The notes under the pieces are model-generated. The model ran no database searches, was not told where the DNA came from, and saw only the letters and a list, made by a program, of their open reading frames with translations. A stretch of 64,000 nucleotides of DNA from Phyllobacterium chamaecytisi (GTDB taxonomy: Bacteria; Pseudomonadota; Alphaproteobacteria; Rhizobiales; Rhizobiaceae), in NCBI RefSeq assembly GCF_020164455.1, contig NZ_JAIQWW010000003.1, forward strand, positions 124,001 through 188,000, in the 5' to 3' direction. How positions within the stretch are numbered: the stretch's first letter is position 1; the number at the start of each line of letters is the position of its first letter. This document shows positions 1 to 64,000 of this stretch, piece after piece. Both the position numbers and the translations under genes were made by a program.

Positions 1-43
1 ATTGTGCGGATATCCACGGTTGTTCTCCTAGAATTTTTTCCGG

Positions 44-2365
44 CTATTTCTTGCGCAACGCATCTGCCAGAGCTGCGCCGAAAGCGCCTTGTGGCGAAGG
101 TTGCGGCTTCTGGCCGCCTGACGCAGGAGCCGCCGTGCGCGATGGCTTGTCAACGGGACGGGGACCGCGTGACGACTCGCTTCCCCCGCCATCCTTGCGC
201 ATTGTCAGGCTGATGCGATTGCGTTTGGGATCGACATCGACAACGCGTACTTTGACGACATCCCCAGCCTTGACGACTTCGTGTGCGTCTTTGACAAAGC
301 GATCCGCCAATTGCGACAGGTGAACAAGGCCGTCCTGGTGCACGCCGATATCGACAAACGCACCGAAGGCGGCAACATTGGTAACCGTTCCCTCCAAGAG
401 CATTCCGGGCTTCAGATCCTTTATGTTGTCGATGCCGTCGGCAAACGACGCCGTTTTGAATTCCGGCCGGGGATCTCGGCCAGGCTTTTCCAGTTCAGCA
501 ATGATATCCCGCACTGTCGGCAGGCCAAAGCGTTCATCGACGAAGACGCGGGGGTCAAGCGCCTTCAATGCGCTGCTGTCACTCATCAGTGACCTGACAT
601 CGCGACCGCAAGCGCTGACGATCTTCTTGGCAACACCATAGGCTTCCGGATGCACCGCGGACGCATCCAGCGGTTCGGTGCCGCCGGGAATGCGCAGGAA
701 GCCGGCGCATTGTTCAAAGGCGCGCGGCCCGAGGCGTGCGACTTTCAGGAGGTCGCGACGGGTTTTGAATGGGCCAACCTCGTCGCGATGGGCGATAATC
801 GCTTCAGCAAGTGAAGCACCGAGGCCGGAAATGCGTGCAAGCAAAGAAGCCGAAGCGGTGTTGAGATCAACGCCGACGGCGTTGACCGCATCTTCGACCA
901 CGCCTTCGAGCGAACGTGCAAGACGGTACTGGTCGACATCGTGCTGGTACTGGCCGACGCCGATGGATTTTGGCTCAATCTTGACGAGTTCCGCCAGCGG
1001 ATCCTGCAAGCGACGGGCAATGGAGACGGCGCCGCGAAGCGACACGTCAAGCCCCGGGAATTCGGCAGCCGCAGTGGCCGATGCGGAATAGACCGAAGCT
1101 CCGGCTTCACTGACGATCACTTTCAGCGGTTTGGGCGGCGGCATGTCTGCCAACATATCGGCGACGAGACGTTCGGTCTCGCGACTCCCGGTGCCGTTGC
1201 CAATCGCGATAAGTTCGATCTTGTGCCTGACAACGAGCTTTGCCAGCTCGGCCTGTGTTCCGCGCACATCATTACGCGGCGGGAAGGGGTACACGGTCGT
1301 GGTGTCGAGAAGCTTGCCTGTGCCGTCGATGACAGCAACCTTCACGCCTGTACGAATGCCTGGATCGAGACCCATCGTTGCGCGCGAGCCTGCTGGCGCG
1401 GCCAACAGCAAATCTTTCAGATTGCGGGCGAAGACGTGGATTGCTTCTTCCTCGGCGCGTTCACGCAACGCGGTCATAAGATCGACGGAGAGATTGAGCG
1501 AGAGGCGAATACGCCATGTCCAGCGTACCACCTCCATCAACCAGTTGTCGGCTGCAGCACCATTGGCGTGGACTGAATAGGCATCGGCGATCATTCGCTC
1601 GACTGGTTTAGTCGCGGCGTTGTCTTCAGCATCGACTTCAAGGTCGAGCGACAGCACCTCTTCGTTGCGGCCCCGGAGCATAGCCAGAGCCCGGTGGCTC
1701 GGCACAATTGCCCAGCGCTCAAAATGATTGAAGTAGTCTGAAAACTTCGCTCCGACGTCCTGCTTGCCGTCTATTACCTTGGCACGGAGAACCGCGCGAT
1801 CTTGCATGTACTTGCGCAGACGACCGACGAGTTCGGCGTTCTCCGAAAAGGTCTCGACAAGAATATCCCGGGCACCTTCGAGCGCAGCCTTCACATCGGG
1901 AACGTCGTCGTTCAGGAAACGCTTGGCCAGCTCGGAAGGAATGGTGCGCCGGTCTGACAAGATTGTTTCCGCCAGTGGGCCAAGCCCGCGTTCGCGGGCA
2001 ATCTCGGCCTTGGTCCGTCGCTTGGGTTTGTATGGAAGGTAGATGTCTTCCAGCTCCGCCTTGGTGACTGCGCCGGCAATCTTGCCTTCAAGATCGTCGG
2101 TCAGCTTGCCCTGGCTGCGGATGGACTCGATGATCGTGTCACGGCGCGCATCGAGTTCGCGCAGATAGATGAGGCGTTCGTCGAGCGTGCGCAGCTGCGT
2201 ATCGTCGAGCCCGCCCGTGACTTCCTTGCGATAGCGGGCAATGAAAGGGACGGTTGCTCCGCCATCGAGAAGTTCTATCGCCGCATTGGCCTGTTCGGGC
2301 CGTGCGTTGATCTCGGCGGCGATGAGACGAGCGATACGGGCGGTGTTGGCAGCACTGGCAGTCAC
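44..2365 (-). CDS. tex: Tex-family RNA-binding transcription accessory protein
   Basis: A 773-residue protein of the usual Tex length. The N-terminal helical Tex region carries the PFIARYRKE and [13 protein letters not shown] signatures near residues 40-120. A YqgF/RNase H-like domain lies near 335-460 ([10 protein letters not shown]). Helix-hairpin-helix repeats lie near 490-570, and a C-terminal S1 domain near 650-720 ([24 protein letters not shown]). The tail is basic and rich in Gly, Pro and Ser. Tex is a cytoplasmic nucleic-acid-binding protein linked to transcription and RNA metabolism; its exact role is not settled. It stands alone at the window edge, facing away from the rep region. 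A gene of this kind on a repABC molecule suggests a chromid. Confidence 0.95.
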
Positions 2366-2444
2366 GAGGCATTCCCATAAAACATGATCGGGCGGCCAAC
2401 ATAGTGGCGCCCGACCATGACCGCAATCGCCGGGGAGAAATCCC

Positions 2445-3584
2445 TCAGGTCTTTTTCAGCAGCGATTTGGCTTCCTTGATGCCAAGAGCCTCGGGCCGTG
2501 AGCAACTTGTCTTGATGTCGATGAACTTCTTTTCCTCGCCGGAGCGGAGAATGGAGACCATCACATCGACACCGTGCAAGGCGCGCTCCAGCGAACAGCG
2601 TATGTCACGCCCCTGCAGGATTGCGACGGCCATGTCGGCAAGTCCGGCTGTGCGGTAGTTGGCCATCATGCCGGCGGGATGCTTCTGGTTGGGTGTACCG
2701 AAAGGATGCGTCCAGGGCTTGACTGGTTTTGCCTTCTTTCCTGGTTTTGCCAACTTGACTTCACCGCCAAAGAAGTTCGGATCGGGCAGGAAGATCGAGC
2801 CGTCAGTGCCGTAAAGCTCCATATTCGGATGATGGTGAGCCCAGACATCCCAACTGGCTGACAAGGTCACCGAAGCGCCGCTTTCGAAGTCAAGCAGAGC
2901 TTGGATTGTCGTTGGCGTCGTCACCTTTATTGTCTCGCCCCTGCGTGGTTCGCTGGAGATTGTGCGGGTCGGCGTGGCCATCGATGTCAGCGCCGCGACA
3001 CGCCTTATTGGGCCAATGAGGTTGATCAGATTGGCAATGTAGTAAGGGCCAAGATCGAGGATCGGCCCACCACCCGGACGGAAGAAGAAATCAGGATTGG
3101 GATGCCAGTGCTCCATGCCGTGGCTCAACACATGCGCTGTGCCTGAGGTTATGGTGCCGACCTGCCCGTCATCGACCAGTTTGCGTGCCAATTGGTGCGC
3201 ACCGCCGAGATAAGTGTCGGGCGCGCATCCGGCTTTCAGGTTTTTCTTTGCGGCGAGCTTTTGCAATTCCAGCCCGTCCTTCAGCGATAGCGATAACGGC
3301 TTTTCTGAATAGAGATGTTTGCCGGCGGAGAGGATTTGCTTTGAGACGTCAAAGTGCGCGTCCGGGACCGTCAGGTTGACCACGAGATCGATGTCGTCGC
3401 TTGTCAGCAGTGCATCGATGCTACGGGCTTCGATGCCGTATTCTGAGGCACGTCCTGTCGCCGCCGTCTTGTTGATGTCGGCAATGCCACGGACTTCAAT
3501 ACCTTTGAAGAGCGGCGCAAGCCTCAGATAGGTCGTGGATATATTGCCGGCGCCGATGATGCCGATGCCTAATGTCTTGGCCAT
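2445..3584 (-). CDS. Gfo/Idh/MocA-family NAD(P)-dependent oxidoreductase
   Basis: A 379-residue protein. The N-terminal Rossmann fold starts with [17 protein letters not shown]. The family Glu-Lys motif follows ([12 protein letters not shown], near residue 95), then the C-terminal alpha/beta domain typical of Gfo/Idh/MocA enzymes. These oxidise or epimerise sugars, inositols and sugar acids. It is the last gene of the leftward carbohydrate ABC operon, 14 bp after a sugar-isomerase-like gene. The pair probably processes the imported sugar in the cytoplasm. The substrate cannot be read from the sequence. Confidence 0.9.
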
Positions 3585-3598
3585 GTCGTTTGCTTTCT

Positions 3599-4345
3599 TC
3601 AGAACGCTTTCAGGGTACCGATGGAGCGGCGGGCGAATCGCTCATCGTCCGATGGATTGTCATGTTCCATGATGAAGTACTGCGCCGGCGTATCTCTGAG
3701 TGTTGATGTCAGCGCCTTCCAGTCGACAGTTCCATACCCGACGTCAGCCCAACCATCCTCGTTGGTATTCTGGCCCGGAGCAGCGATATCCTTGACATGC
3801 ACCGCACTGATGCGTGAGCCATAGCTCTCGACCCACTGGAACGGATCGCCGCCGCCGCGGATGATCCAGGCTATGTCGGCTTCCCAGGAGATGCTTGGCG
3901 CTGCATCGAAGATCAGCTTTTGCGGAATAGAGCCATCAGGCAGCGCCTTGAACTCGAAGTCGTGATTGTGCCAGCCGAAGATATATCCGGCTTTGCTGTA
4001 GGTGGCATATGCCGCTTCCAGCCGCTCGCCGAAGGCTGACCAGCCCGCCGCATCGGTAGGGCGAAGGTCCACAGCAAGATGTGGACAATAGATTGCCTTC
4101 ATGCCGAGCGTTCCGGCGATGTCGAGAACCTTCTGCGGTTCCTGTTCAAGGAGATCGATGCTGAAATGGCCCGATGGCATGGTCAGTCCATTGGCATCAA
4201 GTGCGGCCCTCGTTGCCTTGGCGTCGGCATAAACGCCGCCATAGCCTTCGACCTGCGCATAACCATTGCGCTTCAACATTTCGAGCGTCTTGTCGACTGG
4301 CGGAAAATTGCGGGAGCTGTAGAGCTGATAGGAAAAGTCGGTCAC
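3599..4345 (-). CDS. Sugar phosphate isomerase/epimerase family protein (xylose-isomerase-like TIM barrel)
   Basis: A 248-residue AP-endonuclease-2/xylose-isomerase-like TIM barrel. Metal-ligand-type motifs are visible: FGWHNHDFEF, SWEADIAW, AVHVKDIA and FIMEHDNP. The start is GTG at 4345, preceded by GGAGA six bases upstream; the nearby ATG is followed directly by a stop in its frame. It lies between the ABC ATPase gene and the Gfo/Idh/MocA gene in one operon, so it probably isomerises or epimerises the imported sugar or its keto form. The family covers inosose dehydratases, tagatose epimerases and related enzymes, so the reaction is unassigned. Confidence 0.88.
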   Translation of the reverse strand: MTDFSYQLYSSRNFPPVDKTLEMLKRNGYAQVEGYGGVYADAKATRAALDANGLTMPSGHFSIDLLEQEPQKVLDIAGTLGMKAIYCPHLAVDLRPTDAAGWSAFGERLEAAYATYSKAGYIFGWHNHDFEFKALPDGSIPQKLIFDAAPSISWEADIAWIIRGGGDPFQWVESYGSRISAVHVKDIAAPGQNTNEDGWADVGYGTVDWKALTSTLRDTPAQYFIMEHDNPSDDERFARRSIGTLKAF

Positions 4346-4376
4346 TTCATTTCTCCATGATGATGCTTGGGAATTT

Positions 4377-5470
<1,094 letters not shown>

Positions 5471-5474
<4 letters not shown>

Positions 5475-6370
5475 CCTTTAACGGCGCCAGCGGCGATGCC
5501 TCTGACGAAATACTTGCCTGAAAAGAAATAAACGAGGAGCGGCACTGCACCGGTGAGAATGGTCGCAGCCATGTTGACGTTGTATTCCTTCACCCCTTGT
5601 GTCGAGTTGACGATGTTGTTGAGTTGCACGGTCATCGGGAAATTCTTGGTGCCGGCGAAGATCACGCCGAACAGGAAGTCGTTCCAGATGCCGGTCACCT
5701 GGAGGATCACAGCGACGACGAAAATCGGTAGGGACATCGGCAGCATGATTTGCAGGAAGATGCGCCAGAATCCGGCTCCGTCCACGCGTGCCGCCTTGAA
5801 CAGCTCCGGGGGCAGGGAAACGAAGTAATTGCGGAAGAGGAGGGTAAGGATCGGCATGCCGAAGATGGTGTGGATGACGACGACACCCGTCAGAGTTCCG
5901 AAGATGCCGAGTTGTCGCGTGATGATGACGAGGGGATAGAGCATCACCTGATAAGGGATGAAGGCGCCGAAAATCAGCGCCGTGAAGAACAGCTCCGAGC
6001 CTTTGAAGCGCCAGTTGGAGAGGGCGTAGCCATTCACCGAAGCGATGATGATCGAGAGGATCACACTTGGGACCAGAATCTTCATCGAGTTGAAGAAGCC
6101 GACCTTGATACCTTCGCAGTAAAGGCCCGTGCATGCACTGTTCCAGGCCGTCGCCCAAGGTTGGAAGGTGACCTCGACCGGCGGGGAGAAAATGTTGCCC
6201 AGTCGAATCTCGGGCATACCCTTCAGTGAAGTCATAATCATCACATAGAGGGGAATGAGGTAGTAAATAGCTGCCACAAGGAGCGCTGAATAAATCATAA
6301 TCGATGCGGGTGACAGGAAGCGCTTGGGTCGACTTCCTCGCGGCTCGGCGCTGGAGAGGGATGAGCTCAT
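5471..6370 (-). CDS. Carbohydrate ABC importer permease, MalG type
   Basis: About 299 residues from the ATG at 6370, which overlaps the stop of the MalF-type gene by four bases (ATGA); an in-frame longer start exists 51 bp upstream but is less likely. It has six hydrophobic segments. The cytoplasmic EAA loop lies near residues 190-210 (LPPELFKAARVDGAGFWRIF), where it would dock with the ATPase. The C-terminus GIAAGAVKG is typical of MalG-type permeases. It is the second inner-membrane subunit of the LacI-linked sugar importer. Confidence 0.93.
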
Positions 6371-7275
6371 TTCGAGACTTCTCCTTTGCGATACCGGGGC
6401 CGGAATTCCAGCAGCGCCCAAGGTACGAGAATAATGAGCACTGTCGTGAGCATGATCGTCGAGGCGGCGAGGCCCTGACCCAGATTGCCACGCGAGAACA
6501 TCAGATCGTAGACGTATTTCGCGGGGACCTCCGAGGATATGCCTGGCCCGCCATTTGTCAGGGCGACGACGAGATCATAGACCTTGACGATAGTCGCCGA
6601 AATGATGACGAGCGTGGTGATGAAGACCGGTCGCATCATCGGAATGATGATGAAAAGATAGGTTTTCCACGCCGGGATCCCGTCAACGCGCGCTGCCTTC
6701 CAGATTTCATCGTCAATGTTGCGCAAACCCGCGAGCATCAGTGCCATGACAAGGCCCGTGCCTTGCCACAGACCCGCGATCACAATGGCATAGATGGTAA
6801 AACGGCCATCGGTCAGGATAGGGAAAGTGAAGGTTTCAAAACCGAGGTCGCGAACGACCTTCTGCACGCCATAGGCCGGGGTGAGTATCCATTGCCAGAC
6901 AAGGCCGGTAACGATGAACGATAGAGCATGCGGGTAGAGGAATATGGTGCGGAAGGTATTTTCGAAGCGGATTTTCTGATCCATCAATGCAGCGAGAATA
7001 AATCCGAGTACCAGCGAAAAGCTCAAAGACAAAACACCGAAGATAGCGAGGTTCTTAAGGGAAACGGTCCAGCGCGACGTCCGGAAAAGCCGCACATACT
7101 GATCCATCCCGACGAAATCGAGCGTTGGCAGAGAGCGCGAGGATGTAAACGAATAGACAACCGTCCATAATGTGCAGCCGACGAAGACAACAAGCACTGT
7201 GACGATCATCGGCACCGCCGCGATTTTGGCGTTCAGATTGCGTAGGGGGGCAAACGGGCGCCGGCTCCCAGCCAT
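6367..7275 (-). CDS. Carbohydrate ABC importer permease, MalF type
   Basis: About 302 residues from the ATG at 7275, which has GGAG six bases upstream; an in-frame ATG at 7287 is the alternative. The open frame runs further up, but that part overlaps the end of the binding-protein gene and has no permease character. It has six hydrophobic segments and an EAA loop (EIWKAARVDGIPAWKTY). It pairs with the MalG-type subunit to form the inner-membrane channel. Confidence 0.92.
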   Translation of the reverse strand: MAGSRRPFAPLRNLNAKIAAVPMIVTVLVVFVGCTLWTVVYSFTSSRSLPTLDFVGMDQYVRLFRTSRWTVSLKNLAIFGVLSLSFSLVLGFILAALMDQKIRFENTFRTIFLYPHALSFIVTGLVWQWILTPAYGVQKVVRDLGFETFTFPILTDGRFTIYAIVIAGLWQGTGLVMALMLAGLRNIDDEIWKAARVDGIPAWKTYLFIIIPMMRPVFITTLVIISATIVKVYDLVVALTNGGPGISSEVPAKYVYDLMFSRGNLGQGLAASTIMLTTVLIILVPWALLEFRPRYRKGEVSK

Positions 7276-7346
7276 CGAAGTCTCCATTCCTGACACTGGA
7301 TGCCGGACTCGAGAGGCCGGCATCGCTGCTACGGTGGTCGCTCGAG

Positions 7347-8591
7347 TTATTTGGCTTCGCCGATGATCTCGACATAGCGCGCCTGTGCATCCTCGACCGT
7401 CATGCTCTTGTCGGCGAAGAACTCCGTCGTCAGATCTTCGATCTGACCCTGCGTATCGGAGGAGAAAGCCTGTTCGTATGAAGGCAGCACATTGTTGCTG
7501 TCCGCCAATATCTTGATGCCCTTTTGCATGCATGCATTGGCAGTCTGCATGTCGACGTCGCCGCGTATTGGCAGCGAGCCCTTGGCGAGATTAAATGCAA
7601 CCTGCGTCTCCTTGGAGACAAGCATGCTGGCAAGCTTCAGTTGGGCTTTTGTGATCTCGGGGTTCGCGTTTTTCGGAAAATAGAAGGCGTCGCCTCCTGT
7701 ATCGAGGACGGGATGAACCCCGAGGCCCGGAAGGCAGTCATAATCTGTGCCCGCGACCTTTCCGGCCACGCCGAATTCGCCCTGTGCCCAATCGCCCATG
7801 ATTTGCCCTGCGGCTTTTCCCGTTAGAACGAGAGACGTCGCTTCGTTCCACTGCCGTCCGACGTAGCCGGGGTCAGCAAGGTCTCGCGCATCGGCAAAAG
7901 CTTGCCAAACGGCCTTCATTTCGGGACTGCCAGCGGCTTCGGTACTCTTTTCATCCATGATCTTGAGATAGAGGTCCTTGCCGCCAAGGTTGGCCAGCAT
8001 CACGCGGAACACGCCGTCGATCTGCCACGCATCACCGGTCGCAAGCGGGATGATGCCTTTTTCCTTTAGCTTGGGTGCTGCAGCGACGAATTCGTTCCAG
8101 TTTGTGGGGACCGCTGCGCCGGCTTCTTTGAAGGCGTTGGGATTGATCCACATCCATTGCCAGGAATGGATGTTGACCGGAACGCAATAAATCTTGCCCT
8201 CATACTTGCAGGCATCGAGCAGCTTGGCGGGGCGAATAAAATCGGCCCAGCCTTCTTTGGTAGCAAGCTCGGTCAGGTCTGTCATCAACCCGGCCTTGAC
8301 GAGATCTTCGGCATCGCGGCCAGTATTCAACTGGGTGGCACCCATTGGATTTCCGCCAAGAATGCGGCTGACGATGATCGGGCGGGCTGTACTGCCGCTG
8401 CCGGCGATCGCGCCGTCCACCCATTTGTCGCCGCCCAATTTGTCGTAGGATTCGGCGAGAACCTTGGCAGCTGCCGCCTCACCGCCAGAAGTCCACCAGT
8501 GAGTGACTTCCAGGTCAGCAGCACCAGCCTGGCTGGCTGTGAAAAGAAATGTCGACGTGGCAAGAGCGGTCAAGACAGAACGGTAACGCAT
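7347..8591 (-). CDS. Extracellular solute-binding protein, family 1 (carbohydrate ABC importer)
   Basis: 414 residues from the ATG at 8591, which follows a GGGAGGAT ribosome site; the open frame extends 48 codons upstream without protein character. A Sec signal peptide is clear (basic start, hydrophobic stretch, cleavage near SQAGA-A). The mature protein reads like a family 1 sugar-binding protein (LEVTHWWTSGGEAAAAKVLA), as in ThuE and other alpha-glucoside or maltose-type systems. It is the first gene of the leftward operon and faces the LacI regulator. A LacI-type palindrome lies 17 bp before its start. Confidence 0.93.
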   Translation of the reverse strand: MRYRSVLTALATSTFLFTASQAGAADLEVTHWWTSGGEAAAAKVLAESYDKLGGDKWVDGAIAGSGSTARPIIVSRILGGNPMGATQLNTGRDAEDLVKAGLMTDLTELATKEGWADFIRPAKLLDACKYEGKIYCVPVNIHSWQWMWINPNAFKEAGAAVPTNWNEFVAAAPKLKEKGIIPLATGDAWQIDGVFRVMLANLGGKDLYLKIMDEKSTEAAGSPEMKAVWQAFADARDLADPGYVGRQWNEATSLVLTGKAAGQIMGDWAQGEFGVAGKVAGTDYDCLPGLGVHPVLDTGGDAFYFPKNANPEITKAQLKLASMLVSKETQVAFNLAKGSLPIRGDVDMQTANACMQKGIKILADSNNVLPSYEQAFSSDTQGQIEDLTTEFFADKSMTVEDAQARYVEIIGEAK

Positions 8592-8607
8592 CGTATCCTC
8601 CCAAATC

Positions 8608-8619
8608 TGAAACGTTACA
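8608..8619. promoter_or_regulatory. Candidate LacI-family operator before the sugar-binding protein
   Basis: TGAAACGTTACA is an imperfect palindrome with the central CG typical of LacI/GalR operators. It sits 17 bp upstream of the binding-protein ATG. A related site (8827-8840) lies next to the divergent LacI gene. Local repression of the sugar operon is inferred. Confidence 0.5.
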
Positions 8620-8826
8620 GGTAGGCTAGTGTAAAGCGCCATCAAGTGCAATCGCTGAAAGTCAATTTTTTCGAGATTGACGTTGCGGATTTGTTGATTT
8701 GCCAAATAATGCTGTAAATTCAGGGTAATAAACAATTGTGACTATGCTGTGCGATTGCCAAGTGGCGTCAATATCGTCTAGGATCACGTTGTGCCACCAG
8801 CCAAAAAATTCGGATTGCAGTATTTT

Positions 8827-8840
8827 TGTAAAACGATACA
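8827..8840. promoter_or_regulatory. Second candidate LacI-family operator, in front of the regulator gene
   Basis: TGTAAAACGATACA has TGTA/TACA arms around a CG-containing centre. It lies 38 bp upstream of the chosen regulator start. It could serve autoregulation or looping with the site at 8608. Confidence 0.4.
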
Positions 8841-8877
8841 GATACTATCAAAGGAAGGCTTGAACAGCCGATTGAAT

Positions 8878-9936
8878 ATGAAGACGACAGAAGGCGATCA
8901 GAAACCTGTAATCGGTACTGCCGAACCTGTTGAGGGCGAGAGGCCGACGTTGAAGACGATTGCCTTCATGGCCGGCCTTGGTGTCACCACTGTTTCGCGC
9001 GCGCTCAAGGATGCGCCGGAAATTGGCCAGGCGACCAAGAATCGGGTTCAGCTGATCGCCAAGCAGATTGGATACCGGCCCAACCGTGCCGGTGTGCGTC
9101 TTCGCACCGGCAAGACCAATGTCATCAGCCTCGTGCTCAATGCCCAGTCGGAGATCATGGGACTTACCTCAAACATGGTCTATGGAATTTCCGAAGTGCT
9201 GTCGGAGACGCCCTACCATCTGACCGTGACGCCTTATTCGGTGAAAAATGACCCGATGCAGCCAATACGCTACATCGTCGAAACGGGCTCGGCGGACGGG
9301 ATCATCATGTCGCGTACGGAGCCGAATGACCCGCGCGTCCGCTACCTTACAGAACATGGCATTCCGTTCGCTACGCATGGCCGGACAGAGATGGGGATCG
9401 AGCATCCGTTCCATGATTTCGACAACGAGGCCTTCGCCTATCTCTCGGTGAAGAGCTTGTTGGCGAGGGGACGTCGCAGGATCGCCATGCTTGCGGGCCC
9501 GTCGCCTTCGGTCACTTATTACCGGCATCTCCATCGGGGTTTCTCGCGTGCGGTGGAGGAGGGAGGCGCGAGTACGGTTGCTGTGTCCGATATTGATGTC
9601 GATACCTCGCTGGGCCGTATCAGGAACCGGATGGAGGAGATCATGTCAGCCTCAAACCGCCCCGACGGCATTGTCTGCTGTAGTGGCAGCGCGGCCATTG
9701 CTCTGGTTGCAGGTATTGAAGCCGCCGGACTGAAGATTGGCGGGGATGTCGACCTTGTCTCAAAGCAGTCGACCGATGTGCTGCAATGGTTCCGCCCGCA
9801 AATCATCGTGTTCAATGAGGATGTTCGCCATGCCGGACGTGAACTGGCGCGAGCAGTATTGCGAAGGATAGCCGGGGTCGATGCTCGGGAACTACAGAGT
9901 CTCAGTTACCCTGATGAACACGATCTGCGCTCGTGA
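8878..9936 (+). CDS. LacI-family transcriptional regulator
   Basis: About 352 residues from the ATG at 8878; in-frame TTG codons at 8860 and 8872 closer to an AAGGAAGG run are possible starts. The helix-turn-helix and hinge are clear near residues 20-75 (TLKTIAFMAGLGVTTVSRALKDA, then GYRPNRAGVRLRTGKT). A periplasmic-binding-protein-like effector domain follows. Transcribed divergently from the sugar ABC operon, it is the probable repressor of that operon, with the imported sugar or a derivative as inducer. Confidence 0.93.
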   Translation: MKTTEGDQKPVIGTAEPVEGERPTLKTIAFMAGLGVTTVSRALKDAPEIGQATKNRVQLIAKQIGYRPNRAGVRLRTGKTNVISLVLNAQSEIMGLTSNMVYGISEVLSETPYHLTVTPYSVKNDPMQPIRYIVETGSADGIIMSRTEPNDPRVRYLTEHGIPFATHGRTEMGIEHPFHDFDNEAFAYLSVKSLLARGRRRIAMLAGPSPSVTYYRHLHRGFSRAVEEGGASTVAVSDIDVDTSLGRIRNRMEEIMSASNRPDGIVCCSGSAAIALVAGIEAAGLKIGGDVDLVSKQSTDVLQWFRPQIIVFNEDVRHAGRELARAVLRRIAGVDARELQSLSYPDEHDLRS

Positions 9937-9951
9937 AGTGTCACGGATCGT

Positions 9952-10809
9952 TCAGAGTTCCTCCAAGCATAGCTCGAATGTGATGCAGACGGGGTTTTCA
10001 CCACGAAGCAGCTCCCCGCGTGTGACATTGCCCTGGGTGTCGACCATGACGATTTCGACACGTGTTCCGGTTGACTGGCACGTGACGAAGCCTCGGGTAA
10101 CGAAGACTTCGGTTGCGATATCGTCTACTTTGGAACCATCCCCATAGCGTGCGCCGATCAGGCTGCCTATGCCGCCGCGCAATTTTGCTGCGGCGAAGTC
10201 ATGTTTCCGGCAGATCGCCTCCAGTGCAAGGATGATGTCCTCATTTGGGCAAACACGTGCGATCACCGTGCGCGGACCATTGTTGGCGGCAATCGTCGTT
10301 TTTAAAGGTACCGGATGAAAGAGTGTGAAGGCGGTCTCTTCATCGGGCTCCGATACCATTCGCACGTCCTCGACACCCCAGGCAATTGCATGAATGGGCC
10401 GGCTGATGATCGTTTCATGCGGTAGGATATGTCCAGCACCGCGCTTGCCGTCTTGTTCGGTCCAGATGGCATGGCAATGGATAAAAGAGGCGCCGTCACG
10501 CTCGCCGAAGGTAACATTACCGTTCTCAAGCCGCGTTTCGCCAGCTGGCGAGAATAGGTCGCTGTACCAGGCAGCGTGATGCCCGTCCGTCGCAAGCGCC
10601 GGCATAATATAGTGGAATGGATTGAAAGCCCCGCCGGTAAGAACAAGTGAAGCCGCTGTAACGCCGGCCGCCCGAAGCGGCCGGGCAATGGCGTCATTCA
10701 TGCTTTGGCCAGGCTCAAGCGTGAATTCCAGCCGTCGGCCGACGCCCTCAAAACTCTCGAAGCGTTTTAAGCGTGGAGGCCCAGGTTGTCGCAGAAACCG
10801 CTCAGACAC
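9952..10809 (-). CDS. DUF296 (PPC/PCC domain) protein with two copies of the fold
   Basis: 285 residues with a GTG start at 10809. Two PPC-like halves can be seen: the first has SLVLTGGAFNPFHYIMP near 55-70, the second has AAKLRGGIGSLIGARYG near 205-225. PPC domains form trimers and occur in plant AT-hook proteins and in bacterial proteins of unknown role. The gene is divergent from an IclR/acyl-CoA ligase pair with a shared palindrome between them, so a link to acid or acyl-CoA metabolism is plausible but unproven. It ends 15 bp from the convergent LacI gene. Confidence 0.75.
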   Translation of the reverse strand: MSERFLRQPGPPRLKRFESFEGVGRRLEFTLEPGQSMNDAIARPLRAAGVTAASLVLTGGAFNPFHYIMPALATDGHHAAWYSDLFSPAGETRLENGNVTFGERDGASFIHCHAIWTEQDGKRGAGHILPHETIISRPIHAIAWGVEDVRMVSEPDEETAFTLFHPVPLKTTIAANNGPRTVIARVCPNEDIILALEAICRKHDFAAAKLRGGIGSLIGARYGDGSKVDDIATEVFVTRGFVTCQSTGTRVEIVMVDTQGNVTRGELLRGENPVCITFELCLEEL

Positions 10810-10911
10810 CGGTCACCGCCGCAAGCCGTCGCAGGATGAGTAGCATATTATAAATTCCAAATTCCGTTCACAGGCCGCCAAGTTGTGGCATAGTTCCACA
10901 AACGAATAAAA

Positions 10912-10930
10912 TGATCCACAATATGGATCA
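10912..10930. promoter_or_regulatory. Candidate IclR operator (19-bp palindrome)
   Basis: TGATCC-n7-GGATCA is a perfect inverted repeat 16 bp upstream of the IclR-type gene, within the 136-bp space shared with the DUF296 gene. Position and symmetry suggest autoregulation and control of both directions. Confidence 0.45.
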
Positions 10931-10945
10931 ATACGAGGAATTGGG

Positions 10946-11788
10946 ATGGAGCAAGAGGTCAGACCGGTAGCAGGTCTCAACGGTTCGCAAAGCGTCGATA
11001 GGGCGCTTGGCCTCTTGAGCCTTGTCAGCTATTCCGGCGATGACGGCAGCACCTTGACTGATATCGTGGAACAAAGCGGCCTCAACAAACCCACTGCGCG
11101 TCGGTTACTTCTGGCGCTCATACGCTCTGGCCTGCTGGAACAGGACACTTTGACCCGACGATACTATCTCGGTCAGGAAGCTTACGTACTTGGCACCCTT
11201 GCGACACGGCGCTATGGCCTTCTACAAATCTCCCGCGACAGCCTTGGTTTTCTGTCGGCGAAAACACAGGACACCAGCTTCCTTTCAATCCAGCGCGATA
11301 GCTACGCCGTTTGTCTGCATCGCGAGGAAGGCACTTATCCGATTCGCACCCATGCATTGCAGGCTGGCTATCGCCATCCCTTGGGCGTGGGCGCCGGGTC
11401 ACTGGCGATCCTGGCTGCGATGCAGGATGACGAGGTTGAAGTCATTTTAGCCGTGAATGAAGCCGCCCTCCTGACCGAGTATCCAAATCTTTATCCCGAC
11501 CGCATTCGCGCTGACGTTGCCGCGGCGCGTGAAAACGGCTTTGCCCTCAACCCCGGGCTTATCCTTACCAATTCCTGGGGCATCGGTCTCGCCATTCGCT
11601 ATCCGGATGGTCGGCCAGCCGGCGCCCTTAGTATTGCAGCCATCGACAGTCGCATGCAGCCCGCACGTCAAGCAGAACTCGCTGCTTTGATGCAAGGTGA
11701 GACGAGAAAAATCGAAGCGCGGCTCGCCCATCTTCAACCTCCCAATGATCGGCCAAAACGACCGTATGTTTCGAAGGTGGCGCCATGA
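10946..11788 (+). CDS. IclR-family transcriptional regulator
   Basis: 280 residues. The winged helix-turn-helix lies near residues 15-75 (SVDRALGLLSLVSY, then LTDIVEQSGLNKPTARRLLLALIRSGLLEQD). The C-terminal IclR effector domain includes HPLGVGAGSLAILAAM. Its stop overlaps the acyl-CoA ligase start (ATGA), so regulator and enzyme are made from one message. It probably senses an organic acid handled by the ligase. Confidence 0.92.
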   Translation: MEQEVRPVAGLNGSQSVDRALGLLSLVSYSGDDGSTLTDIVEQSGLNKPTARRLLLALIRSGLLEQDTLTRRYYLGQEAYVLGTLATRRYGLLQISRDSLGFLSAKTQDTSFLSIQRDSYAVCLHREEGTYPIRTHALQAGYRHPLGVGAGSLAILAAMQDDEVEVILAVNEAALLTEYPNLYPDRIRADVAAARENGFALNPGLILTNSWGIGLAIRYPDGRPAGALSIAAIDSRMQPARQAELAALMQGETRKIEARLAHLQPPNDRPKRPYVSKVAP

Positions 11789-13404
11789 CTGCGAAACATG
11801 GATTGGTTGTCGAACCCATGTCAAAACGTGTGATGAATCTTTACGGGTTTCTCGCCCAATCAGCACGGCGCTTTCCGAAGGAGATTGCACTTGTCTGGGG
11901 CGAAAAAACATGGACATGGGCGCAACTGCAGCGCCGTGTCAACGCCATGGCCGCGGCGTTGCAAAAGGAATACGGCGTAGTCAAGGGGGACCGGGTTCTC
12001 GTTCAATCGCAGAATTGCAACCAGATGTTCGAATCCATGTTCGCCTGTTTCCAACTTGGAGCGGTGTGGGTTCCGACTAACTTCAGGCAGACATCCGACG
12101 AAGTGGCCTTTTTGGCGGCAGCAAGCGGCGCGAAGGGCATGATCTGCGGTTATTCATTTCCAGAACATGTCGAAGCCTGCCGGCAAACCTGCGTAGAGAT
12201 GAAATTTGTCATTGCGATCGGAAAAGCTGATTTTGCTGATGATTACGATGATATTGTGGATCGTTTCGATAATGAAACGGTGACGACTGCCCCTGTGGAT
12301 CATGATGATCCGTGCTGGTTCTTTTTCACCTCTGGCACGACTGGGCGGCCAAAGGCTGCTGTATTGACCCACGGTCAGATGGGATTCGTAGTGACCAATC
12401 ACCTGTGCGACTTGATGCCGGGCACGACGCACGACGATGCCTCGCTCGTAGTCGCACCCTTATCGCACGGCGCCGGGATTCATCAGCTGACGCAGGTCGC
12501 TAGAGGTGCAAAAACCATTCTGCTGCCAACAGAGAAGCTTGATGTTGCCGAAGCCTGGCGGCTTGTCGAAAAATGGCGCGTGAGCAACATGTTTACCGTG
12601 CCGACGATCCTTAAAATGCTGACCGAACATCCCGCCGTACAGGAGCGGGATCATTCGTCATTGCGCTATGTAATCTATGCGGGCGCACCCATGTACCGGA
12701 CGGATCAGATCAATGCCCTAAAGACGCTGGGGCGGGTGATCGTGCAGTATTTTGGACTGGGAGAGGTGACCGGCAATATTACTGTGTTACCGGCCACCGA
12801 GCATCATCTGGAACACAGCGAAGATGCGCGCCCGGGCACCTGCGGTTATGCACGCACCGCAATGCAAATATCGATCCAGGATGATAACGGAAATGAAGTT
12901 TCGCCCGGCGTAACCGGCGAGATTTGCGTGATCGGTCCAGCCGTTTTCGCTGGTTATTACAATAATCCGGAGGCCAATGCGAAAGCCTTTCGCAATGGCT
13001 GGTTCCGCACCGGCGATCTCGGACACATGGATGAAACGGGATTTCTCTTCATCACAGGACGAGCCTCAGACATGTATATTTCTGGCGGCTCCAACATTTA
13101 TCCGCGCGAGATCGAGGAGAAGTTATTGACGCATCCGGACATCAGCGAAGTGGCGGTACTGGGTATTCCGGATCCGGTATGGGGCGAGGTCGGCCTTGCG
13201 GTCTGTGTTGCTCGCCCCGGCACTGCGCCGGAAGTGGAGGAGATCATTACCTGGCTCGGCGACACGATAGCTCGCTACAAAATACCGAAGCGGCTTGTGT
13301 TCTGGCCGGAGATGCCGAAATCCGCCTATGGCAAAGTCGCCAAGAAGCTGATCCGCGAACAGCTCATCAAGCGCCGCGAACTCGATGAACCGGCGGAACA
13401 GTAA
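11785..13404 (+). CDS. AMP-forming acyl-CoA synthetase (ANL superfamily)
   Basis: 539 residues. The P-loop motif is FFTSGTTGRPKAAV near 183-196. Adenylation motifs YFGLGEVTG, GWFRTGDLG and the C-terminal lysine motif (SAYGKVAKKLI, near 513) are all present. It activates a fatty, aromatic or other carboxylic acid to its CoA thioester in the cytoplasm. ATG at 11785 follows AAGGTGG and overlaps the IclR stop; an in-frame ATG at 11821 is possible. The substrate cannot be inferred beyond the association with IclR and DUF296. Confidence 0.9.
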   Translation: MTAKHGLVVEPMSKRVMNLYGFLAQSARRFPKEIALVWGEKTWTWAQLQRRVNAMAAALQKEYGVVKGDRVLVQSQNCNQMFESMFACFQLGAVWVPTNFRQTSDEVAFLAAASGAKGMICGYSFPEHVEACRQTCVEMKFVIAIGKADFADDYDDIVDRFDNETVTTAPVDHDDPCWFFFTSGTTGRPKAAVLTHGQMGFVVTNHLCDLMPGTTHDDASLVVAPLSHGAGIHQLTQVARGAKTILLPTEKLDVAEAWRLVEKWRVSNMFTVPTILKMLTEHPAVQERDHSSLRYVIYAGAPMYRTDQINALKTLGRVIVQYFGLGEVTGNITVLPATEHHLEHSEDARPGTCGYARTAMQISIQDDNGNEVSPGVTGEICVIGPAVFAGYYNNPEANAKAFRNGWFRTGDLGHMDETGFLFITGRASDMYISGGSNIYPREIEEKLLTHPDISEVAVLGIPDPVWGEVGLAVCVARPGTAPEVEEIITWLGDTIARYKIPKRLVFWPEMPKSAYGKVAKKLIREQLIKRRELDEPAEQ

Positions 13405-13439
13405 TCAACAGAGCGCATTCTTCCTTTACCATCGGTTTT

Positions 13440-13474
13440 GTTGCATTGCAGCAAATTGGTTGCATTGCAGCAAA
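13440..13474 (+). repeat. Two direct repeats matching the PhaR-binding motif
   Basis: GTTGCATTGCAGCAAA occurs at 13440-13455 and again at 13459-13474 (19-bp period). The core TGCATTGCAGCA (13442-13453, 13461-13472) matches, as I recall it, the rhizobial PhaR consensus TGCRNYGCASMA in every position. PhaR represses PHB-granule genes. The repeats lie 56 bp upstream of a small gene starting at 13530. Confidence 0.6.
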
Positions 13475-13529
13475 AATTCCGTACTCTTGCAAGAATCGGG
13501 AGGAGCCACTGTTTGCAAAGGATGCCAGC

Positions 13530-13760
13530 ATGCTCCAGGTTGTAATTCTCATTTGCTCAACAAGTCTGTCGCCGATGGATTGCCAATCGAACACGGCGCT
13601 GGATGTGATTTACGGGCCACAGACCAGCAACGCCATGATGTGCGGGATGCAGGGACAGGCTTTCGTAGCACGCACAGCCATTGTCGGACGTTCGCCCAAC
13701 GAGTTCATCAAAATCAGATGCTCACCGTTGAAGCCCATCAAGGCGGCTCTGCGACAATAG
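13530..13760 (+). CDS. Small Cys-containing conserved protein, function unknown
   Basis: 76 residues from the ATG at 13530, with AAGGA seven bases upstream. A short hydrophobic start (MLQVVILICSTSLSP) is followed by spaced cysteines and a C-terminal EFIKIRC motif. The pattern resembles small rhizobial proteins of unknown function. It lies behind two PhaR-like boxes and converges with ftsK, ending 17 bp from that gene. Upstream in-frame codons lack protein character. Confidence 0.55.
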   Translation: MLQVVILICSTSLSPMDCQSNTALDVIYGPQTSNAMMCGMQGQAFVARTAIVGRSPNEFIKIRCSPLKPIKAALRQ

Positions 13761-13777
13761 CATTCGACGCGCGTGCC

Positions 13778-16351
13778 TCAGGCGGTGTCCCTGTTGACGT
13801 TGAGGATTTCGCGCTTGCCGACATGATTGGCAGGGCCAACCAGCCCTTCCTTTTCCATCCGCTCCACCAAAGAAGCGGCGCGGTTGTAGCCGATCTGCAG
13901 CCGTCGCTGGATGTACGAGGTCGAACATTTTTTGTCACGCAGCATGACTTTGACTGCCTGATCGTAGAGCTCGTTCCCATCTTCCGCGGCCATGGCGCCC
14001 TTGTCGAAGACCGCACTATCGTCAGTGTCCGCGTCTTCTTCATCGCTTTCATCGGCCGTCACGGTGTCGAGATAGTCGGGCTGCCCTTGAGTCTTCAGAT
14101 GCGCAACGACCTTTTCGACTTCTTCATCTGAAACGAAAGGACCGTGGACGCGCGCGATACGGCCGCCGCCGACCATATGCAGCATGTCGCCCTGGCCTAG
14201 CAACTGCTCAGCACCCTGCTCGCCGAGAATGGTGCGGCTGTCTATTTTGGATGTGACCTGAAACGAGATGCGGGTCGGGAAATTAGCCTTGATGGTTCCG
14301 GTGATCACATCGACCGAAGGGCGTTGAGTCGCCATGATCAGATGGATGCCGGCGGCACGTGCCATCTGGGCGAGGCGCTGGATCGCTCCTTCGATATCCT
14401 TGCCTGCCACCATCATCAGGTCGGCCATTTCATCGACAATGATGACGATATATGGCATCGGCGTGAGGTCCATTGCCTCCTGCTGATATTGCGCTTCGCC
14501 GGTTCCCTTGTCGAAGCCGGTTTGCACGGTGCACATCACCGTCTCGCCCTTTTCCTGCGCGCTGGTAACGCGGGCGTTGAAACCATCGATATTACGCACG
14601 CCGAGCTTCGACATTTTTCTGTAGCGGTCTTCCATCTCGCGCACAGCCCATTTTAGAGCCATGACTGCCTTCTTTGGATCGGTGACGACAGGGGTAAGAA
14701 GATGCGGGATGCCGTCATAGATGGACAGTTCAAGCATTTTTGGGTCGACCATGATCAGACGGCACTCGTCCGGTGTCAGCCGGTAGAGCAGCGATAGAAT
14801 CATCGTATTGATGGCGACCGATTTTCCGGAACCGGTCGTACCGGCTACGAGCAGGTGCGGCATCTTGGCGAGTTCGGCGATCACAGGCTCACCACCAATG
14901 GTCTTGCCAAGGCAAAGTGCGAGTTTGAATCTGGTCTTGTCGAAATTATCGGATGCGACCATCTCGCGAAGATAGACGGTCTCTCGCGTCGTATTGGGCA
15001 ATTCAATACCGATGACGTTACGTCCGGGAACAACAGCGACACGAGCAGACAGCGCCGACATGGAACGGGCGATGTCGTCGGCAAGACCGATGACACGCGA
15101 GGATTTCACGCCCGGCGCTGGTTCGAATTCATAGAGTGTGACGACCGGGCCGGGCCGCACATGGATGATCTCGCCGCGAATGCCGAAATCTTCCAGCACG
15201 CTTTCGAGAAGCCCGGCGTTCTGTTCGAGCGTTTCCTGCGAAATGGTGACGGCATCATGTGTGATCGCCTCTTGCAACAGGGTTACCGGCGGCTTTTCGT
15301 AAGTGCCGCGCGGGGCCGGAAAAATGCGTGGTTTAACGGGATCCGCTACCGCAATCTGCCGTGGTGGGAGCGGGGCTTGGACAGGTGCAATCTCTCGGCG
15401 CCGGCTGATGCTGCGCTGGGAAGTGACCGCGGGAACGGGTTCGGGAATTGCGTTCAAACCCGCATCAACGTTATCGCTCTCCCCCAGTTGCTGTTCAGGC
15501 GTCGGCGCGGCATGGTGGTTCACCTCCACGCGCATTGCGTCGAGTGGTGGCGACATGAGTGGCGGTTTTAGTGTCGCAAAGGGCTCAACCACGCGGAAGC
15601 GAGCGGTGATTTCGTCGGGGCTGAATCTCGGCATTGGTTTGACAGGGGAAGGAGCTGCAACTAATGCAATCCCTCCTATAAAGTCAGCGGATTCGAAGAA
15701 TGCGTAGTCCGATACATAAGCCAATGGCGAGCGTTCGGGCGCCGGAGTTTTGATTTTCGTGTGGGCCTCGGCAACTGCGGGACCTTGCGGCACGACAACC
15801 GCGAGAGGTTGAGCTGGTATTGGCGTCTGGCCGAAGAGGAGGGACCCTCCGGACTCAGGATCGCGAACGCGAGGGGGTACGACGATTGCTTCCACGTTCC
15901 TTGCCGGTTTTGCAGAAGCCGGACGTTTCGCATCCGCCTTCGGTGCCATAGTAACTTCTGTCGGTGCCGGGTCCTTGTTTTTCAAGAGTTCGCTGTCGGG
16001 TGTCCGGGTGAAACGGACATTCTCGGATAGTGAAAACATACGCTTCGAAATCGGCGCAAACGATGCGCCTGCATCAAATCCGCCTGCCGGAACTGGTACC
16101 GGCGCTGCCGCCGACGCTGACCCGGATGTCGCGGGAGCGATCGGCCGTTTGACCGTAACGCTCTCATAGAGGGTGCCTGAATTTGCGTTGGTAAGGTCTA
16201 CCGGAGGTGACGGTGGAAGCGGCACGTGGACCAACCCTTCACCGCCGCTGTTTTCAAACTCATATTCATCTGCTTTTACTGGAAAATTTGTTCTGGGGAT
16301 ACGCATGATGCCTGCAGCGGAACGATGTGAGATTACCGAAGGGGTGCTCAT
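13778..16351 (-). CDS. ftsK: FtsK/SpoIIIE-type DNA translocase lacking membrane segments
   Basis: 857 residues. Residues 1-350 are a Pro/Ala-rich linker with no convincing transmembrane helix, unlike classical FtsK with four N-terminal helices. The motor domain follows, with an alpha-subdomain at about 360-460, Walker A GTTGSGKS at 504-511, Walker B ([11 protein letters not shown] near 612) and [12 protein letters not shown]. The winged-helix gamma domain near 800-850 ([22 protein letters not shown]) would read KOPS-like sequences. It should pump DNA towards the dif/XerCD site at segregation, but needs another route to the septum. It is encoded beside the replication genes of a secondary replicon. 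Confidence 0.88.
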
Positions 16352-16390
16352 CTGAATAGAAAACCAAGGTTAACAACTTGCTACTTTTGG

Positions 16391-16403
16391 CGAGAGCGTC
16401 TCG
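16391..16403. promoter_or_regulatory. Short palindrome between ftsK and the 56-residue protein gene
   Basis: CGAGAGCGTCTCG is a perfect inverted repeat (CGAGA-gcg-TCTCG) 40 bp upstream of the ftsK start. It could be an operator; nothing identifies the regulator. Confidence 0.25.
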
Positions 16404-16488
16404 ATTTCATGCGCAAATTGTCTGCCATTCATGCTAGGAACTTACATTCTGTAGTTCACGCAAATTTCACATCAGAAAGCAGTTTGTA

Positions 16489-16659
16489 ATGGCGATCAAA
16501 TTCGCATTGAAAGATACCACTTCGAAGTCCCCGACCGAGACAAAATCCATCGCATCAAAATCAACAGAAATGCAGGCATCGGATACCAAGGATGCACCCG
16601 ATAGCGATCTGTTCGAGCCCAAGCCGGCCGACCAAAAACGCAAAAAGAAGAAGTGGTAA
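16489..16659 (+). CDS. Small lysine-rich protein, function unknown
   Basis: An ATG at 16489 opens 56 codons to a TAA. The product is hydrophilic, rich in Thr, Ser, Asp and Lys, and ends in a strongly basic tail (KPADQKRKKKKW). No signal peptide or membrane helix is present. The ribosome site is weak. It sits between divergent ftsK and repA. Similar short Lys-tailed proteins are annotated as hypothetical in rhizobia; a nucleic-acid-binding role is only a guess. Confidence 0.45.
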   Translation: MAIKFALKDTTSKSPTETKSIASKSTEMQASDTKDAPDSDLFEPKPADQKRKKKKW

Positions 16660-16685
16660 AATAGTGTAGTTGCCCCAATAAATTG

Positions 16686-16840
16686 GTTAAATTGCGTTAA
16701 CTATAAAGTTCTTGACGCGACTCGGTCCTTCCCTCAATTTGGTTACGGTTTTTGAGGGTAACAGGCCAAATAGGCGTTACACAGATTTTGCGGTGTTAGT
16801 ATCGAGCTGCAGCGTTAAATTGTTGTCCAGCGTTACCCTT
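16686..16840 (+). promoter_or_regulatory. repABC promoter/operator region with repeated GCGTTA elements
   Basis: The 257 bp before repA holds GTTAA-n6-TTAAC at 16686-16701 and a plausible promoter TTGACG (16712-16717), n17, CAATTT (16735-16740). GTTAC and GTAAC copies flank 16742-16762. GCGTTA recurs near 16694, 16773, 16812 and 16833. RepA with RepB represses its own promoter in repABC plasmids through such sites; the assignment here is inferred. Confidence 0.4.
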
Positions 16841-16917
16841 TTGGTATTTCTGTCGAATCGGCGCATCATTCCAGAGCGCGGTCAGGCAGTCTATTAACAG
16901 GCGCACAGGATCAACAC

Positions 16918-18198
16918 GTGACTTTATTGAATACAGCGCAGACAAACCGGACTGTTGATGCCCAGTTACAAGGCGTTTCATCCCTGCCTGTCGCCTTGCC
17001 GGCTGACCGCGCGATCGCGGCGGATGCCGAGATGCTCTCAGCGCAGTTACAGGCGATGCGCAATCGGTTGTTTCCGCCGACTGCCCAGAAGACTTTGCGT
17101 AAGTTCACCAGTGGCGAGGCTGCGAAGCTGATTGGTGTATCCGACGGTTATCTGCGGCAGCTCTCGATTGCGGGCGAGGGGCCGCAGCCGGAAACTGGAA
17201 GCGGCGGTCGCCGGCTTTATACGCTTGCCGAGATCAATGCGCTGCGCCGGCATCTTGCCGAGGCTGGCGGTGCCAAGGCGAAAACGTATCTTCCGCATCG
17301 CGACCCCAGCGCCAACGAGCATATGCAGGTTATCGCGGTCACCAATTTTAAAGGCGGCTCCGGCAAGACAACGACGAGTGCACATCTTGCGCAACATCTC
17401 GCCATGGCCGGGTTTCGGGTGCTGGCTGTTGATCTTGATCCACAGGCATCGATGTCGGCGCTTTTCGGTTACCAGCCGGAACTCGACCTCACCGGAAATG
17501 ATACGCTCTATGGCGCAATTCGTTATGATGGCGAACGCAGGCTGCTGCGCGATATCATCTGCAAGACCTATTTCGATGGTCTCGATCTTATCCCTGGTAA
17601 TCTCGAACTACAGGAATTCGAACACACGACACCGCAAATGCTGGCGGATCGGCAGCATGGCACGCAGAGTGTCGAGCAGCAATTGTTCTTCGCGCGTGTT
17701 CAGGCCGCGCTGGATACGGTGGCGGATGATTATGATGTCGTCGTCATCGACTGTCCTCCGCAGCTAGGGTTCCTGACGCTTTCGGCGCTTTGTGCGGCTA
17801 CATCGGTGCTGGTGACGGTTCATCCGCAGATGCTTGATGTTGCCTCTATGAGCCAGTTCCTGTTCATGACAGCAGATCTTCTCGCCGTCGTGCGCGAAGC
17901 GGGCGGCGAACTTAACTTCGATTTCATGCGCTATCTCATTACGCGCTTCGAGCCCAATGATGCACCTCAGCAACAAATCGCAGGTTTCCTGCGCTCCTTG
18001 TTCGGCGAGCGCGTGCTGACGAACTCGGTTGTCAAATCGACGGCTTTCTCGGATGCGGGCCTGACCAAGCAGACGCTTTATGAGGTTTCTCGCGACAGCT
18101 TCACTCGCGCTACCTATGACCGCGCGTTTGAATCGCTGACTTCCGTCAACTCTGAAATCCAGGGCCTGATCTTCAAGGCCTGGAACCGGCCGGGGTGA
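16918..18198 (+). CDS. repA: Plasmid partitioning protein RepA (ParA-type ATPase)
   Basis: 426 residues with a GTG start at 16918 behind an AGGA site. The N-terminal DNA-binding region (residues 60-110, FTSGEAAKLIGVSDGYLRQLSIAGEG) is followed by a deviant Walker A (NFKGGSGKTTT near 144-154) and Walker B (VVVIDCPPQLGF). RepA moves replicon copies apart along the nucleoid with RepB and parS, and represses the operon. Seven bases separate it from repB. Order, spacing and lengths match the canonical repABC cassette. Confidence 0.96.
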   Translation: MTLLNTAQTNRTVDAQLQGVSSLPVALPADRAIAADAEMLSAQLQAMRNRLFPPTAQKTLRKFTSGEAAKLIGVSDGYLRQLSIAGEGPQPETGSGGRRLYTLAEINALRRHLAEAGGAKAKTYLPHRDPSANEHMQVIAVTNFKGGSGKTTTSAHLAQHLAMAGFRVLAVDLDPQASMSALFGYQPELDLTGNDTLYGAIRYDGERRLLRDIICKTYFDGLDLIPGNLELQEFEHTTPQMLADRQHGTQSVEQQLFFARVQAALDTVADDYDVVVIDCPPQLGFLTLSALCAATSVLVTVHPQMLDVASMSQFLFMTADLLAVVREAGGELNFDFMRYLITRFEPNDAPQQQIAGFLRSLFGERVLTNSVVKSTAFSDAGLTKQTLYEVSRDSFTRATYDRAFESLTSVNSEIQGLIFKAWNRPG

Positions 18199-18205
18199 GG
18201 GCGCG

Positions 18206-19279
18206 ATGATGGCCGACAAAAACCGTAGGGATCAGCTCAAGGCGCTGTTTGAGACAGTAGAGACTAATTCGGCGCCCGAGCAGCAGCCAGCCGAGCTCGC
18301 CCCAACGCGGCAGAGCGCTTCGGTAGAGCCGTTGAAGCCGCGTGCCGCTTCTGGTGCGATCAAGGCGATGGGCCTGTCGCTGGGCGGAATATCGAAGGAG
18401 ATCGAGGATGCACGACGACTGAAGGAGAGCTTCGAGGGTAGCGAGCGGGTCGTCGAGCTCGATCCGGCGCTTGTCGAGAGCTCATTTATCGAAGATCGGC
18501 TCAGCCACGATTCCGGATCGGATGACAGTTTCGAGGAGCTGGTCGAAAGTATCCGGCAGAATGGACAGCAGGTTCCTATCCTTGTTCGCCCGCATCCGGA
18601 AAAGCAGGGCCATTACCAGACAGCTTATGGCCATCGCCGCCTGCGCGCTGCTCGACGTGTCGGAAAGCCCGTGCAGGCTATCGTCCGCAATCTCACCGAT
18701 GTGCAGCTTGTCCTGGCGCAGGGCAAGGAAAACACCGAGCGGCGCGATCTATCCTTCATCGAACGTGCTTTCTTTGCCCGCAATCTTGTCGAGCGGGGCT
18801 TCGAGCGCGGTCTTGTGCAGGATGCACTATCCCTGGATAAGGCAGAGATGACGCGGTTTCTTCAGGTCGCGGCAGCTGTACCAGCACTGGTGGTTCGCGC
18901 TATCGGACCCGCGCCAAAGATCGGCCGGCCACGGTGGGTCCGGTTTGCTGAGTTGCTCAAATCCGGTGACGCGCAGGCTGCTGCGCTGAATGAAATCGCG
19001 CTGGAGCCGTTCAGTGTCGCTGACAGCAACGCACGCTTCAACCGCGTCTTCGAGCGGCTCCTGAAAAACGTCGAGCCTGTCGCACCGGCGCCGCGCAATA
19101 CGCCGTCGGTCGTTGGCACTAAATCCTCAAGCCCCAGCGCAATCGCGCAGTTGAATTCAGACAGGGGAAGACAAGTTCTGACCTTTGCCGATCATATTCC
19201 GCAAGATTTTGCGGTATTCGTAACGGGAGAGCTCGAGACTTTGCTTGCCCGCTACAATAGCCGGTCACGTGACAAATAG
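18206..19279 (+). CDS. repB: Plasmid partitioning protein RepB (ParB-type)
   Basis: 357 residues. The start is MMADKNRR (an ATG three bases later is equally possible). The ParB/Spo0J nuclease-like domain lies near residues 90-180 (YGHRRLRAARRVGKPVQAIVR, and GKENTERRDLSFIERA). The helix-turn-helix follows near 185-215. RepB binds parS sites and loads the partition complex with RepA. No clear 16-bp parS palindrome (GTT-n4-GC-n4-AAC) was found nearby by eye. Confidence 0.95.
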   Translation: MMADKNRRDQLKALFETVETNSAPEQQPAELAPTRQSASVEPLKPRAASGAIKAMGLSLGGISKEIEDARRLKESFEGSERVVELDPALVESSFIEDRLSHDSGSDDSFEELVESIRQNGQQVPILVRPHPEKQGHYQTAYGHRRLRAARRVGKPVQAIVRNLTDVQLVLAQGKENTERRDLSFIERAFFARNLVERGFERGLVQDALSLDKAEMTRFLQVAAAVPALVVRAIGPAPKIGRPRWVRFAELLKSGDAQAAALNEIALEPFSVADSNARFNRVFERLLKNVEPVAPAPRNTPSVVGTKSSSPSAIAQLNSDRGRQVLTFADHIPQDFAVFVTGELETLLARYNSRSRDK

Positions 19280-19390
19280 CGCTGCGACTTCAGTCGCTAC
19301 AAGGCCGGTTGGTTGAGTAAGCACTAAGCCCAAAACCGGATTGCGGTTCTGGACAGTTTAAAAGGACGAGAGAAGGAAAACAACGGCAAG

Positions 19391-19426
19391 AAAAAAGGCC
19401 CCCAGAACGTTACCGTCCCGGAAGCC
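19391..19426 (-). terminator. Rho-independent terminator of the repABC antisense RNA
   Basis: A 13-bp stem with G-U pairs (GGCTTCCGGGACG with CGTTCTGGGGGCC on the minus strand) closes a GTAA tetraloop and is followed by six T. It is the best intrinsic terminator in the window. Confidence 0.8.
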
Positions 19427-19440
19427 CTCTTCAATGTAGC
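19391..19440 (-). ncRNA. Antisense RNA (ctRNA, incompatibility factor) between repB and repC
   Basis: On the minus strand a TTGACA -35 (19475-19470) with TTCTCT 17 bp later would start a transcript near 19440. It would end at the strong hairpin and T-run at 19426-19391, giving about 50 nt. Size, position and orientation match the ctRNA of other repABC plasmids, which blocks repC expression and sets copy number. Exact ends are inferred. Confidence 0.72.
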
Positions 19441-19530
19441 AATTTTAGAGAATCACTTCCACCCAGACTTGTCAAGAGTCGGACGCGTTTCGGCATGCCT
19501 TTTCATTGCCTCAACTTGAGGTAAAGGACC

Positions 19531-20844
19531 ATGACTGATCGTTTTGCAACGACGCCATTTGGCGGTCGTTCGTTGTCGCACGCCATGTTTGCTGTGCAAG
19601 AAAAGACAGCACGGGCTCGCGAAAAACTGGCGGGTACGGACAGAAACCACCCGGAGAAGTGGGCGCTGTTGCGGTCATTGACCGAGGCTCGTACAGCGTT
19701 TTTCCTTTCGGACCGCACAATTGCCGTTCTGGAAGCATTGCTGAGCTTCTATCCCGAGACACTGCTGGACGGCAGTGCACCACTGATTGTCTTTCCGTCC
19801 AATGCAGAGCTTTCCATGCGTACCCGCGGCATGTCCTCCGCGACAATTCGCAGGCACCTTTCAGCACTCGTCGAGACCGGCCTGATCATTCGTCGTGACA
19901 GTCCCAATGGCAAACGCTATGCGCGGCGCGGCGAAACCGGCGAGATCGAACATGCTTTTGGCTTTGACCTCTCACCATTGGCGCTACGAGCGGGCGAAAT
20001 CGAGGCCCATGCGGCTCAGGCAAGGGATCTGGCGCGAGCCGTTCATCGTGTACGCAGCGAAATCACCATCCATCTTCGAGATGTATCCAAGACCATCGAT
20101 GCCGGGCTCAGCGAGGAACGTGCGGGTGACTGGGAAACATACGCTGATGAGCTGGCAGCGCTTTCGGGACGAGTAAGCAGGCATCTGCCACTGGAGACGC
20201 TTCGGGTGCGATGCGATGCCCTTGCAAGCTTGAGAGAGAGAGTTGAGAAGACTTACCTGGCATCGCTTTCAGACAAAGAAATGAGCGCCAGTGACTCTTC
20301 TTTTGAGCACCATATTCAGAATTCAAATATAGACCACCAATTTGAAAGGGCCCACGAAACAGGCCAGAAGCAATCCGACGAGCTACAATCCCAAAACAAC
20401 GCGCCCGGGCGGATAGTTGCGCTGAGCAAAATGAGAAATCGCTTGGAAGCGGCACGGCGAAATAGAAACCGTGGTGACGGCGGTTTGACCGATGACAGGC
20501 CGAACCTTGAAACGAGATCGGTGCCAATGTCACTGGAGGCGGTGTTGAGTGCTTGCCCGCAGATCATCGATTATTCCCGTGACGGCATCGAGGACTGGCG
20601 CGAGCTTGTGAATACGGCGGGACTGGTTCGCTCGATGCTCGGTGTATCACCCGATGCCTGGCAAAGGGCGCGCGATACCATGGGTGATATCAACGCGTCG
20701 ATCACGATTGCTGCCATTCTTGAACGTATCGGTGATATCCGTTCACCCGGAGGCTATCTCAGGGCACTGACCGATCGCGCCGAAATCGGCCAGTATTCAG
20801 TGCTTCCGGTGATCAAGGCGTTAGATGGAGAAAAGCGGGCGTGA
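19531..20844 (+). CDS. repC: Replication initiator RepC
   Basis: 437 residues. The N-terminal winged-helix region is recognisable near residues 50-130 (FFLSDRTIAVLEALLSFYP, SNAELSMRTRGMSSATIRRHLSAL). The C-terminal domain carries SRDGIEDWRELVNTAGLVRSMLGVSPDAWQ near 345-375 and IRSPGGYLRALTD near 410-422. RepC is the sole initiator of repABC replicons and acts at an origin inside its own gene. A Shine-Dalgarno-like AGG precedes the start. Translation is expected to be controlled by the antisense RNA just upstream. Confidence 0.96.
   Translation: MTDRFATTPFGGRSLSHAMFAVQEKTARAREKLAGTDRNHPEKWALLRSLTEARTAFFLSDRTIAVLEALLSFYPETLLDGSAPLIVFPSNAELSMRTRGMSSATIRRHLSALVETGLIIRRDSPNGKRYARRGETGEIEHAFGFDLSPLALRAGEIEAHAAQARDLARAVHRVRSEITIHLRDVSKTIDAGLSEERAGDWETYADELAALSGRVSRHLPLETLRVRCDALASLRERVEKTYLASLSDKEMSASDSSFEHHIQNSNIDHQFERAHETGQKQSDELQSQNNAPGRIVALSKMRNRLEAARRNRNRGDGGLTDDRPNLETRSVPMSLEAVLSACPQIIDYSRDGIEDWRELVNTAGLVRSMLGVSPDAWQRARDTMGDINASITIAAILERIGDIRSPGGYLRALTDRAEIGQYSVLPVIKALDGEKRA
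20281..20350. other. Probable replication origin region inside repC
   Basis: This 70-bp stretch in the middle of repC is clearly AT-rich relative to its surroundings and encodes the variable linker between the RepC domains. In studied repABC plasmids the origin lies in such an AT-rich segment of repC. No iterons are visible. Confidence 0.45.
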
Positions 20845-21168
20845 GTGGCTTCTCTACCTTGCCAGTCGCACCGTTGGCAAAGACGTTGCAATTCAGCCTT
20901 GCAAAAGGGGTAGTTGTCGAGAATGGGAATGGCGGTTTTGCCGCTTCGGATGGCTCTATTGTGAGGTCAATGTGCTGGCCGGAATATTAGCCTCACCATC
21001 TCAAGTCGCATCCATTTTTGAACATTGCGACTGTGATGATGGATATGGTCAACTGAGGCTCTGGCTGCCTCGCGTTGCCTTCATTTTTTGTACTTGTAAT
21101 TACTACCGGTTGCCCGCTCTTTCGTTGATTTCGACGTCGATACTTTATGAATTTTTAGGAAGCGTTCC
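20845..21168. other. Non-coding stretch after repC
   Basis: 324 bp with no reading frame of convincing composition, no hairpin with a T-run and no repeat that stands out. Open frames across it translate to Cys/Trp-rich nonsense. Confidence 0.5.
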
Positions 21169-21523
21169 ATGGATGTTATGGGCCCGAAAATATCTGAGAA
21201 GCTTGGCCGGATGAAGACAAACCTGGCATTCCCGTTATTGCCATCATCGGTATCCCGCTTCTAGCTCTACTGATTGTGCTGTTGTTATGACTTGGCTTTG
21301 CTTTGCAGCGTCAGCAGGCCGACTTGACCAAGACGTATTCCGAACGCACAGCCGAGTTTCTCGCCCGGGACCTGGCCGATCAATTGGGACAATTGCTAGC
21401 TGCGGCTATACTTATGGGATGGGACCATGGTTCAGGAATGCGGCTTCAGAGCAAGAGTTTCTGGATGCTTATGCGGAAGACGCTGCGCTGCCTGCCGTGC
21501 CCGGCAATGGGTTGACGGCCTGA
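21169..21523 (+). pseudogene. Remnant of a small membrane/coiled-coil protein gene
   Basis: An ATG at 21169 behind TAGGA starts MDVMGPKISEKLGR. After a frame change, the frame running from 21213 gives a hydrophobic helix (IPVIAIIGIPLLALLIVLLL), an in-frame TGA, then a helical stretch (QRQQADLTKTYSERTAEFLA). A further frame change reads EFLDAYAEDAALPAVPGNGL. The pieces look like one membrane-anchored coiled-coil protein broken by two frameshifts and a stop. The parent family is not recognised. Confidence 0.35.
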
Positions 21524-21550
21524 AGAAACCCGTCCTTGCGGCCCGCGCCC

Positions 21551-22609
21551 TTAATCGACGCGGCCCCGTGCGGCGACAGGCTCAATCTCAACCACTTCGT
21601 TGCCTGAAATCAGGATGACCTGATCGAACAGGTTCGAGACGACACAGGCGTGATTGGGAATGATACGAAGCCGATCTCCGATCCGGGGCTTCTCCTCACA
21701 GGCTGAAAAATCGATCGCGCCATGTTCCTCGCTGAGCGAGGTAATCACTGCATCCGGATAGCCAACAATATACCCGAACCCATCCATTCCAAACGTATCG
21801 CTGGTAAGGGCTTTAGAACCGGCATCGACAATTACACGATTCTCCGTTGGGCGGCTGACCACCGTCGTGAGTACTGTAAGCGCGCAATCATCCCATGTGC
21901 CGACCCCTTTCGCGACCTGAAAGCGGTCCATGTAGATATACGTGCCAGGCCGATGTTCCGTTGCGCTCGTGACTTCGTGTGCCCGCCACATATCCGGAGA
22001 ACCGCCATTGGAAATGATGCGCGGGTCAAGTCCGGCGGCGATGGCCTTTTGTTTGGCGGCAGACAGAAAAGCTTCATTTTCGGCAATCGCACCGGTCTTC
22101 GGATAAGTCATGAAGCCTGCGAAACGAAGGCCCCTGGCCGCATCGATCAGTTTTGCCAGCGCAACAGCTTCGTCGGCCGATTGTACGCCGCAACGTCCCA
22201 TGCCGGTGTCGCATTCTACCAGTACGGTGAGCGGCCTTGCCGCATCGTTGAACGTTTCGGAAAGACCGCGGACGGTAACTTCACTGTCGGCGGTGACAGC
22301 CAGCGTGACGCGTTTATTCAGCGCCATCAGCCTGCCGAGTTTCGCTTCGCCGATAATGTTATAGGGCAGAAAGATATCCGTCAGTCCTGCATCGGCCATG
22401 ACTTCTGCCTCACCAAGTTTCTGGCAGGTTATCCCGACTGCGCCCAACTCAACCTGGCGCTTGGCAAAACGCGGCAATTTATGCGTCTTGATGTGCGGAC
22501 GCACCGCCAGTCCGTGTTTGTCGGCATAGGCTTGGAAGCGCTGCATGTTGGTCTCGGCGCGATCGATATCAATGAGGACGGCCGGTGTGTCGATTTCGGA
22601 CAGTTTCAT
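21551..22609 (-). CDS. D-threonine aldolase / D-serine dehydratase-like PLP enzyme
   Basis: 352 residues from the ATG at 22609, with GGAG six bases upstream; six extra codons are possible but overlap the SDR stop. It belongs to the alanine-racemase-fold (type III) PLP enzymes: the PLP lysine is in VRPHIKTHK near residue 40, with MGRCGV and a phosphate-binding SNGGSPD. The C-terminal metal site NHACVVSN is His-x-Cys, as I recall for D-serine dehydratase and D-3-hydroxyaspartate dehydratase. It probably cleaves or dehydrates a D-beta-hydroxy amino acid. It follows the SDR gene with one base between them. Confidence 0.85.
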   Translation of the reverse strand: MKLSEIDTPAVLIDIDRAETNMQRFQAYADKHGLAVRPHIKTHKLPRFAKRQVELGAVGITCQKLGEAEVMADAGLTDIFLPYNIIGEAKLGRLMALNKRVTLAVTADSEVTVRGLSETFNDAARPLTVLVECDTGMGRCGVQSADEAVALAKLIDAARGLRFAGFMTYPKTGAIAENEAFLSAAKQKAIAAGLDPRIISNGGSPDMWRAHEVTSATEHRPGTYIYMDRFQVAKGVGTWDDCALTVLTTVVSRPTENRVIVDAGSKALTSDTFGMDGFGYIVGYPDAVITSLSEEHGAIDFSACEEKPRIGDRLRIIPNHACVVSNLFDQVILISGNEVVEIEPVAARGRVD

Positions 22610-22610
22610 T

Positions 22611-23396
22611 TCAATCTCCAAGCACATCGTTGATGAAAGGCAGATTTCCGGCCGTCAGCCCGGCATCGACGTTAAGCGTAGCACCCGTGATACCCGATGC
22701 AGCACTCGAGCTGAGGAATACTGCTGCTTGCGCCACTTCATCAGGGGTCACCATGCGCCCAAGCGGGTAGTGCGGCAGGACTTTTGCCAGAAGCTCGGGC
22801 TCCCTTTGCAGCCGGTGATCCCACGCTGGTGTTCGTACGGAACCTGGACAGACTGCATTGGCTCGTATGCCAAATCGCCCACGCTCCACAGCGAGCGCTT
22901 TCATATAGGAGATCAATCCCGCCTTGGCCGCCGAATAGGCCGGATTACCGTAGTGGCCGAGCGCGTTGACCGAGGAGATAAACACGATATTGCCGCTGCC
23001 GCGTTTGCTCATGTTAGCGACGATGGGGGCCGTGACGTGGAATACGCCGTTCAGATTGGTGGCGATTTCCTGTTCCCATACATCGCCATCGACTTGATCG
23101 AGCGTTTCGCCGCGCGTGAAACCGGCATTGTTGATCAGTACATCCGGAACGCCACGGTCCGCGATGAAATCACCGATCGCCTTGGATGCAGCCGCTTTGT
23201 CATTGAGATCGAAAACCAGACGGTTTGAGAGAGGAAGGCTTTCAATCAGACGTCGTTGCTGATCGGCGCCGGACACAATAGCGCCCAAGCCATTGTAAGC
23301 TTCGATAAGTGCTTGGCCGATACCCCCACCGGCGCCGGTGATGAGCACGTGTTTGCCTTTGAGGCCAGGTTCACCGTGCGATGTTGGAGAAGTCAT
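22611..23396 (-). CDS. Short-chain dehydrogenase/reductase
   Basis: 261 residues of classical SDR type. The glycine-rich NAD(P) site is TGAGGGIGQA near residues 20-29, with NNAGFTRG, catalytic Ser in FISSVNALG, and YSAAKAG with the Tyr-Lys pair. It is co-transcribed with the D-amino-acid lyase-like gene and probably oxidises a hydroxyl group of the same substrate. Homologues are often annotated as 3-oxoacyl-ACP reductase, which should not be taken as function here. Confidence 0.9.
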   Translation of the reverse strand: MTSPTSHGEPGLKGKHVLITGAGGGIGQALIEAYNGLGAIVSGADQQRRLIESLPLSNRLVFDLNDKAAASKAIGDFIADRGVPDVLINNAGFTRGETLDQVDGDVWEQEIATNLNGVFHVTAPIVANMSKRGSGNIVFISSVNALGHYGNPAYSAAKAGLISYMKALAVERGRFGIRANAVCPGSVRTPAWDHRLQREPELLAKVLPHYPLGRMVTPDEVAQAAVFLSSSAASGITGATLNVDAGLTAGNLPFINDVLGD

Positions 23397-23607
23397 GCGC
23401 GCATCCAGTTGATTTTTTGCTCATTAATGACTGCAGATGGAAAAAAGCAATATCGAGTTTCGCCATTGTAACCAAGACAACTACCCGCGTCCTTTCGTTT
23501 GCGGCCGGGTGCTGTACCGTGGATTGGCACTATGGTATGGCCGAGCCTTCGCCGTATTTCGGGTCTGGCTACCATGAGCAGTCTGGACACAGGATAGGAT
23601 CACGATC
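23397..23607. promoter_or_regulatory. Divergent promoter region between the SDR and RidA operons
   Basis: 211 bp containing the promoters of two divergent operons. I see no clear palindrome or regulator gene attached to it. Confidence 0.35.
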
Positions 23608-23973
23608 ATGACCAAACAACATTTCGGCCATGCACATGTGCCGTTGTCGCCCGCGGTGCGCGCTGGGGATTTCATCTATATTTCAGGGCAGGTTCCGGTG
23701 GGCGCTGACGGCACGGTCATCGTCGGCGGTATCGAAGCCCAGACGCGACAGGTGATGGAGAACGTCAAATCCGCTTTGGCACTAGCGGGCGCAGACCTTT
23801 CCGATGTGATCAAGACCTTCGTCATTCTTGAAGACGCCCGCGAATTCGGGGCATTCAACAAGACCTACGCCACATACTTTCCCGCGAATCCGCCTGCTCG
23901 CACCACCATCGAATCCCGGCTGATGATCGATATCAAGATTGAAATAGAAGCCATCGCCTATAAGCCTCTCTGA
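23608..23973 (+). CDS. RidA/YjgF/YER057c/UK114-family protein
   Basis: 121 residues with the family pattern: FIYISGQVPVGADG near 22-35, ENVKSALALAGADLSDVIKTFVIL near 52-75, and PARTTIESRL with the arginine that typifies enamine/imine deaminases. RidA-type proteins hydrolyse reactive imines made by PLP enzymes. The neighbouring D-amino-acid lyase would make such imines, so a shared pathway is likely. It is ten bases upstream of the M81 peptidase gene. Confidence 0.93.
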   Translation: MTKQHFGHAHVPLSPAVRAGDFIYISGQVPVGADGTVIVGGIEAQTRQVMENVKSALALAGADLSDVIKTFVILEDAREFGAFNKTYATYFPANPPARTTIESRLMIDIKIEIEAIAYKPL

Positions 23974-23983
23974 GATCACATTC

Positions 23984-25453
23984 ATGCGCATTTTTACCGC
24001 GTCGCTCGCGACGGAAACCAACACTTTTTCCCCTGTGCCAACAGACCGTGCCTGCTTTGAAATGGCGTTCTATGCGGGTCCGGGTGAACATCCGGAGACG
24101 CCCACCTTGTGCTCGGCGCCAATGGTGGTTTTACGGCGCAAGGCGCGCAAGGAAGGGTTCACCCTGATCGAAGGAACCGCGACCTGGGCCGAGCCCGGAG
24201 GATTGTTGCAGCGGCAAGCCTATGAGGGTCTGCGTGATGAAATCCTTGACCAGCTCAAGGCTGCACTGCCCGTCGATGGGGTCATCCTTGGCTTGCATGG
24301 TGCCATGGTTGCGCAGGGCTATGATGACTGCGAGGGCGATCTTCTCGAGCAAATTCGCAATCTCGTCGGGCCGGATGTGCTTATCGCATCTGAACTCGAT
24401 CCGCACAGCCACCTCACGAAGAGGCGCGTCGCCAATGCAAATATACTTGCTGCCTTCCTCGAGTTTCCGCACACGGACTTCTACGAACGCGGCGAGCATG
24501 TAGTCGACCTTGCCCTGCGCGCGCTGCGCGGCGAGATCAAGCCGGTCATTTCTACCTTCGATTGCCGTATGATCGGCGTTTATCCGACCAGCCGCGAGCC
24601 GATGCGTTCTTATGTCGATCGTCTGAAGGCCCTGCAGGGCCGCGATGGCATCCTGTCTGTCTCGCTCATTCATGGCTTCATGGCTGGAGATGTCCCCGAG
24701 CTCGGCACTCAGCTTATGGTTATCACCGATAATGAGCCGGCAAAGGGTGCGGCGCTCGCGAAGAAATTGGGTATGGAGCTGTTCGCGATGCGTGGAACGA
24801 CGGCAATGCCCATGTTCGACACGGAAGCCGGCCTGAACAAGGCCGTTGCGCTCGTTGCGCAGAAGCCGGATAAGCCGGTCGTCGTTGCAGACGTCTGGGA
24901 TAATCCAGGGGGCGGGGTTGCCGGAGATGGCACACTGGTCCTGCGAAGGATCATCGAACGCGGTATTGGCAACGTCGCCGTGGCGACGATCTGGGATCCG
25001 ATCGCAGTGACCTTCTGTCTGGCAGCAGGCGAGGGAGCGCACATCCAGTTGCGCTTTGGCGGCAAGGCCGGGCCGGATGGCGGAGCTCCAATCGATGCGC
25101 GTGTCGAAGTGCTCAGGGCCGTGCACGAAGGCTGGCAGAGTTTCGGCAAGAGCCGGGTTACGCTTGGACCCGCAGCGGTCATTCGCCTCGAGGGCACGGA
25201 TATCGAGATCATCCTCAACACCAACCGGACGCAAACCTTCGAGCCGGACATTTTCTCCAATCTCGGTATCGACCCCGGGTCGAAGGACATTCTGCTCGTC
25301 AAGTCGACGAATCATTTTCACGCGGGTTTCGAGCCTGTGGCTGCGGAAATTATTTATATCGATGCGGGCGCGCCCTATCCCTCCAATCCCAGAAAGACCG
25401 ACTATCGCAAACTTTCTCGTGAAATCTGGCCTCGGGTGGAGATGCCGTTCTGA
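23984..25453 (+). CDS. M81-family metallopeptidase (MlrC/microcystinase C type)
   Basis: 489 residues. It starts with the family ATETNTFSP. The zinc-site motifs SELDPHSHLTKR and LEFPHTDFYERG lie near residues 135-170, and DVWDNPGGGVAGDGT near 303. MlrC ends microcystin breakdown by cleaving a linear peptide, but most rhizobial members have unknown substrates, likely small or modified peptides. In operon with RidA and near D-amino-acid enzymes, it suggests use of a D-residue peptide or opine-like compound. No signal peptide is seen, so it should act in the cytoplasm. Confidence 0.9.
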   Translation: MRIFTASLATETNTFSPVPTDRACFEMAFYAGPGEHPETPTLCSAPMVVLRRKARKEGFTLIEGTATWAEPGGLLQRQAYEGLRDEILDQLKAALPVDGVILGLHGAMVAQGYDDCEGDLLEQIRNLVGPDVLIASELDPHSHLTKRRVANANILAAFLEFPHTDFYERGEHVVDLALRALRGEIKPVISTFDCRMIGVYPTSREPMRSYVDRLKALQGRDGILSVSLIHGFMAGDVPELGTQLMVITDNEPAKGAALAKKLGMELFAMRGTTAMPMFDTEAGLNKAVALVAQKPDKPVVVADVWDNPGGGVAGDGTLVLRRIIERGIGNVAVATIWDPIAVTFCLAAGEGAHIQLRFGGKAGPDGGAPIDARVEVLRAVHEGWQSFGKSRVTLGPAAVIRLEGTDIEIILNTNRTQTFEPDIFSNLGIDPGSKDILLVKSTNHFHAGFEPVAAEIIYIDAGAPYPSNPRKTDYRKLSREIWPRVEMPF

Positions 25454-25968
25454 ATTGTCAAAGAACCGGGTGTGGATTTCCCTTGCCACGCCCGCTTTCG
25501 CGTCTGGCCACTGCTTGCATGCTGGGAAGACGGGCGGTCGTCGAAGCGCGTCTTTGTAGAATAAAATGCGATCCGAAGACCGCCCGTCCGGCGTCTTTTG
25601 ATCCCGTCCGTTCCGCTTGGGAGGCCTTGACGTTGGGTGAATTGCTTCGCCCGCTGCCGAAAGCCCCTTTCGAAGTGCTCGTCCAGCACACGCCAGTCGT
25701 AGTACCGGCAGGGGAACCCCTTGGACAGAACTTCCCCGGACAGCGGGTCCGTTACCCGCCATCGGAGGCGCCGATCCTCTCCCCACTTCGAACGGCTCCG
25801 GAAGCAGTTCCCCGTGGAGAGGACGGGGAGAAGAATAACCGAGGTTTGGAGGTGTTGGATAAGTTTGTGGGATTTTGTTTGGAGTGGTCTTTCGGAAGCC
25901 GTCGCCAGGTAGTTCGCCAGCCAGTGCAACGCCGCTTTTCCATACTGGTAGAGTCAGCTTGCATTTAC
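25454..25968. repeat. Repeat-rich intergenic element with large inverted repeats
   Basis: About 515 bp without convincing coding sequence. It holds an 11-bp perfect inverted repeat (GACGGGCGGTC at 25529-25539, GACCGCCCGTC at 25578-25588) around a 38-bp loop, and a 7-bp hairpin TCCCCGT/ACGGGGA at 25809-25829. TCTCCCC/GGGGAGA-type tracts near 25777-25832 recall palindromic intergenic repeats common in Mesorhizobium and its relatives. It may be a multicopy element or a structured RNA. Confidence 0.45.
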
Positions 25969-25983
25969 TAGACGACTGGTCTA
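25969..25983. promoter_or_regulatory. Candidate TetR operator 1 (NemR-box-like)
   Basis: TAGACGACTGGTCTA is near-palindromic and resembles the NemR box TAGACC-n4-GGTCTA with one C missing. It ends 11 bp before the TetR start. Fourteen of its bases recur exactly at 26614-26627. Confidence 0.55.
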
Positions 25984-25994
25984 TTATTTACAGC

Positions 25995-26588
25995 ATGAGT
26001 AAAACCGACACACGAGCAGTTTTGATCGACGAGGGCATAAAGGCGCTTCTTTCCCACGGCTATGAAGGGGCGGGGATCGGCCCGATCCTCAAATCGGCGG
26101 GCGTGCCGAAGGGTTCGTTCTATCACTTCTTCACAAGCAAGGAAGAGTTCGCTTCTGCGGTACTCGCCTCCTATTGTAACAACAACCAGAAGGTGCGGAC
26201 ACAGCTTCTGCTGGAAGACAAGACGAGATCGCCGCTGCGGCGTCTGCGCGACTATTTCGAATATTATGAAAAAGAATACGGGTCGGGCGATCCAACCTGT
26301 GGTTGCCTTTTGGGCAATCTATCCCAATCCATTGCGGCACATAGCGAAGTGCTCCAGCGTGAGTTACATCGCTCGTTCACCGCTTGGCAGGGTGATTTCA
26401 GGGCCGTACTGCGCGAAGCGCGTGATGCCGGGGAATTGCCGGAATATCTTGATCCGGATGAAACCGCTGCCTTTTTGATCGACGCCTATGAGGGCGCGCT
26501 GGTCAGGATGAAGGCAGAGGGAAGCATCAAGCCCCTTCAACGGTTCAGGGCCATGACACTTGATGTCCTGCTTACACAGAAAGCATAG
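25995..26588 (+). CDS. TetR/AcrR-family regulator
   Basis: 197 residues. The helix-turn-helix domain lies near 10-50 (GAGIGPILKSAGVPKGSFYHFFTSKEEF). The C-terminal TetR domain contains paired Cys (PTCGCLLGNL), as in NemR/AcuR-like regulators that sense electrophiles or acrylate-type compounds. ATG at 25995 is chosen over the longer frame, which reads into the repeat-rich intergenic DNA. The near-palindrome 11 bp upstream suggests autoregulation. Confidence 0.9.
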   Translation: MSKTDTRAVLIDEGIKALLSHGYEGAGIGPILKSAGVPKGSFYHFFTSKEEFASAVLASYCNNNQKVRTQLLLEDKTRSPLRRLRDYFEYYEKEYGSGDPTCGCLLGNLSQSIAAHSEVLQRELHRSFTAWQGDFRAVLREARDAGELPEYLDPDETAAFLIDAYEGALVRMKAEGSIKPLQRFRAMTLDVLLTQKA

Positions 26589-26599
26589 GAGCCAATATT

Positions 26600-26854
26600 A
26601 TGACATATTCAGAGACGACTGGTCTACTAGAAATCCGTCGCCATCGTCAGGGCCGGAGCTTTTCTGCCAGGGACGTTGGCACGCCACCCGATCTTCTAGA
26701 GCGTCTGTTGGGCCTCATTGGCAAGGTCTTTGCTTCTGGCCTACACGCCGAACCGACGGGTGACCCGCTGACAAAGCTGAGTGATCGCCTGCTTCAGGAT
26801 ATCGGGCTGACACGAGCCGAGGCAATTGAACTTGATAAGAGGCGGCATACGTGA
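26600..26854 (+). CDS. DUF1127 domain-containing small protein
   Basis: 84 residues with a good AGGAG site before the ATG. The C-terminal DPLTKLSDRLLQDIGLTRAEAIE (residues 54-76) is a DUF1127 motif, common in alphaproteobacterial small proteins, some of which bind RNA and affect phosphate or stress responses. It lies 11 bp after the TetR gene, probably in one operon. A second copy of the TetR operator sequence lies within its first ten codons. Confidence 0.75.
   Translation: MTYSETTGLLEIRRHRQGRSFSARDVGTPPDLLERLLGLIGKVFASGLHAEPTGDPLTKLSDRLLQDIGLTRAEAIELDKRRHT
26614..26627. promoter_or_regulatory. Candidate TetR operator 2, inside the DUF1127 gene
   Basis: AGACGACTGGTCTA repeats exactly the core of operator 1, 644 bp away. 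A 14-base repeat at this distance is very unlikely by chance. It may act as an auxiliary site for looping or roadblock repression. Confidence 0.5.
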
Positions 26855-27039
26855 AATCCGTGCCGCCGGCGCCGTAGGTATTCGACAAGGTGACGTCTGT
26901 GCCGAATGGCGTGAGACCATTTTCGCAGCGGTGAAGATCCAGGCAATGCGAGGAAGAAATTGCCAGACGGATCTCCAGGTCCTGCAATCAGAATGATTTT
27001 GGAAAGACTCCTGGGAGCATTTGACTCCTCCTTCCATTC
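26855..27039 (-). other. Short intergenic region with possible decayed small gene on the minus strand
   Basis: On the minus strand a strong GGAGGAG site precedes an ATG near 27004, but the frame stops after ten codons. Adjacent frames read a signal-peptide-like stretch (RSLSKIILIAG) and then TPFGTDVTLSNTYGAGGTDF. This looks like a small exported protein broken by frameshifts, but evidence is thin. Confidence 0.2.
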
Positions 27040-27042
27040 ATG

Positions 27043-27073
27043 CTGAATTGGCACAATGGTCCAACCAATTCAG
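27043..27073. promoter_or_regulatory. Candidate GntR/FadR operator
   Basis: An outer perfect inverted repeat CTGAATTGG (27043-27051) and CCAATTCAG (27065-27073) encloses and overlaps an inner TGGTCCAACCA (27057-27067). The inner element fits the FadR-subfamily consensus TNGT-n3-ACNA. It lies immediately before the likely TTG start at 27085. Confidence 0.6.
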
Positions 27074-27084
27074 GTGATGCTTCG

Positions 27085-27828
27085 TTGATCAGTCCGATCC
27101 TTTCCCCGGTTCATACCGCATCCCGCGATGACGCGGTGTTGCATGCGCTGGTGGATTTCGTGACGGGAGAGGCCTTGAAGCCGGGAGACCGCTTACCGAC
27201 CGAGCGTTTGCTTGCAGAACACCTGAGAGTCAGCCGTACAACCGTGCGTGAGGCGCTGACCCGCTGGCAGGAACTCGGCCTTGTCGAGAGGCGCCAGGGC
27301 AGTGGCACCTATCTGAAGGCTGCCGTTACGCGCAATATGCTGCATATGCCGCTGACGCTGCCCTCCGGCAATGATTTCAACAGTCTGATGCACACACTGG
27401 AAATTCGCCGCGGTCTCGAGGCGGAAGCCGCCGTTCTCTGTGCGGAGCGCGCTACCGATGCCGATATTGCCCTGATCGAGCAGAAGCTGATCATCATGGA
27501 AGAGGCGTTCCACGTACGCCACGGCATGTCTGCCGATGAAGACTGGGACTTTCATCTTGCTGTGTTCCGCACCTCGGGCAATCCGCTGTTCGAACAGATC
27601 ATTGCAGCAATGTACGAGATGTTCCACCGGTTCTGGGAGCATCCGCTGGGGGTGCGGGATTTTGGCCACGCCAGCTTTCCCTACCATCGGACCCTTTTCA
27701 ATGCGATCGCCGCACGCGACCCGATTGCCGCACGCGGCGAGGCATTGAAGCTGATTGCCACCGTCGAGGATGACCTCAAGCGCGGGGCGGCAAACCTGAA
27801 AAAGCAGAACAAGAAGAGCCAAGCATGA
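27085..27828 (+). CDS. GntR-family regulator, FadR/FCD subfamily
   Basis: About 247 residues from a TTG at 27085 with AGGTG eight bases upstream; an in-frame ATG at 27040 would place the operator inside the gene. The winged helix is near residues 15-75 (GEALKPGDRLPTERLLAEHLRVSRTTVREALTRWQELGLVERRQGSGTYL). The C-terminal FCD ligand domain has the metal-binding pattern DWDFHLAVFRTSGNPLF. Its stop overlaps the next start (ATGA). It probably controls the whole operon through the 30-kb sugar importer. Confidence 0.9.
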   Translation: MISPILSPVHTASRDDAVLHALVDFVTGEALKPGDRLPTERLLAEHLRVSRTTVREALTRWQELGLVERRQGSGTYLKAAVTRNMLHMPLTLPSGNDFNSLMHTLEIRRGLEAEAAVLCAERATDADIALIEQKLIIMEEAFHVRHGMSADEDWDFHLAVFRTSGNPLFEQIIAAMYEMFHRFWEHPLGVRDFGHASFPYHRTLFNAIAARDPIAARGEALKLIATVEDDLKRGAANLKKQNKKSQA

Positions 27829-29012
27829 GCGACAACCCGTATTTTCACGACCAGGACATGATGGCGCAAGCTGCAACACTGCTTGCGCATGACGAGCCTT
27901 TCCCAGGCGGTTCCGTCGTTCCTCCGATCTATCAGACGTCGCTTTTCACCTTCGACAATTATGCGGCGATGGCCGATGCATTCGCGGGACGCAAGCGCCA
28001 GCCGATGTATTCACGCGGCGATAATCCGACGGTCATGGAGTTCGAGGCCAAGATTGCTGCACTTGAAGGGGCGGAAGCCGCTCGTGCCTTTTCGAGCGGC
28101 ATGGGTGCGATCAGTGCCATGGTGCTGGCCTTTGTCGGCGCGGGCGATCGTATCGTTGCGGTGCGCAATTGCTATGGCGATGCTTACCGTTTGTTCGAAC
28201 GGCTTCTGCCGCATCTTGGCATCAAAGTGGATTACGTGGACGGCTCCGATCCTGATGCAGTGGCTGCCGCCTTGCCGGGGGCAAAGCTGCTCTATCTCGA
28301 AAGCCCGAGTTCGATGATGTTCGAGCTGCAGGACATCGCGCACTATGCGAAGCTTGCCAAGCAGCACGGCATTGTAACCACGATTGACAATTCCTGGGCG
28401 ACGCCGCTGTTCCAGCAGCCGATTGCCCACGGCATCGATCTGGTCATGCATTCTGCTTCGAAATATCTCGGTGGGCACAGTGACACTGTTGCCGGTGTCG
28501 TCGCCGGATCGCGCGAAATGATCGAGCGGATCAATGGCCGCACCTATTCTTATCTCGGCGCCAAGCTATCGCCATTTGAGGCATGGCTGCTGCTGCGCGG
28601 TCTGCGCACGCTGACCCTCCGGCTGCCGCATCATATGAAAAGCGGACTGACCATCGCCGAACGCCTCAAGGCGCATGGCGATGTCGAGCGCGTGATGCAT
28701 CCGGTCTATTCCAATCATCCGGGTAAAGTGACGCTTAGCGGCTATTCGGGCTTGTTTTCCTTCGAAGTTACGGAGGACGTCGACGTACCGACCTTTGTCG
28801 ATGCGCTGAAGCTGTTCCGCATCGGCGTCAGCTGGGGCGGTCACGAAAGTCTCGTTGTTCCGGCGCTTGCTTCCTTGCAGCAGACGCCGGATGCAAATTC
28901 GATCGGGCGCTTCGGTGTCAGCCCCCGGACGATCCGCCTTCACGTGGGACTCGAAAGTGTAGAGGAGCTTTGGGCGGACCTCGTGAACGCACTGACAAAA
29001 GCCAAACGCTGA
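27825..29012 (+). CDS. Cys/Met-metabolism PLP enzyme (cystathionine lyase/synthase-like)
   Basis: 395 residues. The PLP lysine is in MHSASKYLGGHSD near residue 212, with YSRGDNPTVMEFEAKIAALEGAEAARAFSSGMGAI and the C-terminal SWGGHESLV. The fold matches cystathionine gamma-synthase/lyase and methionine gamma-lyase. Placement between a GntR regulator and a sugar-type ABC importer suggests a catabolic lyase for the imported compound rather than methionine biosynthesis. The exact reaction is not determined. Confidence 0.9.
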   Translation: MSDNPYFHDQDMMAQAATLLAHDEPFPGGSVVPPIYQTSLFTFDNYAAMADAFAGRKRQPMYSRGDNPTVMEFEAKIAALEGAEAARAFSSGMGAISAMVLAFVGAGDRIVAVRNCYGDAYRLFERLLPHLGIKVDYVDGSDPDAVAAALPGAKLLYLESPSSMMFELQDIAHYAKLAKQHGIVTTIDNSWATPLFQQPIAHGIDLVMHSASKYLGGHSDTVAGVVAGSREMIERINGRTYSYLGAKLSPFEAWLLLRGLRTLTLRLPHHMKSGLTIAERLKAHGDVERVMHPVYSNHPGKVTLSGYSGLFSFEVTEDVDVPTFVDALKLFRIGVSWGGHESLVVPALASLQQTPDANSIGRFGVSPRTIRLHVGLESVEELWADLVNALTKAKR

Positions 29013-29034
29013 ACTTAAAAATGGGAGCTTTATA

Positions 29035-30315
29035 ATGCAAAAACGAATGGGAACATTTCTGGCGGGCATCGCAGCCCTGTCGATGACCGTTTCGGCGGCT
29101 TTCGCCGATACGACGATCAAGATGGTGGAGGTGATTACCAGCCCGCCGCGCACGGAACTGCTCAAGAAGCAGATCGCCAGCTTCGAACAGGCCAATCCCG
29201 GTACCAAGGTCGAGCTTGTCTCGTTACCGTGGGGGCAGGCTTTCGAAAAATTCCTGACCATGGTTCAGGCAGGCGACACGCCAGACATCGTCGAGATGCC
29301 GGAGCGCTGGATGGGTCTTTATGCAACCAATGGTCAGCTCGAGGATCTCGGGCCCTATATGGCCAAATGGAAGGACGCCGGAACACTCGGCGATCGCGCC
29401 AAGCAGTTCGGCTCGGTGGTCGACAACAAGCAATACATGATCCCTTATGGCTACTATATCCGGGCCATGTTCTGGAACAAGAAGCTGTTCGCCGAAGCCG
29501 GTCTGAAAGAAGCGCCGAAGACGCTCGACGAATTCATGGAAGCCAACAAGAAGATCTCGGCGATCCAGGGCAAGTATGGCTATTGCCTGCGCGGCGGTCC
29601 CGGCGGTTTCAATGGCGTGCAGATGTTCATGAACATCGCCAATGGCAAGGGTGGATACTTCAATGCGGATGGCACAGCGACTTTGAACGAGCCAGGCGCT
29701 GTCAAGGGCCTCGAGATGCTGGCTGACATCTACAAGAACGGTTATGCGCCGAAGGATAGCGTCAGCTGGGGTTTCAACGAGGTCGTGACCGGTTTCTATT
29801 CCGGGACCTGCGCCATGCTCGATCAGGATCCGGACGCGCTGATCGGTATTGCCGAGAAGATGAAAGCGGAAGACTTTGGCGTTGCGCCGCTGCCGACCGG
29901 ACCGAACGGCAAGTCCTATCCGACGCTCGGCTATGCCGGCTGGGCGATGTTTGCCAATTCGAAGGTCAAGGACGAAGCCTTTAAGTTGATGGGCACATTG
30001 TTGTCACCGGAAGACAATCTCGAATTCGCCAAGAATGTCGGTGTTATCCCTATCCACAATGGCGCCGACAAGGATCCATATTTTGGCGCTGACAGCTTCA
30101 AGGGCTGGTTTGAGGAAATGAATGACCCGAAGACATTCGAGTTCGTCACGCCTCCGACATATCTCGAGAACCTCGGCAATTTCTACGACTCCGTTTCAGT
30201 CAAGAATTTCCAGGAAGTGCTGCTCGACCAGAAAACGCCGAAGGCCGTCGCTGACGAGTGGGCTGCATTCCTCACCGAACAGCAGCAGGCCTGGATGGCC
30301 AAGAACAAGAAATAA
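29035..30315 (+). CDS. Extracellular solute-binding protein, family 1
   Basis: 426 residues with a clear Sec signal peptide (about 24 residues, cleavage near SAAFA-D) and a GGGAGC ribosome site. The mature part has family 1 features: KKQIASFEQANPGTKVELV, then TPDIVEMPERWMG. It is followed by an intrinsic terminator and the two permease genes, so it should be made in excess, as is usual for binding proteins. Confidence 0.93.
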   Translation: MQKRMGTFLAGIAALSMTVSAAFADTTIKMVEVITSPPRTELLKKQIASFEQANPGTKVELVSLPWGQAFEKFLTMVQAGDTPDIVEMPERWMGLYATNGQLEDLGPYMAKWKDAGTLGDRAKQFGSVVDNKQYMIPYGYYIRAMFWNKKLFAEAGLKEAPKTLDEFMEANKKISAIQGKYGYCLRGGPGGFNGVQMFMNIANGKGGYFNADGTATLNEPGAVKGLEMLADIYKNGYAPKDSVSWGFNEVVTGFYSGTCAMLDQDPDALIGIAEKMKAEDFGVAPLPTGPNGKSYPTLGYAGWAMFANSKVKDEAFKLMGTLLSPEDNLEFAKNVGVIPIHNGADKDPYFGADSFKGWFEEMNDPKTFEFVTPPTYLENLGNFYDSVSVKNFQEVLLDQKTPKAVADEWAAFLTEQQQAWMAKNKK

Positions 30316-30329
30316 CAAGCAATGAAAAG

Positions 30330-30366
30330 ATGCTCCGGTGCCTATGTGCCGGAGCATGTTCTTTTT
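30330..30366 (+). terminator. Intrinsic terminator/attenuator after the binding-protein gene
   Basis: ATGCTCCGG (30330-30338) pairs with CCGGAGCAT (30349-30357) and is followed by GTTCTTTTT. It lies inside the operon and probably allows partial readthrough to the permeases. Confidence 0.75.
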
Positions 30367-30429
30367 GCGCATGACCCGTTATTTGCCGGGCGAGCGTAAG
30401 AGGAGCCGACTAATGAGGGGCCGATCAAC

Positions 30430-31359
30430 ATGGTGATGCAATCGACGACGGCAGGCCTGCCGCACAATAGGGAAAGGGCCGGCAAGCGTGGCTTTGCCAG
30501 CGCGTTCGAACCATGGCTTTATTTGAGCCCTGCCATGGTTTTGCTCATGCTGGTGCTGGTGGTGCCGCTGGTCTTCGGCATCAGCTATTCCTTCCGCAAA
30601 TTCTCGGCGTTCAAATCCGAATATGTCGGACTCGCGCAATATCAGGCCTTGCTGCACGATCCCAATCTCGGGCAGGCGCTGATGAATACCCTGTGGTGGA
30701 CAGTCGCCAGCCTGTTTTTTCAATTCTTTCTTGGCCTCGGACTTGCTCTGCTGCTCGACAGGGATTTCGCAGGCAAGAAAATCGTGCAGGCAATCGTCTT
30801 TCTGCCTTGGGCCGTGCCGTCCTTTCTTTCGGGGCTGACATGGGCATGGCTGTTCAACCCGATTGTCGGACCTTTGCCGCACTGGCTCTATGCGCTTGGT
30901 ATCCAGTCCGCTCCAACCAACATTCTCTCCAATCCCGCCACCGCGATGTGGGGGCCGATCATCGCCAATGTCTGGTTTGGCGTGCCTTTCTTTGCGATCA
31001 CGCTGCTGGCGGCACTGAAATCCATCCCGGGAGAACTTCATGAGGCAGCGGCGATCGACGGCGCCAATCCATGGCAACGCTTCACCAAGGTGACACTGCC
31101 ATTCCTTGCGCCGACTATCGCGATCACCGTGATGCTTCGGACGATATGGATCGCGACCTTCGCCGATCTGATCTACGTGATGACCGAGGGCGGTCCCGCC
31201 GGCGCGACCAACACAGTCGCCACCTATATCTATGTCAGCGCCTTCAAGACGCTGGACAAGGGCTATGCCTCCGCCGTTGCGGTGCTGTTGCTGGCGCTTC
31301 TCATATTATACGCCATCGTTTTGATCCGTATCCGCAAGTCACTTGTGAGGGCGTCATGA
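30430..31359 (+). CDS. Carbohydrate ABC importer permease, MalF type
   Basis: 309 residues, six predicted helices, and the EAA loop ELHEAAAIDGANPWQRF near 205-220. It forms the channel with the next gene, whose ATG overlaps its stop (ATGA). An alternative start is MQSTTAG two codons in. Confidence 0.93.
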   Translation: MVMQSTTAGLPHNRERAGKRGFASAFEPWLYLSPAMVLLMLVLVVPLVFGISYSFRKFSAFKSEYVGLAQYQALLHDPNLGQALMNTLWWTVASLFFQFFLGLGLALLLDRDFAGKKIVQAIVFLPWAVPSFLSGLTWAWLFNPIVGPLPHWLYALGIQSAPTNILSNPATAMWGPIIANVWFGVPFFAITLLAALKSIPGELHEAAAIDGANPWQRFTKVTLPFLAPTIAITVMLRTIWIATFADLIYVMTEGGPAGATNTVATYIYVSAFKTLDKGYASAVAVLLLALLILYAIVLIRIRKSLVRAS

Positions 31360-32204
31360 TCGCAGGACGCTCACGCAACGCCCGTATTCTCGGTGGCATC
31401 GGTCTCTACACCGCAGTTGGTGCCTACGTCATTTTCGCACTGTTTCCACTGTTCTGGACGCTGAAGATTTCGGTGACGCCGCAGTCATTGCTCTATTCGG
31501 AGGGCATAACCTTGTGGCCTTCCATCTCGACATGGGAGAACTACAAGACCGTGTTGCGCGCCACGGATTTCCCGCGTTATTTCATGAACAGCGTGATTGT
31601 TTCGGTGATTACGGCAGTCCTTGTCACAATCGTCGCTTCGGCCGCTGGCTATGCCATGTCCCGGTTTTCCTTCCGGGGCAAAACCACTGTCGCGGTAACG
31701 CTGCTTCTGACCCAGACCTTTCCATTGGTCATGGTGATTCCGCCGATCTATCGCATCATGGGTCAGCTGGGGCTTACCAATAGCCTGACGGGCCTCATCA
31801 TCATCTACATCGCTTTCAACATCGCCTTTGCGACCTTCCTGATGCAGTCATTCTTCGACGGCATTCCAAAGGATCTGGAAGAGGCAGCGATGATCGATGG
31901 TTGCAGCCGTTCACAGGCGCTGCGCAAGGTCATCATCCCGCTGACATTGCCGGGCATGGGTGCGACGCTCGGCTTCGTCTTCACTGCCGCGTGGAGCGAA
32001 CTGCTTTTCGCGTTGATGCTTATCAGCAGCGACAGCCAGAAAACCTTCGCCGTTGGGCTTTTGACCTTCATCGGCAAATTTGCGGTCGACTGGGGTCAGA
32101 TGATGGCAGCTTCGGTGCTCGCACTCATCCCCGCATGCCTGTTCTTCGCCTTCCTGCAACGATATCTCGTCACCGGTCTGACCGCTGGCGCAGTCAAGGG
32201 ATAA
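31356..32204 (+). CDS. Carbohydrate ABC importer permease, MalG type
   Basis: 282 residues from the ATG at 31356; the open frame extends upstream only as an overlap with the MalF-type gene. It has six hydrophobic segments, an EAA loop (IPKDLEEAAMIDGCSRSQAL) and the typical C-terminus GLTAGAVKG. Partner of the preceding permease. Confidence 0.93.
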   Translation: MIAGRSRNARILGGIGLYTAVGAYVIFALFPLFWTLKISVTPQSLLYSEGITLWPSISTWENYKTVLRATDFPRYFMNSVIVSVITAVLVTIVASAAGYAMSRFSFRGKTTVAVTLLLTQTFPLVMVIPPIYRIMGQLGLTNSLTGLIIIYIAFNIAFATFLMQSFFDGIPKDLEEAAMIDGCSRSQALRKVIIPLTLPGMGATLGFVFTAAWSELLFALMLISSDSQKTFAVGLLTFIGKFAVDWGQMMAASVLALIPACLFFAFLQRYLVTGLTAGAVKG

Positions 32205-32210
32205 CAATCG

Positions 32211-33278
32211 ATGGCTTCCGTCACAATCTCCAATGTCCAGAAAAACTATGGCGCCATGAATGTGCTGTCGGCAGTGGATCTCTCAATCGCCGACGGCGAG
32301 TTCGTCGTTCTCGTCGGACCCTCTGGCTGTGGCAAGTCCACACTTTTGCGGATGATCGCCGGGCTTGAGGAAATTTCGGCTGGGGAGATCAAAATTGGCG
32401 AGCGTGTCGTCAATGACGTAGCGCCAAAGGATCGTGATATCGCCATGGTGTTCCAGTCCTATGCGCTTTACCCGCATATGGATGTGGCGTCGAACATGGG
32501 CTTCAGCCTGCTGCTGCGCAAGACGGCAAAGGAACTGGTCATGAGCCGCGTCGGCAGTGCAGCCAAACGTCTGGGACTTGACGTATTGTTGCAGCGCCTT
32601 CCGCGTCAGCTTTCCGGCGGCCAGCGCCAGCGCGTTGCCATGGGCCGTGCCATCGTGCGCGATCCGAAGGTCTTCCTGTTCGACGAGCCCTTGTCAAACC
32701 TCGATGCCAAGCTCCGTGTCCATATGCGGACAGAAATCAAGGCTTTGCATCAGCAACTGAAGACCACATCGGTCTACGTCACGCACGATCAGGTGGAGGC
32801 CATGACGATGGCCGATCGCATCGTCGTCATGCATGACGGTGTCATCCAGCAGGTTGGAACGCCACTCGAACTCTATGATCATCCGGCTAACCTGTTCGTG
32901 GCAGGGTTCATCGGTTCGCCGGGTATGAATTTTCTTCCTGCTGTTGTCGGCCGCGAGGGAAAGAAGGTTGCTGCAGAACTCACCGACGGCCAGATGATCG
33001 CGTTGCGTCCTGAACTCAAGGTGGAGGATGGCGACCGGGTGACCGTTGGCATACGCCCGGAAAATATCGAGGTCGGCGGCGAGGGGCTGAAGGCAAAGAT
33101 CGAGGTGATAGAGCCACTCGGTCTCTCGACGCAGTTTTATACCAAACTCGCCGACCAGCAGGTCTGCATCTTCGCCATGGGCCGCACGGATCGTGGCCCT
33201 GGGGACGCGATTGGGCTTGGTATCAAGGCGGCAGATGTGCATCTCTTCCATGGCGTGACCGGCTTGCGGATCGCATAG
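32211..33278 (+). CDS. Carbohydrate ABC importer ATPase, UgpC/MalK type
   Basis: 355 residues. Walker A is GPSGCGKST near 37-45, signature LSGGQRQRVAMGRA near 135, Walker B VFLFDEPLSNLDAKLR, H-loop YVTHDQVEA, and a C-terminal TOBE domain. Six bases after the MalG-type gene, it completes the four-gene importer. It resembles the ATPase at 4377-5474 but belongs to an independent system. Confidence 0.95.
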   Translation: MASVTISNVQKNYGAMNVLSAVDLSIADGEFVVLVGPSGCGKSTLLRMIAGLEEISAGEIKIGERVVNDVAPKDRDIAMVFQSYALYPHMDVASNMGFSLLLRKTAKELVMSRVGSAAKRLGLDVLLQRLPRQLSGGQRQRVAMGRAIVRDPKVFLFDEPLSNLDAKLRVHMRTEIKALHQQLKTTSVYVTHDQVEAMTMADRIVVMHDGVIQQVGTPLELYDHPANLFVAGFIGSPGMNFLPAVVGREGKKVAAELTDGQMIALRPELKVEDGDRVTVGIRPENIEVGGEGLKAKIEVIEPLGLSTQFYTKLADQQVCIFAMGRTDRGPGDAIGLGIKAADVHLFHGVTGLRIA

Positions 33279-33456
33279 ACGAATCCGGATAAGTATTCGT
33301 AACCGCAGGCGGAATAAAATTCCTACATTCAGCCGAAATCTGGTATTAATTTTGCCGGTCTGCTCCTGGCGGCGGCGTCGAATGCCTATACAGCGCCACG
33401 GCAAAGTGACACTTTCCGGTCACGCCCAAAGCAAATTACAAACGGATGGAAACACA

Positions 33457-34227
33457 ATGAACTGGTTGAAATCACTCCTCGTCGTCAGTGCCCTTGCAAT
33501 CGTGCCTGCCCAGGCACAAGCCGCGTCCAATCTTGAGCAGATCAAGGCGGCAGGCGTTCTCAAGATCGGCACGGAAGGCACCTACGCACCGTTCACCTAT
33601 CACGATGCCTCGGGCAAGCTCGTCGGTTTCGATGTGGAGATCGGTGAGGCGATTGCCAAAAATCTCGGCGTCAAGCCCGAGTTCCTCGAAGGCAAATGGG
33701 ATGGCCTGATCGCCGGTCTCGACGCCAACCGCTATGACACGGTCATCAATCAGGTTGGCATCACCGAGGCGCGCAAGGCAAAGTATGATTTCTCCGAGCC
33801 TTACATTGCTTCAAAGGCAGTTTTGATCGTCAAGAGCGACAACGAGGAGATCAAGGGCTTTGCTGATCTAAAGGGCAAGAAGTCTGCGCAATCGCTCTCC
33901 AGCAATTTCGGCAAGATCGCCCAGGAAGCCGGTGCAGAGCTGGTTGGAACAGACGGTTTCGACCAGTCGATCCAGCTTGTCCTCAATGGCCGTGCCGACT
34001 CGACGATCAACGACAGTCTGTCTTTCCTTGACTTCAAGAAGCATAAGCCTGACGCCAATGTGAAGATTGCGGCGCAGCAGGAGAATGCCGATTTCTCCGG
34101 CATCATCATCCGCAAGGGTGAACCGGATCTGCTCGCCGCCATCAACAAGGCACTCGAGACGATCAAGGCGGACGGTACGTATCAAAAGATCGCCGACAAG
34201 TATTTCGGACAGGACGTTTCGAAGTAA
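33457..34227 (+). CDS. Polar amino acid ABC importer, substrate-binding protein family 3
   Basis: 256 residues from the ATG at 33457; upstream in-frame codons are not protein-like. The signal peptide is MNWLKSLLVVSALAIVPAQA, cut near AQA-A. The mature part is typical of family 3 (GVLKIGTEGTYAPFTYHD, LVGFDVEIGEAIAKNLG, GITEARKAKYDFSEPYI). The closest named families bind cystine or other polar amino acids; that would fit the PLP sulfur-type enzyme upstream but is not proven. Confidence 0.92.
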   Translation: MNWLKSLLVVSALAIVPAQAQAASNLEQIKAAGVLKIGTEGTYAPFTYHDASGKLVGFDVEIGEAIAKNLGVKPEFLEGKWDGLIAGLDANRYDTVINQVGITEARKAKYDFSEPYIASKAVLIVKSDNEEIKGFADLKGKKSAQSLSSNFGKIAQEAGAELVGTDGFDQSIQLVLNGRADSTINDSLSFLDFKKHKPDANVKIAAQQENADFSGIIIRKGEPDLLAAINKALETIKADGTYQKIADKYFGQDVSK

Positions 34228-34264
34228 CAACCGTTTACGATCGGGATTATTTACGCTCTAAGAG

Positions 34265-34290
34265 GGCAGGGGGTTCGCTCCCTGCCTTTA
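34265..34290 (+). terminator. Intrinsic terminator between binding protein and permease
   Basis: GGCAGGG (34265-34271) pairs with CCCTGCC (34280-34286), followed by TTTATTGTT. Like the hairpin at 30330, it separates a binding-protein gene from its permease. Confidence 0.7.
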
Positions 34291-34308
34291 TTGTTGGGGA
34301 GAACGATT

Positions 34309-34989
34309 TTGACACATTGGTTGTCATTGATGCTCGAATCGCTTCCGTCGCTATTGTGGGCGGGTTTGATTTTCACGATTCCGCTGACGCTGTTGTCATT
34401 CGCGCTTGGACTTACCGTCGGTCTTATAGCTGCGCTTGTTCGGCTATTCGCACCAACTCCGTTTGCGGCGGTCGTCAAGTTCTATGTCTGGATCATTCGC
34501 GGTACGCCGCTGCTGGTCCAACTTTTCCTGATATTCTATGGCCTGCCGAGCGTTGGTATCGTGCTTGATGCGTTCACAGCCGCGCTCATCGGTTTCACCC
34601 TGAATATCGGCGCCTATACGTCGGAAATCTTGCGCGCGGTTATATCTTCGGTTCCAAAGGGCCAGTGGGAGGCCGCTTACTCGATCGGCATGAACTGGCG
34701 CCAGGCAATGCAGCGGACTATTTTGCCACAGGCGGCCAGAGTGGCTGTTCCACCGCTATCGAACACCTTTATTTCTCTTGTCAAAGACACTTCACTTGCG
34801 GCGGCCATCACTGTGCCGGAGTTGTTCCAGGCGGCTCAACGCATTGTTGCTACGACATATGAACCGCTCATTCTCTACGTGGAGGCGGCACTGATTTATC
34901 TCGCCTTGAGTTCGGTCCTGTCGTCGCTGCAAGCGCGGCTTGAAACCCGCCTCAATCGCTACGGCGGCTTCCTGGAGGCAGGATCATGA
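34309..34989 (+). CDS. Polar amino acid ABC importer permease (HisM type)
   Basis: 226 residues from a TTG at 34309, chosen because GGGGAGA lies six bases upstream; an earlier in-frame TTG (34291) falls in the terminator tail. It has about five helices, with the EAA-like loop VPKGQWEAAYSIGMNWRQAM near 115-135. As the only permease gene it probably forms a homodimer. Its stop overlaps the ATPase start. Confidence 0.9.
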   Translation: MTHWLSLMLESLPSLLWAGLIFTIPLTLLSFALGLTVGLIAALVRLFAPTPFAAVVKFYVWIIRGTPLLVQLFLIFYGLPSVGIVLDAFTAALIGFTLNIGAYTSEILRAVISSVPKGQWEAAYSIGMNWRQAMQRTILPQAARVAVPPLSNTFISLVKDTSLAAAITVPELFQAAQRIVATTYEPLILYVEAALIYLALSSVLSSLQARLETRLNRYGGFLEAGS

Positions 34990-35759
34990 TGGTCGACCTC
35001 AAGAATATCGAGAAACGCTTTGGCGACCACATGGTACTCAAAAACGTTTCCCTCAGCGTGGCCGAAGGCTCGGTCATGGCTCTCGTCGGTCCTTCCGGCG
35101 GTGGCAAAAGTACACTTCTGCGTTGCATAAACCTTCTGGAAATTCCAACATCGGGTTCAGTAGAAGTTGCCGGTGACCGGTTGGACTTTCAGCCGGGTGT
35201 GCGGATGGGCACGAAGCAGATCCAGCTGGTTCGCCGTCATACCGGCATGGTGTTTCAGAACTTCCAACTGTTTCCGCATCGTACGGTTATCGAGAACGTT
35301 ACGGAGGGGCTGACCACAGTCCTCAAATGGCCAAGGGAGCGGGCGAGGGAACGGGCAATAACATTGCTTGAGAAGGTTGGGCTTGCGCATAAGGCAGAGG
35401 TCTGGCCATCGACGCTCTCCGGCGGACAGCAGCAGCGTGTGGCAATCGCCCGGGCGTTGGCCCCATCACCCAAAGTTCTTCTATGCGATGAACCGACGTC
35501 AGCGCTTGATCCCGAACTCTCCGGGGAGGTGGTCGATGTGCTCGCGCAATTGGCGCGGGAAGGTACGACAATGGTCATGGCGACGCACGATCTTCGACTG
35601 GCCTCGAGGATTGCCAATGAGGTGATCGTGCTGGATGGGGGAGTGGTCGTTGAAACGGGTTCCTCACGGGATATCTTCACCAACCCGAAACGGGAGCGCA
35701 CCAAGCGCTTCATCGCTACCCTGACACACGAAGGCCATACGCATGGTGAGGGCATTTGA
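34986..35759 (+). CDS. Polar amino acid ABC importer ATPase
   Basis: 257 residues (ATG at 34986, or 34989). Walker A is GPSGGGKST near 35-43, signature LSGGQQQRVAIARAL, Walker B VLLCDEPTSALDPEL, H-loop ATHDLRLA. Length and motifs fit the GlnQ/HisP class with no TOBE domain. It completes the binding protein-permease-ATPase set. Confidence 0.94.
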   Translation: MMVDLKNIEKRFGDHMVLKNVSLSVAEGSVMALVGPSGGGKSTLLRCINLLEIPTSGSVEVAGDRLDFQPGVRMGTKQIQLVRRHTGMVFQNFQLFPHRTVIENVTEGLTTVLKWPRERARERAITLLEKVGLAHKAEVWPSTLSGGQQQRVAIARALAPSPKVLLCDEPTSALDPELSGEVVDVLAQLAREGTTMVMATHDLRLASRIANEVIVLDGGVVVETGSSRDIFTNPKRERTKRFIATLTHEGHTHGEGI

Positions 35760-35797
35760 CGGTGCATATGCTCTAGCGTGCTTCAATACCTCGTTGG

Positions 35798-36403
35798 TCA
35801 ACCTTCGCGGAACGCGCGCTTTGCCTGATCTATCATTGGCTTGATGAAATAGGACGCGACGCTCCTGTCGCCAGACTCGATAAATGTTTCAACGGGCATC
35901 CCCGGTACAAGTTTGATTGCGCCAAGTCGTCCGACCTCGGCGGGAGTGATGGCCACGCGCACGGTGTAATGGCTGAGGCCAGTGCGGGTGTCCGTTGTCA
36001 CATCTGCGGAAATTTGTTGCACGGTGCCATTGACTTCCGGAGTGGTGCGTTGGCTGAAGGCGGTAAAACGCAATCCAGCCGGTTGCCCGACAAAAAGTTG
36101 ATCCACATCTTGCGGCTGCACCTTCGCTTCGACGACCAGCAAATCAGCATCGGGCACAATCAACATCAGCTGTTCACCCGCGGGGACCACGCCGCCGACA
36201 GTGTGGACGGAGAGTTCGTGCACGGTGCCGGTTTGCGGCGCCCTTATGTCGATGCGTTTGAGCTGATCTTGGGCAGCAATACTGCGCTCGACATATTCTC
36301 CGCTCTTCGCATCGATGTCGCGCATGTCTTGCGCGGATCAGGTCGAAACATCCTTGAAAGGCGTAAAGGACGGCAATAATAACCGTGAGGCCTACTACAA
36401 CCT
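35798..36403 (-). pseudogene. Scar of a type I secretion operon: PrtD fragment joined to a HlyD-family C-terminus
   Basis: Residues readable from 36325 down are the C-terminal half of a HlyD/PrtE-type membrane fusion protein (RSIAAQDQLKRIDIRAPQTG, GGVVPAGEQLMLIVP), about 175 of the usual 430-440. Just upstream on the same strand, a different frame reads VGLTVIIAVLYAFQGCFDLIRAR, matching the start of the membrane domain of PrtD-type ATPases. A deletion from inside prtD to inside hlyD explains the join. A stop precedes the PrtD piece. The adaptor is non-functional. Confidence 0.75.
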
Positions 36404-36493
36404 ACAGTAGAACAGCACTCGTCATTAAAGTTATCAGAACCTTAGTCTACAGGGAGTGTCTACATTATTGCACGCGAAATGACACGCGGCTCA

Positions 36494-38026
36494 TCATTCC
36501 CGGACAAAGATGACGGCATTCTCATCGGAATACGCACGTCGCCAGCCGGTTAATTCGTTGAAGAAAGGGATGCGGCTGTCGCCAGTTGCTAGCAAAGCCC
36601 AGCCGATAGCATAGGTTTTCATCTGTTCTTCCAAAATCGGTTTTCCACTACTGTTGCCCGCCAACATAGTTTTCTTCATGAAGCCATTCAGAAAGAGCTG
36701 ATCGGTTCGGCCATCGATGAATGTCTTGATTCCATGGAAAATCAGCGTGCCGCCAAAATTGTAGGAATTGAAGACGTTCCCGGAGAGATTGTGCTGCTGG
36801 GCAAACGCGAGCGCACCTTTTGCCGATGTCTTTGGGCTTGGTTCGACCCCTGAAACCGAGGAGAATATTGCAGCCGTAGACACGATCAATATGCCGATCG
36901 TTGCTGAAATCGAGTGAAAATGGCTGGCAAGAAATTGCTCCAGGCGGTCGAGACGCCCCTTGGCCCATTTGTGGGCCGAGACCCAAGAGAATTGTTCACC
37001 GATTTCTGCCGCGAGAACGAGCGGTACCAGCAGAACAAAAAGATAGGCAAAGCGCTGATGCGTGAGGAGGAGATGCAGATTGAAGAGGAGAAACAGTGCC
37101 TTGGGCCATCCGATTTGCACTCGTGAGACGAGCAGCCCGAGAAGAGCTACCAGGAGGAACGCCTCCATAAGGTAAGAATCCGAGGCGTTGAAGGGCTGCC
37201 ATTCGTCGATATAGGCTACCGCCTCGTTGCCGTAGGCAACTGAAAAGGTCGCGAGGATGGCCTTGATACCGTAAGGGTTGAGCAAGGTCACGACGGGGCA
37301 AAGCATCCCAAAGGCCACCCATCTGCCGAGGAGACCCGGCTTCGTCAGGCGAGTCCGCGCCAGAAAATCCAGGCCCGCGAATGCCGCGATAATGAATCCG
37401 AATGTGAATGTCGCGTGGAGATTCGCCCAAAGGCATATGAGCGGCAGCAACCACAATGGTGGTGCTTGCTCCCTGCGCGAAGCCCGGAAAAGCTCCGCAG
37501 TCCAGATGATGATGATGGGAAGTGTGAAGACGAGCGGACGTGCTGTCAGGATCGGATTGATTAGGAGCGAGAGGAGGAATGTCAGGCCGAACGCTACCGT
37601 CGGTTTAAAGGAGGCGCTGAGATACCATGCAAGGAGGAAAACTGTTAACGTGATCATGGCGAGGGTCAATAATGTGACCCCGTTCCAGCCATTCAGAGAA
37701 TAGGCGAGTGCAAACAGTATCTGCCCAAGCCATTCCTTTGCTATCCAGGGACTGCCGGCAAAGGTATAGGAATACGTGTCGACCGTGGGAAACGTGCCGC
37801 TTGACAGCATGTCCAAACCGACCCGCACGTGCCACCAATTATCAGGATCCTGCAAAAGCCCGCCAGCGGCGTAAATCAGCGTTGCCGCTTTGAAAATTGC
37901 GACAACCAAACAGAAGAGCAGCCTGACGCGCTGGTCGTCTGCGATCGAGGAACCCGAAACGGTTGGCGCTCGCGTGTAGGTATCTTCAACCATTCTATCG
38001 GGGCTCACTTCTTCCGTTGATTGCAT
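36494..38026 (-). CDS. Polytopic membrane protein, GT-C glycosyltransferase-like
   Basis: 510 residues from the ATG at 38026; a longer frame starts at 38110 but runs inside the GtrA gene. About eleven hydrophobic segments are visible. An acidic DPDNWWHVRVG motif follows the first helix, and a soluble C-terminal part holds NSYNFGGTLIFHGIKTFIDGRTDQL. Together these fit a GT-C-fold transferase using a polyprenyl-phosphate sugar on the periplasmic side. With GtrA- and GtrB-like neighbours it would fill the GtrC role. Its acceptor (O-antigen or other surface glycan) is unknown. Confidence 0.65.
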   Translation of the reverse strand: MQSTEEVSPDRMVEDTYTRAPTVSGSSIADDQRVRLLFCLVVAIFKAATLIYAAGGLLQDPDNWWHVRVGLDMLSSGTFPTVDTYSYTFAGSPWIAKEWLGQILFALAYSLNGWNGVTLLTLAMITLTVFLLAWYLSASFKPTVAFGLTFLLSLLINPILTARPLVFTLPIIIIWTAELFRASRREQAPPLWLLPLICLWANLHATFTFGFIIAAFAGLDFLARTRLTKPGLLGRWVAFGMLCPVVTLLNPYGIKAILATFSVAYGNEAVAYIDEWQPFNASDSYLMEAFLLVALLGLLVSRVQIGWPKALFLLFNLHLLLTHQRFAYLFVLLVPLVLAAEIGEQFSWVSAHKWAKGRLDRLEQFLASHFHSISATIGILIVSTAAIFSSVSGVEPSPKTSAKGALAFAQQHNLSGNVFNSYNFGGTLIFHGIKTFIDGRTDQLFLNGFMKKTMLAGNSSGKPILEEQMKTYAIGWALLATGDSRIPFFNELTGWRRAYSDENAVIFVRE

Positions 38027-38447
38027 GCCGATTGTTAATCGAATTTGGTGTGTTTTCTGCAAACACGAAATAGACCGATCCCAGATAGAAAAGGATTGTA
38101 TAGGCACCAATGCCCAGCAGATGAATCATCGGGCCGATCAGTCCGGTTGAACGCGCCGCGAGAACAATTCCAAGATTGACCGCATAGGCCACCAGAAACG
38201 TTGCGACGTATCTTGCGATAACGCTTGGCGACGCATTTTGCTTGTTCCCGAAGGTCCACCGGTTGTTGAGGCCGAAGCTCAAGACGAGACCCGCAGCGTA
38301 GCCGATCAAGTTCGAAACGACGTCACCATTTCCAAGCCAAAGGGCAAACAGAATTACAGTGTATCCGAACGCTGTGTTCAGAACGCCAACGGATGCGAAA
38401 CGCACGATCTGCAGATAGTCAAATGGACGATTTGACCGCGTGGACAT
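37995..38447 (-). CDS. GtrA-family membrane protein (glycolipid flippase-type)
   Basis: 150 residues from MSTRSNRPF at 38447; the longer frame upstream overlaps the methyltransferase gene. It has four hydrophobic segments and GtrA motifs: RFASVGVLNTAFGYTVIL near 15-32, and FGLNNRWTFGNK near 68-79. GtrA proteins are thought to flip undecaprenyl-phosphate-sugar across the inner membrane. It overlaps both neighbours, as expected for one tightly packed operon. Confidence 0.88.
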   Translation of the reverse strand: MSTRSNRPFDYLQIVRFASVGVLNTAFGYTVILFALWLGNGDVVSNLIGYAAGLVLSFGLNNRWTFGNKQNASPSVIARYVATFLVAYAVNLGIVLAARSTGLIGPMIHLLGIGAYTILFYLGSVYFVFAENTPNSINNRHAINGRSEPR

Positions 38448-39120
38448 AGTACTGCGCTCCGATCGGAATTTTGGCGAAATGGCGCTCGAGCGACCGCAGC
38501 CTCGCCAACAGACGCGGAAAAAAGATGCGGTAAACGATGCGTGATCTGGACAGGCCGGCGTCAGCGATCTCTGCGCGCATATCTTTCGCCTTGATAAGAA
38601 CTGCGTTCTCGTCGAACGGACAATTGCGCACAGCATGCAAGGTGAGCGGGTTCCACGGATTGTGCTCGAAGAGAAAGAAGTTTCCGCCCGTCGTCAGAAC
38701 CCTGCTGATTTCCTGGAGAAGGCCCAAATGGAGATCACTGGGGATATGGTGAAAAACGCACGCAACAAATACCAGGTCGAAATGTCCATTGTCATACGGG
38801 ATCGTTCTGCCATCGAATTGCTGGAAGTGCGCTTGGCCGGGAAACCGCTTCTGAGCGATATCGAGGGATTGCGAAGAGGGGTCCAGCAACACTATTTCGC
38901 TCTCGGGAAACGCAGCTTTGAGATAGCCCAGTGAATTGCCCACACCGCCGCCGAAATCGAGTATGCGTCGTGGTTTCACACCCGCGGCTGCGAGTACGGC
39001 AGCAACGTCGTCAATCTTGTACTTGGCAAAGAAATCCGGAGTTTCACCGCTCAGACGAATGCTGGCGGCGTGCTGCTGGTGATACTCCGACGCGAACTGG
39101 TCAAATTCGGCCTCGAGCAT
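38419..39120 (-). CDS. Class I SAM-dependent methyltransferase
   Basis: 233 residues with SAM motif I RILDFGGGVGNSLGYL near 52-67, motif II VLLDPSSQSL, and post-motif LVFVACVFHHIP. Its start overlaps the end of the glycosyltransferase gene and its end overlaps gtrA. In this setting it probably methylates a sugar or lipid intermediate of the glycan, but small-molecule methylation cannot be excluded. Confidence 0.88.
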   Translation of the reverse strand: MLEAEFDQFASEYHQQHAASIRLSGETPDFFAKYKIDDVAAVLAAAGVKPRRILDFGGGVGNSLGYLKAAFPESEIVLLDPSSQSLDIAQKRFPGQAHFQQFDGRTIPYDNGHFDLVFVACVFHHIPSDLHLGLLQEISRVLTTGGNFFLFEHNPWNPLTLHAVRNCPFDENAVLIKAKDMRAEIADAGLSRSRIVYRIFFPRLLARLRSLERHFAKIPIGAQYYVHAVKSSI

Positions 39121-40141
39121 GGACGACCTCCTTCACTCGTTCCTGCAGACGATGGATGGGTAGATCCTGGCGAGCGCTAACCGCGTCGTAAGAGACGATC
39201 TCATTGACGAGGTAAAGCGGACGCCGCTTCGTCTCCATGTACATCCGCCCGAGATACTCGCCAAAAATACCGAGCACCAGAAGCTGAACGCTGCCAAGTA
39301 TGAGGACTATGGCTGCCAGACTGGTCCAGCCGGGCAAAACGTTCCCGGCAATCCAGGAACAGAAAGTGTAACCCAGCGCGAAAAGTCCAAGAATCCCGAA
39401 GATCATGCCGAGGTGCGACGCGAAGCGGAGCGGAGCGATGGAAAAGCTTGTCATTGCGTCCATCGCCAGCAAGAGCATTTTCTTGAACGGGTAATGCGTG
39501 GTGCCAGCAAAGCGCCGGCACCTTTCATAAGGGAGGGCGACTTGCCTCAAGCCGATCCAGCTGACCATTCCGCGAATGAACCGATAACGCTCCGGCATCG
39601 AATTCAGATGATTAAGGGTCCGGCGGCTCATCAGGCGAAAATCGCCGGTGTCAGGAGCAATATCCACGTCGACCATCTTGCGCAACAACCGATAAAACAT
39701 CGCCGCCGAAGCGAGTTTGAACCAGCTTTCTCCCTCGCGTTTCAGGCGTTGGCCATAGACGACATCATAGCCTTCATCCATCCTGGCCATCATTTGGCCG
39801 ACAAGTTCCGGGGGATCCTGCAGATCGGCATCGAGAATAAGAATTCTTTGGCCACGACAAATATCCAGGCCTGCGCTGAGCGCAATTTGATGGCCATAAT
39901 TGCGGGCAAGATCGACTGCGACGAGGTGAGGGTCTGTTGCGGCCAAACTGAAGACCGCCTGGCGGGTGCCGTCTGTCGCACCATCGATGACGAGGACAAT
40001 CTCGTAGGACTGGCCAACCTGTTGCTGACACGCCGCGGTCACGCGTCGATAGAGCTCATCGATGCCGTCCACTTCATTGTAGCAAGGGATGACGGCAGAG
40101 AGCGCAATATTCTGTGGTTGATTTAACTTTGTCTTTGGCAA
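39101..40141 (-). CDS. GT2 polyprenyl-phosphate glycosyltransferase (GtrB/ArnC/DPM1-like)
   Basis: 346 residues. The GT-A domain is clear: LSAVIPCYNEVDGIDELYRR near 14-33, then LDADLQDPPELV with the DxD-type acidic site near 100. Two C-terminal transmembrane helices are near 240-310 and the family EYLGRMYMETKRRPLYLV motif near 310. This architecture matches GtrB and ArnC, which load sugar from a nucleotide donor onto undecaprenyl phosphate on the cytoplasmic face. It is the first gene of the leftward operon. Confidence 0.9.
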   Translation of the reverse strand: MPKTKLNQPQNIALSAVIPCYNEVDGIDELYRRVTAACQQQVGQSYEIVLVIDGATDGTRQAVFSLAATDPHLVAVDLARNYGHQIALSAGLDICRGQRILILDADLQDPPELVGQMMARMDEGYDVVYGQRLKREGESWFKLASAAMFYRLLRKMVDVDIAPDTGDFRLMSRRTLNHLNSMPERYRFIRGMVSWIGLRQVALPYERCRRFAGTTHYPFKKMLLLAMDAMTSFSIAPLRFASHLGMIFGILGLFALGYTFCSWIAGNVLPGWTSLAAIVLILGSVQLLVLGIFGEYLGRMYMETKRRPLYLVNEIVSYDAVSARQDLPIHRLQERVKEVVHARGRI

Positions 40142-40365
40142 CGACCTTACCCCAAATTTTCACGATATTCATACTAGTTCGGGTAGAGATTAAGCATCTG
40201 ACTTCGTTGCCTGATTGCCCGCACCCAAAGGTCGTATGGACAGGGTGCTTGGCAGCAGAAGGTTGCCAGTCTGGTCTCTCGATCAAACGGTGTTCTGGAT
40301 TGCCGCGAACATCGATGATCGGGACAAGGCGAACTCGGGTAAACCCGGTTACAAAGATGTGGTAT

Positions 40366-40401
40366 TTGGTGGAGCTGCCCGCGATCGGGCAGCTCCACCA
40401 A
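40366..40401 (-). terminator. Perfect 16-bp hairpin after the pilin gene
   Basis: TTGGTGGAGCTGCCCG (40366-40381) and its exact complement (40386-40401) flank a CGAT loop, 7 bp beyond the pilin stop. No T-run follows on the minus strand, so it may stabilise the pilin message rather than end it by itself. Confidence 0.6.
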
Positions 40402-40407
40402 CTAAAC

Positions 40408-40587
40408 TTAGTTAACTACAACACCGTTCATCTTGGTGCCGAGCTTGTTGAATACGCTGTTGAGGCCGTTGCCGAGCGTGCCTGCACCGGCAATGATGCC
40501 GACGGAGATAAGGGCAGCAATCAGGCCATATTCGATGGCAGTTGCGCCGGATTCGTCTTTAAGGAAGCGTGCGAAGAGAGTGTTCAT
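40408..40587 (-). CDS. Flp-type type IVb pilin
   Basis: 59 residues from MNTLFARF at 40587. The Flp prepilin signature is present: a short basic leader, cleavage expected in ESG-ATAIEYGLIAALI with the essential Glu five residues in, then one hydrophobic helix. Flp pilins build Tad pili for adhesion. No cpa/tad assembly gene is in the window, so export depends on a locus elsewhere. Confidence 0.88.
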   Translation of the reverse strand: MNTLFARFLKDESGATAIEYGLIAALISVGIIAGAGTLGNGLNSVFNKLGTKMNGVVVN

Positions 40588-40956
40588 TTGATTGCCTATC
40601 CTGTTGTTGTGCATGGTTTCGTTGAACCGTCCTCAACATAGATTTCCAGCAATTGCAGTTTCACTAATATAGATGGTTACTGAAAAGTGACTGAATTTGT
40701 TGCTTAAATTAGTTTTACGGAAGTCGATTAAATTCAGTTAAATTATTAGGTACTTGTAATTCCAACTAGGTTCAGCCGTCGCTGCTTAGAATTCGAGTTG
40801 ACGTGTGATCTGGTCAGAATATCCTTATTTGAGGAAAGTTTTAGTTAAATTGACGCGGCCGTCTAAAGTAAAAATTAACTAATAACAACAGTCTCTTTTG
40901 CTAAATTACTCAATGAGGAGGACGATTCAACGGGACTTTGAAAGGAGAGGCGAACA
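40588..40956. other. AT-rich divergent promoter region of two pilin genes
   Basis: 369 bp, clearly AT-rich compared with surrounding genes, between divergent Flp genes. It must hold both promoters. TTAA-containing motifs are frequent (near 40707-40745 and 40854-40882), but no symmetrical operator stands out. Confidence 0.4.
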
Positions 40957-41112
40957 ATGACAAAGCTCTTCGCGCGCTTCCTCAAGGACGAAACCGGCGC
41001 AAGTGCGGTTGAATACGCACTGATCGTTGCTCTGATAGCAGTTGCCATCATCGGCGCTACCAGCAAACTTGGAACCAGCATTAAAGATATGTTCGAGAAG
41101 CCCAGCCCATAG
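40957..41112 (+). CDS. Second Flp-type type IVb pilin
   Basis: An ATG at 40957 behind a GGAGAGG site gives 51 residues starting MTKLFARFLKDETGASAVEY. The prepilin cleavage site (TG-ASAVEYALIVALIAVAII) and the single helix match the pilin at 40408-40587; the tail is shorter. It is easily missed because of its length. It converges on the class II aldolase gene, with one base between the stops. Confidence 0.85.
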   Translation: MTKLFARFLKDETGASAVEYALIVALIAVAIIGATSKLGTSIKDMFEKPSP

Positions 41113-41113
41113 G

Positions 41114-41797
41114 TCAGACAGGGCCCAATTTACCCGCATGATAGTCCCAGACCTTTTGCAAGAGGTTGGGCTTCCAGAGATTGGCTGCGATCGTGGCGAC
41201 CTGTTCAGGCGTCAGAACCGTTGGTGTGCCGAGGCTTTTGGCCAAATACTGCCTTTGCGTATTTTCCTCGAGGTACACTGCAAGGACGAATGCTTCGAGA
41301 ATACTGGCCGCAGCGATCACCGATCCATGCGATTTCAACATTGCGATGCGATGCGCACCAAGCGTTGTGGCAAGCGCTTCACCGAGTTCCTTGGTGTTGA
41401 TTGATGCTATCTCGCCAAACTGCATGATCTCGCCGATCACCGCTGCCTGCATGATCACCGGTTCAACGGGATTCCCCGTCATGCTGAAGAGCGTTGACCA
41501 CAGCGGGTGAGCGTGGATGACCGAACCCACGTCCGCGCGGCGACGGTATATCTCCGAATGGATGTGGAATTCCATCGGCGGGACTGCGCCGCCATCGACC
41601 GGCTTGCCGTCGAAATCGGTCATGACGATATCGTCGATAGTGAGTGCCGAGCGGACCGATGCACCGGAATTGATCAGCATTCGATTTTCGCCAGGAACAC
41701 GCCAACTGGCATGGCCGTTGAAATCTATGATTCCCGCGCGTTCGAGCATAAGGATCGCATCGACCAGCATGCGCTTCTGTTGAGTGTAGTTATCCAT
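41114..41797 (-). CDS. Class II aldolase/adducin-family protein
   Basis: 227 residues. The fold is recognised from NGHASWRVPGENRMLINSG near 25-43, the metal site VIHAHPLWSTLF near 93-104, and MLKSHGSVIAA near 153-163 with the third His. These proteins are Zn-dependent aldolases, dehydratases or decarboxylases acting on small oxygenated acids or sugar phosphates. It lies 44 bp after the orphan binding-protein gene and probably belongs to the aromatic-acid regulon. A decarboxylase role on a hydroxylated aromatic acid is possible. Confidence 0.85.
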   Translation of the reverse strand: MDNYTQQKRMLVDAILMLERAGIIDFNGHASWRVPGENRMLINSGASVRSALTIDDIVMTDFDGKPVDGGAVPPMEFHIHSEIYRRRADVGSVIHAHPLWSTLFSMTGNPVEPVIMQAAVIGEIMQFGEIASINTKELGEALATTLGAHRIAMLKSHGSVIAAASILEAFVLAVYLEENTQRQYLAKSLGTPTVLTPEQVATIAANLWKPNLLQKVWDYHAGKLGPV

Positions 41798-41841
41798 GTC
41801 CTGCCAGTTCCATGCCAGATTGTGTCTGAGATACCCCGCGC

Positions 41842-42879
41842 TTATTTTCTTTGTTGATACGGCCCCAGTTCCTTGACTGCTGCGTCGGCGAACGACGCGT
41901 CGAGGATTTGGGCGACAGTTGCGCTTGCCGGTACGAGACCTTCGCTCTGGAAGTATTTGAGATCGTTTTCAAGGCTGGCGGTGTTGAGCTTGCCGTCGGG
42001 ATCGATGCCTTGCGGGACAATGGCGCGATAGACGGAAGCATCCTTGATCGGTGTATATTCGGTCAATATGGAGATCACTTCGTCCGCGGCCGGGCCGGCC
42101 AGCTTGCCGTTGGCAAGCGCGTCATTGTAGTCGCGAAGCGCATGGATATAGGCGCGCATGAATGCTTTTGCGGCATCGGGCTGTTCCCCGATGAACTCTG
42201 CCGAGTACAGGACAACCGCGAGCTGGTGATTGGGGTAAATCTCGTCATCGCCCATGATACGAACGGCGGCGCCACGGCGTACGGCTTCTGTTGCGGAAGG
42301 TTCGGTTGTCAAAGCCGCGTCAACGGCCTTGTTCTCCAGCGCGATGATATGTTGGGGAAATGAGAGGAATACACGCTCGACATCGCTGGGTTTAAGCCCC
42401 GCCTTTTTCAACGCCTCGTTCATGGTCGATGTCGATGCGCTGCCAGTGGCACTGCCCGCAACCTTCATGCCTTTGAGATCGGCGAGCGACTTGTACTTGC
42501 CGCTTTCCACGAGATCCTTGCGAACCAGAAGTGGCTGATAGCCGTAACCTGGGGGCGTCGAACCCTTGTCGGCGACAACCTTGATTCCGATCCCTCGTGC
42601 CACGGCATTGTACAATCCTGCCGATACCGAGCCGCCGGCAACGTCGAGTTGGCCGGCTCCAAGCGGAGCAACCATCTTCGCGCCGGAATCGAAGGGCACG
42701 AACTCCGCCTCGATACCTTCTTCGCGGAAGTAGCCTTTTTTGTCGGCGATGAAGAAAGCGATATCACTGCTGGCGTTGACGATACCGATTTTCACCTTGG
42801 TGAGTTCCGCCGCCATCGCGCTCATCGCATTCAATGACAAACAGGCGATGAGCGCTGCTCCCAGCAAAAGTTTCTTCAT
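41842..42879 (-). CDS. ABC importer substrate-binding protein (NMT1/SsuA-like), without permease genes nearby
   Basis: 345 residues with a Sec signal peptide (cleavage near SAMA-A) and a GGGAG ribosome site. The mature protein is of the NMT1/THI5/SsuA type (KIGIVNASSDIAFFIADKKGYFREEGIEAEFVPFDSG). This class serves importers of sulfonates, nitriles, thiamine precursors and, in catabolic clusters, aromatic acids such as phthalate. No cognate permease or ATPase is found in this region. The composite GTTC operator is just upstream. Confidence 0.9.
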   Translation of the reverse strand: MKKLLLGAALIACLSLNAMSAMAAELTKVKIGIVNASSDIAFFIADKKGYFREEGIEAEFVPFDSGAKMVAPLGAGQLDVAGGSVSAGLYNAVARGIGIKVVADKGSTPPGYGYQPLLVRKDLVESGKYKSLADLKGMKVAGSATGSASTSTMNEALKKAGLKPSDVERVFLSFPQHIIALENKAVDAALTTEPSATEAVRRGAAVRIMGDDEIYPNHQLAVVLYSAEFIGEQPDAAKAFMRAYIHALRDYNDALANGKLAGPAADEVISILTEYTPIKDASVYRAIVPQGIDPDGKLNTASLENDLKYFQSEGLVPASATVAQILDASFADAAVKELGPYQQRK

Positions 42880-42922
42880 GATGCCACTCCCGATATCCGT
42901 GCAACCACAGACGCAGCCAACT

Positions 42923-42946
42923 GTTCCGCTATAAAGAACAACGTTC
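42923..42946. promoter_or_regulatory. Composite operator 1: GTTC-n9-GAAC-n3-GTTC
   Basis: GTTCCGCTATAAAGAAC (42923-42939) followed by AAC and GTTC (42943-42946). The same three-part layout occurs near 48865 and 60335. It sits 44 bp upstream of the binding-protein gene. An IclR-type regulator such as the one at 50965-51828 would suit a palindrome plus a third half-site, as in PcaU operators. Confidence 0.65.
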
Positions 42947-43046
42947 CTCTAAAACGAGCTTAGCATTGTGAAGGATGATGTCAACCTGACGCGAGCGCGC
43001 ACACATGCTCACCACCCTGCAGAACCCCTGGAGCAATGTTCTCAAG

Positions 43047-43466
43047 TCAAAGCTGGCTTTTTGGCAATCCCGCCGGCACCACGTGCAGATGTCCGTACCT
43101 TACTGCACGCTCCGAAATGACGTGTTCAGCGAAATGCTGAACCTGGTCCGGCGGTCCTTTGAGGACACCGATTTCGAGGCAGTTGTCATGATCGAGATGG
43201 ACATGCATGCTCGATACAGCAAGTGAATGATGATCATGGAAGGTATTGGTCAACCGGCGTGCAAGATCGCGTGCCCCATGATCGAAGACATAGCTCAGAA
43301 CACCGATCACCTGCGTTGCTGCACCTGTTTCGATTGATGTCAGCTTCATCCCGGCCCTCGCCAGGTCGCGGATGGCCTCGGAGCGATTTTGATAGCCCTT
43401 TGCCGCGATCACCCTGTCGAGTTCCTCCATCAAATCGTCATCGAGGGTGATCGTTATTCTTTGCAT
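43047..43466 (-). CDS. nikR: Nickel-responsive regulator NikR
   Basis: 139 residues from the ATG at 43466, with GGAG seven bases upstream. The ribbon-helix-helix domain is [20 protein letters not shown] to about residue 45. The C-terminal ACT-like domain has the high-affinity nickel ligands in [23 protein letters not shown] (His, His-x-His, Cys). Nickel-loaded NikR represses uptake genes. A NikR-type box lies between it and the divergent nickel permease. Confidence 0.95.
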
Positions 43467-43496
43467 CTTCGGCTCCAAGTTTTTTTAAACGGGCGA

Positions 43497-43524
43497 GTAA
43501 GATTTTTTCGCGTAGACATCATAC
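43497..43524. promoter_or_regulatory. NikR-binding site
   Basis: GTAAGA-n16-TCATAC matches the E. coli NikR operator GTATGA-n16-TCATAC in 11 of 12 positions with exact spacing. It lies between nikR and the NiCoT gene, so it can serve both. Confidence 0.75.
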
Positions 43525-43614
43525 TTTGCGATTTTCTATGGTTGCTTCCGATACAACGGCCCTCTGCGCATGTTTACCAGCACACGCGATACCTGGCCAG
43601 CGGAGGAGGCTTAT

Positions 43615-44667
43615 ATGATCCCCAATCCTTTCGACGATCAGCCGGCGCGGCTGAAGGCCAAGGTCATCGTGACCTATGTCATCCTGATCGCGGCCAACGT
43701 CGGCGCCTGGGCTTGGGCGTGGATTGCCTTTTCCGATCGCCCTTCATTGCTGGGGACTGCTCTTCTCGCCTACATGTTCGGTCTGCGCCATGCTTTCGAC
43801 GCCGATCATATTGCCGCGATCGATAATGTCGTCCGCAAGTTGATGCAGGAGGGCAAGACGCCTTATTCGGTCGGCTTCTTCTTTTCGCTGGGGCACTCAA
43901 GCATCGTCGTCATCGCTTCCCTGATCATTGCCGCGACAGCCGCTGCGATGCAGAGCAATCTTGAATCGTTCCATGATGTCGGCGGTGTCATCGGCACATC
44001 TGTGTCGGCCGTGTTCCTCCTCGTTATCGGCCTGGCCAATCTTTTTATCCTGCGGGGTATCTGGTCAGCTTTCAGCCGCGCGCGGCGCGGCGAGAAAATT
44101 GTCGACGAGGACCTCGACGCACTGCTGTCAGGACGAGGACTCATCGCTCGCATCTTCCGGCCGATTTTCCGCGTGGTTTCGCGGTCCTGGCATATGTATC
44201 CGATCGGCTTCCTGTTCGGGTTGGGTTTCGACACCGCAACGGAAATCGGCCTGCTCGGAATTTCGGCAGCGCAAGCGACGCAGGGCATGTCATTCTGGAC
44301 GATCCTCGTGTTTCCTGCGCTCTTCACAGCGGGCATGTCGCTCATGGACACGACCGATAGCGTCCTGATGACTGGTGCCTATGGTTGGGCGTCGATCAAC
44401 CCCATGCGCAAGCTTTGGTACAATCTGACAATCACCGGAGCGTCTGTCATCGTCGCTGTCTTTATCGGCGGCGTGGAAGCTCTTGGTCTGATCAGCGACA
44501 AGCTCGGACTTCAAGGAGCGTTCTGGCAGTTCGTTGGAGGGCTGAACGATAATCTGGCCAATTTCGGTTATGCAGTCGTCGGTATATTCGTCATGAGCTG
44601 GATCGTTTCGGTCATCGTCTATCGTGCCAAAGGCTATGACAATCTGCACGTCGAAGTATCGGCGTGA
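43615..44667 (+). CDS. NiCoT-family nickel/cobalt permease (HoxN/NixA type)
   Basis: 350 residues from the ATG at 43615, behind GGAGGAGG; a longer frame starts at 43570. The NiCoT signature RHAFDADHIAAIDN near 55-68 carries the metal-selecting His/Asp residues. LGFDTATEIGLL and FPALFTAGMSLMDTTDSVLM are also diagnostic. About eight transmembrane helices are expected. Next to NikR and its box, nickel is the likely substrate, perhaps for urease or hydrogenase elsewhere in the genome. Confidence 0.94.
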   Translation: MIPNPFDDQPARLKAKVIVTYVILIAANVGAWAWAWIAFSDRPSLLGTALLAYMFGLRHAFDADHIAAIDNVVRKLMQEGKTPYSVGFFFSLGHSSIVVIASLIIAATAAAMQSNLESFHDVGGVIGTSVSAVFLLVIGLANLFILRGIWSAFSRARRGEKIVDEDLDALLSGRGLIARIFRPIFRVVSRSWHMYPIGFLFGLGFDTATEIGLLGISAAQATQGMSFWTILVFPALFTAGMSLMDTTDSVLMTGAYGWASINPMRKLWYNLTITGASVIVAVFIGGVEALGLISDKLGLQGAFWQFVGGLNDNLANFGYAVVGIFVMSWIVSVIVYRAKGYDNLHVEVSA

Positions 44668-44675
44668 AACTTTTC

Positions 44676-46196
44676 TCACGCCGGTTCGACTGGTTCGAGA
44701 CCCTTCTGGCCAAGGCCCATATTGGGAAATACCAGTGACTTTATGACGACGGGCACAGCGCCGGACGTTTCGAGCATGGCGCCGATATCAATGAAATCGA
44801 ACTCGTCGAGCTTGATGCCGTCGATCGAGATGATTGAATTGACGCCGTCCGCACTGACGAAATGCATCCCCACCAGTCCCCCGACGTCGCTGTCGCCGAC
44901 GAGGATCAGGGGGTGACCTTTGGCAAGGATCTGTGACAAGCCCTCTCGTATCCCCCGACAGAAATCATCGAGGCGCCTGTAGCTTGCCGATCCCTGCCAT
45001 TCGTAGCAAATGGCCACAGGGCTGTCGCCGTGGGTCAAATCGAGCCGTGCCAGTGCTTCCTTCACCATTAAGCCAACACGTTCGGCGTCGATATCATCAT
45101 CGAATGCGAATGCGGGCTTTATGACGGGAACATTGCGAACGGGCAGGGCATCGAGTGGCCTGACGAAGATCGTACTGCCGCTAACCTGTACAGTATATTG
45201 CGAGGCGCCGACGACGGTCGCCCGGATACCCTGTTCGGGACGTTCAAGGCGCGGCCTCCAGTCGTCGAGCCGCTTGCGCAATTGCCGGGCCAGCAAGGGT
45301 CCGAGATCGCTGAACCCTGCATTGGTATCGGCATAGAGAAATTCCGAAACGCCGCCGGAAATCGTGACTATGTCGGGTGGTGGTCCCGCCGGCAGGGCAG
45401 GCAGGCGATGGAGACCAGCGGTTTCGCTGCGCATTGCGCCACCCTTCATAGCTTCGAACAGGTGGTCGACCATGGACGCCGCGAGTTTTCCGGCATCCTC
45501 GGGCGTGAGAACCGCGCCGAGCACCAACGCCACACCTGCTTGTTTCGCAAAATATTTGCCGGCTTCTTCCAACCGCGTAACCCGCCGGTCAGTATCGAAT
45601 GCGACGACCCGCGCGCCAATGTCGATGGCGCTGATATGGCGGATGGCGCCGTTTTCGCACAGTGCGAGTTTTGAGGTGCCTCCACCGATATCGACGTTCA
45701 GCACGCGCTGGCGTGTTCGGCCGGAAAGAGCGACCGCGCCAGACCCGAACGCAGCCAGAGTGGTTTCGAGGCCGTCCCCCGCGCTGACCACGACAAATTT
45801 GCCGGTCTGCGCCGAAAAGATTTCGCCAATGGCGCGCGCATTGCTGCGCCTGACGGCAACGCCGGTGAGGATGAGCGCCCCCGTGTCGATGTCCTCGGGC
45901 TTCAGGCCGGCGGCTTCGTACTGGGCCTCGAAAAACGATGCGAGCGCCTCCGCGTCGATAGCATCATCGCTGCGATAGGGCGTGAGCAAAACATCGGATT
46001 GATGCAGAAGCGTCCGCTCGACTACCATATAGCGCGTATCGAGACGCTCCAGCACGATGCGGGAGAAGGCGAGGTGAGACGTCGATGATCCAATGTCGAT
46101 ACCGACACTGGTCAACTGTATCTCATCCTCGAGTTCCATACTGCGGCCGATATTGGAGAAGAATATCCGGCCGCCTTCCTCTGGTTCCTCTGACAT
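44676..46196 (-). CDS. EutA-like protein (ethanolamine ammonia-lyase reactivating factor family)
   Basis: 506 residues from MSEEPEEGG at 46196; a longer frame overlaps the bicupin gene. It is an actin-fold ATPase of EutA type: phosphate-1 motif VGIDIGSSTSHLAFSRI near 32-48, LNVDIGGGTSKLALC near 178-192, and ISGGVSEFLY near 285. EutA frees inactive cobalamin from EutBC. No EutBC or other B12 enzyme is found here, and its neighbour is a bicupin, so its partner is unclear. Its C-terminal 90 residues (VGDSDVGGLVGMHFVS) are intact. Confidence 0.82.
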   Translation of the reverse strand: MSEEPEEGGRIFFSNIGRSMELEDEIQLTSVGIDIGSSTSHLAFSRIVLERLDTRYMVVERTLLHQSDVLLTPYRSDDAIDAEALASFFEAQYEAAGLKPEDIDTGALILTGVAVRRSNARAIGEIFSAQTGKFVVVSAGDGLETTLAAFGSGAVALSGRTRQRVLNVDIGGGTSKLALCENGAIRHISAIDIGARVVAFDTDRRVTRLEEAGKYFAKQAGVALVLGAVLTPEDAGKLAASMVDHLFEAMKGGAMRSETAGLHRLPALPAGPPPDIVTISGGVSEFLYADTNAGFSDLGPLLARQLRKRLDDWRPRLERPEQGIRATVVGASQYTVQVSGSTIFVRPLDALPVRNVPVIKPAFAFDDDIDAERVGLMVKEALARLDLTHGDSPVAICYEWQGSASYRRLDDFCRGIREGLSQILAKGHPLILVGDSDVGGLVGMHFVSADGVNSIISIDGIKLDEFDFIDIGAMLETSGAVPVVIKSLVFPNMGLGQKGLEPVEPA

Positions 46197-46209
46197 TGAA
46201 ATTAGCTGC

Positions 46210-47448
46210 TCAGACGACGGTGGACATTTTTTTCGTCGTGTCATCCGGCGTGACGTACCATTCCGGCTTCATACGGATTTCGACCCCATTGCGGTTCAGC
46301 TTCTCCTCATATTCCTTGCGGATATAGGGGTCTTCCATCCAGTACGGGATAGCCGTGCCGCCTTCATTGACGTCGATTGCGGTATAGTCGGTGTGCTTTT
46401 CACCAGGAGCGCCGGGATCGCGGCCAGGATTATGCGGGCCGAACCACGCCATCAGGCGGAAAGGCTCCTTGGAAACACTGAAGTGCTGATGATACCAGCG
46501 CGCACCACCCGGGGCGGCGGACACCATGCCGAAAGGACCGTAATCAAGGCGCTTGATCTTGTCGGCATGGCCATCCCTCCAGGGATTGACGCCGTATTCT
46601 TCGGGCCAGGTATAGGTGTAGCCTTCGCCTTTCAGGCAGATCAGAATTGCCGCCGACGTATGTGCGTGCGCTTTCGAATAACGGCCATTCTCATGCTGGC
46701 CGATCCAGTAGTAGAAGGTGTTGTTGGTCATGAACGGCTCAACGCGGCGGTAACCTGGCGAGCGTCTGTTGTCGAGCGGCAGTTCGCAATTGACGGCGTC
46801 TGGCATGAAGTTGGTCCGCCGCATGGCGAGCCCGCGAACGGGGTCAGGCTCGATTTCCTCGCGATACTTGTAAAAGTCGTCGGCTCCGGAAAAACGGTCG
46901 CGGAAGACATATGGGTTGTTGAAAACCGCATCGGCATTCTGGATCTGGTTGAGGACGTTCGGCGCCGTTGTTCCGCCAAGCAGAAGTGCCGGACTGTTGG
47001 TTGCGTTGACGATCCGATGCATGGCGTTCATCGGTATCGAGAACATCGACCCTTCCTGCCATTCGAAGACGTGTTTGCGACCTTCGCCCTCGAGCCACAC
47101 CTCGGTGGAGCCGCGTCCTTCGACGACGATGTATATTTCCTCAAACATGTGCTTTTCCGGATGAAGCGCGCCCGCCGCTGGCACCTCCACCAGATGACAA
47201 CCCCATTTGGTTTCTGTCCCAAGCAGCTGAATATAAGTGCCGCGTCCGCCGGTACGCTTCCACGGTTTCAAGGGAAGGTTTTTGACACTCGATACCCCAA
47301 GGTCGCGAAAGACAGGAATACCTTCTTCCACCATGAACTGATCATAGGGGGTTGGCTGCTTCTTGAACTCACCGAAACCGGCTTTCTTCGTGCCAGCGGG
47401 TTCGTGCCAGTGGGTGCCGGTGCCGCCGCCTAATGGATCCTGGTGCAT
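46210..47448 (-). CDS. Bicupin protein, possible ring-cleavage or other metal-dependent dioxygenase
   Basis: 412 residues from the ATG at 47448 behind GGAGGAA. Two cupin domains are visible. The first, near 75-145, has PAAGALHPEKHMFEEIYIVV with metal-type His, His, Glu. The second, near 240-320, has GRYSKAHAHTSAAIL with His-x-His, then ARWYHQHFSVSKEP. Layout resembles gentisate/1-hydroxy-2-naphthoate dioxygenases, but motifs differ and substrate is unknown. It is followed 13 bp later by the EutA-like gene. As the region lacks a recognised ring-cleavage enzyme, it is a candidate for that step. Confidence 0.72.
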   Translation of the reverse strand: MHQDPLGGGTGTHWHEPAGTKKAGFGEFKKQPTPYDQFMVEEGIPVFRDLGVSSVKNLPLKPWKRTGGRGTYIQLLGTETKWGCHLVEVPAAGALHPEKHMFEEIYIVVEGRGSTEVWLEGEGRKHVFEWQEGSMFSIPMNAMHRIVNATNSPALLLGGTTAPNVLNQIQNADAVFNNPYVFRDRFSGADDFYKYREEIEPDPVRGLAMRRTNFMPDAVNCELPLDNRRSPGYRRVEPFMTNNTFYYWIGQHENGRYSKAHAHTSAAILICLKGEGYTYTWPEEYGVNPWRDGHADKIKRLDYGPFGMVSAAPGGARWYHQHFSVSKEPFRLMAWFGPHNPGRDPGAPGEKHTDYTAIDVNEGGTAIPYWMEDPYIRKEYEEKLNRNGVEIRMKPEWYVTPDDTTKKMSTVV

Positions 47449-47608
47449 TGATTCCTCCTGTCGATGCATTTCCGCTGCGCCTGAAGCGCTCGCGGATGTA
47501 ATATTTGCGTCAGCCTACCAGCTGCTCGGAGCGGCGGTAGCTTGATTTCGGAAAGACCATCTTTCCGGTTTTGTCCGGGCAGGGGACGTCAGCCCCCGCT
47601 GGCGTTTT

Positions 47609-48391
47609 CTACTTCTGTTCGCTCCAGCTCTCCGGGAACAATCCCTCGCGCAACGCGCCGCGCACATAGTAGCTCCAGAGCTTGCGAATGTGATGATCGC
47701 GGCGAAAGCTGTGGGCAAATGAATCAAGCTCGGCGTCCGTCAACGGCTTGACCTTGCCGATGGCGGCAGCGCGATAAGCCGCTTCCGCGTTCTCTACGAG
47801 ATGAAGCGAATCGATGAATGCCCCGCGCACCGTCTCCGCGGTCACGATCTGGCCATGGGCGCGTATCTGCATGGCATGGTGAGCGCCGAGCGTGGCGGCG
47901 ACACTGCGGCCCTGTTCACTGTTGCTGACATGGGCCGGGTCCGCATGAACGGGAATGCCGCTCCGCCAGCGTATCGCGTGATTCTTGAAGGGTAGAAGGT
48001 GCATATCTTCGACAAGGGTGAAGACATTGGTTGCATCATTATGGAAATGCGCAATCGATTTCACATCCGGTCGCTCACGATAAATCTCACAATGAAGGAA
48101 AACTTCCGAAGGAGGTTTGACGCCTTTTGGACCTGCCACAACCTTGCCGTCCATGTCGCAGACCAGAAGATCTTCGGGGGATACTTCGGCGCGGCTTTTC
48201 TCCTGGGGCTGTACGAGCACGGTCTCGTTGCCGGGCAAGAGGGCGCTGACATGACCACTGTATTCAAGTATTTTCAGGCTGTTCAGGAGCCGCGTGGCAA
48301 TCGCGATTTCAGCTCGCAATGACGTTTCCGATGGAAGCGCTATCCCCGCCTTTTCGGGGTTTCCATCTGTTGTCCGCGCATGAGAATCCAT
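47609..48391 (-). CDS. Class II aldolase/adducin-family protein, second copy
   Basis: 260 residues behind a GGGAGGG ribosome site. Fold motifs: SGHVSALLPGNETVLVQP near 45-62, SIAHFHNDATNVF near 116-128 (metal site His-x-His), QIRAHGQIVTA near 178-188. It is related to, but clearly diverged from, the protein at 41114-41797. Its place between the bicupin and the Rieske ferredoxin suggests a role as decarboxylase or aldolase in aromatic-acid breakdown. Confidence 0.85.
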   Translation of the reverse strand: MDSHARTTDGNPEKAGIALPSETSLRAEIAIATRLLNSLKILEYSGHVSALLPGNETVLVQPQEKSRAEVSPEDLLVCDMDGKVVAGPKGVKPPSEVFLHCEIYRERPDVKSIAHFHNDATNVFTLVEDMHLLPFKNHAIRWRSGIPVHADPAHVSNSEQGRSVAATLGAHHAMQIRAHGQIVTAETVRGAFIDSLHLVENAEAAYRAAAIGKVKPLTDAELDSFAHSFRRDHHIRKLWSYYVRGALREGLFPESWSEQK

Positions 48392-48467
48392 AATCCCTCC
48401 CGTCGTGTTTCTAATAAAATCCCATATTATACAAATCTGTTATGCCCGCGATATCACATATGCTTTA

Positions 48468-48791
48468 CACCTCGATCATCACGTCGTCGTTCTCGACGAC
48501 CACTTTGTAGGTTCGCACGGGTACCATGCAGGGTGGGGCGACGACCTCGCCGGTGCGAAGATCGAATGCACCATTGTGAAAATCGCATTCGATCGTATGG
48601 CCGTCGATATATCCTTCCGACAGCGAGCCCGGGCCGTGGGTGCAGGCATCGTCTGTCACGTAGAACGTCCCATTGACGTTGAAAACGGCCAGCACGAGAT
48701 CGCCGGATTCGACTCTGATGGCGCTGTCGAAATCAACATCATCCGCAGAACAAAGCCTTATCCTCGAACGCGTTTGCGTCATCTGGTCCAT
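48468..48791 (-). CDS. Rieske [2Fe-2S] ferredoxin
   Basis: 108 residues from the ATG at 48791, behind GAAAGGA; the longer open frame reads through the divergent promoter. The Rieske ligands are CTHGPG (Cys50, His52) and CDFHNG (Cys69, His72). It is a small soluble electron carrier, typical of three-component ring-hydroxylating oxygenases, and is divergent from the oxygenase gene at 48999. The stop is at 48465-48467. Confidence 0.92.
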
Positions 48792-48864
48792 ATCCTTTCT
48801 CCCTGCTGCCGCCGCGCGCTTGACTAGCTCGCCAACAGCCTGTAGTTTTCTAAAACGAAACAGC

Positions 48865-48881
48865 GTTCTGTATAAAGGAAC
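48865..48881. promoter_or_regulatory. Composite operator 2 in the Rieske divergent promoter
   Basis: GTTCTGTATAAAGGAAC is GTTC-n9-GAAC. Read on the minus strand, it continues with three bases and GTTT, like the other two sites. It lies between the Rieske ferredoxin (minus) and Rieske oxygenase (plus) genes and could control both. Confidence 0.65.
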
Positions 48882-48998
48882 GCGATGCAAGAATAACCGA
48901 TCAGAGCGGGACGTCAACTCGAAACTGACGATTAACGTTCTGGCTCGGCCAAACAGCAGCCGGATTTCGTCGCGATTGGACGATTCGAGGAGGATTGA

Positions 48999-50285
48999 AT
49001 GCTTAGAAAAGAACAAAACGACCTTCTGACGCAGACTGGCCCAGCCACACCCATGGGCGACATGTTTCGCTGCTACTGGATACCGGCGCTGCTTGCGGAA
49101 GAACTGCCGGCCAATGATTGTCCGCCGGTTCGCATAAAACTGCTCAGCGAACGTTTGCTGGCGTTCCGGGATAGCGAAGGCCGCTATGGATTGATCGACG
49201 AGTTTTGTGCCCACCGGGGTGTTTCATTGTGGTTTGGCCGCAACGAGAAGGGCGGATTGCGCTGCCCCTATCACGGCTGGAAGTACGACCACACGGGTCA
49301 ATGTATCGAGGTGCCGTCGGAACCCAAGGAAAGCGGCTTCTGCAACAAGATCAAGCTGAAGTCTTATCCACTCATCAAGATCGGCGATATTCTCTGGACC
49401 TATATGGGGCCAGCCGACAAAGAGCCGCCGCATCCGGAATGGGAATTTGCGCTTGTGCCGCCTGAGCAGACGTTCACATCGAAGCGCTGGCAGGAGTCGA
49501 ACTGGTTGCAGGCCATGGAAGGCGGCATCGATTCGAGCCATGTTTCCTTCCTTCATAGCGGAAGTCTCAACAGCGACCCGCTGTTCAAGGGTGCCCGCGG
49601 CAACAAATACAATATGGCAGACTCCAAGCCATTTTTCGAAGTCACGGACAATGAAGGCGGACTATTCATCGGCGCCCGCAGGAATGCCGAGGAAGGCCAC
49701 TATTACTGGCGTGTAACGCCGTGGGTCATGCCGTCGTTCACCATGGTGCCGCCGCGCGGCAACCATCCTGTCCATGGCCATTTCTGGATCCCGATCGACG
49801 ACGAGAATTGCTGGGCGTGGAGCTTCGACTACCACCCAGTCCGGGCTCTGACGCCCGAAGAGCGCCAGGCAATGCTCGACGGCAAGGGCATTCATGTCAC
49901 ATACGTTCCTGGAACCTTCCGTCCCGCCGCCAACAAGGACAATGATTATCTCATGGATCGCGAGGCCCAGCGTCTTGGCGTAACCTATTCCGGCGTCGAA
50001 GGCATCGCCATGCAGGATGCCTCATTGCAGGAAAGCATGGGACCCATCGTCGACCGGACAAAGGAAAACCTGGTATCGACGGATAACGGGATCATCATGG
50101 CGCGTCACCGTTTGCTGAAGGCTGTCCGGGCATTCAAGGACAAAGGTATTACCCCTCCGGGTGTCGATCCTGCCCACCACCGCGTGCGGTCGGCGGCTGT
50201 CGTGTTGCCTGTCGATCAGTCTTACATCGATGCAGCCGCCGAAGCGTTGACAGTGATTGAGGGGAAAGCGCCGGCCTCTGTCTGA
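48999..50285 (+). CDS. Rieske non-haem iron ring-hydroxylating oxygenase, phthalate 4,5-dioxygenase-like
   Basis: 428 residues behind GAGGAGGATTGA. The Rieske motifs are CAHRGVSL near 68 and CPYHGWKYD near 89. The mononuclear iron site is GGIDSSHVSFLHSG near 178-191, with the Asp-x2-His-x4-His pattern. Length and motifs fit the single-subunit phthalate dioxygenase/oxygenase family (PDO, OhbB, VanA-like). It should hydroxylate or demethylate an aromatic acid with electrons from the local reductase and ferredoxin. The exact substrate is inferred only from the 4,5-dihydroxyphthalate-type decarboxylase nearby. Confidence 0.92.
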   Translation: MLRKEQNDLLTQTGPATPMGDMFRCYWIPALLAEELPANDCPPVRIKLLSERLLAFRDSEGRYGLIDEFCAHRGVSLWFGRNEKGGLRCPYHGWKYDHTGQCIEVPSEPKESGFCNKIKLKSYPLIKIGDILWTYMGPADKEPPHPEWEFALVPPEQTFTSKRWQESNWLQAMEGGIDSSHVSFLHSGSLNSDPLFKGARGNKYNMADSKPFFEVTDNEGGLFIGARRNAEEGHYYWRVTPWVMPSFTMVPPRGNHPVHGHFWIPIDDENCWAWSFDYHPVRALTPEERQAMLDGKGIHVTYVPGTFRPAANKDNDYLMDREAQRLGVTYSGVEGIAMQDASLQESMGPIVDRTKENLVSTDNGIIMARHRLLKAVRAFKDKGITPPGVDPAHHRVRSAAVVLPVDQSYIDAAAEALTVIEGKAPASV

Positions 50286-50319
50286 GCCACGGTGACGGTC
50301 CGTTCCAAAGGAGAACGAT

Positions 50320-50841
50320 ATGCAGCTTGGTCTCAGTGAAAGTGCGCGCGCTACCACGGCAGAGGAAGCCCGGTTCAGAATTGGTTACCCCAATTCCAGG
50401 CCGAGGAAGTCGCGCATCATTGCTCTCGATTCTGACAGCGTCGCGGCTCTGAAGTCGTTGGTGGATCAAGCTTCGGATGGTGCCCACTTTCTGCGATATA
50501 TCGAACCAAAGGGCGCTACGAACTCGCTGAAAATGTTGTCGGTCGATGCAATACTCGAGGATATTGATGGAAAGCGGACCAATCTCGTCGACGAAATTGC
50601 CGACGCGGATGTTATCGTCATGGTCACATCCGCCGGAGCATCGGCTGAAGCCGCCGAGGTAATCGGCAACGCCTGTTTCGTGCGCAGCAAGATGACCACA
50701 GGTCTGGTCCTCAATTCGGCCAGCGTTCCTTCCGAACAGTTGAAGCGGACATTGACCACGATGCGTCCCTTCGCGGCAATGCTCGTTGTTTCGACGGGCG
50801 CTGAATATGTCAGCGAAATGCTGAGCGCGTTGCGAGTTTGA
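50320..50841 (+). CDS. Unrecognised 173-residue protein in the Rieske operon
   Basis: 173 residues behind AAAGGAG. No named family was recognised. Alternating hydrophobic strands (SRIIALDSDSVAALKSL, DADVIVMVTSAGASAEAAEVIG) suggest a small alpha/beta, Rossmann-like fold; there are no membrane segments and one Cys (GNACFV). It sits 35 bp after the Rieske oxygenase and before the IclR gene, so it probably serves the same pathway. A lyase, isomerase or accessory role is open. Confidence 0.75.
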   Translation: MQLGLSESARATTAEEARFRIGYPNSRPRKSRIIALDSDSVAALKSLVDQASDGAHFLRYIEPKGATNSLKMLSVDAILEDIDGKRTNLVDEIADADVIVMVTSAGASAEAAEVIGNACFVRSKMTTGLVLNSASVPSEQLKRTLTTMRPFAAMLVVSTGAEYVSEMLSALRV

Positions 50842-50964
50842 GATGCTGCTGCCAAGGGACGGAGATATTGGCACTAGCATGACCGGGGGTGGTGGGTTCC
50901 AAAGGAATTCTGGTCTCGGAATGGCTATCGAATGGGTGGTCTGGGAAATTGCGAGGGCTGTGTT

Positions 50965-51828
50965 ATGAACGGCACTGTTGTCCACGCGATCAAACGGAAT
51001 GCTGAACCCATGAACCCACCTTCCAAAGACACGTCCAGTTCAAAGAAAACGCCATCGTCCAAGCGCAATCGGCTGTCGTCCGTCACGACGGCAATACGGT
51101 TGCTGAAAGCCTTTTCAGAAGACGAGGTGGAGATCGGCGTCAGCGCATTGGCATTGAAGCTGAAGGTGGCAAAGAGCACCGTTCATCGCCTTGCCGTGAC
51201 ATTGGTTTCGGAAGGGCTGCTGGAGCAAAACCCGGAAACCGAGCGCTACAAACTCGGGGTCGGGTTATTCGGTCTTGGGACGCTTGTACGCCGGCGTATG
51301 AATGTTTCCAATGAAGCGCGCCCGTTTCTTTTCGACCTGCGCAAACACACCGGCGAAACCATCATCCTCGGCATCCCGACAGACATCGAAATCATGCATG
51401 TCTATGATCTGGAAAGCCCGCAGGCATTGTCGATAAAATCGGATCTCGGCGTCCGCCGCCCCGCACATTGCACGGCAGTCGGTCGCGCTATCTTTGCATT
51501 CGCCCCGGAAGAGACGATCGAACACGTTCTGGCAGGACCGCTCGCCCGCCGTACGCCGCGTACGCCGGTCGATCCCAAGCAGATACGGAAGATATTCGCC
51601 GAAGTCCGTGAGCGCGGTTATGCCATTGAAGACGAGGAAAGCGAACCGGGGATCCGGGTCATCGCTGCACCGGTCCGGGATTCAAATGGTGTGGTCGTCG
51701 CTGCTGTCGGGATTGGCGGACCCTTGCAGAGATTGTCGATCGAGGCGCTCGAAGGGTTTGCACCACCACTTTTGGAAACCGTTGCAGCGATATCGGCGCG
51801 TCTCGGATACTCCGCAAGGCATCGATAG
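50965..51828 (+). CDS. IclR-family regulator of the aromatic-acid cluster
   Basis: About 287 residues from the ATG at 50965 (starts at 50932 or 51010 are also possible). A Ser/Lys-rich N-terminus precedes the winged helix-turn-helix (TAIRLLKAFSEDEVEIGVSALALKLKVAKSTVHRLAVTLVSEGLLEQN). The IclR effector domain has ARPFLFDLRKHTGETIILG and GVRRPAHCTAVGRAIFAF. IclR proteins of aromatic pathways (PcaU, PcaR, PobR) often activate with an aromatic effector. It is the best candidate to bind the three GTTC composite sites. Confidence 0.9.
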   Translation: MNGTVVHAIKRNAEPMNPPSKDTSSSKKTPSSKRNRLSSVTTAIRLLKAFSEDEVEIGVSALALKLKVAKSTVHRLAVTLVSEGLLEQNPETERYKLGVGLFGLGTLVRRRMNVSNEARPFLFDLRKHTGETIILGIPTDIEIMHVYDLESPQALSIKSDLGVRRPAHCTAVGRAIFAFAPEETIEHVLAGPLARRTPRTPVDPKQIRKIFAEVRERGYAIEDEESEPGIRVIAAPVRDSNGVVVAAVGIGGPLQRLSIEALEGFAPPLLETVAAISARLGYSARHR

Positions 51829-51849
51829 GCAGAAATGGGAAGCCCACGC

Positions 51850-52860
51850 ATGGCAGTCATCACGCTGAATGGAAGCGACCTCCGCTGGGAGTGCGACGAA
51901 GGCGACACGATCATGCGATCGGCACTACGGGCGGGACTGGGCTTTCCCTATGAGTGCAATGTCGGGTCATGCGGCAATTGCCGCTTCGATCTCGTTGAAG
52001 GTGAAATCGAAGAATTGCGTGCGGATCCGCCGGGCTTGAGTGAACGTGATCGTGCGCGCGGCCGCCGCTTGGGCTGCCAGGCCAGCCCCTTGTCCGATTG
52101 TGCCGTCAAGTTGCGGCTGATGCCGCAGTATGAGAGCCTGTTCAGGCCGCAACGCCAGGCTGCGACCTTGGTTGCAACGTCCGACATCACGCATGACATC
52201 CGGGAGTTTCGCTTCCGGTCAGAGGCAACGAGCCGGTTCCTTTCAGGTCAATATGCCTTGCTGCATCTGCCCGAGGTGCCAGGCGGTCGCGCCTATTCGA
52301 TGGCGAATACCAGCAATGATGGCGGAGAATGGCACTTTCAGATACGCCGTGTGCCGGGCGGCGAGGCAACAGGATACTTGTTCTCGCAACTGCGCGTTGG
52401 GGATCGTATCGAGCTCGATGGCCCCTATGGCATGGCATATCTTCGCGAGAACTCGCCGAGGGATATCGTTTGTATTGCCGGCGGTTCGGGGCTTTCACCG
52501 ATGGTGTCGATCACGCGCGCGGCGGCTGTTGCACCGAGCCTTGCCGGAAGACGCATAGACTTCGTCTTCGGCGGTCGCACGGCGCAGGATATTTGCGGCA
52601 AGGAAATGCTGCAAATGCTACCGGGATTTGGTACAAATATTCACTACCATCCGGTCGTTTCCGGCATGCCTGAAGCCGATGATGGCTGGGATGGTTACAG
52701 AGGCTATGTCCATGAAGTCGCTCATAGTCTTTTCGCCGCACGGCTTCCTTCGTGCGAGATCTATTTTGCAGGTCCCCCCGCAATGGGACAAGCAATACAG
52801 AAAATGCTGGTCGATCTTGGTGTCGACTCAACCCAAGTGCATTTTGACCAGTTCTATTGA
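51850..52860 (+). CDS. Oxygenase reductase: plant-type [2Fe-2S] ferredoxin fused to FAD/NAD(P) reductase
   Basis: 336 residues from the ATG at 51850 (51835 is possible). N-terminal ferredoxin ligands are CNVGSCGNC near 33-41 with the fourth Cys in GCQ near 76. The FAD motif is GRAYSMAN near 145, and the NAD(P) region has CIAGGSGLSPM near 207. The C-terminus VHFDQFY is typical. It passes electrons from NAD(P)H to the Rieske system. The IclR gene ends 21 bp earlier. Confidence 0.93.
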   Translation: MAVITLNGSDLRWECDEGDTIMRSALRAGLGFPYECNVGSCGNCRFDLVEGEIEELRADPPGLSERDRARGRRLGCQASPLSDCAVKLRLMPQYESLFRPQRQAATLVATSDITHDIREFRFRSEATSRFLSGQYALLHLPEVPGGRAYSMANTSNDGGEWHFQIRRVPGGEATGYLFSQLRVGDRIELDGPYGMAYLRENSPRDIVCIAGGSGLSPMVSITRAAAVAPSLAGRRIDFVFGGRTAQDICGKEMLQMLPGFGTNIHYHPVVSGMPEADDGWDGYRGYVHEVAHSLFAARLPSCEIYFAGPPAMGQAIQKMLVDLGVDSTQVHFDQFY

Positions 52861-52896
52861 TCATTTGGCTGCAACCGACAGCCGCTGAAAGCCGCA

Positions 52897-53847
52897 ATGA
52901 AACCTCGTCAGCTGATATACTTCATAAAGGTCGTTGACGTAGGCAACATTACGAAGGCGGCGGAACAGTTGAATCTGGCGCAGACCGCTCTCGGGATACA
53001 GATACGCAATCTCGAGGAATCGCTTCATGTTCAATTGCTCGACCGCCATTCGCGGGGTGTCAGCGCGACACCCGCGGGACTTTTGCTTTACGAACGCGCG
53101 CATGAAATTCTGCAGCGGATCGAGGACACGCGCCGCGACCTGATTTCACTGGCGGGCGAGCGTGCGCGCATCAGGCTTGGTGCTACGCCAAGCATCCTGA
53201 AGCTGATTGGAACCGAACTGGTGGTGGCCGCAAAACAGCAACTGCCCGGAATCGCGTTGCATGTGGTGGAGGAGTTGAGTTTTGTCCTGACCGACGCGCT
53301 GGAGCGCGGCGAACTCGACTACGTTCTCGCCTATGACATCGAGGAGAATCCCGGTCTCAGGCGTCTTGCCCTGATGAAGGAAGACTTGCTGCATATTGCG
53401 GTACCGGGAGGAGATCCCGCCGAGGGTGGAATATCGTTCAAGCAGGCGGTTGCAGGCGATCTGGCCCTTGTGTCCAGCCGGGATATTATCTGGCGCCGTA
53501 TTCATAAGACGGCCTCCCGCTTGTCGCTGGATGTAAACGTGACCTATCAGGTCCAATCGATGGAAGCAATCAAGGCGCTGATCCTTCATGGTCTTGCAGA
53601 AAGCATCATGCCGTTCGGTATTGTGTCGGAAGAAATTCAATCGGGAGCATTGATTGCCCGGCGTATCGAACGGCCGTCGGTAAGGTTGACACTCTATCTG
53701 GCTCACGCGGCCCACAAGGGGTTGAGCGACGACACTGCATTCATCGCATTTGTTGATGGAATGATCGACAGGCTCGCCGCTACAATTGGGCCGTACGCGC
53801 ACCCGATTGACCGCTCGCAACCGCCGCAAATAGAAGCAGACCATTGA
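52897..53847 (+). CDS. LysR-family transcriptional regulator
   Basis: 316 residues. The N-terminal helix-turn-helix is of Nac/Cbl-like type: MKPRQLIYFIKVVDVGNITKAAEQLNLAQTALGIQIRNLEESL. A LysR effector domain follows from about 90. It lies 36 bp after the reductase gene in the same direction and may be co-transcribed. Target promoters are not identified. Confidence 0.92.
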   Translation: MKPRQLIYFIKVVDVGNITKAAEQLNLAQTALGIQIRNLEESLHVQLLDRHSRGVSATPAGLLLYERAHEILQRIEDTRRDLISLAGERARIRLGATPSILKLIGTELVVAAKQQLPGIALHVVEELSFVLTDALERGELDYVLAYDIEENPGLRRLALMKEDLLHIAVPGGDPAEGGISFKQAVAGDLALVSSRDIIWRRIHKTASRLSLDVNVTYQVQSMEAIKALILHGLAESIMPFGIVSEEIQSGALIARRIERPSVRLTLYLAHAAHKGLSDDTAFIAFVDGMIDRLAATIGPYAHPIDRSQPPQIEADH

Positions 53848-53978
53848 AGGCGATCGCATAGGCAATCGCAGCCGTTCATCTGCTATGCAAAATCGATATA
53901 CCAGCCTTGCCAAAGCGTTGTTTCCGGCGTCGTCCACCTGATTTATATTGCGGTGCACAATGCCAGGAAGGACGTGTC

Positions 53979-54182
53979 GTGACTATACTTACCGAAGACC
54001 GCAATGCTGGAACGAGTTGGTTCCGCACCGTTCTTTCAAGCATCGCCGAAATAGCGAATTGCCTCAGCGCCGCAAAAGAGTGTGCATTGGCCATTGAAAA
54101 CAGGCGCACGCCGCCGGCCTTGGCACTGCGGACCTTGGGTATTGACCCGGCGTCGCTCAAGGATGTTTTCAAGCGTAGCTAG
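53979..54182 (+). CDS. Small conserved-type protein with DUF1127-like tail, function unknown
   Basis: 67 residues from a GTG at 53979 with AAGGA six bases upstream; a longer ATG frame starts at 53907. The product is helical (SSIAEIANCLSAAKECALAI) and ends ALRTLGIDPASLKDVF, which recalls the LGI-ending tail of DUF1127 proteins but lacks their arginines. It sits between two LysR genes. Confidence 0.5.
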   Translation: MTILTEDRNAGTSWFRTVLSSIAEIANCLSAAKECALAIENRRTPPALALRTLGIDPASLKDVFKRS

Positions 54183-54211
54183 AAGCTGATTTAGTACCGG
54201 ATTTTCGAGGC

Positions 54212-54262
54212 TTGACGGTCAAATCCCTTTACTCAGCCATTAAGTTTTTTTATTGTGGCTGA
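54212..54262. promoter_or_regulatory. Symmetrical elements in the leader of the second LysR gene
   Basis: TTGACGGTCAA (54212-54222) is a short palindrome. TCAGCCA (54233-54239) and TGGCTGA (54256-54262) are inverted repeats, the second touching the start codon. No Shine-Dalgarno sequence is visible there, so the hairpin or a leaderless start may matter. Confidence 0.35.
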
Positions 54263-55198
54263 ATGAAAAACGTCACCTTTCGAAAGCTCCAGTCGCTGCT
54301 GGCGATCGAGACTCATCGAAAGATTGTAGATGCGGCGAAGGCCCTGGGGCTGACTGCACCGGCTATCACACTACAACTGAAGCAGCTGGAAGAAGATGCG
54401 GGCGTGACGCTTTTCGAGCGCATGCCGCACGGCATGTTTCCGACGGAAGCCGGAAAGGTTTTTCTCGAAGCCGCGAGAGAGATCGATGAGCGTTTGCAGC
54501 GACTTGATGACGATATCAACGCCTTTCGCCGCGTGAAGCGCGGGCATATCACGGTTGGGGCTGTTTCCACGGTCAGGTATTTTGCGGCGCCATTGTTTGC
54601 GGCTTTCTCGAAAGAATATCCCGATGTACATCTTGAACTGATCATCGATCGCCGGGACGAGACGATTGCCCGGCTAAAGGATCGCGCCGTCGATATCGCT
54701 CTGCTGGGACGCCCGCCGCGGGATATTTCGGTTCGTGCCACCGTATTCGGCGAGCATTCCCTGGTCGTCGTCAGCGCGCCCGGTCACCCCTTGGCAGGCA
54801 GGCCGGATATCACCAAAGCAGAGATTGCCAATGAACATTTCCTGCACCGGGGCAAGGGTTCCGGCACCAGAACGTTTTTCGAGCGTTTCCTGAAGGATAT
54901 CCCCGGCCGGCTTGATGGCCCGAGTACAGAGATGGAAACTGTCGAGGATATCAAGCAGGCCGTCATGGCCGATCTCGGCATTGCATTCCTGTCTATGCAG
55001 AGCGTTGCCGCCGAGGTCCAGGCGGGCCAGCTCGCCGTTCTCGATGTTGTGGGATTGCCGATTCGCCGCCAGTGGTTTGCCATCAGCCGCAGCGACCGCG
55101 CAGTCACGCCTGTCATGGCTGCGTTTCAGGCTTTCCTGGCCACGCGCGGTGAAACGTTCCTGCCGAGTTTCAGCGACCCGGCAAAGGTGCCCGCCTGA
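54263..55198 (+). CDS. LysR-family transcriptional regulator (CbbR-like)
   Basis: 311 residues. Helix-turn-helix: TFRKLQSLLAIETHRKIVDAAKALGLTAPAITLQLKQLEEDAGVTLFER. The LysR substrate domain follows (HITVGAVSTVRYFAAPLFAAF), resembling CbbR/CysB-type effector domains. It converges on the alpha/beta hydrolase operon. It may control the leftward operon from RraA to the decarboxylase-like gene or the divergent TctA operon. Confidence 0.92.
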   Translation: MKNVTFRKLQSLLAIETHRKIVDAAKALGLTAPAITLQLKQLEEDAGVTLFERMPHGMFPTEAGKVFLEAAREIDERLQRLDDDINAFRRVKRGHITVGAVSTVRYFAAPLFAAFSKEYPDVHLELIIDRRDETIARLKDRAVDIALLGRPPRDISVRATVFGEHSLVVVSAPGHPLAGRPDITKAEIANEHFLHRGKGSGTRTFFERFLKDIPGRLDGPSTEMETVEDIKQAVMADLGIAFLSMQSVAAEVQAGQLAVLDVVGLPIRRQWFAISRSDRAVTPVMAAFQAFLATRGETFLPSFSDPAKVPA

Positions 55199-55209
55199 AC
55201 GGCATCAAT

Positions 55210-56064
55210 TTACTTGGGAATCGCCTGCAGAAAATCGAGCACCTTGGCATTGCAGTTTGCCGCACTCTGCTCAGGGACGGGCATATCCCAATAGTCTGAT
55301 CCCGGGATGCATTCCTGCAGATACCGCGCAGCGGAAGTTGAATGCGACGCGTCGGCGCCGGGAATGATCAACGTCGGAATGTCGAGACACAGCAGGTCTT
55401 CAGGTTCGGCACCGGGGGACGTATCGCGATCGAGCAACGTTCGCACCATCCCGGCCACGATGGCCTTGTAGTGGTCGACGTTGAGCCGCGCATATTCGGC
55501 CGCAAAATCGGGAAAATTGCGGATGACCGATACCCAGGGACCGCCTCTCGGATCTGCACCAAAGGCCTTGTTGCTTTCCTTCGCCAGGCTGACGACAGCC
55601 GCAAGCCCGTTCTGGTTGACGAAAGCGAGGTGTTCGGCAAACCGCTGGTGGCCGGTCATGCGATATCTAGCCCCGCCAACCGGCCAGAACAGGATCATAC
55701 TTAGCGTCTTTTCGGGGTAGGTCGCACCGAAGGCGGAAACTGCGCTGCAGCCCATGCACCCGCCCATCATATGGGCCTTGTCGATGCCGAGATGGTCGAG
55801 CAAGCCCTTGCCCTGTTCAACATAATGCGCCCAGGTAACCCGCTCGACGCGCCCGCCTGATTGGCCGGTTTCGCGCCTGTCGAAAACGATGCAGCTGTAC
55901 TTCTTGGAAAGTTGGTCCAGAAATTTGATCTGCGCATAAATACCCTGGGTGGACCACTTCTCGATCGTCGCGTCGAAACCGCCCGGCGAATACATGAGCA
56001 AGGGCTCACCCGAGCCGACAACTTCATAGCGCGTCGATATTCCGTCGATCGTGGCCGTCGCCAT
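55210..56064 (-). CDS. Alpha/beta hydrolase with cysteine nucleophile
   Basis: 284 residues from the ATG at 56064, behind AAGGAG. The hydrolase core is visible: oxyanion region LLMYSPGGFDATIEKW, DRRETGQSGG, and the nucleophile elbow GGCMGC near residue 100, where Cys replaces Ser. An acid is likely in IIPGADASH. No His sits at the usual place in the last 30 residues. A Cys nucleophile recalls dienelactone hydrolase, so hydrolysis of a lactone or ring-fission product is possible. It is in operon with the RraA-type aldolase. Confidence 0.85.
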   Translation of the reverse strand: MATATIDGISTRYEVVGSGEPLLMYSPGGFDATIEKWSTQGIYAQIKFLDQLSKKYSCIVFDRRETGQSGGRVERVTWAHYVEQGKGLLDHLGIDKAHMMGGCMGCSAVSAFGATYPEKTLSMILFWPVGGARYRMTGHQRFAEHLAFVNQNGLAAVVSLAKESNKAFGADPRGGPWVSVIRNFPDFAAEYARLNVDHYKAIVAGMVRTLLDRDTSPGAEPEDLLCLDIPTLIIPGADASHSTSAARYLQECIPGSDYWDMPVPEQSAANCNAKVLDFLQAIPK

Positions 56065-56066
56065 TT

Positions 56067-56744
56067 TCAAACTCCTTCGCAACCGAGTCGCTTCAGGCTT
56101 TCGTCGACCCAAAGTTTGGGATCAAGCTTGCCCGCAAGCGTATTGGCAACCGTTTTTAGTTCCGCTTCGTGCTTGGCCTTGGCGAGCGGGTAGATTTCGC
56201 CCGTCAGTTCGTACGGAACACAGAGCAGTCCGTCATCATCGCCCATGATCAGATCGCCCGGATTGATGACCATGCCATCGAGCGAGATCGGCACGTTGAT
56301 TTCGCCCGGACCGTCCTTGTAGGGACCGCGATGCGTGATGCCTGCTGCAAAAACCGGGAAGCTGTTGTTCTTGATCCAGCCATAGTCGCGAACGGCGCCA
56401 TTTATCACAACGCCGGCAACGCCGATCTGTATGGCGTGCGAAAGCATCATCTCGCCGACAAGCGCATTTGACAACTCTCCACCGGCATCGACGACAATCA
56501 CGTCGCCGGGCTTCGCCATCAACAGCGCCTTGTGAATCATCAGATTATCGCCGGGCCGGGTCTTTACCGTGAAAGCCGGTCCCGCCAAAGGCCCGCCTGC
56601 GTGCAACGGGCGGAGATTCGGTCCGCCCGCGGTCAGCCGCGACATGACATCGCTGACATTGGCCACCGGTAATTCGCGAAATTGCCTGACAGTCTGTTCG
56701 TCAACCCTGCGTGTTCGTTCGAGTATTCGGAATCCATGTGCCAT
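56067..56744 (-). CDS. RraA-family protein, probable 4-carboxy-4-hydroxy-2-oxoadipate aldolase type
   Basis: 225 residues. Family features are VIVVDAGGELSNALVGEMM near 85-103, INGAVRDYGWI with the Arg-Asp pair near 124, and GDDDGLLCVPYE near 180 (metal site). In this family HMG/CHA aldolases split 4-carboxy-4-hydroxy-2-oxoadipate to pyruvate and oxaloacetate. The LigJ-type hydratase in the same gene group makes that substrate, which supports the call over an RNase E regulator. It is two bases upstream of the hydrolase gene. Confidence 0.87.
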   Translation of the reverse strand: MAHGFRILERTRRVDEQTVRQFRELPVANVSDVMSRLTAGGPNLRPLHAGGPLAGPAFTVKTRPGDNLMIHKALLMAKPGDVIVVDAGGELSNALVGEMMLSHAIQIGVAGVVINGAVRDYGWIKNNSFPVFAAGITHRGPYKDGPGEINVPISLDGMVINPGDLIMGDDDGLLCVPYELTGEIYPLAKAKHEAELKTVANTLAGKLDPKLWVDESLKRLGCEGV

Positions 56745-56782
56745 GGCGGTGTTCCTTTCCAGATTCTTATGAGATATCGAGA

Positions 56783-57892
56783 CTATTCCCAGGGTAGCAA
56801 TGAGGCATGGATCACATCGGGCACGCCGTGTCCGCCGACGGACTGGATGGCAAGGGCCGCGTCCTTCAACCCGAAACGATGGGTCGTGATTTTTTCGAGA
56901 TCGAAACGTTTGGAGGCGATCTGTTCGAGAGCAAGTTCACACGCCTGATAGCTGTGGCCTCGGGCACTCTTGAGCGTGATCGCCTTGACGGTCATCTTCT
57001 CGAGGGGGAAGTTCGGAAATTCCTTCATTTCGCCCTGAACGAGAATGGTGCCGGCTTTACGCACCAGAGCCTCCACGCCTAGCAGGATCGGAATCGTACC
57101 GGCACCCGCCGTACAATCGAGTGAGACATCAACACCTTTTCCGCCCGTAATCTCCATGATGCGGGCAAGCGGGTCTTCTTTGTGCACGTCAATGACGTAG
57201 TCGGCTCCAAGTGACTTTGCCACTTCGAGTCGCGCTGCGTCCTTGGTGGTTCCGGTGACGATGATGAGCGAAGCGCCCGCCTGCTTGCATATGACGGTCT
57301 GCGAAAGCCCTTGCTGACCAGGCCCCTGGATAAGTACCGTGGAATTATAGCCGACATTGGAATCGAAAAGCGACCACTCGACGCCGTTGGCCATGGGCGT
57401 TACCAGGCCTGCAAGTTCGGGTGTCACCCCGGCCGGAACGCGGTGCACCACGGCATTCCACGGCAGATAGACGTACTGCGCAAAGCCTCCCCAGAGGTGC
57501 GGAGCGCGTTCTGCACTGGTGTAGCCATAGCGGATCCCGTCCGGATTATTGCGCCAATCGGTATTTTCGCAATGCCGGTACTGACCCTGATGACACCATT
57601 TGCATTTGCCGCACATGACATAATGCTCGACGAACACCAGGTCGCCTTCCTTGAAGCCCTTGCGCCGGGTGAATTCACGGCCGGCCTTGGCGATATAGCC
57701 GATGTTTTCATGGCCCATTATGGTCGGGGCGTTTGAAGGCGGCGTTTTGAACAGCTTCACGTCGGTCCCGCAAATACCTGCCACTTCCATCTTCAGCAGC
57801 GCCGCGTCTTCAGGAATATCCGGCATCGGATATTCGCGAATCTCCATCTGGCTTGGCCCGGTGCGGACGGCCGCTAAGACTTGTTCTGTCAT
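56783..57892 (-). CDS. Zinc-dependent alcohol dehydrogenase (MDR superfamily)
   Basis: 369 residues from the ATG at 57892, behind GGAG. Catalytic zinc motifs GICGTDVKLF near 37-46 and MGHENIGYIAKAG near 58. Structural zinc cysteines are in CGKCKWCHQGQYRHC near 95-110. A Rossmann domain follows (QGPGQQGLSQTVICKQ, CTAGAGTIP). It oxidises an alcohol or reduces an aldehyde with NAD(P). Within this operon it may act on a hydroxylated or aldehyde intermediate of the aromatic pathway. Confidence 0.9.
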   Translation of the reverse strand: MTEQVLAAVRTGPSQMEIREYPMPDIPEDAALLKMEVAGICGTDVKLFKTPPSNAPTIMGHENIGYIAKAGREFTRRKGFKEGDLVFVEHYVMCGKCKWCHQGQYRHCENTDWRNNPDGIRYGYTSAERAPHLWGGFAQYVYLPWNAVVHRVPAGVTPELAGLVTPMANGVEWSLFDSNVGYNSTVLIQGPGQQGLSQTVICKQAGASLIIVTGTTKDAARLEVAKSLGADYVIDVHKEDPLARIMEITGGKGVDVSLDCTAGAGTIPILLGVEALVRKAGTILVQGEMKEFPNFPLEKMTVKAITLKSARGHSYQACELALEQIASKRFDLEKITTHRFGLKDAALAIQSVGGHGVPDVIHASLLPWE

Positions 57893-58045
57893 TTCAAACT
57901 CCCTGGAAGTTCTCGTCGCTGACTGGCGAACATGCAAGTTCTGTCAGCGCTGCGGTTCTGCGTTCAGTTTTGACAAATTCGCGTTTGTCATTCTATTTAG
58001 ATGTCCGGTACCGGCAGCATTTGCGCCGGCCCTCAGGTTGAAACC

Positions 58046-58342
58046 ATGCTCAAATCCGCTATTCCCGACCGCGAAAAACTTACCGCAATCAGGCGCGTAA
58101 AGACCTGGACGGCGGAACGTTTCAGTCTTTCGGACGACATGACGGTCTCGGTGATGGAGGTCGCTTGCGGGTTGCCCGGATGCCCGCCGCTCGAAACCAT
58201 CGTGACATTCTGGACTACGAGCGATAGCCGGCACGCATTCAAGGTGTTCAAACCCATCCGCGAGGTTACGCCGGAAGACTTGCCGCCGTCGTGGATGAAG
58301 CAGGCCATCGTCTCGAATGACGATGACCTGTCCTGCTGCTGA
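58046..58342 (+). CDS. Small Cys-containing conserved protein, function unknown
   Basis: 98 residues from the ATG at 58046 (a longer frame starts at 58001). The pattern is recognisable from other rhizobia: AERFSLSDDMTVSVMEVACGLPGCPPLETIVTFW, then RHAFKVFKPI, PEDLPPSWMKQAIV and a Cys-Cys end. Four Cys could bind metal. It is transcribed against its neighbours, between the alcohol dehydrogenase and LigJ-like genes. Confidence 0.7.
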   Translation: MLKSAIPDREKLTAIRRVKTWTAERFSLSDDMTVSVMEVACGLPGCPPLETIVTFWTTSDSRHAFKVFKPIREVTPEDLPPSWMKQAIVSNDDDLSCC

Positions 58343-58358
58343 GCGCGGTGGCCCCATC

Positions 58359-59402
58359 TTAGTTTACCGGCTTGGCGGGATACCCGCGTTTCGTCAGCTG
58401 CGCGTCAAGGCGCGGATAGACCCGCCGTGCATTGCCTTCAAAAATCTTGTAGCGGCTTAACTCGTCCAGTGTCGCAAGCTGGTCGATATAGCGCTTCGTG
58501 TCGTCATAGTAATGACCGGTTTCCGGATCGATGCCCTTAACCGCGCCCAGCATTTCCGAGGCGAATAATATGTTGTCGACCGGGATGACCTTGGCCATCA
58601 ATTCGATCCCTGGATAGTGGTAGACACATGTGTCGAAGACGACATTCTTCAAAAGGTGGTCGGCCAGCAGCGGTTTCTTCATCTCCTGCGCAAGACCGCG
58701 ATAACGGCCCCAATGGAAGGGTACTGCGCCGCCTCCATGGGGTATGACGAATTTCAGCGTCGGAAAGTCCTTGAAAAGATCGCCCTGTATGAGCTGCATG
58801 AAGGCTGTCGTATCGCCGTTGATGTAGTGCGCGCCCGTGTGATGGAAGTTTGGGTTACACGATGAAGTCACGTGGATCATCGCTGGCACGTCGAGTTCAC
58901 ACAGCTTTTCGTAAAGCGGATACCATTGAGGATCGGTCAGCGGCGGATCCGTCCAGTAGCCACCGGACGGGTCGGGATTAAGATTGATGCCGATGAATCC
59001 GAGCTCGTTAACGAGTCGCTCCAGCTCCGGAATGCAGTTCTTTGGGGGAGATCCGGGATGCTGCGGCAATTGACCGACGGCAGCAAAATTATCGGGGAGT
59101 AACTGGCAGATCCGGTGGATCAAGTCGTTGGAAAGCGTTGTCCACTGCATGCTGACAGCTTCGGTTCCCACATGGTGTGCCATGCCCGCGGCGCGCGGCG
59201 AAAAGATCGTCAGGTCGCTGCCGCGTTCCCGTTGCAGCTTGAGTTGCGGCTCGACGGACTGGCGTAGCATGTCATCGGTGATACCGAGATCCGTGCTCGT
59301 CGGGCGCCGCATCGGATCAGCGAGGCCGGCCAGCTGTTTGTCCCTGAACTGGTGCAGTGCCTGGGGTTCGGTGGTGTAGTGACCGTGAATGTCGATGATC
59401 AT
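58359..59402 (-). CDS. ligJ: 4-oxalomesaconate hydratase, LigJ type (amidohydrolase superfamily)
   Basis: 347 residues. The amidohydrolase metal motif is DIHGHYTT at the N-terminus. Long stretches recall LigJ from Sphingobium: RERGSDLTIFSPRAAGMAHH, NLNPDPSGGYWTDPPL, HYINGDTTAFMQL, FVIPHGGGAVPFHWGR, ASEMLGAVKGIDPETGHYYD. LigJ hydrates 4-oxalomesaconate to 4-carboxy-4-hydroxy-2-oxoadipate in the protocatechuate 4,5-cleavage and gallate pathways. The RraA-type aldolase nearby would take the next step. It is 32 bp after the decarboxylase-like gene. Confidence 0.85.
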   Translation of the reverse strand: MIIDIHGHYTTEPQALHQFRDKQLAGLADPMRRPTSTDLGITDDMLRQSVEPQLKLQRERGSDLTIFSPRAAGMAHHVGTEAVSMQWTTLSNDLIHRICQLLPDNFAAVGQLPQHPGSPPKNCIPELERLVNELGFIGINLNPDPSGGYWTDPPLTDPQWYPLYEKLCELDVPAMIHVTSSCNPNFHHTGAHYINGDTTAFMQLIQGDLFKDFPTLKFVIPHGGGAVPFHWGRYRGLAQEMKKPLLADHLLKNVVFDTCVYHYPGIELMAKVIPVDNILFASEMLGAVKGIDPETGHYYDDTKRYIDQLATLDELSRYKIFEGNARRVYPRLDAQLTKRGYPAKPVN

Positions 59403-59434
59403 GAAAATTGCCCAAGAATGAAGTTGCGTTGGAT

Positions 59435-60298
59435 TCAGATTTTCCAGAAGAGCTCATCGACGTCGTAGGGTCGTGAACTGAGCCTTTGGTCGAAGGCGTA
59501 GTCGAGCAGTGTCTGCATCGGCTTGCGCGTCGCTTCCAGTCCGTAGGGCAAAGCAGCAGTCCCCTTGGCACCGGATTTCTGCCGCGCCTCCTCAAAGAGC
59601 GCCATCAGTTCACCGCCAAGCCAGGGATGCTGTTCGAGAAGTTCCTTCCTGACAGAGACGATGTGGTTGACCGGGAAGATCCCCGTCTTCTCGGACCATT
59701 TCAGTGCTGCATCCTCTGCATTCCGTATGACAGGCCGCACATCGGCGGGATCGACATTGCGTTCACCCATGATTGCTGCAAGTTCGCCCGACAGCAGGAG
59801 TTCGCGCAGACCCTTGCCGCTGGTGTTGCGGACCGCATTTTCCGGATCCCTGTATTCGGCGACATGGGCATCCTCCATGGTTACCCATGTGATGCGATTG
59901 AAGTCCACGCCATATTCCGATTTGAGGATTCCGCGGATCCAGACACCCGTGGTCTGTGTATAGGCGCGCACGCCAACCTTCTTGTCCTGAAGTACGGCGG
60001 GATCGCCGAGGTCAGATCCTGCGGCACAAACCAGATTGTCATGGTGGAGGCGGCGCCAAAGCGGAATCGGAAGCGCTGTAATGGGTTTGCCCAGGTCGAC
60101 GGCAACCAGATGCGTGGTCAGGGCCATTTCGCTCACGTCGAGATCCCCGCCGCGGACCATCGTCCGAAAAGCGTTCGGAAGCGGATCGAACTCCTCAAAC
60201 TGCAGTTTGAGACGTGGCGATTTTACGCTGCCATCCTTGAGCGGCCGCACGTGATCGTGCTTGCCGAGGGCTATGCGTAATACCAGTGGTTCGACCAT
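59435..60298 (-). CDS. 4,5-dihydroxyphthalate decarboxylase-like protein
   Basis: 287 residues from the ATG at 60298, behind GGGAGGAGG; no signal peptide, so it is cytoplasmic despite a binding-protein fold. Features of the Pht5 family: LRIALGKHDHVRPLKDG near 6-22, LDVSEMALTTHLV near 62-74, GVRAYTQTTGVWIRGIL near 118-134. In phthalate breakdown it turns 4,5-dihydroxyphthalate into protocatechuate. It is first in the leftward operon; the third composite operator is 37 bp upstream. Confidence 0.8.
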   Translation of the reverse strand: MVEPLVLRIALGKHDHVRPLKDGSVKSPRLKLQFEEFDPLPNAFRTMVRGGDLDVSEMALTTHLVAVDLGKPITALPIPLWRRLHHDNLVCAAGSDLGDPAVLQDKKVGVRAYTQTTGVWIRGILKSEYGVDFNRITWVTMEDAHVAEYRDPENAVRNTSGKGLRELLLSGELAAIMGERNVDPADVRPVIRNAEDAALKWSEKTGIFPVNHIVSVRKELLEQHPWLGGELMALFEEARQKSGAKGTAALPYGLEATRKPMQTLLDYAFDQRLSSRPYDVDELFWKI

Positions 60299-60334
60299 TT
60301 CTGCCTCCTCCCGCAGCTTCAAAAAAGATAGCAT

Positions 60335-60357
60335 GTTCTTCTATAAGGAACTGCGTT
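60335..60357. promoter_or_regulatory. Composite operator 3 before the decarboxylase-like gene
   Basis: GTTCTTCTATAAGGAAC (60335-60351), then TGC and GTTC (60354-60357). Layout and central TATAA match the sites at 42923 and 48865. Confidence 0.65.
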
Positions 60358-60414
60358 CTATTTTACGCATAATACCGCGAATTGCACGCCGGTCAATTGC
60401 CGAGAAGGGCGTAA

Positions 60415-60954
60415 CTAGATTTTGCCGGCGGCACTGAGGCAGAAATAGAGCGCTCCAACGGTGCCAAGCACCGGATAGGGACCAACTCTTGTCAGCGTGA
60501 GGAAGGCCGCCGCCGCCAGAGTTGTGGCGATTTCAAACAGGCTCAGCCCGGCCGACTGCGAAACCGCCAGCCCGCCTGCGACGATCAATCCAACTGCAAT
60601 CGGTGTCAGCCCTCGTTCGACGGCGCGTCCCCAGGGGGAAAGGCGATGTTGCTGCCACCAGCTTCCAAAAATGCAGATCAATGCCGAGGACGGAATGAAG
60701 ATCGCCAGCGTGGCGATGACTGCTCCCCAGAAACCGCTGATCCCCCAGCCGATCAACGCCACAATGAGCGTGCTCGGACCGGGCGAGGCGCGCGAGATGG
60801 CGTAGAGATCAGTGAACTGGCGACTTGTCAGAAGGTGCTGCACATCGACGGTCTGGTGCTGCAAGCTGGCAACGATCGTCTGGCCCCCGCCAAAGGAGAC
60901 GAGGGAGAGCGGAACACACAAAAGGACGAGGCCGAGGAGCTTGTCGTCATCCAT
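60415..60954 (-). CDS. CHR-domain (chromate transporter family) protein, C-terminal half partner
   Basis: 179 residues, one CHR domain with five to six hydrophobic segments: LSLVSFGGGQTIVASLQ near 16-32, and RASPGPSTLIVALIGWGISG near 55-74 with the family Pro-Gly-Pro. Short CHR proteins work in pairs. Its start overlaps the stop of the other CHR gene by eight bases. Chromate efflux is the studied function; anion exchange tied to acid catabolism is an alternative. Confidence 0.88.
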   Translation of the reverse strand: MDDDKLLGLVLLCVPLSLVSFGGGQTIVASLQHQTVDVQHLLTSRQFTDLYAISRASPGPSTLIVALIGWGISGFWGAVIATLAIFIPSSALICIFGSWWQQHRLSPWGRAVERGLTPIAVGLIVAGGLAVSQSAGLSLFEIATTLAAAAFLTLTRVGPYPVLGTVGALYFCLSAAGKI

Positions 60955-61570
60955 GCTTTTTGTCCCTGCTCAACAGGTAAGATATCAATACGCTGGGCGG
61001 AATGCTTGCGAAGACGACAGGAACGAGCGGCCAACGCAATACACCAACCATGATGAACACAGATAGTGCAATGAGAATGGGTAGCGTCTGCCCATGCAGG
61101 CGCCGCGCCGTCTTCATCCCCATCGTCAGCGTCGATGCGATGCCGACGCAGGCAAGTCCGCGCAGAACCGAATGCGTCTCGGGATAGGCACTCAATTGCC
61201 GGTAAACCGTGCTCAGCAGGATGATGACAGTGAATGCCGGTGCCACCATCGCGAATGTGGCGACGATGGCGCCTGGAAGGCCTCGCAACTTGAGGCCGAT
61301 ATAGACGGCGAGATTCACAGGGTTGGCGCCAGGCAATATCTGGGCGATGGTTTGGGTCTGCAGGAAATTCTCATCGGTCATCCAGCCGCGCCGTTCGACG
61401 ATCTCCCGATACGTCCAGGCTGCCATTCCTCCGCCAAAGGACGAAGCACCGAGTTTGAGAAAGGACACGAGCAAGGATCCGAGCGATGCGTGCGGCTCCT
61501 CTGGCGGGTTGGATGCGTCAACGCGTTGTTCCAAGAAATCTTCTTCCCGCCGCAAGGCCAGCGGCAACAC
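60947..61570 (-). CDS. CHR-domain (chromate transporter family) protein, N-terminal half partner
   Basis: 207 residues with a GTG start at 61570. CHR motifs: FLKLGASSFGGGMAAWTYREIVERRGW near 37-63, and QILPGANPVNLAVYIG near 76-91. It forms the expected short-chain CHR pair with the next gene. It is divergent from tctA. Confidence 0.87.
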   Translation of the reverse strand: MLPLALRREEDFLEQRVDASNPPEEPHASLGSLLVSFLKLGASSFGGGMAAWTYREIVERRGWMTDENFLQTQTIAQILPGANPVNLAVYIGLKLRGLPGAIVATFAMVAPAFTVIILLSTVYRQLSAYPETHSVLRGLACVGIASTLTMGMKTARRLHGQTLPILIALSVFIMVGVLRWPLVPVVFASIPPSVLISYLLSRDKKHG

Positions 61571-61926
61571 GGATTCATAAAAATCACATAAAAACTTTGC
61601 CTCTAATGCAGAGGAAGTCCACGCTATTTCGCCTTAACGGCAAACTAAGAAAAACTTAGTGCGTTGGGATTTCCCCTTATCTTCCGTGCGGCGGCGACAA
61701 ACTCGTCAGCTAAGCCGCTGCGCCAGCCCACACAAAAACAACTGGACTGAGCGTAATATTTTGCTTTGGACAAAATGCATCGGATTGACCCTAATTGGAG
61801 AGCCGCTGCCGTTTTAGCCAGCGCAACAATTGTGCATGCGCCGTGCTCGTGGAGGAGCTTAGCAGCAATTGCATGACGGATCGCAATCCAGGTTGCCGTT
61901 CGTTGGATGGGAGGATTGATACTGTA
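61571..61926. promoter_or_regulatory. Divergent promoter region of the CHR pair and tctAB
   Basis: 356 bp. ACTAAG-AAAAA-CTTAGT at 61644-61660 is a perfect inverted repeat of a form LysR proteins can bind. No copy of the GTTC composite operator was seen. An open frame on the plus strand from 61795 is in phase with tctA but lacks membrane character. Confidence 0.4.
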
Positions 61927-63438
61927 ATGATCGACACCATGTTTGCCGCGCTCTACGGCCTAGTGAGCTCGCCCCACATAATGGGTCTCATGCTGATAGC
62001 CGTCATTTTCGGATTGCTTGTCGGTGTCACGCCCGGTATCGGCGGGAAGCTTTCCATCGCGATGGCCATTCCATTCGTCTACGGCATGGACAAGGTTTCC
62101 GGAGCGGTGTTCCTGCTGACGATGCACGCCGTCAACGGCACCAGCGGCCAGATATCCAGCATCATGTTCGGCATACCCGGCGACGGTGACGACGCCGCGA
62201 CGACTCTCGACGGATATCCGCTGGCCAAGCAGGGGCAGGCGGCGCGGGCACTCGGTGCCAGCATCACTGCATCCGGCGTCGGCGGCATCATCGGCGCGAT
62301 CGTCTTCGCCATCATGATACCCATTCTCGAACCCGTCATCCTGATGTTCAGTCCGGCAGAGTTCTTCCTGATCGCGCTGCTTGGCATCAGCTTCATCGCG
62401 TTTCTTTCCAGCGGCAAGAAGATCGTCAAAGGTCTGATCGTCGGCTTTTACGGCTTGATGTTGTCTACGATTGGCATGGACCCGATCACGGGTACGCCGC
62501 GTTATGCCGGCGACATGCTGTTCCTGTGGGATGGTGTCAGTCTCGTCACCGCCGTACTCGCACTTTTTGCAGTGCCGGAGATGATTGCGCTCAGCACCAA
62601 GGGCGGAGCCATCTCGGCGGTGCCTATGGACAAGGGCTTCAACTATCAGCAATTGCTTTCGGGTGTCATGGAAGTGCCGCGCCATTGGTGGCTCGTCCTG
62701 CGGACTTCGGTGATCGGCGCTGTGATCGGCATGATACCGGGCCTTGGCGGTTCGACTGCTGCCTGGCTTTGCTATGGCCATGCGGTGCAAAGCTCGAAGA
62801 CACCGGAGCGTTTCGGCAAAGGCGCTATCGAAGGTGTGATCGCGCCTGAGACCGCAAGTAACGGCAAGGAAGGCGGCTCGCTGCTGCCAACCCTCTTCTT
62901 CGGTATCCCCGGAAGTTCCGGAATGGCCGTGCTGCTTGGAGCGTTCCTCATTCTCGGCATTCAGCCGGGCGCGACGATGGTCACGCAACACCTCGACCTT
63001 GTCTGGACGTTGATATGGGCATTGGTCGTCGGCAATCTGATTGCGGTTGGCATCCTGCTCGTTGTTTGCCGCTGGGTCGCGGTGCTTACCTTCGTCAATG
63101 GCCGCTATCTGGTGCCGTTCATCCTGGTCTTCGTGTCGCTCGGCTGCTTCGTCAGCGATTATCAGTGGCAAAATCTCATCGTCCTCGTGCTGTTCAGCGC
63201 GATTGGTTACGGCTTCCTTCGGGCAGGGTGGCCACGCTCACCTTTCGTGATCGGTCTCGTTCTCGGAGGCAAAGCCGAAGCGTCACTCAATCAGGCGCTG
63301 CAGCTCTGGGGTTACAGCTTCTTCCTGCGTCCCATCTCGCTTGTCCTGATCGCCATGATCGTTGGACTGATGGTCTATGCGTTCTACCGCAATTTCAGGC
63401 CGCATCGTGCCAATTCGAGCGTTGGAGTGAACCTATGA
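61927..63438 (+). CDS. tctA: Tripartite tricarboxylate transporter, large membrane subunit TctA
   Basis: 503 residues from MIDTMFAAL at 61927, with GGGAGG eleven bases upstream. Typical TctA motifs: LLVGVTPGIGGKLSIAMAIPFVYGM, SSIMFGIPGDGDDAATTLDGYP, IGMIPGLGGSTAAWLCYGHA, FFGIPGSSGMAVLLGAF. About eleven transmembrane helices. With TctB and a periplasmic TctC it imports carboxylic acids; such systems take up citrate, phthalate and terephthalate. Here an aromatic polyacid is a likely substrate. Confidence 0.94.
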   Translation: MIDTMFAALYGLVSSPHIMGLMLIAVIFGLLVGVTPGIGGKLSIAMAIPFVYGMDKVSGAVFLLTMHAVNGTSGQISSIMFGIPGDGDDAATTLDGYPLAKQGQAARALGASITASGVGGIIGAIVFAIMIPILEPVILMFSPAEFFLIALLGISFIAFLSSGKKIVKGLIVGFYGLMLSTIGMDPITGTPRYAGDMLFLWDGVSLVTAVLALFAVPEMIALSTKGGAISAVPMDKGFNYQQLLSGVMEVPRHWWLVLRTSVIGAVIGMIPGLGGSTAAWLCYGHAVQSSKTPERFGKGAIEGVIAPETASNGKEGGSLLPTLFFGIPGSSGMAVLLGAFLILGIQPGATMVTQHLDLVWTLIWALVVGNLIAVGILLVVCRWVAVLTFVNGRYLVPFILVFVSLGCFVSDYQWQNLIVLVLFSAIGYGFLRAGWPRSPFVIGLVLGGKAEASLNQALQLWGYSFFLRPISLVLIAMIVGLMVYAFYRNFRPHRANSSVGVNL

Positions 63439-63971
63439 AACAGCTCAGCTTCAGCACCTGGCTTACCTTCGTCATGCTCGCGATCTTCGGCACGATGGTG
63501 GCAATGGCCACTCAGTTCCCGCCGAACGCACGGTTCATGCCATTCGTAGTTGGCATACCGGGAATCGCGTTGTGCCTGCTGCAACTCGGCATGGATCTGT
63601 TACGCGCACCGGGCAACCAGCTGGCCGAAAGCTTCCAGTCGGCATCGAAGGCGGGCGTGCCGGCCAATCTTGTCCCCGAGGAAGAACCGGAATTCGGTCC
63701 GCACACGGTGTCGGGCGAACTGACGATGTGGGCCTACTTTATCGGTTTCATCGCGGCGGTTCTCGTCTTCGGCTTCTATATCAGCGTGCCGGTGATGTTG
63801 GTGTCGTTCCTCCGCCGGCAGGCGGAGGCGAGCTGGAAGTTCGCACTGTTCCTCGCGGTAGCGGCGACAGTGGTTCTCTATTCAATGTTCGGCGTGCTGC
63901 TACACGTGCAGCTGTTCCACGGCTTCCTGACGCCGATCGTTTTGCGAGCCTTGGGGTTCGAAGTGAGTTAA
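63435..63971 (+). CDS. tctB: Tripartite tricarboxylate transporter, small membrane subunit TctB
   Basis: 178 residues from the ATG at 63435, which overlaps the tctA stop (ATGA). Four hydrophobic segments with a charged loop in the middle (residues 60-95), as in TctB. The open frame extends upstream only as an overlap with tctA. The periplasmic TctC gene is not in the window and may follow directly. Confidence 0.9.
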   Translation: MKQLSFSTWLTFVMLAIFGTMVAMATQFPPNARFMPFVVGIPGIALCLLQLGMDLLRAPGNQLAESFQSASKAGVPANLVPEEEPEFGPHTVSGELTMWAYFIGFIAAVLVFGFYISVPVMLVSFLRRQAEASWKFALFLAVAATVVLYSMFGVLLHVQLFHGFLTPIVLRALGFEVS

Positions 63972-64000
63972 CCGACTAATTATCTATCCAGAACAGCTAG

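What the first reader, a model, noticed from the sequence alone, without database searches (positions are those of the whole stretch)
42923..60357. Three-copy composite operator defines a hidden regulon across the aromatic-acid region
GTTC-n9-GAAC followed by n3-GTTY occurs at 42923, 48865 (other strand) and 60335. In each case it sits in a promoter: the orphan binding protein, the divergent Rieske ferredoxin/oxygenase pair, and the 4,5-dihydroxyphthalate-decarboxylase-like operon. The spacers share TATAA-like centres. A palindrome plus a third half-site is the known layout of IclR-type aromatic regulators such as PcaU. The IclR gene at 50965-51828 lies in the middle. This links genes spread over 18 kb and around an unrelated nickel locus.
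Basis: partly seen in the sequence, partly recalled or inferred. Interest (0 to 1): 0.75.

Follow-up and report, generated by a model that had tools for sequence, protein, structure and literature searches.

The report
IclR-type three-box operator regulon
A repeated DNA switch sits on the start points of several gene sets for breaking down an aromatic acid, and comparison with relatives points to a nearby IclR-type regulator as its reader; the layout is a known one, so this is a new example rather than a new kind of switch.

Summary
GTTC-n9-GAAC-n3-GTTY occurs three times in the window (0.03 expected) and nowhere else in the 6.36 Mb genome. The genus is Phyllobacterium (inferred). Read in gene direction, all three sites have TTGAC 45 nt upstream of the 17-bp palindrome and a -10-like hexamer 16-17 nt further on, so the operator covers about -10 to +26, a repressor position (inferred). 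The third half-site is one arm of a second, weaker palindrome 20 bp away. The centre site also has a divergent promoter. Among 29 loci with IclR relatives, 21 hold the exact three-box site; 28 of 42 hits over spacings 0-13 have spacing 3. A DNA-only search of 297 genomes found 22 sites outside this genome, all within 11 kb of an IclR gene and 18 within 1 kb. Nine of the 21 site-bearing loci show neither local LysR. Two near-matches elsewhere in the genome, one before a paralogous EutA/cupin operon, may extend the regulon. Three-box and tandem IclR operators are already published (PMC8222616), so this is a new member of a known kind. Binding, effector and substrate are untested.

The parts
42923..42946 (+). 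Operator A, three-box site GTTC-n9-GAAC-n3-GTTC. With the second, degenerate palindrome (42943-42959) the full site is 42923-42959.
   Evidence: present in 4 of 4 genomes of the genus sample that have the IclR orthologue
42923..42984 (-). Promoter-operator module A: TTGACA-n16-TAAGCT, then operator, reading towards the binding-protein gene
41114..42879 (-). Transcription unit A: NMT1-type binding protein (41842-42879) and class II aldolase (41114-41797)
   Evidence: Pfam PF13379/PF09084 and PF00596; one transcription unit is inferred from spacing
48858..48881 (-). Operator B, three-box site; with the second, degenerate palindrome (48845-48861) the full site is 48845-48881
48820..48881 (+). Promoter-operator module B towards the oxygenase: TTGACT-n17-TAGTTT, then operator
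48865..48917 (-). Divergent promoter B' towards the ferredoxin: TTGACG-n16-TATTCT, then the same palindrome
   Evidence: similar divergent TTGAC at 34-36 nt in L079-L085
44676..48827 (-). Transcription unit B': Rieske ferredoxin (48465-48827), class II aldolase (47609-48391), cupin protein (46210-47469), EutA-like protein (44676-46244)
   Evidence: Pfam; one transcription unit is inferred
48999..52860 (+). Transcription unit B: Rieske oxygenase (48999-50285), 173-aa protein without Pfam match (50320-50841), IclR regulator (50932-51828), reductase (51835-52860)
   Evidence: Pfam; same gene order in L077-L085; one transcription unit is inferred
50932..51828 (+). IclR-family regulator, proposed reader of the operators; autoregulated if unit B is one transcription unit
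   Evidence: PF01614 E=1.6e-40, PF09339 E=1.7e-12
60335..60358 (+). Operator C, three-box site; with the second, degenerate palindrome (60355-60371) the full site is 60335-60371
60335..60396 (-). Promoter-operator module C: TTGACC-n16-TATTAT, then operator
55210..60334 (-). Transcription unit C: 4,5-dihydroxyphthalate-decarboxylase-like protein (59435-60334; likely start ATG at 60298, read from the sequence), 4-oxalomesaconate-hydratase-like amidohydrolase (58359-59402), 137-aa protein (57944-58357), zinc dehydrogenase (56783-57937), RraA-type protein (56067-56744), alpha/beta hydrolase (55210-56112)
   Evidence: one transcription unit is inferred

Best explanation
A strong 17-bp palindrome (GTTC-n9-GAAC) and a weak one 20 bp away lie about two DNA turns apart, so two dimers, or one tetramer, can cover about -10 to +26 and block RNA polymerase or promoter escape. 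An aromatic acid or pathway intermediate would release the protein. Because the iclR gene lies inside unit B, the repressor limits its own supply. Shown here: the sites, their fixed distance to promoter-like hexamers, their conservation, and their link to IclR genes. Inferred: the start points, binding, repression, tetramer use, the effector and the transcription units.
For: Three exact sites in the window and none elsewhere in the genome. In all three, TTGAC starts 45 nt before the palindrome and a TANNNT hexamer lies 16-17 nt after the TTGACN hexamer. Over 37 distinct TTGAC-linked sites, 30 have TANNNT at spacing 16-18, and 37 of 37 match TATAAT in at least 3 of 6 positions, against 24% of random positions. 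In 29 loci with IclR relatives, GTTC-n9-GAAC followed by GTTY at spacing 3 occurs 28 times in 21 loci; the 13 other spacings from 0 to 13 total 14. Of the 8 loci without the exact composite, 6 have their best matrix hit within about 220 nt upstream of the matched IclR segment. A DNA-only family search found 27 sites in 22 of 297 genomes against 1 reversed-control hit; all 22 sites outside the window's genome lie within 11 kb of an IclR gene, 18 within 1 kb, while the genomes have 2-14 IclR_C matches each. In the genus sample all 4 genomes with the IclR orthologue carry A, B and C, and none of the other 16 does. In an order-wide search for the bare three-box pattern, 5 of 10 sites outside this genome have an IclR gene within about 1.5 kb and 3 more belong to this cluster type.
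Against: No binding, expression or start-point data exist here. The genome has 13 IclR_C matches, so a paralogue cannot be excluded. The -10 hexamers of A and B are weak (TAAGCT, TAGTTT), which would also suit an activated promoter. The reversed pattern occurs as often genome-wide as the composite alone. In Beijerinckiaceae loci L088 and L092-L096 the third box lies on the other side of the palindrome relative to the TTGAC promoter. L086 and L104 have no convincing site, and L087, L089 and L091 score below every training site. Of eight other genomes of the order with an oxygenase relative, five lack the exact three-box pattern. Two order-wide sites (one locus of G530) have no IclR within the 3-kb stretch. 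Many sites are related by descent, so they are not independent.
Confidence: 0.75

Rival explanations
1. The same IclR protein binds the sites but acts as an activator, or as a dual regulator, rather than as a plain repressor.
For: Weak -10 hexamers at A and B. IclR proteins include activators and dual regulators (PMC8222616). Activation by P. putida PcaR from sites at -35 and -10 is recalled, not read here.
Against: The palindrome begins 45 nt downstream of the TTGAC start in all three units, so it lies at and after the inferred start point. PheR, an IclR repressor, protects +23 to -21 (PMC13273656).
Confidence: 0.18
2. Another of the genome's IclR proteins reads the sites, or shares them with the local one.
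For: 13 IclR_C matches in the genome. A related operator type lies beside other IclR genes in many genera of the family and order. Seven Rhizobium/Sinorhizobium-type loci (L079-L085) carry a second, weakly similar IclR-like gene.
Against: The sites track this orthologue: 4 of 4 genomes of the genus sample with it carry A, B and C, against 0 of 16 without it. In distant lineages the site stays near this relative, although those loci were fetched through it.
Confidence: 0.1
3. One of the two LysR proteins (52897-53847 or 54263-55198) reads the sites; TTC-n9-GAA is also a T-n11-A LysR box.
For: The geometry fits (recalled), and both genes are in the cluster.
Against: Of 22 stretches from the DNA-only search, 11 show a LysR similar to these two and none has it within 1 kb; LysR query scores were low, so distant LysR genes may be missed. 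Of 21 three-box loci, 9 show neither LysR, among them L088, L092, L095 and L105, which have the full 10-kb flanks. A position on the start point does not suit a LysR activator (recalled).
Confidence: 0.03
4. The three sites are a chance resemblance picked out by eye.
For: The pattern was chosen after seeing the sites; the reversed pattern gives 3 hits genome-wide.
Against: 0.03 expected in the window; fixed promoter spacing; conservation outside the genus and the spacing-3 peak.
Confidence: 0.01

Closest known systems
IclR three-box and tandem operators, GTT-11-AAC subgroup (Suvorova and Gelfand 2021, PMC8222616)
   Same: 17-bp GTT...AAC palindrome; third box alternating in direction, so that GAAC-n3-GTTC resembles their group 2 consensus; second palindrome 20 bp away, within their 18-22 nt range.
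   Different: Rieske, EutA and Rhizobi- do not occur in their main text.
PcaU / PobR of Acinetobacter
   Same: Palindrome plus external direct half-site; aromatic-acid genes (PMC8222616).
   Different: The listed PcaU core is two bases shorter between the arms. The protein here is far below the PcaR/PcaU/PobR family cut-off (147 against 285 bits).
IphR of Comamonas sp. E6 (isophthalate)
   Same: IclR protein with a palindrome and an additional half-site; aromatic dicarboxylate use (Table 1 of PMC8222616).
   Different: Different arm sequence (GTCTCATCAGAC, half-site ATGGAC).
PheR of Sphingobium sp. SHPJ-2 (PMC13273656)
   Same: IclR repressor whose 44-bp footprint spans +23 to -21 of an aromatic-degradation operon, close to the position inferred here.
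   Different: Different operator sequence (core GCAACG) and substrate (phenanthrene).
BhcR
   Same: Best NCBIfam match of the protein (167 bits).
   Different: The cut-off is 350 bits, so it is not filed as a BhcR.

Membership tests
IclR-family regulator (protein 50932-51828) | N-terminal HTH_IclR and C-terminal IclR_C domains | tested here: met
   PF09339 47.4 bits (cut-off 22), PF01614 139 bits (cut-off 24)
PcaR/PcaU/PobR family | Score above the TIGR02431 cut-off | tested here: not met
   146.9 against 284.75 bits
BhcR | Score above the NF045644 cut-off | tested here: not met
   166.7 against 350 bits
KdgR | Score above the NF011671 cut-off | tested here: not met
   150.5 against 275 bits
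IclR three-box operator (PMC8222616) | Palindrome of the GTTYCRYW3RYGRAAC type | tested here: met
   GTT-11-AAC arms in all three sites; the inner positions fit only loosely
IclR three-box operator (PMC8222616) | Third box alternating in direction at fixed spacing | tested here: met
   Spacing 3 in all three sites; 28 of 42 hits over spacings 0-13 in 29 related loci
IclR tandem operator (PMC8222616) | Second palindrome with centres 18-22 nt apart | tested here: inconclusive
   20 nt in all three sites, but the second palindrome is degenerate: 3 of 4 arm pairs complementary at A, 4 of 4 at B, weakest at C (read from the alignment)
IclR operator | Bound by the IclR protein | not testable with these tools
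   needs gel shift or footprint
LysR operator | Linked to a LysR gene across genomes | tested here: not met
   11 of 22 stretches with a similar LysR, none within 1 kb; 12 of 29 cluster loci with one

The most novel reading that the evidence does not exclude
One IclR protein runs an undescribed aromatic-dicarboxylate pathway (Rieske oxygenase, 4,5-dihydroxyphthalate-decarboxylase-like protein, 4-oxalomesaconate-hydratase-like enzyme, RraA-type protein, plus EutA-like and cupin proteins of unknown role). It uses three-box operators in which the third box can be RAAC or GACC, and the GACC form has carried the regulon as a 65-bp promoter module to a second EutA/cupin operon elsewhere in the genome.
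Probability: 0.35. Interest if true: 0.5.

Novelty: new member of a known kind. Interest (0 to 1): 0.36.

Why it matters
It proposes a reader, a promoter map and a testable gene list for an aromatic-acid cluster found in several alphaproteobacterial families and one Pigmentiphaga genome. It ties EutA-like and cupin proteins, whose names suggest other roles, to that pathway. It also gives a compact set of natural three-box sites, with variant third boxes, for testing the published proposal that some IclR proteins dimerise in two alternative ways.

Tried and rejected
LysR as reader: considered because TTC-n9-GAA is a T-n11-A box; judged unlikely on gene linkage. The TATA spacer as the -10 element: considered first, because TATA is at the centre of all three palindromes; dropped when TTGAC at constant distance with its own -10 hexamer appeared. 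Palindrome core alone with up to 2 mismatches: 255 hits against 426 for the reversed control, so it has no power at that tolerance; only the first places were listed. Of the 14 one-mismatch core sites shown there, the surroundings of four were fetched (C1:607879, C4:129352, C10:105377, C16:76362). Two of these were displayed with 50-nt flanks, and neither has TTGAC upstream on either strand (C1, C4, read by eye); the other two were not pursued. Substrate: paper searches for a dipicolinate cluster (one unrelated paper) and for the enzyme combination (none) gave nothing useful, so it stays open. Prior report of this regulon: nothing recognisable in the listings (titles and starts of abstracts), but the supplementary tables of PMC8222616 could not be read and most subscription journals are not held. 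Papers: PMC8222616, parts 1, 2, 3 and 5 of 8 plus a term search; PMC13273656, passages only; the others, search listings only.
Full report
CHECK OF THE OBSERVATION. The pattern GTTC-n9-GAAC-n3-GTTY is present at 42923-42946 (+), 48858-48881 (-) and 60335-60358 (+), with 0.03 matches expected from 100 shuffles. In the 6,358,476-base genome these are the only three exact matches; the reversed control also has three, so the count alone is unremarkable and the clustering is what matters. With up to two mismatches, the refined pattern RAACNNNGTTCYNYATANNRGAAC has seven places in the genome: the three sites at 0 mismatches, two at 1 (C2:4576, C17:90261) and two at 2; the reversed control has six in all.

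ANATOMY. Each has TTGAC starting 45 nt before the 17-bp palindrome, and a hexamer TAAGCT (A, spacing 16), TAGTTT (B, 17) or TATTAT (C, 16) after TTGACN. Taking TTGACN as the -35 hexamer, the operator covers about -10 to +26. In gene sense the third half-site is the inner arm of a second, weaker palindrome (GCTC-n9-GAAC at A, GTTT-n9-AAAC at B, TATG-n9-GAAC at C), centred 20 bp from the first. Site B also has a promoter facing the other way, TTGACG-n16-TATTCT, whose TTGAC starts 36 nt before the palindrome, so one operator can serve the ferredoxin side and the oxygenase side.

GENES. Unit A is an NMT1-type binding protein and a class II aldolase. Unit B is a Rieske oxygenase with LigXa-type C-terminal domain, a 173-aa protein without a Pfam match, the IclR protein and a reductase. 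Unit B' is ferredoxin, class II aldolase, cupin protein and EutA-like protein. Unit C begins with a protein similar to a solved chain named 4,5-dihydroxyphthalate decarboxylase (9jp7, E=9e-28). It continues with an amidohydrolase close to 4-oxalomesaconate hydratase (2gwg, E=5.6e-161), a 137-aa protein without a Pfam match, a zinc dehydrogenase, an RraA-type protein and an alpha/beta hydrolase. The RraA-type protein scores 316 bits for PRK06201 (cut-off 231) and is below the cut-offs of the named 4-carboxy-4-hydroxy-2-oxoadipate aldolases. The oxygenase is nearest to chains named Rieske domain protein (9ina) and putative phthalate 4,5-dioxygenase (7fhr). Aromatic dicarboxylate breakdown through a 4-oxalomesaconate step is the likely theme; this is inference and the substrate is open. 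A nickel regulator and transporter (43047-44667) lies between units A and B'.

CONSERVATION IN THE GENUS. Four of the 20 genomes searched, this one included, have the IclR orthologue at 97% identity or more. All four have sites A, B and C with the TTGAC module and none of the other 16 does; three of those 16 (G008, G011, G018) have one site each of a different type. The reversed control is 0 in all 20.

CONSERVATION BEYOND THE GENUS. One search returned 68 IclR loci from named genomes. I analysed the 29 best (L077-L105; L077 and L078 are Phyllobacterium) and used 38 distant ones (L106-L143) as a contrast, leaving out L144, a 25-residue match. Palindrome arms at spacing 9 occur 35 times in the 29 loci, against 5-25 for the other spacings from 3 to 16. 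A third box at spacing 3 occurs 28 times in 21 loci; the other 13 spacings from 0 to 13 total 14, of which 12 are at spacings 6 and 8. The distant loci have 2 at spacing 3, in one locus, and 1 at spacing 7. Of the eight loci without the exact composite, six (L087, L089, L091, L098, L099, L103) have their best matrix hit (17.2 to 27.4) within about 220 nt upstream of the matched IclR segment. Three of these six are below the weakest training site (23.0). L086 and L104 have nothing above 11.5. Carriers of the exact site include Rhizobium, Sinorhizobium, Beijerinckiaceae, Devosia, Pigmentiphaga and Rhodobacteraceae. In L101 and L102 the site again precedes a relative of the unit C decarboxylase-like gene. 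Fetching these loci by their IclR gene makes the presence of IclR in them a given; the independent test is the DNA-only search below.

PROMOTER HEXAMERS. Over 37 distinct TTGAC-linked sites (window, L079-L105, L062, L065, L066; near-duplicates L077 and L078 left out), 30 have TANNNT 16-18 nt after TTGACN. All 37 match TATAAT in at least three positions, against 24% of random positions scored the same way. The sites are related by descent, so this is a description and not a probability.

WHICH PROTEIN. The pattern TTGACN{37,43}GTTCYNYATANNRGAAC was searched in 297 genomes of the family as DNA only: 27 sites in 22 genomes, 1 reversed-control hit. I fetched stretches around all 22 sites outside this genome. 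An IclR gene (phmmer with the window protein, E up to 1e-4) is in the fetched stretch in 21 of 22, and within 1 kb of the site in 18. For L065 it lies in the adjoining stretch L066, about 10.7 kb away. Distances are to stop-to-stop frames. The 22 genomes, this one included, hold 2-14 IclR_C matches each, so chance would rarely give this. A LysR similar to the two local ones is in 11 of 22 stretches and never within 1 kb; the LysR queries scored weakly, so distant LysR genes may have been missed. Of the 21 three-box loci, 9 show neither local LysR. Five of these 9 are cut by contig ends, while L088, L092, L095 and L105 have full 10-kb flanks.

ORDER-WIDE SEARCH. The bare three-box pattern in 397 genomes of the order has 13 sites in 10 genomes against 1 control hit. 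Of the 10 sites outside this genome, 9 have TTGAC within 45 nt upstream, 5 have an IclR gene in the 3-kb stretch, and 3 lie beside relatives of this cluster's genes (oxygenase/ferredoxin in L171 and L177; dehydrogenase and decarboxylase-like gene in L172). The remaining 2, one locus of G530, have neither in the 3-kb stretch. Against the reading: eight other genomes have an oxygenase relative at E up to 1e-120, and five of them lack the exact pattern.

POSSIBLE EXTENSION. The two one-mismatch sites have GACC as third box. They share a 65-bp module, 86% identical, that ends with the palindrome. The C2 site precedes paralogues of the EutA-like (41% identical) and cupin (33%) proteins; no IclR gene was found in the 20 kb fetched there. 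G009 has two such modules, G017 one and G019 none; none of the 16 genomes without the IclR orthologue has one. In G034, a cluster with the IclR and oxygenase relatives has three GGACC-type sites beside a RAAC-type site, which suggests that the same protein reads both. This is plausible, not shown.

COMPARISON WITH WHAT IS KNOWN. Suvorova and Gelfand (PMC8222616; parts 1, 2, 3 and 5 of 8 read) describe a GTT-11-AAC subgroup of IclR operators, three-box sites in 32 orthologous groups, and tandem sites 18-22 nt apart in 94 groups. They also state that PcaU, PobR and HmgR have an additional external half-site. The present operator has these features, with a degenerate second palindrome, so it is a new member of a known kind. 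PheR (PMC13273656; passages read) is an IclR repressor protecting +23 to -21, close to the position inferred here. The protein itself is below the curated cut-offs for BhcR, KdgR and PcaR/PcaU/PobR, so it belongs to the IclR family but is not filed under those named groups.

VERDICT. Binding, effector and substrate are untested.

Noticed in passing
L014/L076 4576-4638 and L015 5261-5325 (G000 C2 and C17): A 65-bp promoter-operator module, 86% identical between two contigs; one copy precedes EutA/cupin paralogues. Behind the other, the first ORF of 150 aa or more is about 390 nt away (3516-4871, a cyclase-domain protein).
   Followed up: partly
L054, L056-L060, L063, L064, L067-L075: A related but distinct promoter-operator type (roughly ATAATTCC..ATAGTcAAA..GTTCCAYATAATGGAAC) lies beside, or overlaps the upstream end of the stop-to-stop frame of, other IclR genes in many genera of the family; it looks like another autoregulated IclR regulon.
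   Followed up: partly
L170/L179 (G530 C2:83568-83722): Two three-box sites on opposite strands, about 130 nt apart, each with TTGAC upstream and no IclR or cluster gene in the 3-kb stretch.
   Followed up: no
L079-L085: These seven Rhizobium/Sinorhizobium-type loci carry a second, weakly similar IclR gene (34-45 bits) next to the aldolase gene, absent from the window's cluster.
   Followed up: no
window 11204-11713: A second, distant IclR_C match lies in the same window (E=5.5e-11), about 31 kb from the nearest site.
   Followed up: no
window 50320-50841: A 173-aa protein without a Pfam match keeps its place between the oxygenase and IclR genes in L077-L085.
   Followed up: no
window 44676-47469: EutA-like or cupin relatives are found in 15 of the 29 IclR loci, not in L079-L083; EutA is named for ethanolamine use and its role here is unknown.
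   Followed up: no
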